64,000 nt of DNA from positions 854,326-918,325 of the forward strand of contig NZ_LT985808.1 of NCBI RefSeq assembly GCF_900291465.1. Direction: 5' to 3'. The notes below the pieces were generated by a model. That model did no database searches. It was not told the origin of the DNA and worked only from the letters and a program-made list of their open reading frames with translations. Position numbers and translations under genes: made by a program. This document shows positions 1 to 64,000 of this stretch, piece after piece. Numbering within the stretch: the first letter of the stretch is position 1; each line of letters starts with the position of its first letter. The DNA comes from Bacteroides sp. Marseille-P3684 (GTDB lineage: Bacteria; Bacteroidota; Bacteroidia; Bacteroidales; Bacteroidaceae).

Positions 1-405
1 GAGGATGACGTGCGGGATGCCCTTCACCTGGAGCGCGTTCTTCATCGTCGCCCGGGTGTCGATGGCGCTGCTGTACTCCAGTACGGGCGAAGGCATTGCC
101 TTCACGTCCTCCGCCTTCTCGTCAGAGAGGCCGATGACCACCAGCTCGTCCTTGAACTGCTTCTGGAACTCGTTCAGTTCGGGGATAGCCTTCCGGCAGG
201 GACCGCACCACGTCGCCCAGAAGTCGATGAGGACGAACTTGCCCTTTGTCTCCGGCTGTGCGGTGAGCCACTGCTCCACGGTCAGCTCGGGTGCCTTCCT
301 GTTGAGGAACGAGGCAGCCCACAGCTGCTTGCCGTTGTTGCTCTCCTGTGCCATTCCCGCTATGCTGCACAGCAGGAAGGCGATGCACGTAAGTAGCTTG
401 TTCAT
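1..405 (-). CDS. TlpA-like thioredoxin-fold protein, exported (3' end outside window)
   Basis: Probable periplasmic or membrane-associated thiol-disulfide protein; only the first ~135 residues are in the window. A hydrophobic signal peptide covers residues 1-20. The thioredoxin core follows, with the motif DFWATWCGPC placing the redox cysteines at about 67 and 70. The family (TlpA/ResA/AhpC-TSA) reduces disulfides or helps cytochrome or metalloprotein maturation; which one applies here cannot be told. The ATG lies 6 bp downstream of the stop of the lipoprotein nitroreductase gene, so the two are very likely co-transcribed from the promoter near 1650. The C-terminal part runs off the left edge, so it is partial rather than truncated. 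Confidence 0.85.
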   Translation of the reverse strand, partial: MNKLLTCIAFLLCSIAGMAQESNNGKQLWAASFLNRKAPELTVEQWLTAQPETKGKFVLIDFWATWCGPCRKAIPELNEFQKQFKDELVVIGLSDEKAEDVKAMPSPVLEYSSAIDTRATMKNALQVKGIPHVIL

Positions 406-411
406 GGCGCC

Positions 412-1059
412 TTACTCGATGAATTTCACTTTGCTCATGTCGCGCGACTTGGCTTCGGGCGCCTCGTCGGGGTAACCCAGGGCGATGGCGTAGAGCAGCC
501 GGTGCGTGTCGGGGAGGTCCAGCCGTTTGAGGTACTCTGCAGCTGCGGGCGTCTCCATGAAGCGGGTGGCGCCGCCCAGGCAGCACGAACCGATGCCCAG
601 CGACTGTGCCGCGAGGATGATGTTCTCGCCCAGCAGGCCGCAGTCGACCTGCGAGAGGTCATAGGTCGTGTCGTAGGCGATGAAGACCACCGTCGGCGCG
701 TTGTTGAACATGTTGCGGAAGCCCGGACGCTCGGCTGCCTTGGGGTTCTCCTTCTTGTACAGTTCGGTCAGTCCGTTGATGAAGTCCGCGTTGTCGGTCA
801 CGCGCACCTGCCACGACTCCCGGTGCATCCCGTTGGGGGCATGGATGCCGCACTCCAGGATGCGTTGCAGCGTGTCGCGGTTCACCGGCTGGGGTTTGTA
901 CTGACGGATGCTGCGCCGCGCCATGATGTTCTCGATGACGATGTCCGAGCGGCTCGGCAACGGTTCCTGAGCAGGAGCTTCCTGCTGTGCCGGACTGCAT
1001 CCGGCAAGGGCGGCACACATGCAGAGTCCGCCCACAAGCGATTTCAATGTTGCGTTCAT
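412..1059 (-). CDS. Nitroreductase-family protein with lipoprotein signal peptide
   Basis: 215-residue FMN-dependent nitroreductase-fold protein. The body starts with the typical RRSIRQY segment (about residues 49-55), a phosphate/FMN-binding region in this family, followed by a helix rich in small residues and a C-terminal core. Unusually, the first 21 residues form a type II signal with lipobox LAGC (Cys21), then a Pro/Gln/Glu-rich linker, so the mature protein is predicted to be membrane-anchored outside the cytoplasm. It lies between a small lipoprotein gene and a TlpA-like gene on the same strand, which suggests an envelope redox function. Substrate unknown. Family call is firm; export rests on the N-terminus alone. 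Confidence 0.85.
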   Translation of the reverse strand: MNATLKSLVGGLCMCAALAGCSPAQQEAPAQEPLPSRSDIVIENIMARRSIRQYKPQPVNRDTLQRILECGIHAPNGMHRESWQVRVTDNADFINGLTELYKKENPKAAERPGFRNMFNNAPTVVFIAYDTTYDLSQVDCGLLGENIILAAQSLGIGSCCLGGATRFMETPAAAEYLKRLDLPDTHRLLYAIALGYPDEAPEAKSRDMSKVKFIE

Positions 1060-1099
1060 GTTATGAGGTATTGGGTGATTGGCTGTCAGGGATTCGGGG

Positions 1100-1480
1100 T
1101 TACTTGTCCTTCGGCTTGTCGTCGGACTTCAGTCCGTCCACGAAGCCGTCGATGGCGGCGCCTGTCTTGTCGATGACGTCCCCTGCCTTCTCGATGACCT
1201 TGCCGGCGTGCTCCTTGAAGGCGGCGGAAGCATACTCACCCTGCAGGCGGGCGATCTCCCTCAGCTCATCCTCGGACAGATCCTTGGCGTCCTTCGCCTT
1301 GTCCAGGAGGGCGCTGAACTTCTTGTTCGCCTCCTCCCACTGCGCCTCGGTGTAGCTGCTGCCCTTGTCCTTCACCTCCTCGATGAAGTCCTTCAGTTCG
1401 TCCACTTGGCTCTTCTCCCGGCAGGAGTCGAGCGAGAATGCCGCTGCGAAAAGCAGGGCGTAGATAAAGAATCTTTTCAT
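1100..1480 (-). CDS. Small charged lipoprotein, helical (DUF6565-like?)
   Basis: 126-residue protein with a type II signal peptide (SLDSC, Cys20) and a mature part rich in Lys, Glu, Asp and Ala with heptad-like spacing, so mostly helical. The C-terminus is very polar. It resembles the short Bacteroidetes lipoproteins annotated as DUF6565, but I cannot confirm the family from sequence alone. It is the first gene after a TATATTTG promoter motif at 1645-1652 and is followed 40 bp later by the nitroreductase gene, so it probably heads a three-gene envelope operon. Function unknown. Confidence 0.75.
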   Translation of the reverse strand: MKRFFIYALLFAAAFSLDSCREKSQVDELKDFIEEVKDKGSSYTEAQWEEANKKFSALLDKAKDAKDLSEDELREIARLQGEYASAAFKEHAGKVIEKAGDVIDKTGAAIDGFVDGLKSDDKPKDK

Positions 1481-1644
1481 ACTCTTGACTGGTTAAGTCC
1501 CGCCTGCGTCCGGTACGCCCGTTGGCAGGGAGTCCGTCGCCCGTCCGTTGCAGCCCGTCGCCTGCGGAAGTGATTGAACAGTATCGGGTCACGGACGCTC
1601 TGCCCTGCGTACCTGCCGCCGGGACGCCGTCCGTGATACCTTCG

Positions 1645-1652
1645 CAAATATA
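1645..1652 (-). promoter_or_regulatory. Bacteroides-type -7 element
   Basis: The minus strand reads TATATTTG, an exact match to the Bacteroides -7 consensus TAnnTTTG. It faces the small lipoprotein/nitroreductase/TlpA genes and implies a leader of about 155 nt. No convincing -33 TTTG is visible. Confidence 0.5.
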
Positions 1653-1720
1653 CGGCTTTTGCGTACAAAAAGGAGTGAAAAAAGTCCACATTATGTTGCA
1701 CGTGCCTCCCCGTCGGGTAT

Positions 1721-1756
1721 AAAAAAAGGGGCGCTGCAGAGCAACGTCCCCTTTCC
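1721..1756 (-). terminator. Rho-independent terminator of pckA
   Basis: On the minus strand an AAAGGGG(A)CG arm pairs with a CGCCCC(TTT) arm around a short loop and is followed by seven T residues, just downstream of the pckA stop. Confidence 0.8.
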
Positions 1757-1787
1757 TTTTAATATGGCGTATGATGGAATGCCCGTC

Positions 1788-3395
1788 TTAGAGCTTCGGA
1801 CCAGCAGCAACCAAAGCCTTGCCGGCTTCGTTACCGGTGAACTTGGCGAAGTTCTTGATGAAGCGGCCGGCGAGGTCCTTGGCCTTCTCGTCCCACTGAG
1901 CAGCGTCAGCGTAGGTATCGCGCGGGTCAAGGATCTTCGGGTCTACTCCCGGAAGCTCCGTCGGAACGACGAAGTCGAAGTACGGGATGGTCTTCGTGGG
2001 AGCCTTGTCGATTGAGCCGTCGAGGATGGCGTCGATGATGCCGCGGGTGTCGCGGATGGAGATACGCTTACCGGTACCGTTCCAGCCTGTGTTGACCAGG
2101 TATGCCTTGGCGCCAACCTTGTTCATCTTCTTCACCAGTTCCTCAGCATACTTCGTCGGGTGCAAGCTCAAGAAAGCGGCACCGAAGCAAGCGGAGAAGG
2201 TCGGAGTCGGCTCGGTGATGCCGCGCTCTGTACCTGCCAGCTTGGCAGTGAAGCCGGAGAGGAAGTAATACTGGGTCTGCTCTGCGTTGAGGATAGATAC
2301 CGGGGGCAATACGCCGAAGGCATCAGCAGAGAGGAAGATTACCTGGTGTGCGTGAGGACCCTTGGAGATGGGCTTCACGATGTTCTCGATGTGGTAGATG
2401 GGGTAAGACACGCGGGTGTTCTCGGTCACGCTCTTGTCTGCGAAGTCGATCTTGCCGTTGGCGTCAACGGTTACGTTCTCCAGGAGGGCGTCACGCTTGA
2501 TGGCGTTGTAGATGTCCGGCTCAGACTCCTTGTCGAGGTTGATGACCTTGGCATAGCAGCCGCCTTCGTAGTTGAACACGCCTTCATCGTCCCATCCGTG
2601 CTCGTCGTCACCGATGAGCAGACGTTTCGGGTCGGTCGAAAGAGTGGTCTTTCCGGTACCTGACAGACCGAAGAAGATAGCGGTGTCAGTACCTTCCTTG
2701 TTCGTGTTGGCGGAGCAGTGCATGGAAGCGATGCCACGGAGCGGGTTGAGGTAGTTCATGATGGAGAAGATACCCTTCTTCATTTCACCACCGTACCAGG
2801 TGTTCAGGATTACCTGTTCCTTGGTCTTGAGGTTGAACACGGTAGCTGTCTCCGAGTTGAGGCCAAGCTCCTTGTAGTTGTCCACCTTTGCCTTGGCAGC
2901 GTTGAAGGACACGAAGTCGGGCTCGCCGTAGTTGGCAAGTTCCTCAGCTGTCGGACGGATGAACATGTTGGTCACAAAGTGTGCCTGCCAAGCCACTTCC
3001 ATGATGAAGCGCACTTTCAGACGGGTAGCCTCGTTAGCACCGCAGAATGTGTCGACAACGAAAAGACGCTTGCCGGAGAGTTCCTTCACGGCCTTTGCCT
3101 TCAGGTCAGCCCATGCCTCTTCGGAGCAAGGCTTGTTGTCGTTCTTATATTCGTCGGAAGTCCACCATACGGTGTCCTTGCTGGCCTCGTTGTATACGAA
3201 GAATTTGTCTTTGGGCGAGCGGCCGGTGTAGATACCGGTCATCACGTTGACTGCGCCCAGTTCAGTTACCTGGCCCTTCTCGTAGCCTTCCAATGTTGAT
3301 TTGGTCTCTTCTGCGAACAGAACATCATAAGACGGATTGTGCACGATTTCTTTGACATCGGTGATTCCGTACTTGCTCAAATCCAAGTTTGCCAT
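1788..3395 (-). CDS. pckA: Phosphoenolpyruvate carboxykinase (ATP)
   Basis: Interconverts oxaloacetate + ATP and phosphoenolpyruvate + CO2 + ADP in the cytoplasm. In succinate/propionate-forming Bacteroidales it mainly runs towards CO2 fixation, feeding the reductive branch to succinate. 535 residues, the normal length. The P-loop GLSGTGKTT lies at about 243-251 and the metal-binding [10 protein letters not shown] segment at about 261-270; the N-terminal substrate region with YTGRSPKDK is at about 56-64. The ATG is preceded by a ~110-nt leader with a hairpin and an exact -7 motif at 3515-3522, and the gene ends before a strong terminator, so it is probably monocistronic. It is divergent from upp. 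Confidence 0.98.
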
Positions 3396-3460
3396 TGTTG
3401 TTGAGTTTTTAGTTGTAATATAATGAATAGATTCTCTTGCTTGTTGTCTTTCTTTTTGAA

Positions 3461-3503
3461 AAGGCAGGGCTTTCGCTCTGAAAGTGGCAGGGAGCCTGCC
3501 TTG
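3461..3503 (-). promoter_or_regulatory. Hairpin in pckA leader
   Basis: Inverted repeat AAGGCAGG / CCTGCCTT in the transcribed leader between the predicted pckA start site and its ATG, followed on the minus strand by an A/T-rich run. It could be a leader structure affecting expression; no known riboswitch is recognised. Confidence 0.35.
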
Positions 3504-3514
3504 TTTATCGGGTG

Positions 3515-3522
3515 CAAAAGTA
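3515..3522 (-). promoter_or_regulatory. pckA promoter, -7 element
   Basis: Minus strand reads TACTTTTG (TAnnTTTG). Located about 120 bp upstream of the pckA ATG; no clear -33 box. Confidence 0.55.
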
Positions 3523-3582
3523 GCATATTCTTTGGAGTGGGGGAAATATATTAGAGAAAAATTTCCATAATGCGGTAAGATT

Positions 3583-3590
3583 TATATTTG
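3583..3590 (+). promoter_or_regulatory. upp promoter, -7 element
   Basis: Plus strand reads TATATTTG (TAnnTTTG), divergent from the pckA promoter 60 bp away. It implies a leader of about 200 nt before upp. The rest of the 3396-3796 intergenic region shows nothing else recognisable. Confidence 0.5.
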
Positions 3591-3796
3591 TATAACATCT
3601 GTCCGCGTCAGAATTGCGTGTTTGGGCTTTATTTCGTTTATTTGCAGCCGATAAAGCGAAAGCAGCCGGACCGTCGGGCAGGCAGGCTCCCTTCTCCCGC
3701 CTTGCCCTGCCCCCTCGTGTGCCCGTGTCCGGAGAGCCCTTTCCGGTCGCCGGCTGCCAAAGAGTCAATCATTTAACAACAAGATAAACCTGACTT

Positions 3797-4447
3797 ATGA
3801 AAGTAATCGACTTCAACCAGTCCAACTCGGTGCTCAACCGGTTTGTGGCTGAGCTCCGCGACGTGAACATACAGGGCGACCGCCTCCGTTTCCGCCGCAA
3901 TGTGGAACGCATCGGCGAGGTGATGGCCTATGAGATGAGCAAAGAGTTCCACTACACCCGTCGTCCCGTGCAGACCCCGCTGGGAGTCGCCCAGGTGAAC
4001 CTGCCGGACAATCCCCTCGTCCTCGCGACCATCCTGCGTGCGGGGCTTCCGTTCCACCAGGGCTTCCTGAGCTACTTCGACCATGCGGAGAACGCTTTCG
4101 TCTCCGCCTACCGCAAGTACATCGATGAGGAGCACTTCGACGTGAACATCGAGTACATCGCCTCGCCGGACATCACGGGCAAGACGCTCGTCCTGGTCGA
4201 CCCGATGCTTGCCACCGGGTCTTCGATGGAGTTGAGCTACCACGCCATGCTGACCCGTGGCGAACCGGCGGAAATCCACGTGGCATCCATCATCGCCACC
4301 CGTCAGGCGGTGGACTACATCTCCGAGAAGCTGCCGGCAGACAAGACCACGGTGTGGTGTGCTGCCATCGACCCCACGCTCGACGACCATTATTATATTG
4401 TCCCCGGTCTGGGTGACGCGGGTGACCTCTGCTTCGGGGAAAAATAA
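3797..4447 (+). CDS. upp: Uracil phosphoribosyltransferase
   Basis: Salvages uracil with PRPP to make UMP. 216 residues, as expected for the Bacteroidetes enzyme. The PRPP-binding loop LVLVDPMLATGSS lies at about 131-143, and a conserved RAGLPF segment at about 81-86 belongs to the same fold. It is divergent from pckA with its own -7 motif upstream. Its stop is followed within 10 bp by a run of CAATTGAC heptamers and then the first long intergenic repeat. No obvious partner gene. Confidence 0.95.
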   Translation: MKVIDFNQSNSVLNRFVAELRDVNIQGDRLRFRRNVERIGEVMAYEMSKEFHYTRRPVQTPLGVAQVNLPDNPLVLATILRAGLPFHQGFLSYFDHAENAFVSAYRKYIDEEHFDVNIEYIASPDITGKTLVLVDPMLATGSSMELSYHAMLTRGEPAEIHVASIIATRQAVDYISEKLPADKTTVWCAAIDPTLDDHYYIVPGLGDAGDLCFGEK

Positions 4448-4455
4448 ACACCTTT

Positions 4456-4556
4456 CAATTGACAATTGACAATTGACAATGGACAATTGCCGTTCGGTGC
4501 GACGGGCGAGACCACAAGGAGATAATTGTCAATTGTCAATTGTCCATTGTCAATTG
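4456..4556. repeat. CAATTGAC/GTCAATTG heptamer run
   Basis: Two clusters of the heptamer (CAATTGAC in one direction, then GTCAATTG in the other) flank a ~35-bp spacer starting GCCGTTCGGTGCGACGGG, so the whole block can fold back on itself. An almost identical block precedes the third long repeat at 29382-29482. Confidence 0.85.
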
Positions 4557-5133
4557 AAGAAGCGCTTTGCGCTTCTGACAAAACGTCAAACGAATCGCCC
4601 GAGAAGGGGCTTCCTTGCACCAGAATACGAGTTGGTGAGCAGGAAGGGCCTTCTCGGGCGATTTGTGTTTTTCACACTGACGGAGTTTTCCTCGGTTTCC
4701 TTTCCTTCTGTCTTGTTTTTCTTTCTGTTCATTCCCTTCCGTCGGTCTTTTCACACGGACGGACGCAATTTCACACATCGGAAATCGTGCCCCTTCGGTC
4801 CCTGAAAAATGGGGACAGGTGGGTGTTTTCGTACGGACGCGTCGGTACGACGGTGCGGACACGTCGGTACGACGGTAGTCGTTCGTCCGTACGAAGCCAA
4901 TCACAGGTGCTTTCGAGCGTGGAAATAGGTTCGGCGGATGCTTTTTCTGCGTTAGAAACGGTATAATTGTGTGAATATACGTTTATTCTGATGCGTTCTG
5001 ACGGATGTATCTTAAAATATTTAACGCGCGTTTTTCTAATTGGGACGATTTTGCGAAAATACGCGTTAGCTGAAAACGCCGAATCGGGAAAATATGATGT
5101 TAAAACCCGGAAAACGATGTCGTTTTGATAAAA
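4557..5133 (+). repeat. Long intergenic repeat, copy A
   Basis: About 575 bp that recurs at 13731-14297, 29483-30040 and, more diverged, 39394-39955, always in this orientation. Order of parts: short hairpin around GAAGCGCTTTGCGCTTC; extended hairpin 4593-4663 whose 15-bp outer arms read AATCGCCCGAGAAGG and CCTTCTCGGGCGATT; pyrimidine-rich stretch; block CACACGGACGGACGC; an inverted repeat with arms at 4828-4839 and 4884-4895 enclosing CGTCGGTACGACGG units; and a conserved 3' block containing TTAAAATATTTAACGCGCG. No known RNA family or transposase is recognised. It lies between the convergent upp and DUF4957-like genes. Confidence 0.85.
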
Positions 5134-5180
5134 TGAACATTCCCCACCTGCACCACGGTCACGAAACAACAAAGGAAGGC

Positions 5181-5229
5181 AAAGAAAAGCCCCTCCCGAC
5201 CTTCCGGTGAAGGAAAGGGCAGGAGGGGC
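5181..5229 (-). terminator. Terminator of the DUF4957-like gene
   Basis: GCCCCTCC and GGAGGGGC arms (5189-5196 / 5222-5229) with an inner CCTTC/GAAGG stem; on the minus strand the hairpin is followed by a T-rich tract. Confidence 0.7.
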
Positions 5230-5264
5230 AGTACAGGGGCCCGGTGAAGGGGCGGTGCGTCGGT

Positions 5265-6791
5265 CTATTTCATCCAGCGCGGGTCGCCCACGTTCCGGTA
5301 AGTCAGGTCTTCGTTGCCCAACGTGAAGTCACCGGAGGCGGCGTCCGCGAATTTCGGGTCAGCCTCCGTGGCGACAGTGGCGTGGTCGTCGGCGTGTGCG
5401 TTGCCCCACAGGTTCGGGCAGTTGAAGTAGTAGTTGTTGCCATAGGTCTCGGCAGCCTTCAGCTTGTCGGCACGCGCCCATACGCCGGAGTTGGCGTTAT
5501 TGGGGTTGGCAAGTCCGATGCCGTAGAAGAGGCAGTTCTCCACGGTGAGGGTGCTGCCGTCCTTCTCCACGCGGAAGAGTCCGGTGTTGTTGCCGTCGTC
5601 GATGGTGCAGAGGTTGTAGAAGGTGCAGTTGCGGAAGGTGACGGCGGCAGGTACCTGGCAGCGGACGAGCGAGCGGACGCCGTTGCTCAGGGTGGAGTTC
5701 GTCACCGTCAGTGCCGTCAGCGCTCCGCCGCGCAGGTCGAATCCGTCGCCGGCATTGTTGGCGATGCCGTCGATGAGCGTGTTGTTGATGGCGATGGTGC
5801 CGAAGGTCCCCTTCTTGTTGTTATAGAGGATGTGCTTCGTCGTGTTGCGCACCTCGCAGCCCTCGAGGGTCAGCGTGCCCAGGTTGGCGGCGGCGTCGGT
5901 CAGTTCGAGCAGATTGTCCGTCTCGCCCGCGCCGTCGAACACGAGGTCCGTCAGTGTGAGGGAGCCGACGGCTGTCGCCACGGTGAAGCGTCCCTTGATG
6001 ACCGCCTTGTTGGCGCGGTCGTAGGAGGCGATGGAGAGCGACTTCGTCAGGGCGTATTCACCCAGCTCGTAGGAGGTCCCGAGCAGGACCAGCTGGTCGC
6101 CGTCCTGTGCTGCGTCCAGTGCCTGGACAAGGTCTGCGCCTGCCTCGACGGGTGTCTTGCCGCCCAGGTCGATGGCTGTCTTGAAGCTCACCGTACCCCG
6201 GGTGGAGGTGCCGTTCTTCATCACGGCGGTGTAGTCGGTCTCCGGCGTCAGTCCGTCGATGGTGGCGGCACCGGCAGCGATGTCCTCGGGGGTGATGTGG
6301 TAGGTGATGTCGCCCGGTGTGAGCGTGATGGTCGTGGCTGTCTCGCCGGCGGGCCAGCGCAGGGTCACGCGGGTTGCCTCGATGTCGTCATTTGCCACTG
6401 CCTGGAAGATTTGTTCCGTGCCGGTGGTGAAGGTCGCCCCGACCCACTTGGACTCGGGGATTGCCTCGCCCAGTGCTTTCACACGGACGTAGTAGTCGGT
6501 CTCGCCCAGGAGTCCCTCATAGGTGATGGTGGCGTCCGTCACCTCGTCGGTCTTCATCGGCGTCTCTGTGGCGGCGGTTCCCTGATAGAGCTCCACGGTG
6601 TAGGAGGTTGCCTTGTTGACGGTGTTCCAGGAGACGGTCACGTCCACCTGGTTTCTGACGCGCGTCTCCAGCTCCGTGGGCGAGAAGAGGCGGTCGTAAT
6701 CCACGCTCGTCAGCTCGTCGGGAGCGTCCGAGCACGATGCCACTGCACCCAGCAGGAGGCATCCGGCTATATGTTTCAGATAGTTCTTCAT
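5265..6791 (-). CDS. SusE/F-position lipoprotein, fibronectin III plus beta-helix (DUF4957/DUF5123-like)
   Basis: 508-residue predicted surface lipoprotein (signal peptide with lipobox VASC near residue 20). Two fibronectin type III-like modules, about 35-130 and 130-215, are followed by a region of short repeated segments with alternating Asn/Thr and hydrophobic residues (about 220-490). That region looks like a right-handed parallel beta-helix, as in the DUF4957/DUF5123 proteins of pectin-type loci. In known systems such proteins bind glycan at the cell surface. No catalytic residues of a lyase can be pointed to. It is the last gene of the susC-susD operon on this strand (12 bp after susD) and has its own terminator. 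Domain names are from memory of the family. Confidence 0.7.
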   Translation of the reverse strand: MKNYLKHIAGCLLLGAVASCSDAPDELTSVDYDRLFSPTELETRVRNQVDVTVSWNTVNKATSYTVELYQGTAATETPMKTDEVTDATITYEGLLGETDYYVRVKALGEAIPESKWVGATFTTGTEQIFQAVANDDIEATRVTLRWPAGETATTITLTPGDITYHITPEDIAAGAATIDGLTPETDYTAVMKNGTSTRGTVSFKTAIDLGGKTPVEAGADLVQALDAAQDGDQLVLLGTSYELGEYALTKSLSIASYDRANKAVIKGRFTVATAVGSLTLTDLVFDGAGETDNLLELTDAAANLGTLTLEGCEVRNTTKHILYNNKKGTFGTIAINNTLIDGIANNAGDGFDLRGGALTALTVTNSTLSNGVRSLVRCQVPAAVTFRNCTFYNLCTIDDGNNTGLFRVEKDGSTLTVENCLFYGIGLANPNNANSGVWARADKLKAAETYGNNYYFNCPNLWGNAHADDHATVATEADPKFADAASGDFTLGNEDLTYRNVGDPRWMK

Positions 6792-6803
6792 AGGTTGTCC
6801 TGT

Positions 6804-8615
6804 TTATTGATAGTTGCTGCTGTTGACGAGCATTCCGTTGCTATTGTCGATGAACGTCTGCCAGATGGGCCAGAACTGGTACTGGTCGGGGTCGTTGACG
6901 TAGAGTCCCTTGATTTTGTCTGCCCACTCGTTCTTCCCTGCCCAGGAGGTGTTCTCGGCATAGCCCAGTGCGGCACCTTCCTCGTCGGTCTGTCCCAGTT
7001 CCACGCCGTAGATTTCGACGGTCTCGCCCGCCTTGACGACGTCCCACACGGTGCTCTGCGCCTTGGGCGTGCCGGTCACGGTCTGGTAGTAAATCTTGTC
7101 GGGCAGTGCGGCATACTTGCCCTCCTTGTTGAGCAGTTGGGTCATCTCCGCCTTGGCAGCCTCCAGTGTGCTTCCCAGGCGGTTCCAGCGGATGAGGTCC
7201 GCCTTGCGCAGCATCTCCCCGCACAACTCCAGTCCGCGTTGTTCGACGATGGCTTCACGGAAGGCGTCCTGGCTGGCGGTGGCAGCTGCGAGACGGGCTT
7301 CCGCCTTGTCGGCGGGCAGTGCGCGGTCCAGGATGGGCTTGAGGTAAAGAGCTGCCGCCTGCGGTCCGTCCAGCTCGTTGATTGCCTCGGCAGCCATGAG
7401 GTAGACGTCGGCCAGGCGCATGTAGAGCCAGTTGACCCCGTCGTCATTGCTTGAGGTGACGATGCGGTTCATCCACTCGTAGCGGTACTTGCCGAAGTAC
7501 CATTGGTTGACGGCATTGGGCACCTGCACGCCCTTCTCCCAGAAGTAGGGGACACAGGTGACGTTGCGCCGCTTGTCCTGCGGGTCGTACTTGTAGAAGG
7601 CAATCGGTGTGGGTCCGACGGTACCGCCTTTCGCCTGCTTGGTGTACTGGTCGACGTCCTTGTGGCGTACGCCCAGGTCAAAGAGGACACGTCCGCGTCC
7701 GGCCGAGAAGGGGATTTCCCAGATGGACTCGTTGCCCGCGGTGACATCGTCCTGACAGAGCCGGCGGAAGGTGTCCTCGAACTCTCCCAGCTGGTTGCAG
7801 CCCTGATTGATGATGCTGAGGCACTCCTCCTTCACCACCCGGTACATCTCGGCGGGCGCCAGGCGCGGGTCGTTGCTCAGGCGGATGGTGCCGTCGTTGC
7901 GCTGCGAGTAGCCTCCGGCATAGAGTGCCAGACGGGAGCGGAGCGCCTTGACGAACGCCTTGCTCACGCGCTCGGTCGTCCGTGTGGTAGCGGTCTCGTT
8001 GGGCCATGCCACGAGCTCCTCGGCGCGTTTGAGGTCGTTGAAGATGAGGCGGGCGTAGATGGAGTCGCGGTCCGCCTTGGGCTGGTAGATGGTCTCGGTC
8101 GTGATGGGAGCGAAGCGTGCCGGGACGTCGCCCCACGCCTTCAGCAGGTCACAGTAGTAGACGGCGCGCAGGGTTAGCGCCTCGCCCAGCAGCTGCCGGA
8201 AGGCAGGGTCCTTGAGGTCGGCATAGTTCTCCAGTCCGCGGATGCACATGTTGGCACGCTCGATGCCTTCGTAGAACTTGGCCCAGGCGTTGTTGTCGGT
8301 GTTCATCTGCGTGTTGGTCGTGTTGGGGTTGTAGTTGGAGAGCCGTGCCTTGTCGTCGCCGGTGTTCTCCGACGAGTTGTACCACTCCATGTCGGTGTTC
8401 ATTCCGTAATAGACGAGAAAACGTCCGCGGTAGGAGTTGGTCTCGGCAAACGACTGCAGGATGCCCATTACGGCATCTTCCGCCAGGTCTACGCTGGAGA
8501 AGACCACCGTCTCGTCGGTCGAGGAGATGGAGGGTGCGTCCAGGATGTCGTCGCAGGAGGCAAGTGCCCCCGAGCACAGGAGCATCGACGCACAGAGGTA
8601 TGTTGTCAGTTTCAT
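6804..8615 (-). CDS. SusD/RagB family outer-membrane lipoprotein (locus 1)
   Basis: 603 residues. Type II signal peptide with lipobox ALASC near residue 20, then the helical TPR-like N-terminal half and the C-terminal SusD domain (segments such as WLYMRLADVYLMAAEAINE and LRKADLIRWNRLG are typical). SusD proteins cap the SusC channel and hold oligosaccharide or other nutrient. It lies 21 bp downstream of the susC stop and upstream of the DUF4957-like gene. Because the partner SusC here is split by an insertion sequence, this protein probably has no working channel of its own and its transcription may be reduced by polarity. Confidence 0.95.
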   Translation of the reverse strand: MKLTTYLCASMLLCSGALASCDDILDAPSISSTDETVVFSSVDLAEDAVMGILQSFAETNSYRGRFLVYYGMNTDMEWYNSSENTGDDKARLSNYNPNTTNTQMNTDNNAWAKFYEGIERANMCIRGLENYADLKDPAFRQLLGEALTLRAVYYCDLLKAWGDVPARFAPITTETIYQPKADRDSIYARLIFNDLKRAEELVAWPNETATTRTTERVSKAFVKALRSRLALYAGGYSQRNDGTIRLSNDPRLAPAEMYRVVKEECLSIINQGCNQLGEFEDTFRRLCQDDVTAGNESIWEIPFSAGRGRVLFDLGVRHKDVDQYTKQAKGGTVGPTPIAFYKYDPQDKRRNVTCVPYFWEKGVQVPNAVNQWYFGKYRYEWMNRIVTSSNDDGVNWLYMRLADVYLMAAEAINELDGPQAAALYLKPILDRALPADKAEARLAAATASQDAFREAIVEQRGLELCGEMLRKADLIRWNRLGSTLEAAKAEMTQLLNKEGKYAALPDKIYYQTVTGTPKAQSTVWDVVKAGETVEIYGVELGQTDEEGAALGYAENTSWAGKNEWADKIKGLYVNDPDQYQFWPIWQTFIDNSNGMLVNSSNYQ

Positions 8616-8851
8616 AGGTCAGTGATTGGTTAACGGTTAGAAATTCAGGTTGAAGCCCACGACGAACGAGCGGCTCTTGGGATAGGCGGAGTAGTCCACG
8701 CCCGGGGTCAGGTTGGTCTGTCGGCGGGTGGACACCTCCGGGTCGAAGCCGGAGTAGCCGGTCCAGCAGAAGAGGTTGTAGCCCGTGACATAGAAGCGCA
8801 GGCTCTCAATCTTCACGCGGCGGGTCACCTCCTGGGGGGAGCAGTAGAAAA

Positions 8852-9844
8852 TCAGTGGGGATAACCATACAGCTTTGCGATTCTGAAGAGGAAGAATTTT
8901 TTGTCTACGACTCCATGCAGATTCGCCCTGAAAAGTTTGATTTTGGCGTTGAATGATTCGGCTGCCGCATTTGATGAGCGTTTGTTGTAGAAGTTCAGGA
9001 TTTCGTCATAATGCTCATAGAATGTCGAGGCAATGACATTGAACTGCTTCATTCTTGAATCATCGACTTTGTTGTACCATTTGGCCATGCTCAACCGCGC
9101 TGCATCTTTGATGGTGTTCTTTGAGAATATCATTCTTAATGAGTGGGACAGACCATAAGCCATTTTGATGTCAGGATACTCCTCGAAGAGGATTTTAGCC
9201 CTTTCCTTTTGTCTTTCCGTCCATTTGTCTGCTGATTTGAACAGAAGGTAACGGCTTCTGATGAGCAATTCCGGACGCGTGTCTCCATTGGAAAAGCGGA
9301 ACGGCACATAGGGCTTGCCGGTTTGTTTGCACTCTTCCATTTCTTCATTGCTTTGCTGCAAGGCGTCCTAACAGTGCGCAACACGGATTACCTGCACGTC
9401 ATCACAAGCCAGTTTCTGGATGTGGAAACGGTCAATCACTCTTTGAGCCTTCGGAAATGCGACAGAAACAATCTTGCGCATTGAATCGGAAAGGTCAAGG
9501 GTCACTTCCTCCACTTTCATGCGTTCTTCCTCGTCTATCAACTTCAGCACCTGTATCACGTCTTCCGATTTCGTGCCGGAAACGACCGCCACCAGACTTC
9601 CTTCACCTGTATGCCGGTCACGGTTGGTGACAAACGTATACAGCTCCCCATTGGACAGGGAAGACTCGTCTATGGCAAGATGCCGGCCTATGTTTTCGGG
9701 AAACAACAGCCATGAATCGGCATGGTCTAGCTGGTCCCAGTCGTGGAAGCCGCTTAGCGTTTCCTTGTACTGTTTCTCAAAGGTATGTGCATTTATGTGG
9801 TAGAATGTTTCAAGCGTACGGCAGGTCACAGGGGATGTCTCCAT
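8852..9844 (-). pseudogene. ISAon1-type transposase with in-frame amber stop
   Basis: The reading frame from 9844 to 8852 covers 331 codons and would encode a DDE transposase of the ISL3/ISAon1 type: DESSLSNGELYTFVTNRD near the start of the catalytic core, DRFHIQKLACDDVQ in the middle, and NAAAESFNAKIKLFRANLHG near the C-terminus (the conserved final Glu region). Codon 159 is TAG (9368-9370), in frame with both halves, following a Cys codon. In this family the position reads like Arg-Trp-Asp-Ala, so a Trp codon changed to amber is the simple explanation. Unless suppressed, the element cannot make full transposase by itself. It overlaps the upstream N-region ORF by 35 nt. Confidence 0.85.
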
Positions 9845-10196
9845 ACGTTTCTTTTAAAAAAGCCCCGAACTCCTTGGAGTAACGGGTTCCTTTGCAGGCT
9901 ATGTCAAGGCTGATTGGAAGGCTGAAACTCTTGCCTGTACGCAGGTCGGTCCACCTGCGACGGCGTATGACCAGTATGACCTTATGGTCGCGTATCGGGA
10001 AATCGGTTACATTCACAGCCTCCATGAAGCCTTTGGATGCAAAATTGGCATCTGATGACAATCCCGCATTCATTAACTCGTCGAGATAAATATGAATCTC
10101 TGTCCGACTCTGTTGCACACCTGCTATCTCAAAATGATCCAGTATTTCTGAAGGCAGCACGATACGCGCAAGCACTTCCAATTGATTCTTTTCCAT
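9810..10196 (-). CDS. ISAon1 family transposase N-terminal region protein
   Basis: 128 residues, beginning MEKNQLEVLARIVLPSEIL and containing a basic cluster IRRRRWTDLRTGK (about 78-90), consistent with the separate zinc-finger/DNA-binding N-terminal ORF that accompanies ISAon1-type transposases. It overlaps the transposase start by 35 nt in another frame, so the two may be joined by translational coupling or frameshifting. It starts 40 bp inside the right terminal inverted repeat. Intact in this copy. Confidence 0.8.
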   Translation of the reverse strand: MEKNQLEVLARIVLPSEILDHFEIAGVQQSRTEIHIYLDELMNAGLSSDANFASKGFMEAVNVTDFPIRDHKVILVIRRRRWTDLRTGKSFSLPISLDIACKGTRYSKEFGAFLKETYGDIPCDLPYA

Positions 10197-13100
10197 AAGG
10201 CAAAGGTCGGAATTCCTCTGGATATTGGAAAACTAATCCCCACTGATTTTCTACTGCTCCTCCTGGGGCAGGGTGTAGCCCAGGGTCAGCGTGCTCAGGC
10301 GGAGGAAGGAGCCGTCCTCGACTGCCCAGTCGGAGAACACGCTGCTCTTCATGTAGGGCGACCACATGGTGGTGCCTTCGTTCATTGCCGCCAGTTTCTC
10401 GGGGTCGTTGCAGAGCGTGCCGTCCTCGTTGAGGTTGGTCCAGCGCTTGCCGCTCTCCATGATGGTGAGCATGTTGCGGTACTTGCTGCCTCCGGTGGTG
10501 GTGTATTCGATTTTGTTGGCGTTATAGACGTCGTTGCCGTAGCTCCAGTTGAAGTTGGCGGTCAGGTCGAAGTCGTAGACGCGTGCATTGATGCCGAAGC
10601 CGCCGGAGTGTACCGGGTTGGCATTGCCGATGATTTCGCGGTCGTCGTTGTCGACCACGCCCTCGCCCGTGAGGTCCTTCAGCTTCATGGAGCCGGGACG
10701 CAGGTCGCCGATGACGTTGGACGCGTCGACAACCCCTTCCTTCAGAATCCATTTGTGGGTGGTCTCGTCGTAGCCGCTGAAGTCGGACACCTCGTAGCGT
10801 CCGTCATGACGGAAGCCGTACATCTCGCCGACTTGTCCGCCGACGGCAATCCAGTAGTCGTCGCCCACGGCGGTCGATGCCCATCCGGAGTCCTGGCCGA
10901 AGTCGTTCATGATGCCGAGCGACTTGATCTTGTTCTTGTTGAAGCCGATGTTCGCGTTGAAGCTCAGTCCGAAGTTCGGCTTGTTAATGGCGACATAGTT
11001 CACGGTCGCCTCGAAGCCGCGGTTCTCGGTCTCTCCCATGTTGCGGTACTGTGTGTCGTAGCCCGTTCCCGCCGTCGGGAATTCGATGAGAAGGTCCTTT
11101 GTCGTGTTCCAATAGTACTCGAGCGAACCGTTGAGGCGTCCGCCCAGGAGGGTGTAGTCGACGCCGAGGTTGCGCGTGATGGTCGTTTCCCACTTCAGGT
11201 CCGGGTTCGCCATGGTCTTCGACGGTGCCCAGTAGGACGAGGTGGTGTTCAGCCATCCGGTGGTGTTGGCGCCCCAGGTCTGCACGAGCAGTCCCGTCGG
11301 GATGTTGTTGTTGCCTGCGGTACCATAGCTGAAGCGGAGCTTCAGGTCGTCGAGCCAGCCCTGCGTGCCCTCCATGAAGGGTTCGGCGGAAATACGCCAG
11401 GCAAGGGCGGCTGAGGGGAAGTAGCCCCACTGGTTGCCGTCGCCGAACTTGGAGGAGCCGTCGGCACGGAAGGTAGCGGAGAAGAGGTATTTGCTGTCAT
11501 AGTCGTAGTTCACACGCCCGAAGAAGGAGAGAAGGATGTCGTTGGGGTTGTAGAAGTCCTTGATTTCATAGGCGTCGCCCTGGGTCGTCAGCTTGAAGCA
11601 GTCGTCGGCGTCGAAGCTGGTGGGGAAGCCGTGGACGGTGTTGGTCATCACCTTCTCCTTCTCGATGATGTACTCCTGACCTGCCATGAGGTTGAGGTGA
11701 TGCCGGCTGTCCTTGCCCAGCACGCCGGCAAAGTCGTAGCTCACGGTGTTCGTGTTACGGAAGGTCGAGCGGTCGGTGCCCGTGAGGATGATGGCAGGCT
11801 TCTCCTTGTTCTCCTCCGTGGGTGTGTTCTTTACATAATAGGTAGAGAGGCCGTAGAAGCGGTTGTCCTGGTTGTCGTAGGTGTCGTATCCGAACTCCGT
11901 CTTGAAGCGGAAGTCCTTGAAGATTTCCCAGGCGAAGCTGCCTGCCATGTTGAGTGTGGAGCGACGTTGGCGACGGTCGGTGTCGCGGATGGACTCCAGG
12001 GGGTTGTAGAGGTTGAAGCTCGGGTCGGTCTCACCGCCTGCCACCGATGCGTCGGAGAGTCCCTCCACGGGGAACGGCGTGTAAATCATGGCGTGCTTCA
12101 GGCGGGCGTCGCTCGACGAGGTGGAGCTCTGCTCGTTCATGCCGCCGCCGTTCACCTTGCGCTTGGCGTAGCGGACGGAGAAGTCGAGGTCGACGTTCTT
12201 GACCGGATTCACGTTGAGCTTGAGGCTGAGGTTGTCGCGGACGAAGTCGGACATCTGCATGATGGCTTTGTCGTCGATGTGTGCGTAGTTGAACGAGAAC
12301 TTCATCTTCTCCGAGCCGCCCGTGATGCTCAGGCTGTGGTTGAACGTGTGGCCCGTGCGACCGAAGACGATGTCCTGCCAGTCGTTCGTCTCGACATCGT
12401 CATAGAGGTCGATGTCCTGCCAGTTGCCGAAGTACTTGCTGTACTGCTCGGGATTGATTTCATCGGGCTTCGTCTGGTTGTCCAGCATCGCCAGCTCGTA
12501 CTGCCAGCGTGCGTAGTCGCCGGCGCCCATGACGTCAAGGCGGTCCGCCAGCTTCTTAAAGGAAATGTAAGCGTTGTAGTTCACGCTGATTTTCCCCTCC
12601 TTGCCGCTCTTTGTCGTGACGATGATGACGCCGTTGGCTCCGCGCGAACCATAGATGGCAGTAGAGGACGCATCCTTCAGCACGGTGATGTCCTCGATGT
12701 CGGTAGCCGGGATGTCGCTGATGGACTCGACGGGGAATCCGTCGACAATGAACAGAGGGTCGTTGCTCTGGGTGATGGAGCCGCCACCGCGGACTCGGAT
12801 CTTCATTTCCGCATCGGGCGAACCTTCCGTCGTGGTAATCTGCACGCCGGCGAGCTTGCCCTGCATCGCCTCGACGGCGGAAGCCACCGGAACGCCCACC
12901 AACGCCTCTGCGTCGACCGTGGCAACGGACCCGGTGATGTCCTTCTTTTTCACAGAGCCGTATCCGATTACGACCACCTCTTCAAGGTTCTGTGCGTCCT
13001 CGCGCAGGACTACGTTCAGTGGAGCATTTTTACCCTTCTCCACGGGGATTTCCTGGGACAAGTACCCGATGTACGAAAAGACGAGCACACTCCCCGCGGG

Positions 13101-13413
13101 CACGTTCGCGAGCTTGAAGTTGCCGTCGAAATCCGTTATGGCGCCGGTCTTGGCACCCTTCACTTGTACGCTGACGCCAATCAGCGGCTCGCCCGCCGGG
13201 TCCGTCACCGTACCCGTCACGTTCTGCCCCTGTGCGAAAGCGAACAGGCAGACGAGCCCCATCAACAGGGTCACTGCCCATCGTCTTGCATGAACATACT
13301 GGTTCATCATAAGCAAAATTTGTTTTTAGATATTAGACTTTATGTTCTGTAAAGTGCTCTTCCGTTCTCCTGCCGACGTTTCCGCCCGGCAACAAAGTTT
13401 AAAAGAGCGAAGG

Positions 13414-13421
13414 CAAAATTA
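13414..13421 (-). promoter_or_regulatory. susC (locus 1) promoter, -7 element
   Basis: Minus strand reads TAATTTTG (TAnnTTTG), about 105 bp upstream of the susC ATG. No clear -33 box. Confidence 0.45.
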
Positions 13422-13556
13422 CTGAAAAAGGCTTAATACGTGGTGGACTATTCGCTCGTTTTGGTGGACTATTTGTATCATACGAAACAAAATACCATGT
13501 TATATAACACTTTTTACGTGGCAAAAGGGTGAGACGGGCGTTTCCGTTTGTTGGAC

Positions 13557-13579
13557 GGGGCGACCAGACCGGTCGCCCC
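13557..13579. repeat. GGGGCGACC/GGTCGCCCC small palindrome, copy 1
   Basis: 9-bp arms with a 5-base loop AGACC, followed by CTACAT. It belongs to a REP-like intergenic family; further copies at 13668-13688, 14334-14354 and 30074-30094, with half-copies at about 29366 and 30174. Confidence 0.8.
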
Positions 13580-13620
13580 TACATGGACCGCCTGATTGGA
13601 CCATCCTCCACGCCGCAGGG

Positions 13621-13654
13621 CAATTGTCCATTGTCAATTGTCCATTGTCAATTG
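13621..13654. repeat. CAATTGTC heptamer run
   Basis: Head-to-tail copies of the CAATTGTC/CCATTGTC heptamer between two of the small GGGCGACC palindromes. Confidence 0.8.
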
Positions 13655-13667
13655 AATATGTTGGACC

Positions 13668-13688
13668 GGGCGACCAGACCGGTCGCCC
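13668..13688. repeat. GGGCGACC/GGTCGCCC small palindrome, copy 2
   Basis: 8-bp arms, loop AGACC, same flanks TTGGACC and CCTACAT as the other copies. Confidence 0.8.
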
Positions 13689-13730
13689 CTACATTTTGAG
13701 AAATGTTTTGCGGACGGGGACGGGCGGTCG

Positions 13731-14297
13731 TGTCAATTTGTCAAAATGTCAAATGAATCGCCTGAGAATGCCCGCGGTTGCACCAAAATACGAGTTGGTG
13801 AGCAGGAAGGGCCTTCTCAGGCGGTTTGTGTTTTTCATGTTGTCGGTATTTTCGTTGGTTCCCTTTCCTTCTGTCTTGTTTTCCTTTCTGTTCGTTCTCT
13901 TCCGTCGGTCTTTTCACACGGACGGACGCAATTTCACACATTGGGAATCGTGCCCCTTCGGGCTCTAAAAAATGGGGACAGGTGGGTGTTTTCGTACGGA
14001 CGAACGACTACGACGGTGCGGACACGTCGGTACGACGGTAGTCGTTCGTCCGTACGAAGCCAATCATAGGTACTTTCGAGCGTGAAAACAGGTTCGGCGA
14101 ATGCTTTTTTTGCGTTAGAAACGGTATAATTGTGTGAATATAGGTTTATTCTGATGCGTTCTGACGGGCGTCTCCTAAAATATTTAACGCACGTTTTTCT
14201 ATTTGGGACGATTTTGCGAAAATACGCGTTACCTGAAAACGCCGAATCGGGAAAATGTGATGTTAATATCCGGGAAACGGTGTCGTTTTGACAAATG
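13731..14297 (+). repeat. Long intergenic repeat, copy B
   Basis: Strongly similar to copy A over its whole length. The outer hairpin arms here read AATCGCCTGAGAA and TTCTCAGGCGGTT: relative to copy A, C-G became T-A on both sides. The inner inverted repeat is longest here, a perfect 21-bp pair at 13991-14011 and 14038-14058 with a 26-base loop. The 3' block GCGTTAGAAACGGTATAATT and the segment ending in GAAAACGCCGAATCGGGAAA are conserved. It lies in the divergent region between susC (locus 1) and the small membrane protein gene. The interval 13317-14546 holds no gene. Confidence 0.85.
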
Positions 14298-14333
14298 GAC
14301 CTTGTTGGATTGGGGGTGTTCGTTTGTTGGACC

Positions 14334-14430
14334 GGGCGACCAGACCGGTCGCCCCTACATTCGCCGCCTTGTGGGTTCATACCTATGCCGAAGGGCAATT
14401 GTCAATTGTTCCTTGTCAATTGTCAATTGA
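14334..14430. repeat. Small palindrome copy 3 plus heptamer run
   Basis: GGGCGACC/GGTCGCCC palindrome (14334-14354), a ~40-bp linker with CGCCGCCT and GCCGAAGGG, then CAATTGTC heptamers to 14430. The same compound module recurs at 30074-30170, and an inverted variant occurs around 29292-29375. Confidence 0.8.
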
Positions 14431-14505
14431 GGCATGGTTGGACCGTTTCCTGCATCTTTTCGAAGAAAATGTGCAGCATTCCTTTCTTTTCCCAAAAACA
14501 ATACC

Positions 14506-14513
14506 TATCTTTG
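14506..14513 (+). promoter_or_regulatory. -7 element upstream of the small membrane protein gene
   Basis: TATCTTTG (TAnnTTTG) 33 bp before the ATG at 14547; followed by a purine-rich AAGGAGAG that could act as ribosome-binding site. Confidence 0.55.
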
Positions 14514-14546
14514 GACATCCAACAGTAATCTAAGGAGAGTTGAACC

Positions 14547-14939
14547 ATGGAATTCATCCAAATTATCGTCATCTTCGCCATCATAGGCTTTGCGGTCGTA
14601 CGTAACGTCCGCAAGGAGCTTGCCAAGGAACGGCGGCGCAATCCTGCCAAGCCGGTGGCGCAACCGGAGGTCCCTGTCCCCCGGCACGAAGAGGAGCGAT
14701 GGGAGGCGGACGAGGCACCACCCGTCAGCCGTCCGCGGGTGAAGACCGGGAAGAAAAGCCCGCCGCCACCCCTGATACAACCTGCCGAAGCGGAAGCTGC
14801 GGCATCAGGTCCGCCACACGGACGCAGGCAGGTCCCACACCAGCAGAAGCGGACGCCGGGCAACGACATACGGCTCGGCTCACCCGAAGAAGCCAGGCGG
14901 GCGTTCATCTACTCGGAGATTTTTAATCGGAAATATTAA
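14547..14939 (+). CDS. Small membrane-anchored protein of unknown function
   Basis: 130 residues. One hydrophobic segment at the extreme N-terminus (about 2-19), then a Lys/Arg/Glu cluster and a long Pro/Ala/Glu-rich, probably disordered stretch (about 30-105). It ends in a short more conserved-looking tail (DIRLGSPEEARRAFIYSEIF). The layout suggests a bitopic inner-membrane protein with a cytoplasmic disordered region and a C-terminal binding motif. The tail resembles short C-terminal segments of other Bacteroidales hypotheticals, but I recognise no family. It has its own -7 motif and a good AAGGAG sequence 12 bp before the ATG. Confidence 0.7.
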   Translation: MEFIQIIVIFAIIGFAVVRNVRKELAKERRRNPAKPVAQPEVPVPRHEEERWEADEAPPVSRPRVKTGKKSPPPPLIQPAEAEAAASGPPHGRRQVPHQQKRTPGNDIRLGSPEEARRAFIYSEIFNRKY

Positions 14940-15212
14940 TCTTATATATAAAGGTATAAGAGGGGACTAAGGGGATGAATCGACAAGCAGACTGTGAAAC
15001 CCAAGCAAGCATCTATCATCAACCCTGTTTTCTTGCCGGCTCGTCCCCCACGCCTTTCCGCCCGCCCCGGACGACGGACATGTGTCCCCACCACTTTCCC
15101 CGCGGTACGCTTCCAACGGAGCACCGACCCCTTCCCGAGAGAGAGACTTCCCCCAGACATTTCGACTGATAAACTGTAAATCATAACCAACCAAAAAACA
15201 CCTTTGACGCGT

Positions 15213-16709
15213 ATGGGATACCACATCATCTCGGCAGCTGAGGCTGCCGCCCTTGTCAAAGACGGCGACACCATCGGACTGAGCGGGTTCACACCTGCCG
15301 GTACGCCGAAAGCCGTCACCCCCGAGATTGCAAAAATCGCCGAAGCGGAACACGCTGCCGGACGTCCGTTTAAAATCAATATCCTCACCGGCGCCTCCAC
15401 GGGCGACTCGTGCGACGGCGTGCTCTCGCGTGCCAAGGCGATACGCTTCCGCGCCCCCTACACGACGAACCCCGACTTCCGCAAGGCAGTGAACAACGGC
15501 GAGATAGCCTACAACGACCTCCATCTCTCGCAGATGGCGCAACGCGTACGCTACAACTTCCTGGGACATGTCGACACCGCCATCATCGAGGCGTGCGACG
15601 TGACACCTGACGGGAAAATCTACCTCACCGCTGCCGTCGGCATCGCACCCACCGTGGCGCGCCTCGCCGACCGCATCATCGTCGAACTGAATGCCGCACA
15701 CAGCAAGAACATGATCGGCATGCACGACGTCTATGAGCCGCAAGACCCGCCACGCCGCCGCGCCATCGAGATTTACAAGCCGAGCGACCGCATCGGTGTG
15801 CCCTACGTGCAGGTGGACCCGGCGAAAATCGTGGGCATCGTCGAGGTGAACAAGCCGGACGAGGCACGTGCCTTCACCGCTCCTGACCCGGTGACCGACC
15901 GCATCGGACAGAACGTAGCCGACTTCCTGGCTGCCGACATGCGTGCCGGACGCATCCCCGACACCTTCCTGCCGTTGCAGAGCGGTGTGGGCAACATCGC
16001 CAACGCCGTCCTCGGCGCGCTGGGACGCAACCCCGACATCCCCGCTTTCCAAATGTACACCGAGGTGTTGCAGGACTCCGTCGTCGGACTCATCAAGCAG
16101 GGACGCGTGAAGTTCGGCAGTACGTGCTCGCTCAGCGTCACCAACGAGTGCCTGAACGACATCTACGGGAACATCGACTTCTTCCGTGACAAGCTGGTGC
16201 TCCGCCCCTCGGAAATCTCCAACAACCCGGAGGTCGTGCGCCGTCTGGGCCTGATCACCATCAACACCGCGCTGGAGGTGGACCTCTACGGCAACGTCAA
16301 CTCGACGCATGTCTGCGGAACGAAGATGATGAACGGCATCGGCGGTTCGGGCGACTTCACCCGCAGCGCCTACCTGAGCATCTTTACCTGCCCGTCGGTG
16401 GCGAAAGAAGGCAAAATCAGCGCCATCGTCCCGATGGTTTCTCACCACGACCACAGCGAGCACTCCGTGAGCATCATCGTGACGGAGCAGGGTGTGGCGG
16501 ACCTGCGTGGCAAGAGCCCGATGGAGCGTGCAGAGCTCATCATCGAGCACTGTGCCCACCCGTCGTACCGCGAGTTGCTGTGGGACTATGTGAAGGGCAG
16601 TGCGAAGGGTCACACGCGCCACAGCCTGAGCGCAGCCTTCGCCATGCACGACACCTTCCTCCGCACGGGAGACATGCGCCTGACGAAGTGGGAAGAGTAC
16701 ATCAAGTAA
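15213..16709 (+). CDS. Acetyl-CoA hydrolase/succinate CoA-transferase family protein
   Basis: 498 residues, the size of class I CoA-transferases such as acetyl-CoA:succinate CoA-transferase. The motif MYTEVLQDS (about 280-288) carries the Glu that forms the glutamyl-CoA intermediate in this family, and GIGGSGDF near 380-387 is the glycine-rich oxyanion/CoA-binding loop. Likely role: moving CoA between succinate and acetate or propionate at the end of succinate/propionate fermentation. I chose the ATG at 15213 over an in-frame TTG nine bases earlier. It is followed at 16811 by a strong bidirectional-looking terminator. The exact acyl specificity is not readable from sequence. Confidence 0.93.
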   Translation: MGYHIISAAEAAALVKDGDTIGLSGFTPAGTPKAVTPEIAKIAEAEHAAGRPFKINILTGASTGDSCDGVLSRAKAIRFRAPYTTNPDFRKAVNNGEIAYNDLHLSQMAQRVRYNFLGHVDTAIIEACDVTPDGKIYLTAAVGIAPTVARLADRIIVELNAAHSKNMIGMHDVYEPQDPPRRRAIEIYKPSDRIGVPYVQVDPAKIVGIVEVNKPDEARAFTAPDPVTDRIGQNVADFLAADMRAGRIPDTFLPLQSGVGNIANAVLGALGRNPDIPAFQMYTEVLQDSVVGLIKQGRVKFGSTCSLSVTNECLNDIYGNIDFFRDKLVLRPSEISNNPEVVRRLGLITINTALEVDLYGNVNSTHVCGTKMMNGIGGSGDFTRSAYLSIFTCPSVAKEGKISAIVPMVSHHDHSEHSVSIIVTEQGVADLRGKSPMERAELIIEHCAHPSYRELLWDYVKGSAKGHTRHSLSAAFAMHDTFLRTGDMRLTKWEEYIK

Positions 16710-16810
16710 GGACCTAAACCTTCCAGCCCCCGCACGCATCCCCCGGCGGACTTTCCTCCGGACGGACGGCGGAAGGGACTGATCTATCATACACAAAAAC
16801 TTTTTAATGA

Positions 16811-16850
16811 AGAGGAGACAGCTTCATGGTTCGTCCATGCTGTCTCCTCT
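16811..16850. terminator. Strong hairpin, probably bidirectional terminator
   Basis: Perfect 12-bp outer arms AGAGGAGACAGC / GCTGTCTCCTCT with an inner CATGG/CCATG stem; T-rich on both sides (TTTTTAATG upstream, GTTTGTATAT downstream). It sits about 100 bp after the CoA-transferase stop. Confidence 0.75.
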
Positions 16851-16926
16851 GTTTGTATATACCCCCTTCGTCCGGTTGTACGGACGGAACCGGTTCCGGC
16901 CGGCATGTTATGCACCCACGAGGCGA

Positions 16927-17058
16927 CAATTGATAATTGACAATTGACAATGGACAATTGCCTTTCGGCGTGTGTATGCACCCACGAGGCGACAATTGTC
17001 AATTGTCCATTGTCCATTGTCAATTGAAGCGTTGTCAATTGTCCCTTGTCAATTGCCC
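16927..17058. repeat. CAATTGAC/GTCAATTG heptamer block
   Basis: Heptamers in both directions around a GCACCCACGAGGCGAC sequence that itself occurs twice (about 16911 and 16978). The right edge runs into the 3' end of the TlpA-family gene and supplies its last codon and stop. Confidence 0.85.
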
Positions 17059-18407
17059 AGCAGGCCTTGCAGAGCCTCTTCCGCTTCAGGTTGCGAAGGA
17101 CGCGGGGCGTAGGCGTCGGCGATGTTGAAGTCGCGGTCGATGAGTACGAAGCGCGGGATGTAGTGGATGCTCCAGCCCGTGCGGAGCGCCTCGTCGGTGC
17201 TGTTGTACTGCGGCAGCTGTTTGTCATGCGCCTTCAGGTAGGACAGCCACACCTCCCTTCCGGTGTCGGTCGAGATGGGGATGAACACCACGTCGGCATC
17301 CTTGAACCGGGTGGCGAGTTTCTCGAAGTGGGGCGACTCCTGGATGCACGGTCCGCACCACGTCGCCCAGAAGTCCAGGTAGAGCACCTTCCCGCGGAAG
17401 TCGGACAGGCGGTGTGCCTTGCCCTCGGTGTCGGTGAAGGAGAAGTCGATGGCGGGCTGCCCCTTCAGCAGACGCGCTGCCTGGTCGAGCTTGGCGCGCA
17501 GCTCGTCGGCGAAGTCCGTGTGGGTGAGGCTGTCGGCAAAGGCTCGTGCAGCCTGCAACTGCGCTTCGTCGACCCGGTGCCGCAGCCGGTTCACCTGTCC
17601 GGCGGCGGCATAGAGCTCCCGGGCACGGGGGCTGAGCGTCACCTCGCCGGCGATGGCTTCAAGGGCGGGAGTGTAGGGCGTAGCGAGGCTGCCGAGGACA
17701 TCGCGGACGACTGCCACGTCGAGCAGTTCGTCGTCAGTCAGTGTGCGGAGCAGCGGGACGAGGTCGGGCTTGAGCGTGGCATAGACGGAGTCCAGGCTCT
17801 CCGGCGTCATCTGCAGGTAGCCGCGCATGGCGGCATAGGACGGATAGGACAGGAAGCTGTTGGCGACATCGGCTGTGATGCGTGCCCCTTCGAGCCGCTT
17901 GAAGGCGTCGGTGGCTCCCGTCAGCGTGTCGAGCTGGGCACGGCGGACGGCAGCCAGGCTGTCGACGAGGGCTTTCGTCCCGGCGAAGTCGGGGCGCAGG
18001 TTCGAGCCTCCCTCCAGGAAGGAGCCGCCCTTGGGGAAGAGCCGTCCCTTCATGTAGGTGTTCACGGACGCTCCCTGCCCCGTGAACTCCGCCTGCCGGT
18101 TGTCCTGCGTGATGCGCAGGGTCAGGTCGTCGCCGGGTGTGAGGTAGAGCGTGTTGCGGCTGATGCTGTAGTACGTCGGCTCAGTCAGGGTGAGGACCGT
18201 GTCGAACCGTCCTTCCGCGTCGGTGTGCAGGATGATGTCCCGGCTGTCACCGACGAGGGATGCCGCCCCGTCATAGCGCATCGGCACGTCGGTCGTGCCC
18301 ATGTCGACGAGTTGTCCCTGCAGGTGTACGGTGGTCGGTGCAGGTGCCGGCTGGCAGGCGGACGCCAGGAGGGCGGCTGCCGCGAGTGTGTGGATGAGGT
18401 GTTTCAT
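17049..18407 (-). CDS. TlpA-family thioredoxin lipoprotein with N-terminal DUF4369-like domain
   Basis: 452 residues from the ATG at 18407; the longer reading upstream lacks a signal and is ignored. Lipobox LASAC near residue 20, a beta-rich DUF4369-type region (about 25-130), a long helical middle, and a C-terminal thioredoxin domain with WATWCGPCIQESPHF (about 345-360). Predicted surface or periplasmic thiol-disulfide protein. It is the last of the genes following the STN-type susC (susC, susD, DUF4843, PKD-like, this), a combination seen repeatedly in Bacteroidetes. The stop codon and the preceding Asn codon lie in a CAATTGAC repeat, so the repeat has grown into or defined the 3' end. Confidence 0.85.
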   Translation of the reverse strand: MKHLIHTLAAAALLASACQPAPAPTTVHLQGQLVDMGTTDVPMRYDGAASLVGDSRDIILHTDAEGRFDTVLTLTEPTYYSISRNTLYLTPGDDLTLRITQDNRQAEFTGQGASVNTYMKGRLFPKGGSFLEGGSNLRPDFAGTKALVDSLAAVRRAQLDTLTGATDAFKRLEGARITADVANSFLSYPSYAAMRGYLQMTPESLDSVYATLKPDLVPLLRTLTDDELLDVAVVRDVLGSLATPYTPALEAIAGEVTLSPRARELYAAAGQVNRLRHRVDEAQLQAARAFADSLTHTDFADELRAKLDQAARLLKGQPAIDFSFTDTEGKAHRLSDFRGKVLYLDFWATWCGPCIQESPHFEKLATRFKDADVVFIPISTDTGREVWLSYLKAHDKQLPQYNSTDEALRTGWSIHYIPRFVLIDRDFNIADAYAPRPSQPEAEEALQGLLGN

Positions 18408-18507
18408 ACGTATGTCTTTGGATGGTTGAGCCTTGTGATGGATGCGTCCGGAGGGCATGCGGGGCAGGCGTGTCGCGTGTGCCCCGGCATGTCCCCGCGG
18501 ACAGTGG

Positions 18508-20145
18508 TCAGATGAACGCGATGTCGGTGATGGGACCGAAGCCCGTGTGTACCTGCGTCGAGGGGTAGGTGTGGTCGCTGTCCACATTGCCCGCCGTGTT
18601 GAGCTGCAGGACGATGAGCTGGCCCTGTCCGTCGCCGGTGTTGACAGCCACGCCGAGGGTACGGCTGAAGGGGTGCCCGTAGGTGTCCGCCCCGTTGGTG
18701 TCGGCGTCGTTCTGGAACACGGAGTTGTGCGCCATCAGCAGGGCGGAGATTTCAGCCGACGCGTCCTCGTGCTGGTAGATGACCGTGCTGTTGCCCGAGG
18801 TGAAGTCGAGCCGGTAGACCTTGTTGCCCACGGCGTAGAAGAGCAGGTTGCTGTACGTCGGTCCCGATGCCATGGGTGTCTGGTGGTCCACGCCTTCGGG
18901 GGTGGGGAAGTCATAGCGTCCGGAGACGGTCGCCACGTCAGAGTGCGTCAGCGAGTAGTAGCGCATGACGTAGATGTGCGACTGCCCGTCGGGCGACACG
19001 GTCCATGCGTAGGTGGAGTACTTCTGCCAGGGGGCGATGCCGCTGACCTCGTAGTGGTACCCGCCGACGAACTTGAGAATCTCCTCCTGCGGGTCGATGG
19101 CGTTCGGGTCTGCCACGTCCAGTCCGCTGCGGTAGGTTATGGGCACGATTTCCCCGCCGTACATGTCCGCGCTGGGCGCATAGCCCGACCACGAGTCTCC
19201 CGTCTGGAGGTTGCAGTGGACGAAGCGGTGCCCGAGCTTGTCGAAGGCGATGGCGGTGTGCGGTCCGCCTGCCACCTGCTCGATGTAGTAGTCCCCCGAG
19301 AGGCTGACGGAGGGCAGCATCTCGAACATGACGGGCGAGTTGTTGTTGGCACGGAACACGTGTCCGTTGCTGCACATGGTCATGCCGTTCTGCGAGGCGG
19401 AGCACTGCATGTGGTCGAAGTCGACCAGTCCCAGCAGGTGTTCAGGCAGGAGGCTGCTCCAGTCCGCCATGAGGCTGAGTCCGTCGACCTGGTTGAGCAG
19501 CCCCGACTCCGCCAGGTCGGTCGTCTGGACGTAGAGCTGCGAGGGCGCTTCATAGAGCCAGGTGTACTTCTGTGTGTTGTACTGGCGCGAGTAGAGGCGG
19601 ACGGGCCGTCCGGTGAAGGAGGCTCCGCTCTCCTGTGTGTAGGCGTCCGGGGTGATGAAGATTTCCCCGTTGGCATACTCGACCGAGCCCAGTTCGGCGT
19701 GTCCGTCGGTCTCGTGGAGCACGATCCAGGAGTCGGTGAAGGGCTTGAAGATGACCAGTTCCGTCGGTCGCATGACGGTGATGCCCCGCCGGTTGTCCTT
19801 CACGTAGAGGCGGAAGTAGTAGTTGTAGCTGAAGTCCTCCGACTCGGGGTCGATGGTCACGGTGAGCGCCTCCTCGCGGGAGATGGTGTCCTGCGGGAGC
19901 GACATGGGTGCGGAGCCTTGCGTCCAGGCGTATTCGAGGTACGACTTGTCGCCGTCGGGCGTGGTGATGTCGGGCGTGATGGTGTAGGTGAACGCCTCCT
20001 TGTCCATGCGGACGTTGAAAGCCTCGTCGAGGCTGACGCTGATGTCTTCGAGCGTGTCGTCGTAGGTGTAGTTGCCTTCGTCTTCATAGCATCCCGCGCA
20101 GAGGGTCGCGGCGGCGATGCAGAGTGCATATCTGATGGTCTTCAT
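18508..20145 (-). CDS. PKD-like family lipoprotein (SusE/F position, locus 2)
   Basis: 545 residues. Type II signal peptide with Cys near 19 (LCAGC), then an Ig/PKD-like sandwich (about 30-130, with YLEYAWTQGS typical of PKD_2-type domains). After it comes a long domain of repeated aromatic-rich strands (about 135-540), possibly a beta-propeller. Such lipoproteins accompany SusCD pairs together with DUF4843 proteins and presumably bind ligand at the surface. No enzymatic motif is seen. It follows the DUF4843 gene by 5 bp and precedes the TlpA-family gene by 100 bp. Confidence 0.8.
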   Translation of the reverse strand: MKTIRYALCIAAATLCAGCYEDEGNYTYDDTLEDISVSLDEAFNVRMDKEAFTYTITPDITTPDGDKSYLEYAWTQGSAPMSLPQDTISREEALTVTIDPESEDFSYNYYFRLYVKDNRRGITVMRPTELVIFKPFTDSWIVLHETDGHAELGSVEYANGEIFITPDAYTQESGASFTGRPVRLYSRQYNTQKYTWLYEAPSQLYVQTTDLAESGLLNQVDGLSLMADWSSLLPEHLLGLVDFDHMQCSASQNGMTMCSNGHVFRANNNSPVMFEMLPSVSLSGDYYIEQVAGGPHTAIAFDKLGHRFVHCNLQTGDSWSGYAPSADMYGGEIVPITYRSGLDVADPNAIDPQEEILKFVGGYHYEVSGIAPWQKYSTYAWTVSPDGQSHIYVMRYYSLTHSDVATVSGRYDFPTPEGVDHQTPMASGPTYSNLLFYAVGNKVYRLDFTSGNSTVIYQHEDASAEISALLMAHNSVFQNDADTNGADTYGHPFSRTLGVAVNTGDGQGQLIVLQLNTAGNVDSDHTYPSTQVHTGFGPITDIAFI

Positions 20146-20150
20146 AGGCG

Positions 20151-20942
20151 TTAGTTGTTAGGGAATGATACCGGTGTGCCGTCGGCTTCGGCGAGCGGTG
20201 TGTCGTGTGTGCTGTTCCACTCGTCGAGGGCGGAGGTGAGGATGCTCATGTAACGTCCGAAGCCGTAGGAGGGCATCATCTGTGTGAGGTTGTAGATGGT
20301 CGTGACGTTGTCGGCGCTGTAGCCTGCCTCGCCCATGGCGACGAGGATGAAGCGCGCCTTGACGGGTCCGAACGTGCCCAGTGTGGCGGCGTAGTAGCTG
20401 TTCCACTCGTCTGCGTTATCGACGTACATGGACTCCCAGTCCGTCTCGTCGGTGAGGATGAGGGTGTACTGCTGACGTTCCTTCGTGCCGGGCACGACGT
20501 CGGAGTTCTCATAGTCGAAGGTGAGGATGGCGCGATACTCGGTGTCCGCCACTTCGGGCTTGCGGATGCCCAAGGTGATGGTGCGCCGGTATTCGCCCGC
20601 GGCGATGGCGGAGTCTCCGGGCAGGGTGACGTCGGCGAGGGGGTATCCCTCATCCTCGACGACCCGCAGGCGTACGTTGACCGGATGGTCGGGGATGATG
20701 CCTTCGAGCTGCACGCAGACCTTCGTCGTGGTGTCGGTGAATGCCATCCCTTTGGCGGCATAGTAGTTGTAGAAGTTGACCCTCGTGGTCAGGTTCTGGT
20801 AGTTGTCTACCGGTTGTCCGTAGCTGTCCCAGGCGAGGAAGTTGATGCCCAGGGCGTCGCTGTAGGGCGCGATTTCCTCCTCGTTGCAGGCGGGCAGGAA
20901 CGCCGTCAGGCAGAGGAGCAGGATGTATGTGAGCTTCTTCAT
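20151..20942 (-). CDS. DUF4843 domain lipoprotein (locus 2)
   Basis: 263 residues. Signal peptide with lipobox LPAC (Cys near 19), then a beta-sandwich-like body of alternating strands (ALGINFLAWDS, CVQLEGIIPDHPVNVRLRVV) and a helical C-terminal third. This matches the DUF4843 lipoproteins encoded directly after SusD in many Bacteroidetes loci. Role unknown; its place suggests a surface accessory binding protein. It lies 19 bp downstream of susD and 5 bp upstream of the PKD-like gene, so it belongs to the same operon. Confidence 0.85.
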   Translation of the reverse strand: MKKLTYILLLCLTAFLPACNEEEIAPYSDALGINFLAWDSYGQPVDNYQNLTTRVNFYNYYAAKGMAFTDTTTKVCVQLEGIIPDHPVNVRLRVVEDEGYPLADVTLPGDSAIAAGEYRRTITLGIRKPEVADTEYRAILTFDYENSDVVPGTKERQQYTLILTDETDWESMYVDNADEWNSYYAATLGTFGPVKARFILVAMGEAGYSADNVTTIYNLTQMMPSYGFGRYMSILTSALDEWNSTHDTPLAEADGTPVSFPNN

Positions 20943-20961
20943 AATCGTTAGCGTATGGTGG

Positions 20962-22401
20962 TTAGTAGATGTTGCCCAGGGCTATCTCGTCGTCGGGCAG
21001 CGGGAAACGGTAGTGTCCCTCGGTCATGTTGGCAATGGGGCAGCCGAGGAAGGTGGTGTAGCCCAGCCGCTTGTAGAAGAACCAGAGCTGTCCCTCGGCA
21101 TAGAACTCCTTGCGGTACTCCTTCTCGATGGCCTGCATGCGCTCGGTGTCGTTGCGGAAGGTCTCCAGGGCGTCAACGCCGCGCAGGGTGCGCACGGTGG
21201 AGATGAGGCTGGTCGCCTCGCCGAGGTCGTCCGTGCACTCGGCAAGGATGTAGTACATCTCCGGCAGGCGGATGAGGGGGATGTTGTTCTCCAGGGCAAA
21301 GGAGAAGAGCTGGTTCTGATTGTACTTCAGCGTGTAGGCGCCGTTGGCGTTGATGCTGAAGCCCATGCCTTCCTTCATGCGCATGTCGTTCTGTCCGTCG
21401 GTCTCGACGTCGAAGATGTCGTACAGGAAATTGACGTCAGTGATGATGTAGTAGTTCCACATGGTGATGGCGAACTCGCTCTCGATGCGGTCGGCAAAGG
21501 TGTTGGAGTCCATATTGATGGCGAACATCAGCTCGGTGGAGCATATCTTGTCCTGTGTGTTATCGGAAATCAGGGTGAACATGTCCCCTCCCCCGGGCTT
21601 CTGCGCGTCGATGACCTCCCGTGCATAGCGGGCGGCATTGGTCTTGTCGCCTTTCCACAGGTAGGCTCGGGCGAGCTCTCCCTTGACGGCATACTTGTTC
21701 ATGCGGTTGAAGCGGTAGTTGAGGAAGGGGTCGATGCTGGTGTCCTCGCCGTGTGTGGGGAAGGAGATGTTCATCGGGTCGTTCTCCAGCAGGGCCTCCG
21801 CCTCATGCAGGCAGTCGATGATGCTGTCGATGACCTCCGTTGCCGGCAACAGCTTGGCGACGTTGCGGTCGAACTGCGTGCGGTAGGGGAGCGAGGGCGA
21901 CGAGGCGTTGTCGCGGTAGATGGGCCCGTACATGCGCAGCAGGTCGAAGTAGATGAATGAGCGCAGTCCGAGCGCTTCGCCCTTGATGAGGTCGTGATAG
22001 CCGTCGGTGACGATGACGTCGCCCCTGCTCTCAATGTTCGCCAGCAGGTTGTTGATGTTGGCGATGGTGTTGTAGCCCTCCGTCCAGAAGTCGTTGATGT
22101 AGGTCTCCGTACGCGTCGACGGGTAGGTGTACCACGTGTCCTGGTAGTAGTCCGCCAGTTCGTTACCGTCCGAGAGATAGTTCTGTGCGAGTTGCGAGAG
22201 GAATCCGTAGGTCAGTTCCCGTCCGTAGAGTTGTGTCTCGCTCATCTTGATGTAGATTCCCGTGAGGGCTTCCTTGAAACCCTGTTCGTTCTTGAAGAGG
22301 TCCTCTTCCTCCACGTTCGTCTTTGGCTTGACGTCCAGCCAGTCGCTGCATGAGGTGCAGAGCGCCAGCAGGCAGGCTGCGAGGTAGTATAGTTTTCTCA
22401 T
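20962..22401 (-). CDS. SusD/RagB family outer-membrane lipoprotein (locus 2)
   Basis: 479 residues from the ATG at 22401 (an in-frame GTG three codons earlier is less likely). Lipobox CTSC near residue 20, WLDVKPKTNVEEEDLF start, and the family's C-terminal signatures (LIRLPEMYYILAEC, RRLGY-like segment YKRLGYTTFLG). Partners the STN-type SusC 15 bp upstream. In this family the protein closes over the channel and captures substrate. It is shorter than the SusD of loci 1 and 3 (603 and 595 residues), closer to forms found in loci that are not clearly polysaccharide-specific. Confidence 0.95.
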   Translation of the reverse strand: MRKLYYLAACLLALCTSCSDWLDVKPKTNVEEEDLFKNEQGFKEALTGIYIKMSETQLYGRELTYGFLSQLAQNYLSDGNELADYYQDTWYTYPSTRTETYINDFWTEGYNTIANINNLLANIESRGDVIVTDGYHDLIKGEALGLRSFIYFDLLRMYGPIYRDNASSPSLPYRTQFDRNVAKLLPATEVIDSIIDCLHEAEALLENDPMNISFPTHGEDTSIDPFLNYRFNRMNKYAVKGELARAYLWKGDKTNAARYAREVIDAQKPGGGDMFTLISDNTQDKICSTELMFAINMDSNTFADRIESEFAITMWNYYIITDVNFLYDIFDVETDGQNDMRMKEGMGFSINANGAYTLKYNQNQLFSFALENNIPLIRLPEMYYILAECTDDLGEATSLISTVRTLRGVDALETFRNDTERMQAIEKEYRKEFYAEGQLWFFYKRLGYTTFLGCPIANMTEGHYRFPLPDDEIALGNIY

Positions 22402-22416
22402 TGTTTGCACGTTGTG

Positions 22417-25400
22417 TTAGAAGGTTAAGTTGAGTGACATGGATATTTGGCGCGACATCGGGTACTCGATGCCCCGCTCCTGCCGGATGGTCGACCAGTG
22501 GAAGAGGTCCTCCATGTAGAGTCCCACGCTGGCGCTGCTCAAGCCGAGTCGCTTAATCCACGGAGTGTAGCGCTGCTCGAAGCGGTACTGTATGTTGATG
22601 GTGTTGAGCACCAGCTCGTTCTGGTCCATGAGGAAGCGGGTGCTTGCCTTCGTCTGCGAGCCGTTGACGTCCTGCGTCACTGCCTTGAAGACGGCAAGGT
22701 CGCCCACGTTCTGCCAGCGGTCGGTGTAGGCGCGGCGGTCGACATTGTAGCGCAGGTCGGCGTTCTCCACCTTGTCCACGAGGGTCTTGTTGTAGTACTG
22801 TCCGCCGTAGCGGTACTGTGCGGCGACGTTCACGCTGAGCCCCTTCCAGTTGAAGTTGAGGCTCATGGTGCCCTGCAGGTCCGGTTCGGTGTCACCCACG
22901 GGGACCTGGTCGGCGGCGTTCCACTCGCTGGTGCGTTCCCCATCGCGTGTCAGGAAGATTTCGCGTCCGGTAATCGGGTCTATGCCCAGAGAGCGGACCG
23001 CCCAGATCATGGACTGCGAGTAGCCCTCCTCGTAGCGCGGCAGGGGGCGCGACAGCTTGTTGGGGTTGTCGGGGTCCTCCTGCATCTGCTCCTCGTTGCG
23101 GGCACGAAGGGCGTTGGAAATCTTCTTGATGGTGTTCTTGTTGTGGCTTCCGTTGACCACGAAGCTCAGGTTCATCTGCTGTGCCACGTTGTAGTAGGGC
23201 ATCCAGCGCAGGGTAAACTCGTAACCTTCGTTCGAGATGTTGCCCACGTTGTCCTTGATGGTGTTGAAGCCGATGGAGGGTGCGAGCGAATAGTCGAGCA
23301 CGGTGTTCTCCGTCAGCTTGTAGTAGTACTCGAAGCGTCCGCTCAGCCGGTTGTTGAAGAGGGTGAAGTCCAGGCCCACGTTCCACGAGTCGGTCGTCTG
23401 CCACTTCAGGTCCGGGTTGCCCATGCCGTAGAGCAGCGTGCCCACCACGTCGGAGCTCTGGTAGATGCGCATGGAGTTGGAGTAGTTGTACATCTGCAGT
23501 GCCTGGTAAGCCTGGAAGCCCTGTTCGCCCGTCACACCGTAGGTGGCGCGCAGCACCAGTTCGTCGACGAAGCCCAGGCGGTGTATCCAGCTCTCCTTGT
23601 CGGCGTTCCAGCGGAGACCTGCCGACCAGAACGGGGCGTAGCGGTTGTTCCGTCCAAATTCCGAAGAGGCGTCCATACGCCCGTTCACGTCGACGGCGTA
23701 CTTCTGGTCATAGGTGTAGCTCAACGTCGCCACGCCGCCGAAGGAGCGGGTGGTGTTCTCACTGCCTTCGTTCTGCTGCACCTTCGCACCGAGGAACACC
23801 TCGTCCATGTTGTCGTTGGGGAAGCCGGTGGCATAGGCGCCGGCGCTGTGGTCCTTGGTCTCCTTGATGTTGTAGCGGAAGAAGGTGGCGAGTACGTGTC
23901 TGTTCTGCCATACCTTATTATAGCTGGCTGTGAAGGCGAGGTCCCAGTCGAGCGACGTGGCGTTCGTCCAGCGATAGGAGCCGCGCTCCTCCAGGTCGGT
24001 CACCTCGATGAAGTCGGTGTGGTTGGCGGACTTGAAGATGTCGGTGTCCGACGTGGTCTTCGTCACCGTGAGGTCCATGGCGAGGCGCAGGTTCTGCAGG
24101 GGCGAGTACTCGGCGCGGAAGGCGTCGCGCACCTCGAATGCCACGTTGCGGTCGATGGAGTTGTAGAGCGTGTTGTACATGGGGTTCCCCACGGTCATGC
24201 CGGCGGAGTTGATGCCACTCTCGTCATAGACTGCCTGCTCCAGGTATTGCTGGATTTGCCCGTGCTCGTCGCGAATGCGGTAGTAGGGGTTCAGGCGCGC
24301 GTACTGGTCGAAGGTGCCGTAGGGCGACGTCCGGTCCGAGGTGGTATAGTCCACGTAGGCGATGTTGCTGATGAGCAGCCCCTTGTAGCGGTAGCGGATG
24401 TCGACACTGACGCTCTTGCCGTTCACGCCCGTACCGCGCATGATGCCCGGGGCGTCGTTCAGTCCGGCGTATATCTTGTAGCGCAGCTCCTGCGTTCCGC
24501 CTTCCAGGTTGATGCCGTGGCGGTGTGCGAAGACGGTCTCCAGCGGCTGGGAGAGCCAGTAGGTGTCCACGCCGCGTTGCACCTCCAGGTACTTGCGCCG
24601 GTACACGTCGTAGCGGTTCTCCACGTTGGTGATGGTCCCGCTCTCGTCATAGTAGCCCGCGCGCCGTTCCAGCTCCAGCTTCTCGGCGGCATTGAGCAGG
24701 TGGTAGTCTGTCAGGTCGGGATACTCCACCTTGTAGTTGCCGTTGTAGGTCACGCGCAAGCGTCCCGCCTCGGGTGCCTTCGTTTCGACAACCACGACAC
24801 CGTTGGACGCCTGTGAGCCGTAGATGGCCATGGCGGCGGCGTCCTTCAGGAGCGTCACGCTCTCAATCTGTGCCGGGTCGAGGTCCATGATTTTCGTCAC
24901 ACCGACGTCGATAATGCCGTCGAGCACGAACAGCGGCTGGTTCGGGCGCGTGTCGATGTCGCCACGCATGATGACCGTCTCGTCGGTCGAATAGTCGCCC
25001 ATGCTCGACTGTCCGCGCATGGTGAAGTCGGGCACGGAGCTGGGATTGGAGCCCGAGAGCATGTTGTCCCCCATGCGGAAGCCCGGGTCAAGCATCGTGA
25101 TGGCGTTGAGTATGTTGCCCGACGAGAGGTTGCGTATCTCGTCGCCCGTCATGCGGTTGGCAGAGCCGGTGAAGCCCTCCTTCTTACGTTCGAAGATACC
25201 CGTGACGACCACCTCGTCCACCGTCTGCGCGTCCTCCTCCAGGGTGACGCTCAGCGGACGTCCCTTGAAGGCGACCGTCTTGCTCTTCATGCCGATGAAC
25301 GAGAAGGCGAACGACCGCACGTCCTTCCCCGCGGGGAGGTTGATGGCGAACGTTCCGTCGGCGCTGGTGATGCCCTTCAGGCTTCCGTCGTCCGAGACCA

Positions 25401-25818
25401 CCGACACACCCGGGATGGGGTTCCCCCCGACGTCGCTCACCTTTCCCGTGGCAGACCGTGCGGCGCCGGTGCTCCCCGTCTGCCGGGCAGGCACCACGGT
25501 GATGTAGCTCCCCTCCAGGCGGTAGGTCAGCGGATGCCCTGCGATGAGTGCGTCCATGATGTCGCTCACGGGACTGTCTTTCACCGACACCGTGGCACGG
25601 TAGGACTGCACGTCCTCGTAGGTGAACAGGATTTTGTAGCCGGACGCCTGTTCCAGTTTCCGGAAAGCCGATGCCAGGCTTTCATTCGTACACTCGAAGG
25701 AGAGCCGCTCCTTCAAGGTGCCCTGTGCCGAGGTGGGAAGGCTGACGCAAAGCGCGAGCACCACCATCAGGCACCATTTTACTCTCTGATGCAGTTGTTG
25801 CTTAAGTAGCTGTTCCAT
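22417..25818 (-). CDS. SusC/RagA TonB-dependent transporter with N-terminal STN signalling domain (locus 2)
   Basis: 1133 residues. Signal peptide (about 1-32, ending SAQG), STN domain (about 35-110, FECTNESLASAFRKLEQASGYKI start), carboxypeptidase-regulatory-like domain (about 125-195), plug with DEVVVTGIFERKKEGFTGS and a 22-strand barrel ending in SLNLTF. The STN domain is the part that in FecA-type systems contacts a FecR anti-sigma factor across the periplasm. A FecR and an ECF sigma gene lie 1.7-3.4 kb upstream on the same strand, beyond the oppositely oriented cstA, and are the obvious partners. Heads the operon susC-susD-DUF4843-PKD-TlpA. Confidence 0.96.
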   Translation of the reverse strand: MEQLLKQQLHQRVKWCLMVVLALCVSLPTSAQGTLKERLSFECTNESLASAFRKLEQASGYKILFTYEDVQSYRATVSVKDSPVSDIMDALIAGHPLTYRLEGSYITVVPARQTGSTGAARSATGKVSDVGGNPIPGVSVVSDDGSLKGITSADGTFAINLPAGKDVRSFAFSFIGMKSKTVAFKGRPLSVTLEEDAQTVDEVVVTGIFERKKEGFTGSANRMTGDEIRNLSSGNILNAITMLDPGFRMGDNMLSGSNPSSVPDFTMRGQSSMGDYSTDETVIMRGDIDTRPNQPLFVLDGIIDVGVTKIMDLDPAQIESVTLLKDAAAMAIYGSQASNGVVVVETKAPEAGRLRVTYNGNYKVEYPDLTDYHLLNAAEKLELERRAGYYDESGTITNVENRYDVYRRKYLEVQRGVDTYWLSQPLETVFAHRHGINLEGGTQELRYKIYAGLNDAPGIMRGTGVNGKSVSVDIRYRYKGLLISNIAYVDYTTSDRTSPYGTFDQYARLNPYYRIRDEHGQIQQYLEQAVYDESGINSAGMTVGNPMYNTLYNSIDRNVAFEVRDAFRAEYSPLQNLRLAMDLTVTKTTSDTDIFKSANHTDFIEVTDLEERGSYRWTNATSLDWDLAFTASYNKVWQNRHVLATFFRYNIKETKDHSAGAYATGFPNDNMDEVFLGAKVQQNEGSENTTRSFGGVATLSYTYDQKYAVDVNGRMDASSEFGRNNRYAPFWSAGLRWNADKESWIHRLGFVDELVLRATYGVTGEQGFQAYQALQMYNYSNSMRIYQSSDVVGTLLYGMGNPDLKWQTTDSWNVGLDFTLFNNRLSGRFEYYYKLTENTVLDYSLAPSIGFNTIKDNVGNISNEGYEFTLRWMPYYNVAQQMNLSFVVNGSHNKNTIKKISNALRARNEEQMQEDPDNPNKLSRPLPRYEEGYSQSMIWAVRSLGIDPITGREIFLTRDGERTSEWNAADQVPVGDTEPDLQGTMSLNFNWKGLSVNVAAQYRYGGQYYNKTLVDKVENADLRYNVDRRAYTDRWQNVGDLAVFKAVTQDVNGSQTKASTRFLMDQNELVLNTINIQYRFEQRYTPWIKRLGLSSASVGLYMEDLFHWSTIRQERGIEYPMSRQISMSLNLTF

Positions 25819-25987
25819 GCATGATTCGTGTTAAGTTAATAAATATTCGCGCTGTTTAACCTCTATACGTACACACCTGGGAAATGGGTACTGCAAAAGT
25901 GAAGAAATTTGAAAGAAAATTGAAGTTTGTGCTCCCGCCGGCCCGAAAGAATGTCCGTCAGCCCTTCCGCCGAAACAAAAAAACACC

Positions 25988-25995
25988 TACATTTG
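25988..25995 (+). promoter_or_regulatory. cstA promoter, -7 element
   Basis: TACATTTG (TAnnTTTG) about 92 bp upstream of the cstA ATG. The 25819-26087 gap also contains the susC leader; no further motif recognised. Confidence 0.45.
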
Positions 25996-26087
25996 CGCCG
26001 GAATGACAATCCGGAACCTGTACTGCCTTTCCGGCGTCAGACTATTAGAGAGATGAACCTGTATACGAACAAAAAGAAAGACACACT

Positions 26088-27524
26088 ATGCTGAGCTTTA
26101 CACTTTGCCTGCTGGCGCTCATTGCCGGCTACTTCCTCTACGGCCGCTTCATGGAGCGCCTCTTCGGTCCCGACGACCGCCCGACACCCGCCCTGACCAA
26201 AGCCGACGGCGTGGACTTCATCGCGTTGCCGACGTGGAAGATCTTCATGATTCAGTTCTTGAACATTGCGGGCCTCGGACCCATCTTCGGCGCCATCATG
26301 GGCGCCAAGTTCGGCACCGCATCCTTCCTCTGGATTGTCCTCGGAAGCATCTTCGCCGGCGCCGTGCACGACTACCTCTCGGGCATGCTCTCGCTCCGTC
26401 ACGGCGGGGAAAGCCTGCCCGACATCATCGGGCGCTACCTGGGTCGGACGACCGAACAGGTCATGCGCGTCTTCTCCATCATCCTGATGATTCTCGTGGG
26501 AGCCGTCTTCGTCGCCGGTCCCGCGGGCCTGCTCGCCAAGCTGACGCCCGACGCGCTCGACACGACCTTCTGGATTGTCGTTGTCTTCCTGTACTATATC
26601 CTTGCCACGATGCTCCCCATCGACAAGATTATCGGCAAGATTTATCCGCTCTTTGCCGTCGCACTGCTCTTCATGGCTGTCAGCATCCTCGTGATGCTCT
26701 ACGTCCACCACCCTGCGTTGCCCGAGCTCTGGCACGGGCTGGAGAACACCCACCCCGACGCCGACACGCTGCCCATCTTCCCCATCATGTTCGTCAGCAT
26801 CGCCTGCGGAGCCATCAGCGGGTTCCACGCCACGCAGAGTCCCCTCATGGCACGCTGCATGACCAGCGAACGCCACGGGCGCCCCGTCTTCTACGGTGCG
26901 ATGATAGCCGAGGGCATCGTCGCCCTCATCTGGGCGGCGGCAGCCACCTGCTTCTTCCAGGACCATGGGATGGGAGAGACCAACGCCGCCGTCATCGTCG
27001 ATGCCCTGACGAAGGACTGGCTTGGCACCGTGGGCGCCGTGCTGGCGGTCATCGGCGTCATTGCCGCACCCATCACCAGCGGCGACACTGCCTTCCGCTC
27101 GGCGCGGCTCATCGTGGCGGACTTCCTCGGCATGGAGCAACGCACCATCCGACGCCGTCTCTACATCTGCATCCCCATGTTCACCCTGGCGGTGGGGCTG
27201 CTCATCTACAGCCTGCGCGACGCCGAGGGCTTCAACATCATCTGGCGCTACTTTGCCTGGGCGAACCAGACCCTGTCCATCTTCACGCTCTGGGCGGTGA
27301 CCGTCTACTTGGTGCGCGAGCGGCGGAAGCCTGCCTTCCTTGTCACGTTCTTCCCCGCCCTCTTTATGACGGCGGTCTGCACGACCTACATCTGCATCGC
27401 GCCCGAGGGCTTCGGCGTCCCCGTCAGTGCCACGGGCGTCATCGCCATCCTCTCCGTCATCGGCGCCACGCTGTGGTTCTGCCTCTGGTACCGGAAGGCA
27501 GGGCGCCGTCCGCTGCAGCCCTGA
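26088..27524 (+). CDS. cstA: CstA-family carbon starvation/peptide transporter
   Basis: 478-residue integral membrane protein with about 12 hydrophobic segments. CstA signatures include the N-terminal GVDFIALPTWKIFMIQFLNIAGLGPIFG region (about 40-70), HDYLSGMLSLRHGGESLPD (about 98-116) and GFHATQSPLMARC (about 245-257). It is the short form, compared with ~700 residues for E. coli CstA. The family takes up peptides or pyruvate under carbon limitation. It lies between a SusCD locus and the FecR/sigma pair but on the opposite strand, and its stop is only 4 bp from the convergent fecR stop, leaving no room for a separate terminator. A link to peptide use by locus 2 is inference. Confidence 0.9.
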   Translation: MLSFTLCLLALIAGYFLYGRFMERLFGPDDRPTPALTKADGVDFIALPTWKIFMIQFLNIAGLGPIFGAIMGAKFGTASFLWIVLGSIFAGAVHDYLSGMLSLRHGGESLPDIIGRYLGRTTEQVMRVFSIILMILVGAVFVAGPAGLLAKLTPDALDTTFWIVVVFLYYILATMLPIDKIIGKIYPLFAVALLFMAVSILVMLYVHHPALPELWHGLENTHPDADTLPIFPIMFVSIACGAISGFHATQSPLMARCMTSERHGRPVFYGAMIAEGIVALIWAAAATCFFQDHGMGETNAAVIVDALTKDWLGTVGAVLAVIGVIAAPITSGDTAFRSARLIVADFLGMEQRTIRRRLYICIPMFTLAVGLLIYSLRDAEGFNIIWRYFAWANQTLSIFTLWAVTVYLVRERRKPAFLVTFFPALFMTAVCTTYICIAPEGFGVPVSATGVIAILSVIGATLWFCLWYRKAGRRPLQP

Positions 27525-27528
27525 GCCG

Positions 27529-28656
27529 TCAGCGGAGCACGATGCGGTTCCCCTCCAGGACCGCTGTCAGGCGTTGCAGTCCGTTGAGGCGCTTCAACGC
27601 CTCCTCCAGCGTGCCCCTGCGGTCGGCGACATAGTGCAGGTGGAAGTCGAGCAGCTCCGGGTCGGCGTTCACCTCGATGTCCACGTTGTACCACCGTCCC
27701 AGTCCGCGGAGTATCTCCTCCAGCGACGCGTGGTCGAAGTAGAAGTATCCCTCCTTCCACTGCGTGCGTGCATAGGGGTCGACGTTATGCAGCTCCGACG
27801 AGCCGTCCGGCTTCAGCGTGAACTCCTGCCCCGGCTGCAGGTTCACTTCCTCCCGTCCGTCCGGGTCCTGCACCACCACGCTGCCCCGGACGAGGGTCAC
27901 GTGTGAGGGCGCGTCGGTGTAAGCCTGGAGGTTGAACTCCGTGCCCAGCACGCGCGTGCTGAACTGTGTCGTCTCGACCACGAAGGGGTGACGCTCGTCG
28001 CGTGCCACGCGGAAGTAGGCTTCCCCCTCCACACGGACGCGCCGTTCGCCGCCCGTGAACCGCGAGGGGTAGTGCAGGCAGCTCTCGGCATTCACCCACA
28101 CCTCCGTGCCGTCCGCCAGCACGAGATGGAAGTCCTTGCCGCGGGGGACGGTCAGGGTCTGCATCTCCACACGTTCCACCTCCCGGTAGTCCGCCACGCG
28201 CCCGTCCGTCCGTATGCCCTGTTCCTCCAGCGCCTCAGCCGCCTGCGGCTTGTCCAGCTCCCAGACCGTCCCGTTGTCTGCCGACAGGGTCACGCCCCGC
28301 TCGTCGTGCACGGCAGTGAACATCAGCACCGCCTGCCCGTCGGTCTGCGGACGGGTGAAGAACACCCAGAGCAGCACGGCGAGGCATGCCGCCATGCCCG
28401 TCCATCCGCCCCACACGAGGAATCCGTTGCGGCGCCGCCGGTGCCGTCCATCCGTCCGTCGGCGGAAGTCCTCCCACGCGCGGTCAGTGTCAGGCGCCGC
28501 GTGCAGCCTCCGTGCGAAGACCCCGTTGCAGTCGTGCACCGCCTGGCGCAGGCGTTCCAGCTCCTTCTCGTCAGCAGGTCTGCCGATGTCGCCGGCTGTG
28601 TCCGCGTCCTCCAGCCAGTCGAGCCACTCGTCGCTATGTTTGTCGTTTGTTTCCAT
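27529..28656 (-). CDS. FecR-family anti-sigma factor
   Basis: 375 residues. Cytoplasmic N-terminal part (about 1-75, acidic then basic HRRRRN before the membrane), one transmembrane helix (about 79-100), periplasmic FecR domain (about 150-245, VPRGKDFHLVLADGTEVWVNAES) and C-terminal DUF4974 domain (about 305-375, ASLEEILRGLGRWYNVDIEV). It should hold the adjacent ECF sigma factor inactive until the STN domain of SusC reports substrate binding. It lies 48 bp downstream of the sigma gene, same strand. Its 3' end faces cstA with a 4-bp gap. Confidence 0.95.
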   Translation of the reverse strand: METNDKHSDEWLDWLEDADTAGDIGRPADEKELERLRQAVHDCNGVFARRLHAAPDTDRAWEDFRRRTDGRHRRRRNGFLVWGGWTGMAACLAVLLWVFFTRPQTDGQAVLMFTAVHDERGVTLSADNGTVWELDKPQAAEALEEQGIRTDGRVADYREVERVEMQTLTVPRGKDFHLVLADGTEVWVNAESCLHYPSRFTGGERRVRVEGEAYFRVARDERHPFVVETTQFSTRVLGTEFNLQAYTDAPSHVTLVRGSVVVQDPDGREEVNLQPGQEFTLKPDGSSELHNVDPYARTQWKEGYFYFDHASLEEILRGLGRWYNVDIEVNADPELLDFHLHYVADRRGTLEEALKRLNGLQRLTAVLEGNRIVLR

Positions 28657-28704
28657 TGTCAGGTTCTTTACAATCCTATACGTGTGAGCCTCCGGTTCAG
28701 GTAC

Positions 28705-29199
28705 TCACTTTAACATAAATTCGTCTCTCAGGTTTCTCAGCGCCGTGGTGATGTGCCGTTTGACGCCGTCCGTGGTGATGCCCAGGATGGCAGCCACCTC
28801 CCGGTAGGACTTCTTGTGGAAGAAGCACTGTTCCAGGACGAAGCGCCGTTGTGGCGGCATCCCGCTGATGACCCTGTCGACCCGTTGCAGCCGTTCCTCC
28901 AGCTCGCGGTCCGTCCCGAGCAGTCCCTCCCGGACGTCGGCGGCATAGAACAGGACGTAGCGTTGCTTCACCGACCTACGGCGCAGGTGGTCCACGCACC
29001 GGTTCTTGACGCAGGCATAGAGGTACGCCATCCGTCCGTCGGGGCGCACGGAGTCATAGTCGTGCCACAGCGTCTCGAACACGTCGCTCACGATGTCCTT
29101 GCAGACCTCGGCGTCGTCGACAAACGTCAGCGCGTAGTAGTAGAGTCGGGTGTAGTTGCTCTTGAACAGATATTCAAATTCTTTGTCATTCTTCGTCAT
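28705..29199 (-). CDS. ECF RNA polymerase sigma-70 factor (Bacteroides expansion type)
   Basis: 164 residues. Sigma region 2 at about 8-75 (FKSNYTRLYYYALTFVDDAEVCKDIV, then FETLWHDYDSVR) and region 4 at about 110-160 (MPPQRRFVLEQCF..KKSYREVAAILGITTDGVKRHI, a helix-turn-helix). Such factors pair with FecR proteins and transcribe linked susCD operons. A TAAATTTG -7 motif lies 56 bp upstream. Beyond that the intergenic space is filled by heptamers and the third long repeat. Confidence 0.95.
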   Translation of the reverse strand: MTKNDKEFEYLFKSNYTRLYYYALTFVDDAEVCKDIVSDVFETLWHDYDSVRPDGRMAYLYACVKNRCVDHLRRRSVKQRYVLFYAADVREGLLGTDRELEERLQRVDRVISGMPPQRRFVLEQCFFHKKSYREVAAILGITTDGVKRHITTALRNLRDEFMLK

Positions 29200-29254
29200 C
29201 GTTCCACACGTCTAGAGTTTCATCGTTCAAAGGGTTTGAGTGTTTATGCGGCGG

Positions 29255-29262
29255 CAAATTTA
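29255..29262 (-). promoter_or_regulatory. ECF sigma gene promoter, -7 element
   Basis: Minus strand TAAATTTG (TAnnTTTG); a TTG lies 22 bp further upstream. Confidence 0.5.
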
Positions 29263-29291
29263 CATGATATTATTTTATAATTGCCAACGAT

Positions 29292-29375
29292 TTAATTGAC
29301 AATTGATAATTGACAATTGACAATTGCCCTGCGGCGTGTGCCTGAATCCACAAGGCGGTGAATGTAGGGGCGACA
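29292..29375. repeat. Heptamer run with inverted small-palindrome module
   Basis: AATTGAC/CAATTGAT heptamers (29292-29327), then on the plus strand the reverse complement of the linker seen at 14355-14395 (GCGGCGTGTG, CAAGGCGG), ending in a half palindrome TGTAGGGGCGAC. Confidence 0.75.
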
Positions 29376-29381
29376 TAACAG

Positions 29382-29482
29382 AATTGACAATTGACAATTG
29401 ACAATGGACAATTGCCGTTCGGTGCGACGGGCGAGACCACAAGGAGATAATTGTCAATTGTCAATTGTCCATTGTCAATTGA
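29382..29482. repeat. Heptamer block preceding long repeat C
   Basis: Almost base-for-base the same as 4456-4556, including the spacer GCCGTTCGGTGCGACGGG and GACCACAAGGAGATAATT. Confidence 0.85.
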
Positions 29483-30040
29483 AGAAGCGCTTTGCGCTTC
29501 TGACAAAATGTCAAATGAACCGCCTGAGAATGCCCGCGGTTGCACCAAAATACGGATTGGTGACCGGGAAGGCCCTTCTCGGGCGATTCGTGAAATACAT
29601 ACTGACGGTATTTTCGTCGATTCCCTTTCTTCCTGTTCCATTTTCCTGTCTGTCCGTTCCCTTCCGTCGGTCTTTTCACACGGACGGACGCAAAATCACA
29701 CATCGGGAATCGTGCCCCTTCGGGCTCTAAAAAATGGGGACAGGTGGCTGTTTTCGTACGGACGAACGACTACGACGGTGCGGACACGTCGGTACGACGG
29801 TAGTCGTTCGTCCCTACGAAGCCAGTCACAGGTGCTTTTGACCGTGGAAATTGGTTCGGCGGATGCTTTTTCTGCGTTAGAAACGGTATAATTATGTAAA
29901 TGTATGTTTATTCTGATGCGTTCCGAGGGATGTATATTAAAATATTTAACGCGCGTTTTTCTAATTGGAGCGAATTTGCGGATTTGTGCGTTACCTGAAA
30001 ACGGCAAATCGGGAAAATGTAATGTTAAAACCGATGTTTT
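29483..30040 (+). repeat. Long intergenic repeat, copy C
   Basis: Shares with copies A and B the GCGCTTTGCGC mini-hairpin (A and C), the extended hairpin (arms AACCGCCTGAGAA / TTCTCGGGCGATT, using wobble pairs), and the 21-bp inverted repeat at 29753-29773 / 29800-29820 with one mismatch. It also shares the 3' block with TTAAAATATTTAACGCGCG. It lies between the divergent ECF sigma and argS genes. The interval 29263-30284 holds no gene. Confidence 0.85.
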
Positions 30041-30073
30041 AATTGACAATTGTCAATTGATGTTCGTTGGACC

Positions 30074-30190
30074 GGGCGACCAGACCGGTCGCCCCTACAT
30101 TCACCGCCTGATGGATTCAGGCATACGCCGAAGGGCAATTGTCAATTGTTCCTTGTCAATTGTCAATTGATAAAGGTCGCCCCTACATTC
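30074..30190. repeat. Small palindrome copy 4, linker and heptamer run
   Basis: GGGCGACC/GGTCGCCC (30074-30094), linker TTCACCGCCTGATGGATTC, heptamers (30137-30170), then a half palindrome AAGGTCGCCCCTACATT and a second linker start. Same module as 14334-14430. Confidence 0.8.
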
Positions 30191-30284
30191 GCCGCCTGAT
30201 GGAATTGTTCATGTCCCGGACGGGAATTGTCCATTGAAACCGCGTTGCCGGGGCGCGGTGGTGTGCCGATTCGTTTTTTCTTCC

Positions 30285-30292
30285 TATCTTTG
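30285..30292 (+). promoter_or_regulatory. argS promoter, -7 element
   Basis: TATCTTTG (TAnnTTTG) 45 bp before the argS ATG. Confidence 0.55.
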
Positions 30293-30336
30293 CCGCCGAT
30301 AAGGAAGTAACTAAGCAACTAAGCATTCAATACGTT

Positions 30337-32130
30337 ATGAAGATTGAAGACAAAATAGGGGCTTCGGTCATCGAGGCCATCCATGCACTCTACGGGCAGG
30401 AAGTGTCCCCCGCGCAGGTGCAGCTGCAAAAGACAAAGAAAGAGTTTGAGGGGCATCTCACCCTCGTAGTGTTCCCCTTCCTGAAGATTTCCCGCAAGGC
30501 GCCCGAGGCGACGGCACAGGAGATTGGTGCGTACCTGAAGGAGCACGAGCCTGCCGTGGCGGCATTCAACGTCATCAAGGGCTTCCTGAACCTGACGGTG
30601 GCGTCGGCATGCTGGGTCGAGCTGCTCGACAGCATCCACGCGGACGCACGTTACGGACTGACGGACGCGACCGACCGCTCGCCGCTGGTCATGATCGAGT
30701 ACTCGTCGCCGAACACCAACAAACCCCTCCACCTGGGGCACGTCCGCAACAACCTGCTGGGCAATGCGCTGGCGAACATCCTCGCCGCCAATGGCAACCG
30801 GGTGGTAAAGACCAACATCGTCAACGACCGCGGCATACACATCTGCAAGTCGATGCTTGCCTGGCTGAAGTACGGCAACGGCGAGACGCCCGAGTCGTCC
30901 GGTAAGAAAGGCGACCACCTCGTGGGCGACTACTACGTGGCGTTCGACAAGCACTACAAGGCGGAAGTGGCTGAGCTGATGGAGAAGGGCATGACCAAGG
31001 AGGAAGCCGAGGCGGCGTCCCCTCTGATGAAGGAGGCACGCGAAATGCTCGTGAAGTGGGAAGCCGGAGACCCGGAGGTGCGCGCCCTGTGGAAGCGCAT
31101 GAACAGCTGGGTGTACGCCGGCTTCGACGAGACGTACCGCATGATGGGCGTCGGCTTTGACAAGATATACTACGAGTCGGAGACCTACCTGGAGGGCAAG
31201 GAGAAGGTGCTCGAAGGGCTGGAGAAGGGGCTCTTCTACCGCAAGGAGGACGGCTCCGTGTGGGCGGACCTGACGCCCGAAGGGCTGGACCAGAAGCTGC
31301 TGCTGCGTGCCGACGGGACGTCGGTCTACATGACTCAGGACATCGGCACGGCGAAGCTGCGCTTCCGCGACTATCCCATCGACAAGATGATTTACGTCGT
31401 GGGCAACGAGCAGAACTACCACTTCCAGGTGCTGTCCATCCTGCTCGACAAGCTGGGCTTCGAGTGGGGCAAGGGCCTCGTGCACTTCTCCTACGGCATG
31501 GTCGAGTTGCCCGAGGGCAAGATGAAGAGCCGCGAGGGTACGGTGGTCGACGCCGACGACCTGATGGCAGAGATGATCGCCACCGCCCGCGAGACGTCCA
31601 CCGAGCTGGGCAAGCTCGACGGGGTGTCGCGTGAAGAGGCCGACGACACCGCCCGCATCGTCGGGCTGGGTGCGCTGAAGTACTTCATCCTCAAGGTGGA
31701 CGCACGAAAGAACATGACCTTCAACCCGAAGGAGTCCATCGACTTCAACGGCAACACGGGTCCCTTCATACAATATACGTACGCGCGCATCCGCTCCATC
31801 CTGCGCAAGGCCGCGGAGGCAGGACTGACCGTCCCCGCCCGTCTGCCGGAGAACGTGGAGCTGAGCGAGAAGGAGGAAGGGCTGATACAGCTCCTGGCGG
31901 ACTTTGCCGGCGTGGTGCGTCAGGCAGGGACCGACTACAACCCCTCAATCATAGCCAACTACTGCTATGACCTGGTGAAGGAGTACAACCAGTTCTACCA
32001 CGACTTCAGCATCCTGCGCGAGGAGAACGAGAACCTGAAGCTCTTCCGTCTCGCCCTGTCCGAGAACGTGGGCAAGATAGTCCGCCTGGGCATGGGACTG
32101 CTGGGCATCGAGGTCCCCGAACGGATGTAA
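30337..32130 (+). CDS. argS: Arginine--tRNA ligase
   Basis: Class I aminoacyl-tRNA synthetase that charges tRNA-Arg. 597 residues, normal for Bacteroidales. N-terminal Arg-S additional domain (about 5-90), the HIGH-type motif HLGH at 132-135 in a PNTNKPLHLGHVRNN context, the KMSKS-like loop GKMKSREGT near 390 and a C-terminal DALR anticodon-binding domain (about 470-597). Essential housekeeping gene. It has its own -7 motif but is otherwise surrounded by repeats upstream and the convergent araC-type gene downstream (about 170 bp, no clear terminator seen). Confidence 0.98.
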   Translation: MKIEDKIGASVIEAIHALYGQEVSPAQVQLQKTKKEFEGHLTLVVFPFLKISRKAPEATAQEIGAYLKEHEPAVAAFNVIKGFLNLTVASACWVELLDSIHADARYGLTDATDRSPLVMIEYSSPNTNKPLHLGHVRNNLLGNALANILAANGNRVVKTNIVNDRGIHICKSMLAWLKYGNGETPESSGKKGDHLVGDYYVAFDKHYKAEVAELMEKGMTKEEAEAASPLMKEAREMLVKWEAGDPEVRALWKRMNSWVYAGFDETYRMMGVGFDKIYYESETYLEGKEKVLEGLEKGLFYRKEDGSVWADLTPEGLDQKLLLRADGTSVYMTQDIGTAKLRFRDYPIDKMIYVVGNEQNYHFQVLSILLDKLGFEWGKGLVHFSYGMVELPEGKMKSREGTVVDADDLMAEMIATARETSTELGKLDGVSREEADDTARIVGLGALKYFILKVDARKNMTFNPKESIDFNGNTGPFIQYTYARIRSILRKAAEAGLTVPARLPENVELSEKEEGLIQLLADFAGVVRQAGTDYNPSIIANYCYDLVKEYNQFYHDFSILREENENLKLFRLALSENVGKIVRLGMGLLGIEVPERM

Positions 32131-32302
32131 GCAGGGGCGGACGTCCCTGACGGATACGAATGGACAACTGACAAGGCATTCTCACGCCGGCACGTCGTCG
32201 TGTGCCGGGGGTCGGCAGCAGCCGGTTTCCCCACACGGACGGCAGCCGGCAGGGGTGGCTTGCCGGTTGTCCATTTTTCATGGGCGGACGCCGCGTCCGT
32301 CC

Positions 32303-33151
32303 TCAGGAGTTCCGGTACGTCTGCGGCGTCATGCCGGTGTGTTCGCGGAAGAAGCGGTTGAAGTGGGAGGGGTTGACGAAGCCCAGCTCGAAGGCAATCT
32401 CCTTGACCGGCTTGCGGCTCGTGGAGAGCAGCTCCTTGGCGTTCATGATCAGGAAGTTGTTGATGAGCGAGAGGGCGGTGCGTCCCGAGGCACGCTTGAT
32501 GGCGGAACAGAAGTGCGGGAGGGTCACTCCGCACGCCGAGGCGTAGAAGGCGACGGTGTGCTCCCGGGCGTAGTGGTGCAGCAGCAGGACGACGAACTCG
32601 CGACAAATCTCCTGGTCGCGCGTCAGCTCCCCGTCCCAGCGTGGCACATAGTGGTGGTACAGGCGCAGGCAGGTCTGCAGCGACAGCGAGAGCAGCGGGG
32701 TGAGCACCTCGCGGTCGTTCTCGATGCGGCCGATGGCGGCAGTGCGCATCAGCAGACGGTAGGCCTGCTCGTAGAGCCGTGTGATGCGCGGAGGCAGGCT
32801 GAGCGCGGGGTGCTGGAGGATGGAGTGGAAGTCGTCGACGACCAGCTTGAGGTAGTTCGACCGTGCCATGAACTCCGACGAGTAGCCGACCACGTAGAGA
32901 TGGATGTCGCTGCTGATGGACTCGACCTGGATGAAGCTGCCCGGCAGCAGGGTGATAAAGGACCCCGTGCGGATGGTCAGGTGGGTCAGGTTCACGGTGG
33001 CGCGGACCTCGCCCCGGGTGCACAGGATGAAGAGGCACGCCTTTATCTTGCACGGGAAGCGGGCGTAGTTCTGGAGCAGTGCGACGGGTATTTCGTCGGT
33101 GACGACAAAGTCGATGGGGAGGTCGAATTTGGGGAGTTCGTGGTTGGTCAT
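32303..33151 (-). CDS. AraC-family transcriptional regulator
   Basis: 282 residues from ATG 33151 (MTNHELPKFDL); the longer reading upstream would run through the promoter. N-terminal AraC-binding/cupin-like sensor domain (about 20-160) and a C-terminal double helix-turn-helix (about 185-282). The second recognition segment ELGFVNPSHFNRFFREHTGMTPQTYR is typical. It is divergent from the PCMD lipoprotein gene with 142 bp between starts, so that gene is a natural candidate target. Ligand unknown. Confidence 0.92.
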   Translation of the reverse strand: MTNHELPKFDLPIDFVVTDEIPVALLQNYARFPCKIKACLFILCTRGEVRATVNLTHLTIRTGSFITLLPGSFIQVESISSDIHLYVVGYSSEFMARSNYLKLVVDDFHSILQHPALSLPPRITRLYEQAYRLLMRTAAIGRIENDREVLTPLLSLSLQTCLRLYHHYVPRWDGELTRDQEICREFVVLLLHHYAREHTVAFYASACGVTLPHFCSAIKRASGRTALSLINNFLIMNAKELLSTSRKPVKEIAFELGFVNPSHFNRFFREHTGMTPQTYRNS

Positions 33152-33208
33152 GGGTCGTAATCTTAAGAATGGGACACAGAATCGGAATAATGTGGCTTTG
33201 CGTACGTG

Positions 33209-33216
33209 CAAAATTA
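33209..33216 (-). promoter_or_regulatory. Promoter of the AraC-type gene, -7 element
   Basis: Minus strand TAATTTTG (TAnnTTTG), 58 bp upstream of the ATG. The plus-strand lipoprotein promoter must share this 142-bp region, but no clear -7 match is seen for it. Confidence 0.5.
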
Positions 33217-33293
33217 TAAGAACTTTGCAGCGATTTTCCGGACTGTGCGAAACGGTCTGCAAGGTAAGAATATAATATTAAACAACGAAGACG

Positions 33294-35081
33294 ATGAAGA
33301 AAGATTTTTTCAAGACCATGCTCCTGATGCTGTGTACGGTTTTCACGTTTGCGGCATGTAGCGACGACGACGATCCCATCCTGGGCAGTGAGGCTGCGAT
33401 GATCAGCTTCTCCTTTGACCCCTCTGTAGCTGCCAACTCCATTGTGACCTCCCAACCGGTCATCGGCAGTGACAACTCGATTACGTACACGGTGAGCGAA
33501 CAGGCTACCGAGGCACAGCTGGCTACGCTGGTGCCGACGGTGGTTGTTTCCGCCGGTGCCACTTATACGGCTTCCGGTTCTGACTTTTCGAAGGAAGTGA
33601 CCTACAAGGTCGTTTCAGAGGACGGTCAGACGACCACGCAATATGTGGTGAAAGTGCCGGGCCTGACCTATCCCATCGAGGAGCAGGTTGCCGGAACCTA
33701 CAAAGGCTTGCTGAACGTTGAGATGATGGGAAGCAGCCTGGTGGTCGACGAGCCGAAGAACATCACCGTGACGAAGAACAAGGGCAATGCCGTTGATTTG
33801 CTCCTGACTGACTTCTCCTTCCAGGGAATGCCCTTGGGCGACATCCAGCTCGACAGCCTGACGGTGACACTTGACGACAAGGGCGTGTACACCTTCACCG
33901 GCAACCAGGGACTGACCTTGGGCAGCGGTGTGGGCGACTGCACCGTGGAGACCGAAGGTACGGTGGACAATGGTGCCGTGACGGCGAAGCTCACCATCCT
34001 GTGGATGCAGGTTCCCATCAACGTGACCTATACCGGCGAACGCCTGACGGGCGACGAGAGTGGCGAGGCAAAGATGACGGCATTCTCCTTCACCGGCAAT
34101 CCTTCGTTCGTGGCACAGCAACCGGTCATCAATGACGACAATACCATCACGTTCGGCGTCAGTGAGTCCACAACCGACGAGCAGCTGAAGTCGCTGCAAG
34201 CCACCGTGGAGGTTTCGGCCGGAGCAACTTACAAGGCCGACGGCACCGACTTCTCCAAAGACGTGACCTACACCGTGGTTGCGGAGAACGGCACCGTGGC
34301 AACCTACGTTGTGAAGGCTCCCGCCCGTATGGCATCGCTGAAGTATTCCTTCGACGAGTGGGAAAGCGTGGCAGGAAGCTTCCTCAGCAACGCATACGAC
34401 AAACCGAAACCGACGAATGAGTTGGCCTCCAGTGCCGAAGGCGCAGGCATGCTGAAGCTCTTCGGGTTTACCGACATGCCTGTCTACAAGTCTACCGACG
34501 ACAAGGTGGCAGGTGCTGCCGCTGCCCGTCTGGTGACGATGGACACAAGTGCGAAGGCAAGTACCCTGGTGCCCGCCATTACTTCCGGTTCGTTGTTCAC
34601 GGGCCAGTTCGACATGTCGGTGGCTACAACCGACAAGTTGAGCAGTACACGCTTCGGCATCGCCTATGACAAGAAGCCGTTGCGCTTCAAGGGCTACTAC
34701 AAGTACACGCCGGGTGAGAAGTTCATTGACGGCACGGACGTGGAGAACATTGTCACCGTGGACAAGACCGATGAGTGCGCCATCCAGGCAGTGCTCTACG
34801 AAGCTGAGACCGAAGACTTCACGTTGACAGGTCACGACATCAACAACTCTGACAAGCGCGTCGCAGTAGCTGCCCTGTCCGACGGTTCAGCAAAGGCAGA
34901 CTGGACATCGTTCGATATCCCGTTCACCTGGCTCGAAGGCAAGACCTATGACCCTGCCAAGAAGTACAAGCTCGCCATCGTCTGCTCATCCAGCAAGGAG
35001 GGTGACCTCTTCAAGGGGGCAGGCGGCAGCACACTGCTCATCGACGAGTTCGAGGTAGTCGGCGAGGCCGTAGCGAAATAA
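33294..35081 (+). CDS. Lipoprotein with tandem Ig-like/calycin-like modules and C-terminal PCMD domain
   Basis: 595 residues. Lipobox FAAC near residue 22 followed by a run of five Asp, then two related modules: SFSFDPSVAANS..QPVIGSDNSITYTVSE (about 34-125) and SFTGNPSFVAQQPVINDDNTITFGVSE (about 265-350). Between them is a calycin-like segment (about 126-255, start PIEEQVAGTYKGLLNV). The C-terminal ~240 residues match the putative carbohydrate metabolism domain (PCMD), a jelly-roll fold. Predicted surface glycan-binding protein. The internal repeat of the DUF5018-like module is clear by eye. Divergent from an AraC regulator and followed by a strong terminator, so it forms its own unit. Confidence 0.82.
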   Translation: MKKDFFKTMLLMLCTVFTFAACSDDDDPILGSEAAMISFSFDPSVAANSIVTSQPVIGSDNSITYTVSEQATEAQLATLVPTVVVSAGATYTASGSDFSKEVTYKVVSEDGQTTTQYVVKVPGLTYPIEEQVAGTYKGLLNVEMMGSSLVVDEPKNITVTKNKGNAVDLLLTDFSFQGMPLGDIQLDSLTVTLDDKGVYTFTGNQGLTLGSGVGDCTVETEGTVDNGAVTAKLTILWMQVPINVTYTGERLTGDESGEAKMTAFSFTGNPSFVAQQPVINDDNTITFGVSESTTDEQLKSLQATVEVSAGATYKADGTDFSKDVTYTVVAENGTVATYVVKAPARMASLKYSFDEWESVAGSFLSNAYDKPKPTNELASSAEGAGMLKLFGFTDMPVYKSTDDKVAGAAAARLVTMDTSAKASTLVPAITSGSLFTGQFDMSVATTDKLSSTRFGIAYDKKPLRFKGYYKYTPGEKFIDGTDVENIVTVDKTDECAIQAVLYEAETEDFTLTGHDINNSDKRVAVAALSDGSAKADWTSFDIPFTWLEGKTYDPAKKYKLAIVCSSSKEGDLFKGAGGSTLLIDEFEVVGEAVAK

Positions 35082-35112
35082 CGGACAGTTCATATCCTCT
35101 CTTTAAATTGAT

Positions 35113-35163
35113 AAGAAAAGCCGTCCCGGCTTCCCCTGACGGGGGAGTGGGGCGGCTTTCTTG
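35113..35163 (+). terminator. Terminator after the PCMD lipoprotein gene
   Basis: GAAAAGCCG and CGGCTTTC arms with inner CCCC/GGGG pairing, ending TTTCTTGTT on the plus strand; the flanking A-rich 5' side makes it potentially bidirectional. Confidence 0.75.
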
Positions 35164-35200
35164 TTGGGGCAGGGGCGGACCTTCCTCCCACCCCAACACC

Positions 35201-35237
35201 AAACGAGCCCCTGCCGACCTTCGGCAGAGGCTCGTTT
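35201..35237. terminator. Hairpin between convergent units (yfhO side)
   Basis: AAACGAGCC / GGCTCGTTT arms with inner CTGCCGA/TCGGCAG pairs. Located 20 bp past the stop of the minus-strand YfhO gene; T-tract is weak. Confidence 0.55.
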
Positions 35238-35259
35238 GCTCTCAGGCAGGGGTTGCGCA

Positions 35260-37776
35260 TCACTTACGCTTCCCGCGTCGCACGTGCAGCACGATGCCTG
35301 CCACGATGCCCAGCAGCATGAGGGCGAGGGCGATGTAGGCGATGGTCTCTGTCGTGTGCAGCGAAACCGGGTCGAACGTCATCACCAGCTCGTGGCGTCC
35401 GGCGGGCACCTGGAGCGCACGCAGGATGTAGTCGGCGCGTCCGACTGCCACCTCCTCGCCGTCGATGAATGCCTGCCAACCGGGATAGTACACCTCGGCG
35501 AAGACCACCACGCCACCCTTCGGAGAGTTCACTTCGTAGGTCAGGCGATTGGCGTCATAGGACTTCATCGTCACCGTACAGGTGGAGTCGACGGGTTGTG
35601 CCTGTCCGACGGCAGACGCGAAACGCTTGTCCACCACTGCCGTATGACGGGGGTTGATGTGGTGGAGCGCCTCAATCTCCTCGTTGGCATTTGCCACCTC
35701 CTGCACCTCGCTGACGAACCATGCGTTGCCTAAGGCATAGGGGTTCTGCAGGGGGACGGTCGTCCCGTCGGCGGCAGGAAGGATGAACCAGCGCGTGTTG
35801 AGCATGTTGATGACCGGGAACAGCGAGTCGTTCACCTGCGTCATGTCGCCGCCGGCGGTCGCTACCTCTTTGTAGAGGGCCTGCATCTCGGGGGCGATGT
35901 GCTCCTCGATCATCTCCTGATAGCGGCGCAGCTTCGCGGCGTTATATCCGCCCACGCTCTTGTGGTAGTAGGACGTCTCGTTCTCGTTGAAGGTGTTCGA
36001 CGCAAGGTTGAGCACACGGTAGTCCAGTGATTTGTCGCTGAGGATGACCTTGTCGGCGGCTGACGGGCTGAACAGCTTGCTGTGTGCCACCTCCCGGGGC
36101 TCGACATACATCTCGTCGCACAGGTAGCGCTTGTTCACCGACCAGAGGTCCACGAGGCAGAGCACGCCGACCAGCACCAGGGTCGTCTTCGCCTTCAGCC
36201 TGCCCAACGCGAAGAAGGCGATGAGCAGCGTGCCGGCAAGCACCACGAAGAAGCTGCGCCACGCATCGGCGGTGAACATCGCCACGCGCATGTCCGTCAG
36301 GTTCGTCAGCACCGCGGTGAGGTACTGCGACGGAAGTCCGTTCTGCAGCGCGCCCATCTCCATCGAAGAGATGAACGACGAGAAGCACACCTTCGGCGCC
36401 ACGGCAAAGAGGAAGGCGACACCGCCCGTCAGCAGGAAGCTGCCCACGAACGCCTTCCGGTGCTCGCGGAGGACCTGCGGACGCGAGAGCACCTCACGCA
36501 GCGCCATCATGGCAAGCAGCGGGATGGTGAACTCCGCTATCACCAGGATGGATGCTACCGTACGGAACTTGGCATACATCGGCACGTAGTCGATGAAGAA
36601 GTCGGTGAAGCCCATGAAGTTCTTTCCCCACGACAGGAGCACCGACAGCACCGTGGCTGCCAGCAGCGCCCACTTCATCGGGCCCTTCACGATGAAGCAG
36701 CCCAGCACGAAGAGCATCAGCACGAACGCCCCCACGTAGACGGGGCCCGAGGTACCCGGTTGCTCGCCCCAGTACTGCGTCAGCTGGCTGTAGAGCGAGC
36801 TGAACTGCGGGTCCGCCTTTGCCATCGCCGTGGCATTGTCGCTCATCAGCATGGGCTTGTCGCCGCGGTTGCTCGCGCCGCCCTTCACGTTCGGCACCAG
36901 GAGGGACCAGGTCTCGCCGATGCCGTAGCTCCAGGCAGTGATGTAGTCGCGCTCCAGTCCGCTGTCCGTCTGGTTCCCGTTGTCCGCTTTCACCAGTTCG
37001 CTCTTGCCGCGCATGGACTCCTTGCTGTACTGCCAGGTGTGGTAGAGGTTCGACAGGTTCACGCAGGCACCGATGGCAGCTGCCACCAGCAGCGTGCACG
37101 TCGCCTTGACGAAGCGCGGCATCTCCCTCTTCCGCCAGGCATCCACGCCGAAGGCTATCGCCATGAAGAGCATGACGAAGCCGAAGTAGTAGCTCATCTG
37201 GATGTGGTTCGAGAGGATTTGCAGAGCGAGGAAGAACGCCGTGACGATGCCTCCCCACAAGTACTTGCCGCGGTAGGCGAGCACGACGCCCGCTATCGTC
37301 GGCGGAATGTAGGCGAGGGTGACGAACTTCCAGATGTGGCCTGCCGCAATGATGATGAAGAAGTAGGACGAGAATGCCCACAGCACGGCGCCGAGGGCGG
37401 CCATCCATACGCGGAAGTCAAAGGCGCGCAGCAGGATGTAGAACCCGAGCAGCATGATGAACACCAGCCACACGCTGCCCGGAAGATAGAGGTGATAGAC
37501 GTCCCCGACGGTCTTCAGCAGGTCCGTCGAGTCGTAGCTCGGCGCCATCTGATAGGTAGGCATGCCGCCGAAGAGCGCGTTGGTCCAACGGGTGCGCTCG
37601 CCCGTACGCTGTTGATACTCTTGCATCTCGATGCCCGAGCCGATGCCTGCCACCGCGTCGTGCTGTGCCAGTACGCGTCCCTCGAGCACCGCCGGGAAGA
37701 AGTAGGCGAGCGAGAGCACCACGAAGGCAACCACCGCGATGACATCGGGCAAAATCAGTTTGAAGTGCTTGTTCAT
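35260..37776 (-). CDS. YfhO-family polytopic membrane protein
   Basis: 838 residues with about 12-13 hydrophobic helices, starting with a signal-anchor (about 10-30) and a large external loop with EGRVLAQHDAVAG (about 32-44). That is the place where GT-C glycosyltransferase-like YfhO proteins carry acidic residues. A soluble C-terminal domain lies before the last helix (about 812-832, followed by Arg/Lys residues). YfhO proteins are thought to glycosylate envelope polymers such as teichoic acids in Gram-positives; the substrate in Bacteroidetes is unknown. It starts 10 bp after the ahcY stop and is probably co-transcribed with it. Confidence 0.88.
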   Translation of the reverse strand: MNKHFKLILPDVIAVVAFVVLSLAYFFPAVLEGRVLAQHDAVAGIGSGIEMQEYQQRTGERTRWTNALFGGMPTYQMAPSYDSTDLLKTVGDVYHLYLPGSVWLVFIMLLGFYILLRAFDFRVWMAALGAVLWAFSSYFFIIIAAGHIWKFVTLAYIPPTIAGVVLAYRGKYLWGGIVTAFFLALQILSNHIQMSYYFGFVMLFMAIAFGVDAWRKREMPRFVKATCTLLVAAAIGACVNLSNLYHTWQYSKESMRGKSELVKADNGNQTDSGLERDYITAWSYGIGETWSLLVPNVKGGASNRGDKPMLMSDNATAMAKADPQFSSLYSQLTQYWGEQPGTSGPVYVGAFVLMLFVLGCFIVKGPMKWALLAATVLSVLLSWGKNFMGFTDFFIDYVPMYAKFRTVASILVIAEFTIPLLAMMALREVLSRPQVLREHRKAFVGSFLLTGGVAFLFAVAPKVCFSSFISSMEMGALQNGLPSQYLTAVLTNLTDMRVAMFTADAWRSFFVVLAGTLLIAFFALGRLKAKTTLVLVGVLCLVDLWSVNKRYLCDEMYVEPREVAHSKLFSPSAADKVILSDKSLDYRVLNLASNTFNENETSYYHKSVGGYNAAKLRRYQEMIEEHIAPEMQALYKEVATAGGDMTQVNDSLFPVINMLNTRWFILPAADGTTVPLQNPYALGNAWFVSEVQEVANANEEIEALHHINPRHTAVVDKRFASAVGQAQPVDSTCTVTMKSYDANRLTYEVNSPKGGVVVFAEVYYPGWQAFIDGEEVAVGRADYILRALQVPAGRHELVMTFDPVSLHTTETIAYIALALMLLGIVAGIVLHVRRGKRK

Positions 37777-37786
37777 AAAGGAAGGG

Positions 37787-39205
<1,419 letters not shown>

Positions 39206-39303
39206 TTTATAGTGTTTTGATTTGTTGTCGGTTCTCCGCCTCGCCGGCGGGTGCGCGTCGGTGCCGTCAGCCGACGGTCCCGCGCGTGTGTCCGGAGGAC
39301 CTG

Positions 39304-39333
39304 CAAATATAGACAATCTTTCTCTTTCAGCAA
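39304..39333 (-). promoter_or_regulatory. ahcY promoter
   Basis: On the minus strand TTG (39333-39331), 19-bp spacer, then TATATTTG (39311-39304): a good match to Bacteroides -33/-7 spacing. Confidence 0.65.
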
Positions 39334-39393
39334 GATATGCCGGCGGCGAATGTGGGGCGGCAGGATGCCACCGGTCCGTCGCGGCGTCGGTGT

Positions 39394-39955
39394 CAGAATG
39401 TCAAAATGTCAAACGAAGCGCCCGTGAAGGGGCTTCCTTGCGCCAAAATGCGGGCTGGTGACCGGGAAGGCCCTTCTCGCGCGATTCGCAAAATGCAGGT
39501 TGTCGCCTTTCCCGTCGTTCCGCTTTCTTTTGTTCAGCGGAAGGGCTGTTCAGCCGACGGGACGTTGCCGGGACCGTCCGTGCGGACGTCAGGACGACAG
39601 TGGACAAACGGAAGGCTCCGTCCGTCTGAAAATGAAAATAGGTAAAGAAAACAGACAAAACCGATGCCTTTTTTCGTGCGGACACGTCCGTACGACGGTG
39701 CGGACGAACGACTACGGTGGTACGGACGCGTCCGTACGAAAGTGAAAACGGGTTGGAACGACGCTGCGAAGGGGTCCGCACCCTCGTTTTTGTGTTAACG
39801 GAATAAAAATGGGAGCCTGTCCGGACATCCGTGTCTTAAAATATGTATTCAACTGCGCGCTGGAAGGGACGAAATGACGAAAGTACGCGTCAGCTGAAAA
39901 CCCCGAATCGGGAAAAAGTGACAGGAAAACAGGGAAAATAGCGACGAAATGACAA
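39394..39955 (+). repeat. Long intergenic repeat, copy D (diverged)
   Basis: Aligns with copies A-C at the start (TGTCAAAATGTCAAACGAAGCGCCCG, hairpin with GGGCTTCCTTGCGCC and GGGAAGGCCCTTCTCGCGCG). It matches again in the GTACGGACG-type tract and the 3' block (CTTAAAATATGTATTCAACTGCGCGC, then CTGAAAACCCCGAATCGGGA). The middle is rewritten, and the GTACGGACG units occur in a different order from copies A-C. It lies between the divergent ahcY and metallophosphoesterase genes; 39334-40122 holds no gene. Downstream of it is a C/G-rich stretch with several CACGG/TGTAACGGG repeats. Confidence 0.7.
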
Positions 39956-40122
39956 ACCGCGAGCCGCCTTCCGCCCCGACACCGGAGGGCATGCGCCGGG
40001 ACCACTGTCACGGGGGTGTAACAGGATGGGAACAGGATTGTCACAGGGGCGTCACGGCGCTGTAACGGGGAAGGACGTACTTTGCAGCAGTTTTCTGAAA
40101 TATTCCTAAAACTATTCGATAT

Positions 40123-41565
40123 ATGTATCAAGAGACAGCTAGATTAGGGGCATTCGGAGTTGCCTTGTGGGCACTCTGCCTGAGCGCTGCAGCGCAGCAT
40201 TCTGTTTTGAGTTTTTCCGGAAAAGTCCTCGACGAGAAGGGCAAGGGCATAGCCGGGGTGGTGGTCAACGACGGGGTCCGTTTCACCCGGACCGACGGCA
40301 AGGGCGCCTGGTCGCTCGACTCGGACACCACCGTGAGCAAGTTCGTGAGCATCTCCACGCCGTCGGCTTACCGACTGCCGCAGCGGGAGGGACTGGCGGA
40401 CGGATTCTATGTGTCCGTGGGACAGCTGGCGGCAGGCGGCAACCGGCACGACTTCAGGCTGGAACGGCGCAAGGAGGCGTCGGACCGCTTCTACTACATC
40501 GCCGTGTCCGACCCGCAGGTGCGCGACGCACGGGAGATGAAGCGCTGGCGTCAGGAGGCGGTCGTGGACCTGAAGGAGACCATCGACTCGCTGAAGCAGA
40601 GCCGCGAGGTGGTGGGCATGACGCTCGGCGACCTGGTGTTCGACAACATGGGGCTGTACCCCGAGTACAAGGAGTCGTTGCGGAACACGGGGGCGACCTT
40701 CTTCCAGTGCATCGGCAACCATGACTTCGACCTGCGCTACCAGGACCTGCACAACATGGAGGCGGGGACGCCGGTCTATGGGGAAATGGTCTACCACAGC
40801 TACTTCGGCCCGACGGACTATTCGTTCAACGTGGGCAAGGCGCACATCGTGACCATGAAGAACATCAACTACGTGAGCAACAAGAAGTATATCGAAGCGC
40901 TCACCGGGGCGCAGCTGGCGTGGCTGAAGAAGGACCTGAGCCATGTGCCCGAAGGCAGCCTCGTCATCCTGAACATGCACGCCTCCTCCTGGAACACCGT
41001 GGAGCCGGGCGGGAACATCCGCAATGCCTCCGCGCTGAAGGAGGTGCTGGAGGGCTACAACGTGCATGTCTTCTGCGGGCACACCCACTTCCTGCAGAAC
41101 AACGAGGTCAGCCCGACGCTCTATGAGCACAACATCGGGGCTGCCTGCGGTGCCTGGTGGGCAGGCTGGGTGAACCAGTGTGGCGCACCGAACGGCTACA
41201 TGGTGGTCGATGTTGACGGCGACCGGCTGAAGTGGCACTACAAGGGCACACGCCGCGACTTCGGCTACCAGTTCCGTCTGTACAACCGGGGCGAGTTCAC
41301 GACGCAGAGCAGCTTCGTGGTCGCCAACGTCTGGGACTGGGACAGTGCCTGCCGCGTGGTGTGGTACGAGGACGGGAAACCCATGGGCGACATGGAGCGT
41401 TTCATCGACTCGGACGAGGAGCGTGCCGCGCAGCTGAAGAACCGTGCGAAGGCTCCGAAGACGGGACACCTGTTCCGCCTCATGCCGTCGGACGGTGCGA
41501 AGGAAATCCGTGTGGAACTGACCAACCGCTTCGGCGAGGTGTACACGCAGACGCTCCGTCTGTGA
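40123..41565 (+). CDS. Secreted calcineurin-like metallophosphoesterase with N- and C-terminal beta domains
   Basis: 480 residues. Signal peptide (about 1-25, ending AAAQ), an N-terminal beta-sandwich (about 30-110, GKVLDEKGKGIAGVVVNDG, carboxypeptidase-regulatory-like), a metallophosphoesterase core and a C-terminal beta domain (about 370-480). The core shows the metal-ligand motifs in order: VSDPQ (replacing the usual DxH, so D-P-Q), GDLVFDN, GNHDFD, and GHTHFLQ near 325. It probably hydrolyses a phospho-mono- or diester outside the cytoplasm. It is 44 bp upstream of susC of locus 3 and in the same operon, the only enzyme in that locus. The first ligand motif differs from textbook DxH. Confidence 0.85.
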   Translation: MYQETARLGAFGVALWALCLSAAAQHSVLSFSGKVLDEKGKGIAGVVVNDGVRFTRTDGKGAWSLDSDTTVSKFVSISTPSAYRLPQREGLADGFYVSVGQLAAGGNRHDFRLERRKEASDRFYYIAVSDPQVRDAREMKRWRQEAVVDLKETIDSLKQSREVVGMTLGDLVFDNMGLYPEYKESLRNTGATFFQCIGNHDFDLRYQDLHNMEAGTPVYGEMVYHSYFGPTDYSFNVGKAHIVTMKNINYVSNKKYIEALTGAQLAWLKKDLSHVPEGSLVILNMHASSWNTVEPGGNIRNASALKEVLEGYNVHVFCGHTHFLQNNEVSPTLYEHNIGAACGAWWAGWVNQCGAPNGYMVVDVDGDRLKWHYKGTRRDFGYQFRLYNRGEFTTQSSFVVANVWDWDSACRVVWYEDGKPMGDMERFIDSDEERAAQLKNRAKAPKTGHLFRLMPSDGAKEIRVELTNRFGEVYTQTLRL

Positions 41566-41609
41566 ACCGGACGGAGGGGAAACTCGTCAACTAATCTGAA
41601 CATGCACTT

Positions 41610-44600
41610 ATGGAAACAAGACAGACAAGGATAACAGGCAGGCCTTTGCTGCGCTGCAGACGCAGCCTCGTGAGCCTGCTGGTGGCCTGCTCGGCTGCCA
41701 CGGCATGGGCTGCCGTCGTCCCGTTCGAGGGGACGGTGGTGGACGCCCAGGGTCAACCGCTCACAGGCGTTGCCGTACGCGTCAAGGGCGAGAACAAGGG
41801 GGTAGTGACGGACATCAACGGCCGCTTCATACTCAATGTGGAACAGGGGAAGACGCTTGTGCTGAGCTACATCGGCTACTCCAACCAGGAAATCGAAGTG
41901 TCGGACGGACAGCAGATGCAAATCGTCCTGAAGGAGGACGACCAGCTGCTCGACGAGGTCGTCGTCGTGGGTTACGGAACGGCGAAGAAGGCGAACCTGG
42001 TGGGCGCCGTGGAGCAAATCGACAGCAAGCAGATAGCGGAGCGTGCCAACAGCAACGTGTCCCGCTCGCTGCAGGGCCTGATGCCGGGACTGAACGTGAC
42101 GTTCTCCGACGGCAAGCCGTCGCGCAACCCCTCCATCAACATCCGTGGTACGGGCAGCATCGGGGCGGGCGGAAGCGCGCTCATCCTCATCGACGGGGTG
42201 GAGGGCGACCTGAACTCGGTGAGCCCCTCTGACGTGGAGAGTGTGTCGGTGCTCAAGGACGCCTCGTCGGCAGCCATCTACGGCGCACGCGGTGCCTTCG
42301 GCGTGGTGCTCATCACGACGAAGAAAGCCCAGTCGGGCAAGGCTCGGGTCAACTACAACGGCAGCGTGTCGCTGCACCGGCGTACGGTGCGCACGGAGGA
42401 CGGCATCGTCTCGAACGGTCTGCAGTGGACCGACGGCTGGTACACCGCCTACCTGGAGGGGAAGAACTCCATCCCTGCGGGCATCAACAACGTGTTCAAG
42501 TACTCCACCGACTGGTACAACGAGCTGGTGAAGCGCGATGCCGACCCGACACTCGACAAGGTGCGGGTGAACGACAACGGCGAGTACGAGTACTTCGGCA
42601 ACACGAACTGGCTCGATATCATCTACCGCGACTTCAACTACTCTACCGAACACAACGTGAGCGTGAGCGGTGGCAGCGACAGGGCGAAGTATTACGTCTC
42701 GGGGCGCTACTTCAACCAGGACGGCATATACAGCGCCGGTGGGGAAAGGTACACACAGTACAACCTCAACTCGCGTGGCGAAATCCGGATTAACCGGAAC
42801 CTCACGCTGGAGAACAGCACGAAGTTCACCCACTTCAAGTCACACCAGCCGATGGTGATGTACGACCGGCAGAACATCGCCCGGCAGATACAGCACCAGG
42901 GCTACCCCGTGACGATGGAGAAGAACCCTGACGGGACCTGGACCGAGGCGGCTGTCTACATCGGCTGGGCAGGCTTCGTCGAGGGGACTTCGTGGCAGAA
43001 GAACGGCAAGATAGACTTCCGCAACACCAGCACCCTGACGTGGGAGCCCATCCTGGACCAGCTGACGTTCAAGGGCGATTTCACCTACGCGAAGAGCCTT
43101 TCCGACCGCCGACGCGCCGAGAACCAGTATGAGTACTACACCGGTCCGGAAATCGTGAAGGAGCGCAACACGTACAGCTCCCTGGAGAATGTAGACTATG
43201 ACAAGGAGTATATCTCCAGCAACATCACGGGTAACTATGAGCCGCAGTTCGCCAATCCCGACCATTACCTCAACGTGCTGCTCGGCTGGAACCTGGAGAC
43301 CCAGTCCTACGAGACCATTACCACCTACCGCCGTGGGTTGCTGTACCCGACGAAGCCCAGCTTTGCCCTCATGGACGGCGACTACTATACGGAGAACCAG
43401 AGCGGCTATGAGTGGGCGTACGTGGGCTTCCTCTACCGCGTGAACTACAACTACAGGAACCGTTACCTCGCCGAGTTCAGCGGACGCTACGACGGCTCGT
43501 CGAAGTTCCCCTCCAACCAGCAGTGGGGCTTCTTCCCTTCAGGGTCGGTGGGCTGGCGCATCTCGGAAGAGCCGTTCATGGCTCCCGCCCGCACCTGGCT
43601 TGACAACCTGAAGCTGCGCGCTTCCATCGGCAGCTTGGGTAACGGGAGTGTGGACCCGTATCTCTACCTCTCCACCGTCCCCATCAAGCGGACGTCGGTG
43701 ATTCTTGACGGTGGTCTGCAGGGTTATGCCACCACACCGGGCATCGTGCCCAGCAGTCTGACGTGGGAACGCGCGACGACTTACGACGTGGGCCTCGACT
43801 TCGCCCTGCTCAACAACCGCCTCAGCGCCACCTTCGACTACTACCAGCGTTATACCACCGACATGTACACCGTCGGCCCGACGCTGCCCGCCGTGCTGGG
43901 TGCCTCGACTCCGAAGGGCAACAACGCCGAGATGAAGACCCGTGGATGGGAGCTCTCCGTGGAGTGGCGCGACCGCTTCACCCTGGGCGACAAGCCGTTC
44001 AACTACAGCATCAAGGCGATGGTGTGGGACAACCGCACGTGGGTGACGAAGTTCTACAACCCGACCAAATCGCTCTCGACCTACTACGAGGGGCAGGAAA
44101 TAGGCACCATCTGGGGGTACCACATCGAGGGACTCTTCAAGGACCAGGCTGAGATCGACGCACATGCCGACCAGTCCTACCTCGTCGTCTCCGACGACAA
44201 CATCCTGAAGCCCGGTGACCTGAAGTTCGCCGACCTCGACGGCAGCGGCGCCGTGGACAACGGGAAGAACACGCTCGACGACCACGGCGACCTGAAGGTG
44301 GTCGGCAACACGACCCCGCGCTACCAGTTCGGCGTCACCCTGGCAGCCAACTGGAACGGCTTCGGCGTGAGTGCCTTCTTCCAGGGCGTGGGTCAGCGCG
44401 ACTGGTACCCGCACCGCGAGTCCGCCTTCTTCTGGGGACAGTACGACCGTCCCTACAGCTACATGCTGAAGGAGCACACCGGCAACAACGTCTGGACGGA
44501 AGAGAATCAGAACACTGACGCCTACTGGCCGCGCTACCGTGGCTACCTGGCTCAAGGCTCGACCCGTGCACTGGGCCGGCAGGCGAACGACCGCTACCTG

Positions 44601-44876
44601 CAGAACGCAGCGTACGTCCGTCTGAAGAACCTGCAGGTGGACTACACCTTCAGTCCGAAGGTCTGCAAGGCGCTCCACCTGGAGAACCTCAAGGTCTATC
44701 TGGCGGGCGAGAACCTCTGCACGTGGAGTCCGCTCTACAAGCACACGAAGATGTACGACCCCGAAGTCATCAATCCGGGCGACGCTGACTTCCGTTCTAC
44801 CGCCAACACCGACGGCGACGGATACGGCTATCCGCTCCTGAGCAGCTACACCTTCGGCATTAACGTAACCTTCTAA
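41610..44876 (+). CDS. SusC/RagA TonB-dependent transporter (locus 3)
   Basis: 1088 residues. Signal peptide (about 1-33), carboxypeptidase-regulatory-like domain (about 37-110, GTVVDAQGQPLTGVAVRVKG), plug with LDEVVVVGYGTAKKANLVGA and the barrel ending YTFGINVTF. There is no STN domain, so regulation is not by the FecR/ECF route. The second gene of the phosphoesterase-susC-susD operon; susD follows after 11 bp. The transported substrate is not deducible, though the phosphoesterase suggests a phosphorylated nutrient. Confidence 0.96.
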   Translation: METRQTRITGRPLLRCRRSLVSLLVACSAATAWAAVVPFEGTVVDAQGQPLTGVAVRVKGENKGVVTDINGRFILNVEQGKTLVLSYIGYSNQEIEVSDGQQMQIVLKEDDQLLDEVVVVGYGTAKKANLVGAVEQIDSKQIAERANSNVSRSLQGLMPGLNVTFSDGKPSRNPSINIRGTGSIGAGGSALILIDGVEGDLNSVSPSDVESVSVLKDASSAAIYGARGAFGVVLITTKKAQSGKARVNYNGSVSLHRRTVRTEDGIVSNGLQWTDGWYTAYLEGKNSIPAGINNVFKYSTDWYNELVKRDADPTLDKVRVNDNGEYEYFGNTNWLDIIYRDFNYSTEHNVSVSGGSDRAKYYVSGRYFNQDGIYSAGGERYTQYNLNSRGEIRINRNLTLENSTKFTHFKSHQPMVMYDRQNIARQIQHQGYPVTMEKNPDGTWTEAAVYIGWAGFVEGTSWQKNGKIDFRNTSTLTWEPILDQLTFKGDFTYAKSLSDRRRAENQYEYYTGPEIVKERNTYSSLENVDYDKEYISSNITGNYEPQFANPDHYLNVLLGWNLETQSYETITTYRRGLLYPTKPSFALMDGDYYTENQSGYEWAYVGFLYRVNYNYRNRYLAEFSGRYDGSSKFPSNQQWGFFPSGSVGWRISEEPFMAPARTWLDNLKLRASIGSLGNGSVDPYLYLSTVPIKRTSVILDGGLQGYATTPGIVPSSLTWERATTYDVGLDFALLNNRLSATFDYYQRYTTDMYTVGPTLPAVLGASTPKGNNAEMKTRGWELSVEWRDRFTLGDKPFNYSIKAMVWDNRTWVTKFYNPTKSLSTYYEGQEIGTIWGYHIEGLFKDQAEIDAHADQSYLVVSDDNILKPGDLKFADLDGSGAVDNGKNTLDDHGDLKVVGNTTPRYQFGVTLAANWNGFGVSAFFQGVGQRDWYPHRESAFFWGQYDRPYSYMLKEHTGNNVWTEENQNTDAYWPRYRGYLAQGSTRALGRQANDRYLQNAAYVRLKNLQVDYTFSPKVCKALHLENLKVYLAGENLCTWSPLYKHTKMYDPEVINPGDADFRSTANTDGDGYGYPLLSSYTFGINVTF

Positions 44877-44887
44877 CGACAACACAA

Positions 44888-46675
44888 ATGAAACGACACT
44901 ATACACTCTTGCTCATGGGACTGCTGGCACTGGGAGGCTCCTCGTGCGAGGACTTCCTGAACTGCCAGCCTGAGAATGCCGTCGGCTCCGAGGCTTTCAT
45001 GACCACGGAGAACGACCTGAAGCTCTACACCAACGGCTTCCTGCAGACTTTCCTCCCCTCGGAAGAGGACATCGCCTGGGGAGGCGACCAGTATGCCGAC
45101 TACTGTGCCACCCGTACCTCGACGACCTTCCTGAAGGGAGACACCTGGGACTCCAGCCAGCAGGGCGGATGGTCCTGGGATGACCTCCGCCAGGTGAACT
45201 ACTTCCTCGACCACCTGCCGCAGATGGAGGGCAAAATCGACGAGGCTACCTACCGCCATTATGAAGGGGTGGGACGCTTCTGGAGGGCCTACTTCTACTA
45301 CAACATGGTGCGCACCTTCGGCGATGTGCCCTGGTATGACCATACGCTTGATACCGGGGAGACGGAGGAGCTCTACAAAGGACGCGACAGCCGCGAGACG
45401 GTGATGGCACACGTACTGGAGGACCTGACGTTCGCCTCGACGTATTGCTCCACTGACGGGACGGAGGTGGAGAGCAGCACGCTTGTCACCCGTTGGGTGG
45501 CACTGGCCTTCAAGTCGCGGGTCTGCCTGTTTGAGGGCACTTACCGCAAGTACCATGACGAACTGGGGCTGCAGAGCACGGCCAACCAGTTCCTGGAAGA
45601 GGCAGCCGCTGCCGCCAAGGAGTTGATGGACAACGGTCCATACTCGCTGGTCGACAACCCGTCGGACGTGGAGACGCAGTACCGTGCACTGTTCACGTCC
45701 GAGAAAATCAACACGCAGGAGGTCATCTGGGCGATTGCCTATCAGACGGACGTGCGCATGCACGACATTACGTGGAAGATATTCTCCGGTTCGTACGGTG
45801 CCAACTGGTCGCTGGTCCGTCCGTTCGTGAACATGTACCTGATGCGCGACGGCAGCCGCTTCACCGACCGTCCGGATTATGCCACGCTGACGTATGACCA
45901 GGAGTTTGCCGACCGTGACTGCCGCCTTGCCCAGACCGTCATCGGCGCCGATTACCAGCGGACCATCAGCGGTACGCTCCAGCCCGACGCCCCGAACTTC
46001 GCCATTACCTCCACAGGGTACATGATGATCAAGTGGGCGCTTGACGACGATGTACACGTGGGGAAGGCGACGGCAAACAATTCCATCCCCATCTTCCGCT
46101 ACGCCGAGGTGTTGCTGAACTATGCCGAAGCCATGGCGGAGCTGGGACGGTGCGACCAGTCCGTGTGGAACGCTACCATCAAGCCGCTCCGCGAACGTGC
46201 CGGTGTGGACGGCAGCATCCCTGCCGACTACGACCCCTATGTAGCAGCTTATTTTGACAATCAGACACAGGATAAATGGATTCTGGAGGTGCGTCGTGAA
46301 CGCGGTGTCGAGCTGGCCTTCGAAGGCGTGCGCTACGACGACATCATGCGTTGGAAGCAGGGCAAGCTCATCGAGCGTACCTGGCAGGGGATGTATGTCC
46401 CGGCAAAGGATACGCCGTACGACTTGAACCACGACGGGACGTTCGATGTGGCTTACGTCGACCAGGAGCCTGCTGCCGAAGATAAGGTGAAGGGAGTGGA
46501 CTACGTCGTGCTCGACGGACAGAACTACCGCCTGTCGGAGGGCGACCATGGCTATGTGGAGTACGGCATGTCGCAAAACCGCCGTTGGCTGGACAAGAAA
46601 TACCTGCGCCCCGTACCCCTCTCTGCCATTCAAATCAACGAGGCACTGTTGCCGCAGAACCCGGGCTGGGAGTAA
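44888..46675 (+). CDS. SusD/RagB family outer-membrane lipoprotein (locus 3)
   Basis: 595 residues. Lipobox GSSC near residue 20, FLNCQPENAVGSEAFMTTENDLKLY start, and C-terminal RagB/SusD signatures (FRYAEVLLNYAEAMAELG, ILEVRRERGVELAFEGVRYDDIMRWKQG). Partner of the SusC 11 bp upstream; together they should form a lidded outer-membrane import channel. Last gene of the operon, followed by a clear terminator into which a group II intron sits very close. Confidence 0.96.
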   Translation: MKRHYTLLLMGLLALGGSSCEDFLNCQPENAVGSEAFMTTENDLKLYTNGFLQTFLPSEEDIAWGGDQYADYCATRTSTTFLKGDTWDSSQQGGWSWDDLRQVNYFLDHLPQMEGKIDEATYRHYEGVGRFWRAYFYYNMVRTFGDVPWYDHTLDTGETEELYKGRDSRETVMAHVLEDLTFASTYCSTDGTEVESSTLVTRWVALAFKSRVCLFEGTYRKYHDELGLQSTANQFLEEAAAAAKELMDNGPYSLVDNPSDVETQYRALFTSEKINTQEVIWAIAYQTDVRMHDITWKIFSGSYGANWSLVRPFVNMYLMRDGSRFTDRPDYATLTYDQEFADRDCRLAQTVIGADYQRTISGTLQPDAPNFAITSTGYMMIKWALDDDVHVGKATANNSIPIFRYAEVLLNYAEAMAELGRCDQSVWNATIKPLRERAGVDGSIPADYDPYVAAYFDNQTQDKWILEVRRERGVELAFEGVRYDDIMRWKQGKLIERTWQGMYVPAKDTPYDLNHDGTFDVAYVDQEPAAEDKVKGVDYVVLDGQNYRLSEGDHGYVEYGMSQNRRWLDKKYLRPVPLSAIQINEALLPQNPGWE

Positions 46676-46692
46676 CTTCCGGTCCGTATGAA

Positions 46693-46738
46693 AAAAGAGG
46701 ATGTGCCGGTGTGAGTGCCGGTGCATCCTCTTTCTTTA
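46693..46738 (+). terminator. Terminator of locus 3 operon
   Basis: AAAGAGGATG / CATCCTCTTT arms, T-rich tail TTTCTTTA; 20 bp past the susD stop. Confidence 0.8.
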
Positions 46739-48664
46739 GTACGCTCGGCATGAGTGTTGTCTAACGGGTGCAAGTCCCGAGTAAGCCCTAATAGCGGGAA
46801 TTACATAGCCCCAGGCAAGGGTGTTCATCGCGAGGTGAAATCTGAAGGAAGCCGTCGGCAAACATCTGGCCTAACGAACAGAAACTTCATACAAGGCATA
46901 TGACCGTGGGTAAGATTGCTAAACAAATCGAAGCCCTATAGCTATTCGGAACGGTCGGTGTAGATGAAGTAGGTATAAGATGGAAAGACAACGCCCTTAT
47001 CCGAGGAGGTCTCACGGACACTTCGAATAGTTTTTTTTTTTTACGAAAGAAGTGGAGTAAAGCTTGTCGTGAGAAGTCAGCAGACGCCATAGTAGTGCAG
47101 CTGTCGATAGAGTTGCATGAAGGGCAGAACCTAACAATTAAACGATAGTAATTGAAACATACCATATGAAGGACAGAATGCAGAAAACATTATCACGTTT
47201 TAATGGCTGCCCTCAAAGGAATAGGTCGGAAACCGAAAGATATGGGGGAGTGCAGACCTTTATGTGGATGTGTGAAGACAACATCGTGGAAGTACCATTC
47301 GACAAGGAACACCTTTTCGAGCAAATTCTCAGTCCGTCAAATCTCAACAGAGCCTACAAAACAGTGGTGAGAAACAAGGGATGTGGTGGTATCGACAAGA
47401 TGTCGTGCGAGCAATTGCTCCCATGGCTCCTGACCAATAGGGAAATGCTCCTTAGTTCCTTGATGGACGGCTCTTACCGTCCGAACCCGGTAAGAAGGGT
47501 AGAAATCCCCAAAGACAATGGCAAGATGCGCCTTTTAGGTATCCCCACCGTGATAGACCGATTGGTGCAACAAGCCATAAACCAAGTGTTGACTCCCATC
47601 TATGAGAACCAATTCTCCAAGACAAGCTACGGCTTCCGTCCGAGAAGAGGATGCCATGACGCACTACGTGAAGCGCAGAGGATAATCAATGAAGGCTACG
47701 TATATGTTGTAGACCTTGACCTTGAACTCTTCTTCGACACGGTGTGCCACAGCAAGCTCATAGAAATCCTCAGCCGTACCATAAAAGACGGCAGAGTGGT
47801 CAGTCTTATACATAAGTATCTCCGTAGCGGTGTAATGAATAAAGGCTTGTTTGAAGCGAGCGAGGAAGGAACTCCCCAAGGAGGTCCGCTAAGTCCCTTG
47901 TTGAGCAACATTATGCTCAATGAACTGGACAAAGAGCTGGAACTCAGAGGCCTCCCTTTTGTGCGCTATGCGGATGACTCGATGATATTCTGCAGGTCCC
48001 GAAGGGCAGCAATGCGAGTGAAGGAGAGCATAACCCGATTTATAGAGAACAATCTATATCTCAAAGTCAACCAGGAGAAGACCGTAGTGTCGTATGTGCG
48101 CGGAGTGAAATATCTCGGCTATTCCTTTAATGTAATGAAAGGTAAATGCCAACTTACGGTACACCCGACATCCAAAGCCAAGATGAAGTCAAGACTAAAA
48201 GAACTGACAAGTCGCAGCAATGGATGGGGATATTCCAAGAGAAAGCAAAAGCTCAAAGAATACATAAGAGGATGGGTCGGCTATTATCATCTTGCCAATA
48301 TGAAACGTCTTCTACTTACCACTGACGAATGGTTAAGGCGTAGAATACGTATGTGTATATGGAAAGCATGGAAGAAAGTCAAGACAAAAGTGGCAAACCT
48401 CATTAGATGCGGTATCGATAAGTACAAGGCATATGAATGGGGTAATACTCGCAAGGGCTGCTGGCGCATAGCAGACAGCCACATAATGCACAGAGCAATC
48501 ACAAATGAGAACTTGCGCAAAGCAGGGTATGCTACTTTAATGGGTGAATATCTCGAATGGTACCCAAAATAGGAACCGCCGTATGCGGAACCGCATGTAC
48601 GGTGGTGTGAGAGGACGGAAAACGAAAGTAGGAAGAAAACTACGTCGTTTTCCTCCTACTCGAT
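46739..48664 (+). mobile_element. Group II intron with reverse transcriptase
   Basis: A structured 5' part (domain I segments such as CTAACGGGTGCAAGTCCCGAG and AAATCTGAAGGAAGCCGTCGGC) precedes an RT ORF. After the ORF comes a domain V-like hairpin (ACCGCCGTATGCGG / CCGCATGTACGGTGGT, about 48575-48606). A domain VI stem GGAAAACGA/TCGTTTTCC and the usual 3' end CTACTCGAT follow. I place the 3' end at 48664. The 5' end is less sure: GTACG at 46739, immediately after the T-rich tail of a terminator, or GTGTT at 46754. Class not determined; an insertion right behind a terminator hairpin is typical of class C introns. Contains a run of 12 T at 47031-47042. Confidence 0.85.
47166..48572 (+). CDS. 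ltrA: Group II intron reverse transcriptase/maturase
   Basis: 468 residues. RT fingers/palm with LGIPTVIDRLVQQAI, YGFRPRRGCHDAL (about 155-167), DLDLELFFDTV (RT motif with catalytic Asp), GTPQGGPLSPLLSNI (about 235-249) and the YADD box at 268-271. Behind it comes the group II maturase domain X (about 330-450, ending GWVGYYHLANMKRLL and KAYEWGNTRKGCWRIADSHI). No HNH endonuclease domain follows, so target priming would rely on a replication fork primer or exposed DNA. Catalytic residues appear intact, so the intron may be mobile. It is more AT-rich than neighbouring genes. Confidence 0.95.
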   Translation: MKDRMQKTLSRFNGCPQRNRSETERYGGVQTFMWMCEDNIVEVPFDKEHLFEQILSPSNLNRAYKTVVRNKGCGGIDKMSCEQLLPWLLTNREMLLSSLMDGSYRPNPVRRVEIPKDNGKMRLLGIPTVIDRLVQQAINQVLTPIYENQFSKTSYGFRPRRGCHDALREAQRIINEGYVYVVDLDLELFFDTVCHSKLIEILSRTIKDGRVVSLIHKYLRSGVMNKGLFEASEEGTPQGGPLSPLLSNIMLNELDKELELRGLPFVRYADDSMIFCRSRRAAMRVKESITRFIENNLYLKVNQEKTVVSYVRGVKYLGYSFNVMKGKCQLTVHPTSKAKMKSRLKELTSRSNGWGYSKRKQKLKEYIRGWVGYYHLANMKRLLLTTDEWLRRRIRMCIWKAWKKVKTKVANLIRCGIDKYKAYEWGNTRKGCWRIADSHIMHRAITNENLRKAGYATLMGEYLEWYPK

Positions 48665-48684
48665 TGGGCTGTCGGTGTGACTGT

Positions 48685-49695
48685 TCATTCGTCCATCTCC
48701 GCCGAGCGGATGACCATCCGGGCGACGATGCCCGGTCCCTCGTAGATGAAGGCGGAGTATATCTGTACGTAGTCGGCACCCATGCGGAACATCCGTTCGG
48801 CGTCGCCGGGAGTCATGATGCCGCCTGCCCCGATGATGAAGAGGTCGGGACCGCCGTGCTTGCGCAGGTAGTCGACGGCAAAAAAGGACTTCATGCCCAT
48901 GCCTTTGCCGCTGACTCCGCCGGCTCCGAGAGCTTTCAGCTCGGCTTCCGTGTAGCGGCGGAGCTGGGAACGGTCCATGGTGGGTCCGGTGGCAATGACG
49001 CCGTCGAGCCCGTAGCGGCTGATGAGGGAGAGGACGGTGTCCATGCCCTCGGCCGTGATGTCGCCGGGGAGCTTCAGGAGGATGGGACGCCGCATGCGCA
49101 TCGTGGCACGCTTCCCGGTCAGTGCGGCAAGAACCTCCTCCATGAGTGCGGCATCGATGGAGCCCCAGTTGAGGGTGAAGTAGTCGGCGACGGCGTTCAG
49201 CTCGGTGAAGAGCAGGAGGAAGTCGTCCACAGCCTGACGGCCCTCCGACGCGGGGTTCTTGTTGATGTTGACACCGACGGTCACCCGTCCGGTCTTGTGG
49301 CTGAGGCGTTGCTTGACGACCGCCAGCCCAGGGTTGTTGAAGCCCGTGCGCGAGATGAACGATTCGTCCTTCGGCAGACGGAAGATGCGTGGTGCCGGAT
49401 TGCCGGGGCAGGGGTCGGGCGTCACGGTTCCCACCTCGATGAAGCCGAAGCCGTAGTCTGCCAGTTCGTTGAAGACTTCCGCCCCCTTGTCCATCCCGGC
49501 GGAAAGCCCGATGCGGTTCCGGGTGAGGATGCCTTTGCAGAGGATGTCCTCTTCCTCGTACCGGTACTGGCTGCGCAGGTAAGGGCGCAGGAGAGGAATG
49601 TAGTTGGTGAGCTTGAGCAGGGAGAAGGTGAGTCGGTGGGCACGCTCCGGTTCCAGGGAGAAGAGGAGCGGACGGAGGATGGATTTATACAGCAT
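48685..49695 (-). CDS. Dihydroorotate dehydrogenase family protein (PyrD-like, altered active site)
   Basis: 336 residues from ATG 49695. Class 2 DHODH fold: N-terminal membrane-associating helices (about 1-45), GLSAGMDKGAE (about 63-73), GFIEVGTVTPDPCPGNP, FISRTGFNNPG, FMN-site KLPGD and C-terminal GAGGI..GADYVQIYSAFIYEGPG. In E. coli the orotate site uses N111, N172, S175, N177 and N246. Here the first two Asn and the Ser are present (N120/N121 region, N176, S179), but the SSPNT loop reads WGSIDA (N177 to D181) and ATNTT reads ATGPT (N246 to G237). It may therefore be a paralogue with another substrate. A TACCTTTG -7 motif lies 28 bp upstream. Confidence 0.8.
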   Translation of the reverse strand: MLYKSILRPLLFSLEPERAHRLTFSLLKLTNYIPLLRPYLRSQYRYEEEDILCKGILTRNRIGLSAGMDKGAEVFNELADYGFGFIEVGTVTPDPCPGNPAPRIFRLPKDESFISRTGFNNPGLAVVKQRLSHKTGRVTVGVNINKNPASEGRQAVDDFLLLFTELNAVADYFTLNWGSIDAALMEEVLAALTGKRATMRMRRPILLKLPGDITAEGMDTVLSLISRYGLDGVIATGPTMDRSQLRRYTEAELKALGAGGVSGKGMGMKSFFAVDYLRKHGGPDLFIIGAGGIMTPGDAERMFRMGADYVQIYSAFIYEGPGIVARMVIRSAEMDE

Positions 49696-49722
49696 AGTAC
49701 CTTTGCGTTTTGATTGATGACG

Positions 49723-49730
49723 CAAAGGTA
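49723..49730 (-). promoter_or_regulatory. pyrD-like gene promoter, -7 element
   Basis: Minus strand TACCTTTG (TAnnTTTG), 28 bp from the ATG, so the leader would be short. Confidence 0.5.
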
Positions 49731-49784
49731 CGCAATGCCGTTGGAAGTTCCGTCTTCGAAAGGTTTATCTGTGATAAAAGCAGG

Positions 49785-50534
49785 TTATAAGTCGGTAGGG
49801 AATTGGTTGTCTACCTCGAAGACCACGCCGTTCATCACGAAGGTCTTGCTCGCGGGACTGTAGGTGAGGATGCAGGGAGCGGTCTTTTCCATCTCGGAGA
49901 GTTGGATGCTGCTCAAATCGGGGAGGAAGCAGTTGAGCTTGTAGGTACATACAATCCGGTTCCCTTTAATCTTGCCGGCATACACCGTGTTGCCGATATG
50001 GCTTATGCGCCCGTCTTCATAGACAGAGGAGCTTTCTTCGTTGATGAACACCCACCCGTTCCGTTTCTCAAAGGAGAGGAATAGCAGCCCGTGCTTGATA
50101 TCGCGGTTCCTGTAGGTCTTCATCAGGACCAGTGAGTTGATGGGAGGGGTCGGTTGGAATGTGATTGGGAAGTCTCCGCGCAGGTAGTTCATCACTTTGG
50201 TTGCGGGGTTGTATGTCAGGGTTGCTTCCACCTGATCGTTGGGGGAACCGTAGCGCCAGCTGAACATCTTGACCTTTGCGTTGTTCCCTTGCAGGGACAG
50301 GACTTGGGTGATTACCCAGATGTCCGAATAGAATTCATTCTCACTTTGCAGATAGCCGTAGGAAGCGGCGGACTTGTCCGGGGTCTTCAATGACTTCCCG
50401 TAGAGGTCAATGTACAGGGCGTGGTATTCGTCCGTTGTGTCTTTTTCCCAGAAACCTTTGAAAGGCTTTCCTTGTGCGAATGCGAACGAGAGCGACAGGG
50501 AAAGCAGCATGAACAGTGTAAGGATACGTCTCAT
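49785..50534 (-). CDS. Exported protein of unknown function
   Basis: 249 residues from ATG 50534 (MRRILTLFMLLSLSLSFAFAQ), giving a clean type I signal peptide of about 20 residues; an in-frame upstream start adds 13 residues and looks wrong. The mature part is mostly beta-strand with many aromatic residues (GFWEKDTTDEYHALYIDLYG, WRYGSPNDQVEATLTYNPATK), like small periplasmic beta-barrels or lipocalin-type proteins. No family recognised. It lies 94 bp downstream of a small membrane protein gene on the same strand and may be expressed with it. Confidence 0.75.
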   Translation of the reverse strand: MRRILTLFMLLSLSLSFAFAQGKPFKGFWEKDTTDEYHALYIDLYGKSLKTPDKSAASYGYLQSENEFYSDIWVITQVLSLQGNNAKVKMFSWRYGSPNDQVEATLTYNPATKVMNYLRGDFPITFQPTPPINSLVLMKTYRNRDIKHGLLFLSFEKRNGWVFINEESSSVYEDGRISHIGNTVYAGKIKGNRIVCTYKLNCFLPDLSSIQLSEMEKTAPCILTYSPASKTFVMNGVVFEVDNQFPTDL

Positions 50535-50628
50535 GGTAAATGTGGGTGTTAAATGTGAATGAATGTCAGGCAAGCCGGTAAGACCAGTGTGCAGACCGAC
50601 TTGCCTGGAATGGAGGAGGAAGAATGAC

Positions 50629-50943
50629 TCAGGATGCCGCTATAAGTGCAACCAGTGAGCCGACGAGTGCGATGAGGATGATGAGTCCCAGCAAGCTGAT
50701 GCACAGACCGGCAATGGCCAGTCCGCGTGGTACACGGAATACGCCGATGGCAGAGAAGATGAGGCCCAGCAGCCAGAGAATCCAGTCAAGCACAGGAATC
50801 CAGCACAGGAACAATGCCACAAGCGACAGGACAAAGCCTGCTGTACCGATGCCGTTCGACTTTCTTTGCGGTTCTTGTTGCACAATCACGGTCTGTTGTA
50901 CGGGCTGTTGTGCGGATTGTTGCCCGTTTTCTAAAGTGTCCAT
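50629..50943 (-). CDS. Small DUF4190-like membrane protein
   Basis: 104 residues. Gln-rich N-terminal tail (about 8-25), then two hydrophobic helices or helix pairs (about 33-67 and 71-102) with GTAGFVLSLVALFLCWIPV and GLIFSAIGVFRVPRGLA, the usual layout of small DUF4190/DUF4870-type membrane proteins. Function unknown. A TATCTTTG -7 motif lies about 115 bp upstream. Followed on the same strand by the exported protein gene. Confidence 0.75.
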   Translation of the reverse strand: MDTLENGQQSAQQPVQQTVIVQQEPQRKSNGIGTAGFVLSLVALFLCWIPVLDWILWLLGLIFSAIGVFRVPRGLAIAGLCISLLGLIILIALVGSLVALIAAS

Positions 50944-51056
50944 AATGTAAAGTTTTTAAATTGTGTTCTCTCTAAAGGAATGATGGCTCTCTCTCACAGG
51001 GGCTTTCAGTGAAGCGATAGTGCGACACTGTACGCTGCATATCGTCGAAGCCTGTC

Positions 51057-51064
51057 CAAAGATA
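51057..51064 (-). promoter_or_regulatory. -7 element upstream of small membrane protein gene
   Basis: Minus strand TATCTTTG (TAnnTTTG), about 115 bp before the ATG at 50943. Confidence 0.4.
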
Positions 51065-51111
51065 TGCATATTATTTGAAACGTTGTATGGATTCTTTAAG
51101 AAAAAAGCAGG

Positions 51112-52002
51112 TTATAGTTTCCCCAGCCGTTCGTGGATGCCGTCGAGGTACATCCGCCAGAAGCGGGGGATGTCACGCCAGCTGTAGGCCTTTGTGAAGG
51201 GGGCGGTGAAGAAGGCGAGGAAGATGTATCCGAGGGTCTCCTGCAGGGGGCGGAGGTAGCGGATGAGGAAGTTCTTGCCGTAGTGGTGGTTGAAGTAGGC
51301 TCCGTTGCGCACCTGGTAGAACCGTTTCCACTTCTTCTTGCGTTGCCTTTCCGCCCAGGTGTCGTTGTTGTAGAAGCGTTCCTTGTACATGAGCGCGTTG
51401 GGGACGTAGAGCACCTGGAGTCCCGCCAGCACGGCCCGGTAGGCATAGTCGGTGTCGTCGTAGAAGATGAAGAGGTCCTTGTTGGGATAGCCGATGCGTT
51501 CGATGGTCGACCGCTTGATGAGCGGACCCTCGAACACCATGCCCTGGATGGAGACCAGGTGGCAGATGTAGGGCTCGACCTTGTCCAGATGGAGCGATGA
51601 GAACGGGTCTATCAGGTTGAGGTACCTGCATTCGGTGACGAACACCTCCTCTCCCATGATGCGTCGCGGGCAGAGGATACCGACGCCGTGCATGTCGGCA
51701 TCGATGAGGAAGTTCAGGCAGTCCGGCCGGGGACAGACGTCGTCGTCCATGCACCATATCCAGTCGCTGCCGCCCTCGTAGGCAGCCTTCATGCCGGTGT
51801 AGAACCCGCCCGAGCCGCCGACGTTGTCCTGGTGGATGACCTCCAGGTCGGCCTGCGTGTCGAGCCATTCGGTAGTGCCGTCGGTGCTCCCGTTGTTGAC
51901 CACGATGATGTGGGTCACGAGGGGAGTCATGCGGACGTAGTCGAGGGTTTTCTGCAACAGTACGAGGCGGTTGAATGTCACGATGACGGCGGTTACTTTC
52001 AT
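51112..52002 (-). CDS. Glycosyltransferase family 2 (GlfT2/rhamnosyltransferase-like)
   Basis: 296 residues, GT-A fold. N-terminal nucleotide-binding strand KVTAVIVTFNRLVLL (3-17), HIIVVNNGSTDGTTEWL (31-47), the metal-binding DDD at 86-88 in WCMDDDVCP, and a downstream FIFYDDTDYAYR segment (about 172-183) that usually carries the catalytic base. It resembles enzymes that add rhamnose or galactofuranose to cell-surface glycans. It is the last gene of an acpP-fabF-rnc-GT operon (38 bp after rnc). Sugar donor not deducible. Confidence 0.9.
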   Translation of the reverse strand: MKVTAVIVTFNRLVLLQKTLDYVRMTPLVTHIIVVNNGSTDGTTEWLDTQADLEVIHQDNVGGSGGFYTGMKAAYEGGSDWIWCMDDDVCPRPDCLNFLIDADMHGVGILCPRRIMGEEVFVTECRYLNLIDPFSSLHLDKVEPYICHLVSIQGMVFEGPLIKRSTIERIGYPNKDLFIFYDDTDYAYRAVLAGLQVLYVPNALMYKERFYNNDTWAERQRKKKWKRFYQVRNGAYFNHHYGKNFLIRYLRPLQETLGYIFLAFFTAPFTKAYSWRDIPRFWRMYLDGIHERLGKL

Positions 52003-52040
52003 GGCTGCAAGGGGTGTTTGGGGTTAGTGGATGGGTTTTG

Positions 52041-53024
52041 TCAGCTTCTGGCTTCGCGGAACGCTTGCTCTTCAGCTTCGGCAATGATGCGTTCCACCTC
52101 GTCGAGACTCGGACGGGAGATGGGGGCGAGCTTGTCGTCGGAGGTGCTGTCATGCGTCTCCTCCTCTTCTGCAGGGTCTTCGGTATAGACGGTCACAGGG
52201 TCTTCGTTGAGGATGACGGCTGCCGTGTCGGACACTTCGACGGTGACGCTGCGTGCCTTCTTGGCAGCAAAGACCGCGTCGATGAACTCGGAGTCCTTCT
52301 TCAGTCGTCCGAGTGCCTGCTTGGCAGCTGCCTGCTGGCTCTCTTTCTTCGAGTATCCGGTGCCGCTTCCGCCGACGATGCCTTCCAGCAGGACATCCGA
52401 CTGGAAGACGGGGCTGCTCACATCCTGCGTCTGTTCCACCAGACGGAACTCCAGCTCGACCTTGTTCTTCTGCGACCACTCGATGAGTTTCGACTTGAAG
52501 TTGACCTCCTTGTAGGCGACCTTGTCGATGTTGATGAGCTTGTGGAGGATGCGTTCCTGCATGAAGCGCATGCAGGCGTCATAGCCCCGGTCGAGGTAGA
52601 TGGCGCCGATGAGTGCCTCGAAGGCGTTGCCACACATGTAGCTGTTGTGGTTGCTGGAGTGGGTGGAGTAGGTGATGAGCTTGTCCAGCCCGATTTCCAC
52701 GGCAATCTTGTTGAGCGTCTCCCGCTGTACGATTTTCGAGCGCGTGTTGGTCAGGAAGCCCTCGCGTTTGCCTTCGAAGTGCTTGTAGACGACGTCTGCG
52801 ACGATGGCATCGAGGATGGCGTCGCCCAGGAACTCCAGGCGTTCGTTGTTGAGCTTGTAGCCCTTGGCGCTGCGGACGGTCGATGACTTGTGGAGCAGTG
52901 CCTCCTTGTAGTAGCTGATCGTGCGCGGATAGAAGCCCAGGATGCGGTACAAAGCAAAATAAGACTCCCTTTCCTTGGAGAAAAGGAGCCTTATTCTATG
53001 TAATATAGTAATTCTCTGAAACAC
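52041..53024 (-). CDS. rnc: Ribonuclease III
   Basis: Cleaves double-stranded RNA for rRNA and mRNA processing. Catalytic signature NERLEFLGDAILD at about 60-72 (Glu/Asp ligands present; the more common DS is DA here), second acidic patch NAFEALIGAIYLDRG (about 132-146), double-stranded RNA-binding domain (about 185-255, with GGSGTGYSKKESQQAAAKQAL). An acidic C-terminal tail of about 60 residues makes it longer (327) than E. coli RNase III (226). Translation probably begins at the GTG at 53024, 10 bp after fabF; no ATG is near. Part of the acpP-fabF-rnc operon conserved in Bacteroidales. Confidence 0.95.
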   Translation of the reverse strand: MFQRITILHRIRLLFSKERESYFALYRILGFYPRTISYYKEALLHKSSTVRSAKGYKLNNERLEFLGDAILDAIVADVVYKHFEGKREGFLTNTRSKIVQRETLNKIAVEIGLDKLITYSTHSSNHNSYMCGNAFEALIGAIYLDRGYDACMRFMQERILHKLINIDKVAYKEVNFKSKLIEWSQKNKVELEFRLVEQTQDVSSPVFQSDVLLEGIVGGSGTGYSKKESQQAAAKQALGRLKKDSEFIDAVFAAKKARSVTVEVSDTAAVILNEDPVTVYTEDPAEEEETHDSTSDDKLAPISRPSLDEVERIIAEAEEQAFREARS

Positions 53025-53034
53025 TGATAGCTTC

Positions 53035-54297
53035 TTATTCGGCGTATTTCTTAACGATTATACATGCATTGTGTCCGCCGAAGCCGAATGTGTTCGACAG
53101 GGCGGCATTGACCGTACGTTTCTGAGCCTTGTTGAACGTGAAGTTCAGGTTGTAGTCGATCTCCTCGTCGTTGTCACCCTCGGTGTGGTTGATGGTCGGA
53201 GGAACAATGTCGTTCTTCACAGCCAATACGCTGGCAAGTGCTTCGACGGCTCCGGCAGCTCCGAGGAGGTGTCCGGTCATGGACTTGGTCGAACTGATGT
53301 TCAGCTTGTAGGCATGTTCGCCGAAGAGTGCCTTGATGGCTTTCACCTCAGAGATGTCGCCCACGGGGGTCGATGTGCCGTGTACGTTGATGTAGTCGAT
53401 GTCTTCAGGTTTCATCTCTGCATCCTCGAGTGCGTTCATCATCACCAGCTTCGCGCCCAGTCCTTCGGGGTGGGATGCAGTCAGGTGGTGTGCGTCGGCA
53501 CTCATGCCCACGCCGGCAACCTCGGCATAGATTTTGGCTCCGCGTGCCTTGGCATGTTCCAGTTCTTCGAGAATCAGACAGCCGGCACCTTCGCCCATCA
53601 CGAATCCGTCACGGCTTGCGCTGAACGGACGGCTGGCACCCTGCGGGTCATCGTTGCGGGTCGAGAGGGCATGCATGGCATTGAAACCACCCACGCCGCA
53701 CGGGAAGATGGCAGCTTCGGCACCACCGGAAACGATGACGTTCGCCTTGCCCAGACGGATCAGGTTGAAGGCGTCAGCCAGTGCGTTGGTCGAGGAGGCG
53801 CAAGCTGAAGAGGTCACGTAGTTGGGACCGTGGAATCCGTACATGATGGAGATCTGTCCGGCACAGATGTCGGCAATCATCTTCGGGATGAAGAAGGGGT
53901 TGTACTTGGGTCCCTGGTCTTTATGAAGTGCATAGTTTCCGGTCTCTTCCTCAAAGGTGTGCATGCCACCGATGCCGACACCGAAAATCACACCGATACG
54001 GTTCAAGTCTTCTTTCTCCACATCAAGCCCTGAATCCGTCACGGCCTCCTTGGCGGCCACGATGGCATACTGGGTGTAAAGGTCCATCTTGCGTGCTTCC
54101 TTCCGGTCGATGAAATCGTTCGGGTTAAAGTTTTTCACTTCACACGCAAACTGGGTCTTGAAGAGTGATGCGTCGAAATGAGTAATAGGTCCTGCCCCAC
54201 TCACTCCGTTCACCAGGTTCTCCCATGTTTCGGGAGCGGTGTTACCTACGGGAGTCAGTGCGCCAAGACCTGTTACTACTACTCTTTTTAATTCCAT
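53035..54297 (-). CDS. fabF: 3-oxoacyl-[acyl-carrier-protein] synthase II
   Basis: Condensing enzyme that elongates fatty acids using malonyl-ACP. 420 residues from ATG 54297 (MELKRVVVTG). Catalytic Cys at about 166 in TSSACASSTNALADA, the two His in VNVHGTSTPVGD (about 309) and SNTFGFGGHNA (about 408), and the Lys in SSTKSMTGHLLGA. All family residues look intact. It starts 4 bp after acpP and is followed by rnc, so it is in the central fatty-acid operon. Confidence 0.97.
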   Translation of the reverse strand: MELKRVVVTGLGALTPVGNTAPETWENLVNGVSGAGPITHFDASLFKTQFACEVKNFNPNDFIDRKEARKMDLYTQYAIVAAKEAVTDSGLDVEKEDLNRIGVIFGVGIGGMHTFEEETGNYALHKDQGPKYNPFFIPKMIADICAGQISIMYGFHGPNYVTSSACASSTNALADAFNLIRLGKANVIVSGGAEAAIFPCGVGGFNAMHALSTRNDDPQGASRPFSASRDGFVMGEGAGCLILEELEHAKARGAKIYAEVAGVGMSADAHHLTASHPEGLGAKLVMMNALEDAEMKPEDIDYINVHGTSTPVGDISEVKAIKALFGEHAYKLNISSTKSMTGHLLGAAGAVEALASVLAVKNDIVPPTINHTEGDNDEEIDYNLNFTFNKAQKRTVNAALSNTFGFGGHNACIIVKKYAE

Positions 54298-54301
54298 AAA
54301 A

Positions 54302-54538
54302 TTACTTCGCGTTAGCTTCGATGTAAGAAACGGCGTCACCTACGGTAGTAATCTTTTCTGCTTGGTCATCAGGAATTGAGATACCGAATTCCTTTTCGAA
54401 TTCCATGATCAATTCTACTGTGTCCAATGAATCGGCTCCAAGGTCGTTTGTGAAGCTAGCTTCGTTAGTTACTTCCGATTCTTCAACGCCCAATTTATCA
54501 ACGATAATTGCTTTTACTCTTGATGCGATTTCAGACAT
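54302..54538 (-). CDS. acpP: Acyl carrier protein
   Basis: 78 residues, carries the growing fatty acid on a 4'-phosphopantetheine attached to Ser37 in the [12 protein letters not shown] motif. Acidic four-helix protein with standard length. First gene of the acpP-fabF-rnc-GT2 operon. Upstream is a divergent region of about 150 bp shared with purN. Confidence 0.97.
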
Positions 54539-54577
54539 AATTTTACGATTTAAATTAATACTTTGTTGTTATTTCCT

Positions 54578-54585
54578 TATTTTTG
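54578..54585 (+). promoter_or_regulatory. purN promoter, -7 element
   Basis: TATTTTTG (TAnnTTTG), about 105 bp before the purN ATG. Confidence 0.4.
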
Positions 54586-54690
54586 CGGTGCAAAGAAAGA
54601 AAGATTTATCATTATGAGCAAATAATTAACTGATTAATTGCACTTGCTTTGCACAAATTTCACGCATCTGTGCACTAAATTAGGATATAT

Positions 54691-55272
54691 ATGCAGAAAA
54701 ACATTGCCATTTTTGCTTCGGGTTCGGGTACGAACGCCGAAAACATCATCCGCTACTTTCAGGGAAACAAGACCATAAGGGTCTCTCTTGTGGTGTCAAA
54801 CAAACCCGATGCTTTCGTGCTCCAGCGGGCGGAACGGCTGGGGGTACCGACATGTATCCTGACGCGTGAGCAGTTTGCCCGGGGCGGAGAGGTCGTGGAG
54901 TTGTTGCGCGGACGGGGCATCGACTTCATCGTGTTGGCAGGATTCCTGTTGCGTGTACCCGACGAGTTGCTTCAGGCTTATCCGCAGCGGATTGTCAACA
55001 TCCATCCCGCCTTGCTGCCGAAGTATGGAGGCAAGGGGATGTACGGCGACCGGGTACATCAGGCGGTGGTTGCTGCGGGCGAGCGCGAAAGCGGCATCAC
55101 TATACATTATATAGATGAGCACTACGACGAGGGGACGACCCTCTTCCAGGCAACGTGTCCCGTGGAGCCGGACGATACCCCCGAGCAGGTGGCACAGAAG
55201 GTACATGCCCTGGAGTATGAGCACTATCCGAAGGTCATCGAGCGCATCCTTCTCGGTCTGGAAGCGGACTGA
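54691..55272 (+). CDS. purN: Phosphoribosylglycinamide formyltransferase
   Basis: Transfers a formyl group from 10-formyl-THF to GAR in purine synthesis. 193 residues. Start ASGSGTNAENIIRYF (about 9-23) binds the phosphoribosyl group; catalytic Asn-His-Asp set in NIHPALLPKYGGKGMYG (about 107-123) and ITIHYIDEHYDEG (about 135-147). Normal size. Divergent from acpP and followed by a nested hairpin terminator. Confidence 0.96.
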   Translation: MQKNIAIFASGSGTNAENIIRYFQGNKTIRVSLVVSNKPDAFVLQRAERLGVPTCILTREQFARGGEVVELLRGRGIDFIVLAGFLLRVPDELLQAYPQRIVNIHPALLPKYGGKGMYGDRVHQAVVAAGERESGITIHYIDEHYDEGTTLFQATCPVEPDDTPEQVAQKVHALEYEHYPKVIERILLGLEAD

Positions 55273-55302
55273 CGTTTTGCTGCCTTTCCTTCGTTTTTGC
55301 TT

Positions 55303-55358
55303 GACGGAGAGTCGTAAATAGCAGGTTTTCTCTAACCTGTTTTTTGCGACTCTCCGTC
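55303..55358 (+). terminator. Nested hairpin terminator after purN
   Basis: 12-bp outer arms GACGGAGAGTCG / CGACTCTCCGTC enclose an inner GCAGGTT / AACCTGT stem that is itself followed by six T. Either hairpin could terminate. Confidence 0.8.
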
Positions 55359-55465
55359 ATTCTAGCATTCAATGGTTAATTGCGATTAACGCTTGGAGCT
55401 AAAACGGTTCTTCTATTTTAGGTTTATAAACATTTTCAATCCGAAAAACTTACATTTTAACGCTC

Positions 55466-55545
55466 AAACAATATTGTTTCACTCGTCAAACACTTGTGTT
55501 TGGTTCCTCAAACAATATTGTTTCACGCCCCAAACAATATTGTTT
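55466..55545. repeat. Array of four 14-bp palindromes at exact 22-bp spacing
   Basis: AAACAATATTGTTT starts at 55466, 55510 and 55532, and a variant AAACACTTGTGTTT starts at 55488, so all starts differ by 22 bp (about two helical turns). Spacer bases differ. Looks like a multi-site operator for a dimeric DNA-binding protein or a structural repeat. No adjacent intact gene is obviously controlled. Beyond it, 55560-55865 shows nothing recognisable. Confidence 0.8.
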
Positions 55546-55865
55546 CATCCGGGAAAGTCCAATCTTTGGAACGTAAAGGTAAAATGTTCTGATTTTCATT
55601 CGCTGGAAGACGGAATGGGACTTCAATTTGTGCTGTGATAAAAAGCATCCACCTCCGTTACACATGTAAGCGGAAAGAAACGGACGTACGCTAAATGTTG
55701 CCTGGATGAAAGGAAAATCCCATTGATAGCATCAACATGTATTTCACGAATCTCCTGAGAATGCCTTCTTTTGCCACCGACTCGTCCCCCGGGTCGAAAG
55801 ATGCGATTCTGGAAGGCTTCCGCAGAACAAAATGTCAGAGCTGGAGGGGAATTGACAATGTGTCA

Positions 55866-56270
55866 CGAGGGGGAGTGGTTCATCATGAATGCGTCCTTTT
55901 ATGTCTTTACCGAAAATTGATGCTGACGCTGAAATCGCTAATGCTATAGTCATCCATATTCAAAAAATGTCAGACACAATATTGCAGTCAGATTTTACTA
56001 TTGGCTCAAGCTGCTTATTCCAAGCATGATTATACGGAAGCTGCAGAACTTGTTTCTATGATTGATGCACAAAGTAGCTGTGCTACACAAGCTAAAGCGT
56101 TACTTAATTCCATAAAAAAAGAAATGGATAAGCAGTATAATGATATAATCGCAATGGAAAAAGAGAAAATTCGTTCGGATGAACGTATCAAGTCTGCACA
56201 AATAAAAGCTATCAAAGACATTGCTACCGCATATTTCGAACGTCAAACAGAGTATATATTCTTTTGGTAA
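55866..56270 (+). pseudogene. Remnant of a hypothetical protein gene
   Basis: A frame from 56001 (89 residues, TTG start only) gives a sensible-looking helical tail: LLAQAAYSKHDYTEAAELVSM, a TPR-like segment, a Lys/Glu-rich helix and the ending YFERQTEYIFFW. Upstream, the likely continuation is in another frame (ATG TCT TTA CCG AAA near 55895, then DADAEIANAIVIHIQK), broken by a frame change near 55960. So this is probably a decayed gene keeping its C-terminal part. No family recognised; it may equally be a coincidence of frames. Confidence 0.4.
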
Positions 56271-56325
56271 CTGCAAATTCAAATAAAGTAACTCTAACGG
56301 AAATAAATGTATCGGTCGTTCTTAC

Positions 56326-56394
56326 TTAACGTGAGCTCGATAGAAGGATTAAAATAGCGGTTTAAAGATTAGGAACATAGTGAGAACAACATGA
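56326..56394. repeat. 69-bp direct repeat, left copy
   Basis: Begins TTAACGTGAGCTCGATAGAA and differs from 59945-60013 at only two positions by eye. Same orientation. May be the terminal part of a lost insertion sequence. Confidence 0.85.
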
Positions 56395-56433
56395 AAATAA
56401 ACCGATTATGCTGCCAGCAAGTTAATTGCCTGA

Positions 56434-56520
56434 TATACAAAAAAGAAAAATGGAGAAAAGCCTGCGGACTTCTCCCCATTTTCCCGATTTTGTGCAGAAA
56501 ACGAGCCTTTCGGCACGTTT
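56434..56520. repeat. ~85-bp 3' flank repeat, copy 1 (after antitoxin gene)
   Basis: Roughly 80% similar to 57645-57727. Contains, on the minus strand, GGAGAAG-TCCGCAGGC-TTTTCTCC and a T-rich tail, so it may double as terminator for the toxin-antitoxin operon. Confidence 0.7.
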
Positions 56521-56528
56521 CGGCTTAG

Positions 56529-56831
56529 CTATACACCTAAAGGACGTGTAATGTCAATACGCATTCCCATTGCTGTGATAAGACGGAAAAACAATCCCAC
56601 TCTAGGCTCAATCACTCCGTTTTCAATCTTGGAAATGTAAGACTTCGTCGTACCCACACGTTTAGCCAACTCGCTCTGCGTGATCTTCGCTTCCTTGCGA
56701 GCTTGCAGCAACACCTGAGAAGCGTAGAAAGCCCGAGCTTCCTCCTCAAACTCCTCACGGCTCGCAGTGCCACGCTTGCCAAACTTCTCGTCCAAGATGG
56801 CACTATAATCGGTTATTTTGCTTGTCGTCAT
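56529..56831 (-). CDS. XRE-family antitoxin (HigA-like)
   Basis: 100 residues. N-terminal helical arm (about 1-45) that probably binds the toxin, then a helix-turn-helix at about 46-90 (ARKEAKITQSELAKRVGTTKSYISKIENG). It should neutralise the upstream toxin and repress the operon. It overlaps the toxin gene by 29 nt, in the toxin-first order of higBA-type loci. Followed by the ~85-bp flank repeat with a terminator-like hairpin. Confidence 0.85.
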   Translation of the reverse strand: MTTSKITDYSAILDEKFGKRGTASREEFEEEARAFYASQVLLQARKEAKITQSELAKRVGTTKSYISKIENGVIEPRVGLFFRLITAMGMRIDITRPLGV

Positions 56832-57150
56832 AATATGCCTCCTTTATTCTTAGTGCTTTATCAATTTCCTTACTTGGTGTCTTCTGGCTCTTTTTCTGAA
56901 AGCCGTTGAACAAGACTACTACACATCCATCGTCAAAGATGAAGAAAGCCCGGTAGATGTTGCTGTTGTACTCTATGCGCAGCTCATACAGTCCGTCCCT
57001 TATGGCCTTAACGAACTTGGTGGATATGCGCTCTTGCGTTTCAAGTATCGAGAAGGCATAATAGAACTTTCTCACAACATCCTCTGTCAATGAAGTCAGA
57101 AAGTCGTTGAAATAGCTACCGTAGGCGGTAATCTTCCTAACCTTATTCAT
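56803..57150 (-). CDS. RelE/HigB-family toxin
   Basis: 115 residues. Matches the Gp49/HigB branch of the RelE superfamily: basic N-terminus, helix with FYYAFSILE, then the beta-sheet core LYELRIEYNSNIYRAFFIFDDGCVVVLFNGF and the C-terminal KKSQKTPSKEIDKALRIKEAYY. Such toxins cut mRNA on the ribosome. First gene of the pair with the XRE antitoxin; the transcript predicted from the -7 motif at 57155 would be nearly leaderless. Confidence 0.88.
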   Translation of the reverse strand: MNKVRKITAYGSYFNDFLTSLTEDVVRKFYYAFSILETQERISTKFVKAIRDGLYELRIEYNSNIYRAFFIFDDGCVVVLFNGFQKKSQKTPSKEIDKALRIKEAYYDDKQNNRL

Positions 57151-57154
57151 ACTG

Positions 57155-57192
57155 CAAAACTACAAAAAAAGTTGTTATATCTCACAACTTTT
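57155..57192 (-). promoter_or_regulatory. Toxin-antitoxin promoter and operator
   Basis: -7 element TAGTTTTG on the minus strand (57155-57162) a few bases from the toxin ATG. Just upstream is an inverted repeat AAAAGTTGT / ACAACTTTT with 8-bp spacer (57167-57192), placed where an autorepressor would block the promoter. Confidence 0.6.
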
Positions 57193-57644
57193 CCGCCTTG
57201 TTTTTTTTAGAGGATTACACAATGACCTCACTGCGTTAACTTTCATTAGGTAGAAAATTCATCATAAATCTTCTACTTCATCACATTGGGTTGCATTCCT
57301 CATTAGGACAAATGTGAAACACCACTTGTACCTTTCGATGTACTGGCCGACACCATCCTCCACAAACTGTTAAAGCAGCTATGATACTCCATCGATTTCT
57401 GTCCGTACACCGTAAAGAAAAAGCACTTTTAATGGATGCGGATAATGGCCTTTTCGGAGAGGTAAATGTCGGTAAATTTTACGGAGGTTGAGCCACGTCT
57501 ATTGGAATATGTTTTTGCGCGATGGCGGGAAAAAAGGCGGGAAAGGCGTGGTTAACATCTATTAAAATCGGTGATTTATAGATAATTGCGAAGATTTAAC
57601 ACCATCAGAAGACGATAATGCTACCTACATGATAATCCATTAAG
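57193..57644. other. Intergenic region without recognisable gene
   Basis: AT-rich stretch between the toxin promoter and the flank repeat after the AlbA-type gene. All frames are short. A minus-strand phrase around 57300-57370 (GQYIERYKWCFTFVLMRNA) looks protein-like but is not part of a usable ORF; it may be debris. Confidence 0.6.
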
Positions 57645-57727
57645 ATACAAGCACAAAATGGAGAAAATCCTGCGGGCTTCTCACCAGATTCTCGATTTCG
57701 TGCAGAAAACCAGTCTTTCGGCACGTT
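57645..57727. repeat. ~85-bp 3' flank repeat, copy 2 (after AlbA-type gene)
   Basis: Related to 56434-56520; the same GAGAAG-CCCGCAGGA-TTTTCTC hairpin and the same GTGCAGAAAAC and CTTTCGGCACGTTT ends. Same position relative to a minus-strand stop codon (8-17 bp after it). Confidence 0.7.
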
Positions 57728-57743
57728 TGACGATGTTGAGCCG

Positions 57744-59225
57744 TTACAACCTCTCGAAAAACCTTTCATACTCATCATCAATAATGCGCCAAAAACCAGT
57801 CTTACGACCTCCAACTCGTTCAATCCTGTGTTGGTCTTGAAGTCGTTTCATATACTTTTGTACTTGTCGTTCTGAAAGATTGAGATGTTTTGCAATCTCA
57901 TTTGCGGTTACTTGTGCATTTTTACTTATGAGCTTATATATCAGCCTACTTGCTCTAAGAAACTCTTTTGTCTGTTCTAACTCCTCTTTTACGAACTCTT
58001 TCCCGAATCCGCTTTGTCCTTTTACGAACTTTATTCCGAACTCGACACTATCTTCCTCTTGATCATCAACGTTGTAGTTGATATTCCACAGCAAGACGTG
58101 AAACTCGTTGTTGTCAGACCTAAACTGGGGCATTCTCTGCTCCGGAACCATCTTGTACCAGCGATACGCATCCATTATCTTGCGCATACCACTACCTCTG
58201 CGTTCCATCAATCCTAATCTGCTGAAGAAGTCGGCAATCAGTGGGTTGCGCCTTTTGGAAGATACGGATGTAGGATCAAGGTCTTGTATCTGTTTACCAT
58301 CAATCATGCCACCGGGCGAATAAATCTCCATACGGTCATCGTACATATCTATATGTACTTCGCTACCTATCTGTAAATAGTCACGATGGATAATGGCATT
58401 GGTAATGACTTCTGTAACGGCTCGTTCGGGATAGTCGGGCAGCTCCTCTCTATGGTCAGGCGTTTTCCACCACTTCTTACGAGAGTTATTCCTCACGAAC
58501 GCCACAGCGTCTTGAAGTTGCCCAATCACACTTCCCTCGAGTTCCACATCGTCCAAGGCTTCGCCCAAACCGTTCGTCATGGTCAATCCGTTCCAACGTG
58601 TGCAGAAGATGCGAGAATGCCTTACAGGTGATTCGTCAGCTATCAATGCACCTGCATTTGTGAGGTTTCCTTGTTCGTCAACGATGCCCCAAGACGCAAA
58701 GTCGGCATCTTCAAATGGTCTGCCCAATCTCTTGTAATGCACGGACTTTAGTTTTGTGAAAGCCATGTTCTCAAACTTATATGGAGAGGGCAGACTGTCA
58801 TATGTACGCCCCGAACCTCTCAACACCAGTGCTTTTAGTTGAGTACGGTCAGCCACCACGGTTTCGTTACCCACACGCGCGTATGCCAAACGCTGCTTGT
58901 CGCCTATATAATAGTATGGTGTTTCTTGCCCAGGCTTGACTGTCAATACAATAACCTTCGCTCCGTCCTGTTCTTCAAAGCGCAAATCAATTTCCGGGAC
59001 AGGGTCAAGTTTTGTTTTAATCGCTTCGCTTATAAACTCACTGTCGGCTTTGGCGTTGGGTAAGCCCACCACCTTGTCGTCATCTGAAATGCCGAAAATG
59101 AGCATTCCACCTTCACCATTGGCAAAGGCTGATACGCTTTTCAACCAGCTCTTGGGCTTGCTGCGTTCTACGTTTTCTTTCTTGTCGTAAGCGGTTGCTT
59201 CGCCAATGAGTTTATGAAGTTCCAT
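57744..59225 (-). CDS. AlbA/Schlafen-type putative DNA-binding, ATPase-like protein
   Basis: 493 residues from ATG 59225. N-terminal AlbA_2 domain (about 1-120, WLKSVSAFANGEGGMLIFGISDDDKVVGL is diagnostic), a middle GHKL/ATPase-like domain of the RecG-type C-terminal family (about 270-400, AVTEVITNAIIHRDY and the G-rich GLMERRGSGMRKIMDAY) and a C-terminal winged helix (about 420-493, ITANEIAKHLNLSERQVQKYMKRL-like). Often annotated as a transcriptional regulator or RNA-binding protein; some relatives sit in defence or mobile loci. Here it is a single gene next to a toxin-antitoxin pair. TAAATTTG -7 motif at 59249. Function unproven. Confidence 0.85.
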   Translation of the reverse strand: MELHKLIGEATAYDKKENVERSKPKSWLKSVSAFANGEGGMLIFGISDDDKVVGLPNAKADSEFISEAIKTKLDPVPEIDLRFEEQDGAKVIVLTVKPGQETPYYYIGDKQRLAYARVGNETVVADRTQLKALVLRGSGRTYDSLPSPYKFENMAFTKLKSVHYKRLGRPFEDADFASWGIVDEQGNLTNAGALIADESPVRHSRIFCTRWNGLTMTNGLGEALDDVELEGSVIGQLQDAVAFVRNNSRKKWWKTPDHREELPDYPERAVTEVITNAIIHRDYLQIGSEVHIDMYDDRMEIYSPGGMIDGKQIQDLDPTSVSSKRRNPLIADFFSRLGLMERRGSGMRKIMDAYRWYKMVPEQRMPQFRSDNNEFHVLLWNINYNVDDQEEDSVEFGIKFVKGQSGFGKEFVKEELEQTKEFLRASRLIYKLISKNAQVTANEIAKHLNLSERQVQKYMKRLQDQHRIERVGGRKTGFWRIIDDEYERFFERL

Positions 59226-59248
59226 GTGCGTTAATTTTAAAGTTATTG

Positions 59249-59256
59249 CAAATTTA
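59249..59256 (-). promoter_or_regulatory. AlbA-type gene promoter, -7 element
   Basis: Minus strand TAAATTTG (TAnnTTTG), 24 bp before the ATG. Confidence 0.5.
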
Positions 59257-59449
59257 CCAAGAATATACGACAATGAGCTTTCGCTAAGAACCTTTTATGT
59301 GTGGTTCATACCCAAGCGCTTGCTAAAAGATACATCTATAGAGCAGCGTTAGTCACATTTATGGCCAACTTCATCTTTACCGAACTGTTAACTCACACCT
59401 CACTCACCACCGAATTTTGTTCGTACAACATAAAAATAACTAACGGCTT

Positions 59450-59665
59450 ATGGACGCAACCTGCTACGAGGGTGAGATGCGTTACCCGACGGATACGAAG
59501 TTGCTGTGGAAAGGGATAGAGAAGGCGTATGGGATCATGTGCGGGTTGAGTGAAAAGATGAATCAGCACCGGCCGAGGACGAAGCATCCGGATGGATGGA
59601 AGGCAAACCTTGCTTACAGGAAGCAGTGCAGGTATATGAATGGCCAGACCCGGAAGATAACCTGA
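59450..59665 (+). pseudogene. Transposase fragment (IS5/IS1182-like)
   Basis: 71 codons reading MDATCYEGEMRYPTDTKLLW and further HRPRTKHPDGWKANLAYRKQ, which match the middle of IS1182-type DDE transposases in Bacteroidales. Both ends are missing; the frame stops at 59665 and the rest of the core is absent. A remnant of a larger element. 59666-60103 holds a hairpin and a direct repeat but no gene. Confidence 0.75.
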
Positions 59666-59832
59666 TGTCTGCTAACCCTTTTGGGGGAGATATTCTTCGG
59701 CATCCACACGGCAAATGTAGCTCAGCTTGTCCGGAGGGAAGTCTCCGCAATTGTTCAGGCTGCCTGATGTTCTATATGTGGAACGGAACCTTTACAGGAG
59801 TATTGTCTTCAGTTGTGGCGGAAAATGAAAAA

Positions 59833-59855
59833 ATCGGCTTCCAAATGAAGCCGAT
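59833..59855. terminator. Hairpin ATCGGCTTC / GAAGCCGAT
   Basis: Perfect 9-bp arms, 5-base loop, A-rich on the left and ATATAAAAAA on the right; usable as a terminator in either direction. About 250 bp beyond the stop of pdxB. Confidence 0.6.
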
Positions 59856-59944
59856 GATATAAAAAATGATGGGTTCGAACGGAAAAATACAGGGAATGTC
59901 TGCCGGATGACTCAATAATGACGGAATTAAACAACAGTCCTAAA

Positions 59945-60013
59945 TTAACGTGAGCTCGATAGAAGGATTAAAATAGTGGTTTAAAGATTAGGAACATAGT
60001 GAGAACAGCATGA
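59945..60013. repeat. 69-bp direct repeat, right copy
   Basis: Same sequence as 56326-56394 with two differences. With it brackets 3.6 kb containing the toxin-antitoxin pair, the AlbA-type gene and the transposase remnant. Confidence 0.85.
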
Positions 60014-60103
60014 CATATAACATTTGCACTGTTACCACCATGTTCCCAGAGGTTAAAGATACGTAGATATATTGTAGGGCGGATGATTTTTGCAAGGAAT
60101 CTG

Positions 60104-61150
60104 CTAAGAAATGGGAAGAATCCGGTAGGCCGACGGCTCACGTCGGTAGGCATAGTTGCCGCGAAGCGACTCGAAGCTCTCGGGGGAGGCTTTCAGCCGA
60201 CGGCTGTCGTCGAGCGGATTGTAGATGCGGAGCAGGGCTTCGGTACGGGAAGTGGCACGGATGAGCGGTTCGGAAGGTGCGGGCGGCTCGATGTGAAACT
60301 CCTCCGGCAGCCCGAAGAAACGGCAGAATGCCTGGAGAGACATGCGGGTGGCGTTCGCCTTGCCGTCCGCTGAATAGCCGGCAATGTGGGGCGTGCCGAT
60401 GAAGACCTGCTGCAACAGGCGGCGGTCGATGTCCGGCTCGTGCTCCCACACGTCGATGACGGCGTCGGCAACACGTCCGTCGGTCAAGGCGGACAGCAGG
60501 GCGGCATTGTCGACCACCTCTCCGCGTGACGTATTAATAAGGTAAAGCGGACGGGAGAGCGAGCGGAAGAATGCCTCGTCCGCCAGATGCCACGTCGGGT
60601 GAGCACCCTCGCGAGTGAGCGGCGTGTGGAAGGTGATGAGGTCCGAACGGCTGACGAGTTCCTCCAGCGAGGTGAAGCCTTCCGGTCCCTCGGCTTCGGC
60701 ACGTGGAGGGTCGCAGCAGAGCACCGTCATGCCCAGCCGACGACCGACGTCCGCCACACGGCTGCCGACATGACCCACGCCGACGACACCGAGGCAGGCA
60801 CTCCGGAGGGAAAAGCCCCGTTCACGTTCCAGCAGCAGGAGGGCTGCCTCGACATACTGCTCCACACCGCCCGCGTTGCAACCCGGGGCATTGGTCCACG
60901 TGATGCCCGACGCACGGCAGAAGTCCGTGTCGATGTGGTCAAAACCGATGGTCGCCGTGGCAATGAAGCGCACCCGGCTGCCTGCGAGCAACGCACGGTC
61001 ACAGCGTGTACGGGTACGGACGAACAGGGCGTCGGCGTCCCTCACCAGCTCCGGGGTGAAGTCGCGCCCCTCGGCATAAACCACCTCATCGGCAAGTCGC
61101 TCGATGACACCCTGCAGGTAGGGTATTTTCTTATCAACGATTACTTTCAT
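60104..61150 (-). CDS. pdxB: 4-phosphoerythronate dehydrogenase
   Basis: Oxidises 4-phospho-D-erythronate in the DXP-independent start of pyridoxal 5'-phosphate synthesis. 348 residues. D-2-hydroxyacid dehydrogenase fold with NAD-binding GVVGVGHVGSRVADVGRRLG (about 120-139), catalytic Arg/Glu/His set (INTSRGEVVDNAAL about 205-218, VWEHEPD about 232, GTPHIAGYS about 253) and a C-terminal dimerisation extension. A TAACTTTG -7 motif lies 24-31 bp upstream. Divergent from the DUF4254 gene. Confidence 0.95.
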   Translation of the reverse strand: MKVIVDKKIPYLQGVIERLADEVVYAEGRDFTPELVRDADALFVRTRTRCDRALLAGSRVRFIATATIGFDHIDTDFCRASGITWTNAPGCNAGGVEQYVEAALLLLERERGFSLRSACLGVVGVGHVGSRVADVGRRLGMTVLCCDPPRAEAEGPEGFTSLEELVSRSDLITFHTPLTREGAHPTWHLADEAFFRSLSRPLYLINTSRGEVVDNAALLSALTDGRVADAVIDVWEHEPDIDRRLLQQVFIGTPHIAGYSADGKANATRMSLQAFCRFFGLPEEFHIEPPAPSEPLIRATSRTEALLRIYNPLDDSRRLKASPESFESLRGNYAYRREPSAYRILPIS

Positions 61151-61173
61151 GGAAAATTGTCATTAGTCGGTGC

Positions 61174-61181
61174 AAAGTTAG
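61174..61181 (-). promoter_or_regulatory. pdxB promoter, -7 element
   Basis: Minus strand TAACTTTG (TAnnTTTG), 24 bp upstream of the ATG; no clear -33. Confidence 0.5.
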
Positions 61182-61213
61182 CCGCTTTCTTGCACTTTTG
61201 AATATCGTTCGTA

Positions 61214-61243
61214 TTGTCAGTTCGGCAAGAATGCCTATTTTTG
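61214..61243 (+). promoter_or_regulatory. Promoter of the LPS-core operon
   Basis: TTG at 61214, 19-bp spacer, TATTTTTG at 61236-61243; good Bacteroides -33/-7 spacing. TSS would be about 25 bp before the DUF4254 ATG. Confidence 0.6.
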
Positions 61244-61274
61244 TCGATTGTAACACCATAAGCATAGAACGGTT

Positions 61275-61880
61275 ATGACATTCACAGAACTTTGCAACCC
61301 GATATTTGTGCAATCCATCGATGATTACCACAAAACCGACAATGTGGATACGCCTATCAACAACCCTTATGCGTTGAAGACGATCGAGTACTATCTCTAT
61401 CTCAAAAACTGGATAGACACTGTCCAATGGCACTTCGAGGACATCATCCGCGACCCGAATATCGACCCGGCAGCCGCCTTGGTGCTGAAGCGCCGCATCG
61501 ACAAGAGCAACCAGGACCGCACGGACCTCGTGGAGCTGATCGACAGCTATTTCCTGGACAAATACAAGGATGTGAAGCCGCTGCCGGATGCCACCATCAA
61601 CACCGAAAGTCCGGCGTGGGCAATCGACCGCCTGTCGATTCTCGCGCTGAAGATATACCACATGCGTCAGGAGACGGAACGCACCGACGTGTCTGCCGAG
61701 CACCACGAGCAGTGCGCCCGCAAGCTGGCAGTCCTCCTGGAACAGCAGAAGGACCTGTCGACAGCCATCGACCAGCTGATTGCCGACATCGAGGCGGGTC
61801 GCAAGTACATGAAAGTCTACAAGCAGATGAAGATGTACAATGACCCCGAACTCAACCCGGTGCTCTACGGCAAGAAGTGA
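61275..61880 (+). CDS. DUF4254 domain protein
   Basis: 201 residues, all helical, soluble. The start FTELCNPIFVQSIDDYHKTDNVDTPINNPY and the middle NWIDTVQWHFEDIIRDPNIDP are typical of DUF4254 proteins, which occur next to LPS glycosyltransferase genes in Bacteroidales. Molecular function unknown. First gene of the operon DUF4254-GT9-kinase-acyltransferase (51 bp to GT9), so a cytoplasmic role in lipid A/core assembly is likely by context. Confidence 0.9.
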   Translation: MTFTELCNPIFVQSIDDYHKTDNVDTPINNPYALKTIEYYLYLKNWIDTVQWHFEDIIRDPNIDPAAALVLKRRIDKSNQDRTDLVELIDSYFLDKYKDVKPLPDATINTESPAWAIDRLSILALKIYHMRQETERTDVSAEHHEQCARKLAVLLEQQKDLSTAIDQLIADIEAGRKYMKVYKQMKMYNDPELNPVLYGKK

Positions 61881-61931
61881 GCCTTCGCCCCATCGAACAC
61901 AGACCAATCATCCCATAACACCCGACTAAAC

Positions 61932-62972
61932 GTGAAACATCTGCTCGTCATACGCTTCTCGGCGCTGGGCGATGTGGCAATGACCATCCCGGTCATCCAC
62001 GCCTGCGCCTGTCAACATCCGGAGCTGCGCATCACTGTGCTGAGCCGGGAGTTCGTGCGTCCGCTGTTTGAGCGGATGCCTGCGAATGTCAGTTTCGTCG
62101 GGGCTGACCTGAAGGGACGGCACAAGGGCATCGGCGGACTGAACCGCCTCTTTGCCGAGCTGCGTCCGCTGGGCATCGATGCCGTGGCGGACCTGCACGA
62201 CGTGCTCCGCAGCAAGTACCTGCGGATGCGCTTCCGCCTGGCGGGCATACGGACCGCTCACATCGACAAGGGACGGCGCGAGAAGAAGGCGCTGACCGAC
62301 GCGGTGGAGAAGAAGCTCGTCCCACTGAAGTCGTCCTTCGAACGGTATGCCGACGTGCTGCGCCGATTGGGGCTGGACGTGACACCCCGCTTCTCCTCCC
62401 TCTTCGGCGATGCCGGGGGAGACCTGCGCACGGTCGTCGGCGTGACGGGAGAGAAGGGGACGGACACCTGGGTGGGCATCGCTCCGTTTGCCGCCCACCG
62501 CGGGAAGGTCTATCCGCTGGAACTGATGGAGCAGGTGGTGGCTGCACTTGCCGCTGCCGGATGCCGTGTGTTCCTCTTCGGGGCAGGCGCATCGGAACGT
62601 GCGCTGCTCGAACAGTGGGAGCAACGGCATGAGGGCGTCCGTTCGTTGGCAGGGAAGCTGCGGATGGACAGTGAGCTGGTGGTGATGAGCCATCTCGACG
62701 TCATGGTGTCGATGGACTCGGCGAACATGCACCTGGCATCGCTCGTGGGCACTCCGGTGCTCTCGGTGTGGGGCGCGACACACCCGTACGCCGGCTTCAT
62801 GGGCTGGGGGCAGACGGAAGACCGCGCCGTGCAGCTCGACCTGAACTGCCGTCCCTGCTCCATCTACGGGAACCGTCCCTGTCTGCGCGACGACTATGCG
62901 TGCCTGACGCTGCTTCGTCCCGAAACCCTTGTAGAACGAATCAAGCAACTAATCGAATCAAAGAAAGACTGA
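61932..62972 (+). CDS. Glycosyltransferase family 9 (heptosyltransferase-like)
   Basis: 346 residues with a GTG start at 61932. GT-B fold as in ADP-heptose:LPS heptosyltransferases: LLVIRFSALGDVAMTIPV (3-20) and the C-terminal donor site VGIAPFAAHRGKVYPLELM and SMDSANMHLASLVGTPVLSVWG (about 258-279). It should transfer a core sugar to lipid A-Kdo on the inner face of the inner membrane. The next gene starts 1 bp after its stop, so they are coupled. Confidence 0.92.
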   Translation: MKHLLVIRFSALGDVAMTIPVIHACACQHPELRITVLSREFVRPLFERMPANVSFVGADLKGRHKGIGGLNRLFAELRPLGIDAVADLHDVLRSKYLRMRFRLAGIRTAHIDKGRREKKALTDAVEKKLVPLKSSFERYADVLRRLGLDVTPRFSSLFGDAGGDLRTVVGVTGEKGTDTWVGIAPFAAHRGKVYPLELMEQVVAALAAAGCRVFLFGAGASERALLEQWEQRHEGVRSLAGKLRMDSELVVMSHLDVMVSMDSANMHLASLVGTPVLSVWGATHPYAGFMGWGQTEDRAVQLDLNCRPCSIYGNRPCLRDDYACLTLLRPETLVERIKQLIESKKD

Positions 62973-62973
62973 C

Positions 62974-63723
62974 ATGAAACTTATCGTCCATCCCGACTAC
63001 CGCCGCTACAGCGACTTCATCCGGCAACTGCCTGCCACTTTCGACCAGAGTGGCGAACTGTTGTATCAGGGACGTAACGTCGTCAAACGCTACCGGGTGG
63101 ACGGACAGTCGCTCGTCGTCAAGAAATACAAGCACCCCAACTTCTTCCAGCGCATCATCTACACCTACTTCAAGAGCACGAAGACCGAGCGTGCCTATAA
63201 GTTCGCCGCCCTGCTGCGCGACAAGGGCATCGAGTCGCCCCACGAGGTGGCGTACATCGAGACCAGGCGCCACGGGCTCTTCACCACCGGCTTCTTCGTG
63301 TCGCTCAACTGCGACTATCCGCCGACGAGCATCCTCCTCTCGGTGCCGCACTTCGACCATCCGCTGGCCGACGCACTGGCAGGATTTCTCGTGGAGCTGC
63401 ACGAGAAGGGTGTCCTGCACGGCGACCTCAACCTGACCAACATCCTCTATCATGCCGATGCCGACGGACGTTACCGCTTCGCGCTCATCGACACCAACCG
63501 CTCCATCTTCAAGCGGCCCACCCCCGACGAATGTCTGGACAACCTGAAACGGCTCACCCACAAGCGCGAGGTGCTCGTCTACATCATCTCCCTCTACGCC
63601 CGTCGCCGTGGTTGGGATGCCGACGAGTGTGTCCACAAGGTCATCCGCCAGCTGGAACGCTTCGAGGAGCACCGGCGCATCAAACGCCGCTTCCAGGACT
63701 TTTTCGGCATCCGCCACGCCTGA
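62974..63723 (+). CDS. LPS kinase (Kdo/WaaP family)
   Basis: 249 residues. Protein-kinase-like fold: Lys50/51 region (LVVKKYKHP), LLRDKGIESPHEVAYIE, catalytic loop HGDLNLTNIL at 149-158 and the metal-binding Asp in ALIDTNRSIF (about 170-179). WaaP/KdkA-type enzymes phosphorylate core heptose or Kdo using ATP. Tightly coupled to the GT9 gene (1 bp) and followed after 19 bp by an acyltransferase gene, supporting a role in LPS core. Confidence 0.92.
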   Translation: MKLIVHPDYRRYSDFIRQLPATFDQSGELLYQGRNVVKRYRVDGQSLVVKKYKHPNFFQRIIYTYFKSTKTERAYKFAALLRDKGIESPHEVAYIETRRHGLFTTGFFVSLNCDYPPTSILLSVPHFDHPLADALAGFLVELHEKGVLHGDLNLTNILYHADADGRYRFALIDTNRSIFKRPTPDECLDNLKRLTHKREVLVYIISLYARRRGWDADECVHKVIRQLERFEEHRRIKRRFQDFFGIRHA

Positions 63724-63742
63724 CCACTTAAACGACACGCCT

Positions 63743-64000
63743 ATGAAACTCGTCTATTACCTGGTATTCGCTCTCTGGTACGCCCTCTCGTTGCTGCCGT
63801 TGCGGGTACTCTACCTCCTGTCGGACCTGCTCTACTTCCCCCTGTACCATGTGGTGCGCTACCGGCGCGGCGTGGTGCGGAAGAACCTCACCGCATCGTT
63901 TCCCGAGAAGAGCACCGCGGAGATTGTCCGCATCGAGAAGCAGTTCTACGCTTTCTTCTGCGACTATGTGGTGGAGACGCTCAAGCAGTTCTCCATGTCG
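63743..64000 (+). CDS. Lipid A acyltransferase (LpxL/HtrB-like), partial
   Basis: First 86 residues only. N-terminal membrane anchor (about 5-36, LVFALWYALSLLPLRVLYLLS) followed by YRRGVVRKNLTASFPEKSTAEI, which matches the start of the lysophospholipid acyltransferase family that adds secondary acyl chains to lipid A. The HX4D site lies beyond the window. Fourth gene of the LPS-core operon. Confidence 0.88.
   Translation, partial: MKLVYYLVFALWYALSLLPLRVLYLLSDLLYFPLYHVVRYRRGVVRKNLTASFPEKSTAEIVRIEKQFYAFFCDYVVETLKQFSMS

Follow-up and report, generated by a model that had tools for sequence, protein, structure and literature searches.

What are the intergenic repeats of about 0.55 kb that recur in this part of the Bacteroides sp. 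Marseille-P3684 chromosome? An earlier note on the window (the whole 64,000-nucleotide stretch analyzed here) had placed four copies in it, all in one orientation, and had offered three readings: a non-coding RNA family, a MITE-like element mobilized in trans, or a chromosome-organizing sequence tied to replication direction. We examined the copies in the window, the family across the 3.7-Mb chromosome, and its occurrence elsewhere.

The repeats belong to a large family of intergenic cassettes

The four copies lie where they had been reported. A repeat search of the window found a 300-nt block in three copies, the other two being 88% and 83% identical to the reference, and recovered the diverged fourth copy in blocks of 131, 91, and 63 nt. 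A fifth copy, absent from the earlier note's list, was also present. The copies and their parts are as follows (classes are described below).

4571..5133, + strand: copy 1, class A, 90% identical to copy 2; R2 left module at 4571-4685
4831..4892, + strand: dyad array of copy 1; three 18-bp units at 4831, 4853, and 4875, in 22-bp steps
13731..14297, + strand: copy 2, class A, used as the query in the first search of the genome; left module at 13731-13848
13994..14055, + strand: dyad array of copy 2; units at 13994, 14016, and 14038
14205..14297, + strand: right module of copy 2, with terminus TTTTGACAAA, from the repeat family and conserved alignment columns
29496..30040, + strand: copy 3, class A, 87% identical to copy 2 over 9-536 of 567; left module at 29496-29610
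29756..29817, + strand: dyad array of copy 3; units at 29756, 29778, and 29800
39392..39955, + strand: copy 4, class A, diverged; left module at 39392-39508
39676..39737, + strand: dyad array of copy 4; units at 39676, 39698, and 39720
55300..55850, - strand: copy 5, class B-type, diverged, outer ends approximate; minus-strand left module at 55728-55838 (46.1 bits)
55466..55545, - strand: dyad array of copy 5; AAACAATATTGTTT at 55466, 55510, and 55532, in 22-bp steps

The remaining unit of copy 5, at 55488, reads AAACACTTGTGTTT on the + strand. Equivalents of the right module lie at 5042-5132 and 39866-39956, with a weaker one at 29967-30057; the right end of copy 3 diverges from the family and continues into heptamer repeat DNA.

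When copy 2 was compared with its own chromosome using BLAST, 23 near-full-length places were found, including itself, at 77-100% identity. A model of the left module (R1) produced 142 matches, which reduced to 108 distinct loci once mirror-strand matches were dropped. With one locus found by BLAST only (481 kb) and three loci from model R2, the count reached 112, which is a lower bound because the best 150 of 1257 (R1) and the best 150 of 1008 (R2) candidates were scored. Weak R2 matches at 460.7, 2075.5, 3119.2, and 3464.1 kb were excluded. A scan of all R2 candidates over the window and twenty spaced stretches of 20 kb (464 kb in total) revealed no uncounted left module, and an array scan found two extra class A arrays without a left module (304.8 and 1037.3 kb), which stand outside the counts. 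The chromosome therefore carries at least about 112 copies, which excludes the possibility that the family consists of the four copies first seen. Placement is almost exclusively intergenic, with 5 of 93 callable copies extending more than 60 bp into a called gene.

Each cassette carries a phased array of dyads

Cassettes share one plan: a conserved left module, a dyad array, and a right module, with 547-558 bp between the left anchor and the right end (interquartile range of 43 measured copies). The array, consisting of three to four dyads 22 bp apart, occupies a fixed position in 105 of 109 copies. Sorting these 109 copies by rule gave 29 in class A, 38 in class B1, 38 in class B2, and 4 unclassified; the three loci added by R2 were classed by eye (two B1, one unclassified). 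The class A array, carried by all four originally noted copies, consists of about three copies of GTRCGGACRCGTCSGTAC, a GC-rich dyad. In classes B1 and B2, the array contains four copies of AAACAATATTGTTT and its variants, a dyad of the form AAAC-N6-GTTT. Sites matching AAACAATATTGTTT with at most one mismatch number 237 in the genome, compared with 1 for a reversed control.

The 22-bp step is nearly invariant. All 57 steps between class A dyads are 22 bp, as are 212 of 221 class B steps (44 bp in seven, 23 bp in two). The dyads themselves are near invariant beside variable spacers, most clearly in B1, where median pairwise identity between copies is 0.55. Information content averaged 1.77 bits per dyad position compared with 0.46 in spacers for 150 B1 units, and 1.67 compared with 0.77 for 147 B2 units; units were chosen at no more than three mismatches, so this conservation is somewhat inflated.

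The distance between the left module and the array shifts in steps of approximately one helical turn. Among 76 class B copies, the first dyad lies 281-285 bp from the left anchor in 53, 292-294 bp in 4, 303-306 bp in 18, and 314 bp in 1. In class A (n = 28), the distance to the array is 247 bp in 22 copies, 269 bp in 4, and 246 and 270 bp once each; within the window, copies 1-3 have 247 bp and copy 4 has 269 bp. Phase concentration (R) of the class B distances was 0.90 at periods of 10.5 and 11 and 0.85 at 22, counts that are not independent because copies share descent; restricted to the 13 distinct distances, R was 0.76.

One reading frame is open over approximately 390 nt in most class A copies. 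However, codon positions in class A, the class examined, showed no clear excess of signal, and we rejected a coding role for it.

Cassettes are evenly spaced, scarce near the inferred terminus, and partly zoned by class

GC skew in sampled sequence places the origin near 0.6 Mb and the terminus near 2.28 Mb, and all six 16S genes are co-directional with replication inferred in this way. A B2 copy lies upstream of five of the six 16S genes; two of these copies match at 99.5% identity across 1.6 kb, having been duplicated along with the operon flank.

Copies are far more evenly spaced than expected by chance. The CV2 of spacing was 0.597 compared with 0.998 ± 0.065, and none of 5000 jittered sets was as low. 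Gaps shorter than 8 kb occur twice, compared with 24.6 expected, a picture unchanged with all 112 copies. Avoidance extends across classes: pairs within 8 kb number 1 for B1-B2 (7.9 expected), 0 for A-B1 (4.2 expected), and, more weakly, 0 for A-B2 (2.5 expected; fraction 0.05), with both B1 loci classed by eye included. Within 400 kb on either side of the terminus, there are 5 copies where 23.5 are expected (P = 7e-7). Median distance to the origin is 259 kb for A, 828 kb for B1, and 1095 kb for B2. Class A lies closer to the origin than in any of 20000 label shuffles, with all 29 copies within a quarter chromosome of it, a confinement not seen in B1 or B2. Class B2 lies farther away (P = 5e-5), and B1 taken by itself is not zoned (shuffle fraction for nearer, 0.81).

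Orientation follows no such order. The single orientation described earlier holds for the four named copies, but the fifth lies on the minus strand and the family is balanced (15:14 in A, 18:20 in B1, and 16:22 in B2), unrelated to replication direction. Neighboring copies share a strand slightly more often than by chance (62 compared with 53.5 ± 5.1). Even spacing, terminus depletion, and class zoning fit the suggestion of a chromosome-organizing sequence; its proposed tie to replication direction fails because strand is random.

The arrays may mark the chromosome

In nearly all cassettes, three or four palindromes resembling operators face the same side of the DNA helix. The reading that we favor, at close to even probability, is that the cassettes are phased protein-binding arrays, MITE-like in origin, that are kept because they mark or organize the chromosome. 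Dimeric, sequence-specific proteins of at least two specificities, one for the A dyad and one for the B dyad, would bind the arrays cooperatively, and may also contact the left module. Bound cassettes would then serve as regularly spaced markers or anchors, much as Noc, SlmA, or MatP sites do, with possible roles in nucleoid occlusion, membrane or divisome tethering, or condensin loading, and with a signal that would vary from origin to terminus. The cassette itself would be the descendant of a MITE-like element that was copied whole, with selection presumably retaining copies in place. Noc belongs to the ParB family and SlmA to the TetR family, and both act on division; the one ParB-family protein found here (2.934 Mb) has no link to the arrays.

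A fuller version of this proposal can be put forward only tentatively. It describes a chromosome-zoning system in which three phased operator-array classes and at least two putative DNA-binding proteins, in steps of approximately 10-30 kb, would provide an origin-to-terminus address, domesticated from a MITE-like element in a single lineage.

Dispersed palindromes in tens of copies or more, scarce near the terminus, are also the pattern of Noc sites in Bacillus subtilis (approximately 70 sites of 14 bp) and SlmA sites in Escherichia coli (24-52) (PMC4726725, PMC3116907). The sites described there are short, whereas each site here is a 0.55-kb cassette bearing a phased array, and the cassettes fall into three classes with two types of dyad. 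Confinement of a site class to one part of the chromosome, as for class A near the origin, recalls matS, a 13-bp site repeated 23 times in the E. coli Ter macrodomain as part of the MatP system (PMC3116907). Unlike matS, the present family has several classes, of which A lies close to the origin and B2 at a distance from it.

BIME/REP, ERIC, BOX, and REPIN sequences are likewise dispersed, intergenic, and palindromic, and MaoP/maoS is said to be a further system with a site class restricted to one part of the chromosome. We know of no repeat family that joins fixed-phase 22-bp dyad arrays with even, zoned placement.

The cassettes could instead be selfish elements

The main rival is that the cassettes are a selfish population of non-autonomous, MITE-like elements mobilized in trans, which we consider somewhat unlikely. 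The dyads would be recombinase or transposase sites, retained since all copies descend from transposition-competent ancestors; target immunity would space the copies, and quick turnover would leave the terminus copy-poor. Short, non-coding, high-copy, intergenic cassettes are what a MITE would look like, and the ends agree: in the 43 copies (of 109) that have both anchors, they form an imperfect inverted repeat (TTTGTCAAAATGWCA; majority ends TTTGTCAAAATGTCA and TTTGTCAAAATGACA). Identity between these ends averaged 0.52 in register compared with 0.20-0.32 out of register, a value biased upward because the 43 copies were chosen by anchor similarity. Of nine close pairs, one shows homology that runs almost exactly end to end (18-583). 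The MITE-like description in the earlier note is supported to this extent, but a target-site duplication was not seen: in the 43 copies, no offset tried gave an excess of more than 2 SD over shuffled pairings.

Distribution across species also favors selfish elements, as the family is confined to this species among those searched. A search of 14 congeners yielded a single left module, in one of them, so the absence from relatives that would have counted against the family as a conserved one is nearly complete; this is odd for a core chromosome system. In a comparison aimed at an orthologous empty site, the ECF sigma gene that adjoins argS was paired with it in none of 17 relatives, a result that favors neither reading. 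Neither a class A copy nor a B2 copy had a DNA match in phage and plasmid collections, and neither the dyad pair nor two module patterns matched exactly in viral contigs; we rejected a phage or plasmid origin on these grounds. In a collection of genome contigs that may omit the source genome or near ones, the exact dyad-pair pattern occurred in two contigs only, one from a Synergistaceae MAG and one from a Chitinophagaceae MAG. A literature search, with most subscription papers outside its scope, found no paper containing AAACAATATTGTTT and no description of the cassette family.

The nearest anatomy is that of BrickBuilt, a MITE of Porphyromonas gingivalis. It has a leader, tandem units of approximately two helical turns (23 nt), and a tail; strain ATCC 33277 carries 19 copies of 84-991 nt, with 1 to 22.8 repeats and no spacers, and the ends are IS5-like, with varied short duplications at three of four copies having both ends (PMC4596501). 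The present cassettes share the leader/tandem/tail plan, inverted-repeat ends, intergenic placement, and narrow host range. They differ from BrickBuilt in copy number (at least about 112), in having mostly 3-4 dyads at 22-bp steps with variable spacers within 547-558 bp, in their ends (TTTGTCAAAATG), in showing no duplication, and in their even spacing and origin-terminus zoning (PMC4596501).

Besides the missing duplication, several observations argue against purely selfish elements. Old, dead copies should decay evenly, yet B1 copies keep intact dyads at 55% median identity. Classes with different dyads also avoid each other, as A and B1 do, although a common immunity could act through shared ends or, for B1 and B2, the shared AAAC/GTTT dyad. 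Immunity would still leave zoning by origin distance unexplained. If the cassettes are selfish elements, they would form a striking natural record of genome-wide target immunity.

Regional history, gene regulation, and RNA

Class zoning may have a separate cause. Class A occurs together with other repeats restricted to one region, and the zoning may therefore reflect regional history: a GC-rich, origin-proximal region with its own repeats, class A included, acquired by recombination or import. We judge it unlikely that this accounts for most of the zoning; it is compatible with either chromosome markers or selfish elements. Heptamer arrays adjoin 21 of 29 class A copies, compared with 0 of 38 B1 and 1 of 38 B2, and heptamer and GGTCGCCC repeats peak in samples from the class A region. 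Identity among class A copies decays weakly with distance (rho = -0.32, P = 0.011), a pattern that would be expected from local copying and that is lacking in B1 and B2. GC content is 0.59-0.60 at 0.6-0.9 Mb compared with 0.41-0.51 in the 2.1-2.7 Mb bins, and terminus depletion could stem from this more AT-rich, possibly more variable region. Against regional history, class A copies are interspersed with B copies outside 0.63-0.93 Mb, copy 5 of the window is B-type inside the origin-proximal region, and A and B1 avoid each other.

Palindromic sites phased at 22 bp might also be operators or decoys of a global transcription regulator, controlling adjoining genes or titrating the regulator, but we find this quite improbable. 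Three of the four originally noted copies (13.7, 29.5, and 39.4 kb) do lie between divergent genes, as the earlier note stated, and copy 1 lies between convergent genes. However, the family as a whole, assessed with a codon-usage gene caller, is close to background: 45 tandem, 27 divergent, and 21 convergent (16 of 109 not callable), compared with 56/34/22 for background gaps. With these proportions and random strand, we rejected a terminator or promoter role tied to gene orientation, and gene control gives no obvious reason for even spacing or terminus depletion.

A structured non-coding RNA family of ~0.55 kb is very improbable. Aligned class A copies do fold better than 20 controls with shuffled columns (z = -8.2 for the plus strand and -3.4 for the minus strand), but most of that fold comes from the left hairpin and the array, both inverted repeats at the DNA level, and loop-less dyads make poor RNA hairpins. 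In class A, the left hairpin has a two-sided change in only 1 of 17 predicted pairs, and the cross-class consensus fold retains 3 pairs (-0.95 kcal/mol). Rfam returned only group II intron pieces for the whole window and, for five element loci, only rRNA and microRNA matches, all below gathering scores. We rejected the RNA reading on this evidence.

Implications

To our knowledge, the chromosome organization of this lineage has been little described. The strict geometry, with 22-bp dyads and helical-turn phase steps, would make a binding complex easy to test. If the arrays mark the chromosome, they do so at more places per genome and with more site classes than the Noc, SlmA, and MatP examples described above. 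A single species would then have converted a mobile-element family into chromosomal architecture with even spacing.

A dispersed family of intergenic cassettes

The four ~0.55-kb repeats that the earlier note described in the window were confirmed in position, and they belong to a family of cassettes with at least 112 loci genome-wide rather than to a set of only four. The genome searched comprises three contigs, the main one of 3,706,277 bases. BLAST of copy 2 against its own genome found 23 near-full-length places, including itself (77–100% identity), together with partial ones. A covariance model (R1) built on the left 135 nt of the cassette gave 142 matches among the best 150 candidates, which reduce to at least 108 distinct loci when the opposite-strand echoes of the hairpin are discarded. 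With one further locus at 481 kb, seen by BLAST only, these form our main working set (n = 109). A sequence-only model (R2) trained on 48 copies from classes A, B1, and B2 added three more clear loci among its best 150 candidates, bringing the family to its total of at least 112; one of the three is copy 5, on the minus strand of the window. When all R2 candidates over 464 kb were checked, no left module beyond those counted was found, and the same 464 kb contained two extra dyad arrays without a left module. We regard the family and its geometry as secure, to the point of near certainty.

Placement is almost wholly intergenic, with gene overlap exceeding 60 bp in 5 of 93 callable cassettes. 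A cassette begins at its left end TTTGTCAAAATGTCAAACGAA and continues rightward with a ~115-bp left module, a divergent stretch, a dyad array, and a right module. In copies with a clear right end (n = 43), that end is an inverted copy of the left end and lies 516–569 bp (middle half, 547–558 bp) from the left anchor. Simple rules set the classes, and 4 of 109 copies fell in none. Class A (n = 29) includes all four reported window copies; in the 28 copies examined, its array comprises three 18-bp units (four in one copy) around GTRCGGACRCGTCSGTAC. The B1 array (n = 38) typically carries three AAACAATATTGTTT and one AAACACAAGTGTTT, the latter in either orientation, and the B2 array (n = 38) has four related units.

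Conserved geometry of the dyad array

Of the steps between dyads, 212 of 221 in class B and 57 of 57 in class A measure 22 bp. Median pairwise identity between copies is 55% in B1, 68% in B2, and 77% in A. Among units chosen at ≤3 mismatches, which somewhat inflates conservation, mean information in B1 was 1.77 bits at dyad positions versus 0.46 in spacers (150 units), with a smaller contrast in B2 (1.67 versus 0.77 bits; 147 units). The distance from the left anchor to the first dyad in 76 class B copies was 281–285 bp (53 copies), 292–294 (4), 303–306 (18), or 314 (1). These shifts approximate one helical turn (phase R of 0.90 at periods 10.5 and 11, and 0.85 at 22), although R falls to 0.76 when computed on distinct distances. 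The class A distance was 247 bp in 22 of 28 copies, 269 in four, and 246 and 270 once each. Common descent accounts for part of this phasing and conservation. Were they neutral, copies so diverged elsewhere would hardly be expected to retain this geometry. The dyads are predicted to bind protein and to be kept in place, which we consider likely.

Spacing and zoning along the chromosome

GC skew over ~0.86 Mb of sampled sequence, its sign unsettled between ~0.55 and 0.8 Mb, places the origin at ~0.6 Mb and the terminus at ~2.28 Mb, and the direction of each of the six 16S genes agrees with this assignment. However, dnaA (2.947 Mb) and parB (2.934 Mb) lie together elsewhere on the main contig, ~1.4 Mb from the skew-inferred origin.

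Cassettes are spaced far more evenly than jittered controls (CV2 0.597 versus 0.998 ± 0.065; 0 of 5,000 as low), similarly so when 112 copies are used, with 2 gaps <8 kb observed versus 24.6 expected. Pairs <8 kb apart were scarce between classes as well: 1 versus 7.9 expected for B1-B2, 0 versus 4.2 for A-B1, and 0 versus 2.5 for A-B2, the last not clear. Since different classes avoid each other too, a purely class-specific immunity is argued against.

Within 400 kb of the terminus we found 5 cassettes versus 23.5 expected, a depletion robust to terminus choices of 2.15–2.55 Mb (P = 4e-7 to 2e-3). The median A copy lies 259 kb from the origin, the median B1 copy 828 kb, and the median B2 copy 1,095 kb. 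In label shuffles, A was nearer the origin (0 of 20,000) and B2 farther (5e-5), both robust to origin choices of 0.45–0.9 Mb; B1 was unremarkable. The fixed orientation noted in the window gives way to random strand genome-wide. Gene context, callable in all but 16 of the 109 copies, is near background.

Distribution among relatives

SusC-like genes point to Bacteroidales as the order of the source genome. BLAST with the cassette returned zero matches in 60 relatives. The dyad (≤1 mismatch) has 237 sites in the source genome, at most 7 in any of 14 congeners, and at most 30 in any of 100 relatives, where a reversed control was often similar; a few same-order relatives show a modest excess over that control (e.g., 28 versus 9 and 14 versus 2). 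Across 40 relatives, including 14 congeners, R2 gave only one convincing match, in a congener (G003, contig 52, 66005–66140; 52 bits, E = 1.5e-13), where it lies upstream of a tex-like gene; the second-best had E = 0.012. No dyad array was seen at this lone left module (L067).

Neighboring repeats and other features

Repeats and other features in the window
4454–4551, 13621–13649, 14394–14431, 16925–17050, 29298–29476, 30040–30171: tandem heptamer arrays, CAATTGT/CCATTGT type
13558–13582, 13668–13692, 14334–14358, 30074–30098: REP-like palindrome GGGCGACCAGACCGGTCGCCCCTAC, adjoining cassettes
46824–48664: group II intron (Rfam D1-D4 parts, 46824–47125; RF00029, 48574–48664) enclosing a 468-codon ORF (47166–48572)
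56318–56394 and 59937–60013: 77-nt repeat pair, 94% identity
At 56447 and 57655: 74-nt repeat pair, 88% identity

The heptamer pattern had 48 matches versus 0.07 expected. Genome-wide, 21 of 29 A cassettes have a heptamer array within 400 bp, compared with 0 of 38 B1 and 1 of 38 B2 cassettes; being near class A but almost never B1 or B2, they are regional too. The REP-like core GGTCGCCC is also common in samples at 0.655–0.918 Mb. Both the 77-nt and 74-nt pairs lie in a stretch poor in called genes. Five of the six 16S genes have a B2 cassette ~0.55–0.70 kb upstream (945, 1677, 2609, 3314, and 3620 kb on the main contig).

Possible chromosome marking or mobility

The strongest rival to chromosome marking is that the cassettes form a population of mobile elements subject to target immunity. 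The inverted-repeat ends point to a mobile origin, as do one close pair, out of nine, that is copied from end to end (other matches overran or fell short of an end) and a cousin in P. gingivalis, BrickBuilt, akin in anatomy. However, no target-site duplications were found in 43 copies, so that the MITE-like element proposed earlier is supported in its ends and copying but not in this respect, and the dyads are conserved in old copies; both argue against a purely mobile explanation. The origin-proximal region is GC-rich and also carries the heptamer repeats, and its regional history may explain some of the class A zoning. RNA folding does not account for the conserved geometry, since almost no consensus fold is left across classes, and the suggested non-coding RNA family is not supported.

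For chromosome marking or organization, the case comes mainly from spacing that stays even across classes, from depletion near the terminus, and from A and B2 zoning. These favor the chromosome-organizing sequence suggested in the earlier note, whereas its tie to replication direction is lost with the random strand. Published maps of Noc and SlmA sites resemble cassette placement in their spread and terminus depletion (PMC4726725, PMC3116907). Our analysis gives roughly an even chance that the cassettes would serve to mark or organize the chromosome.
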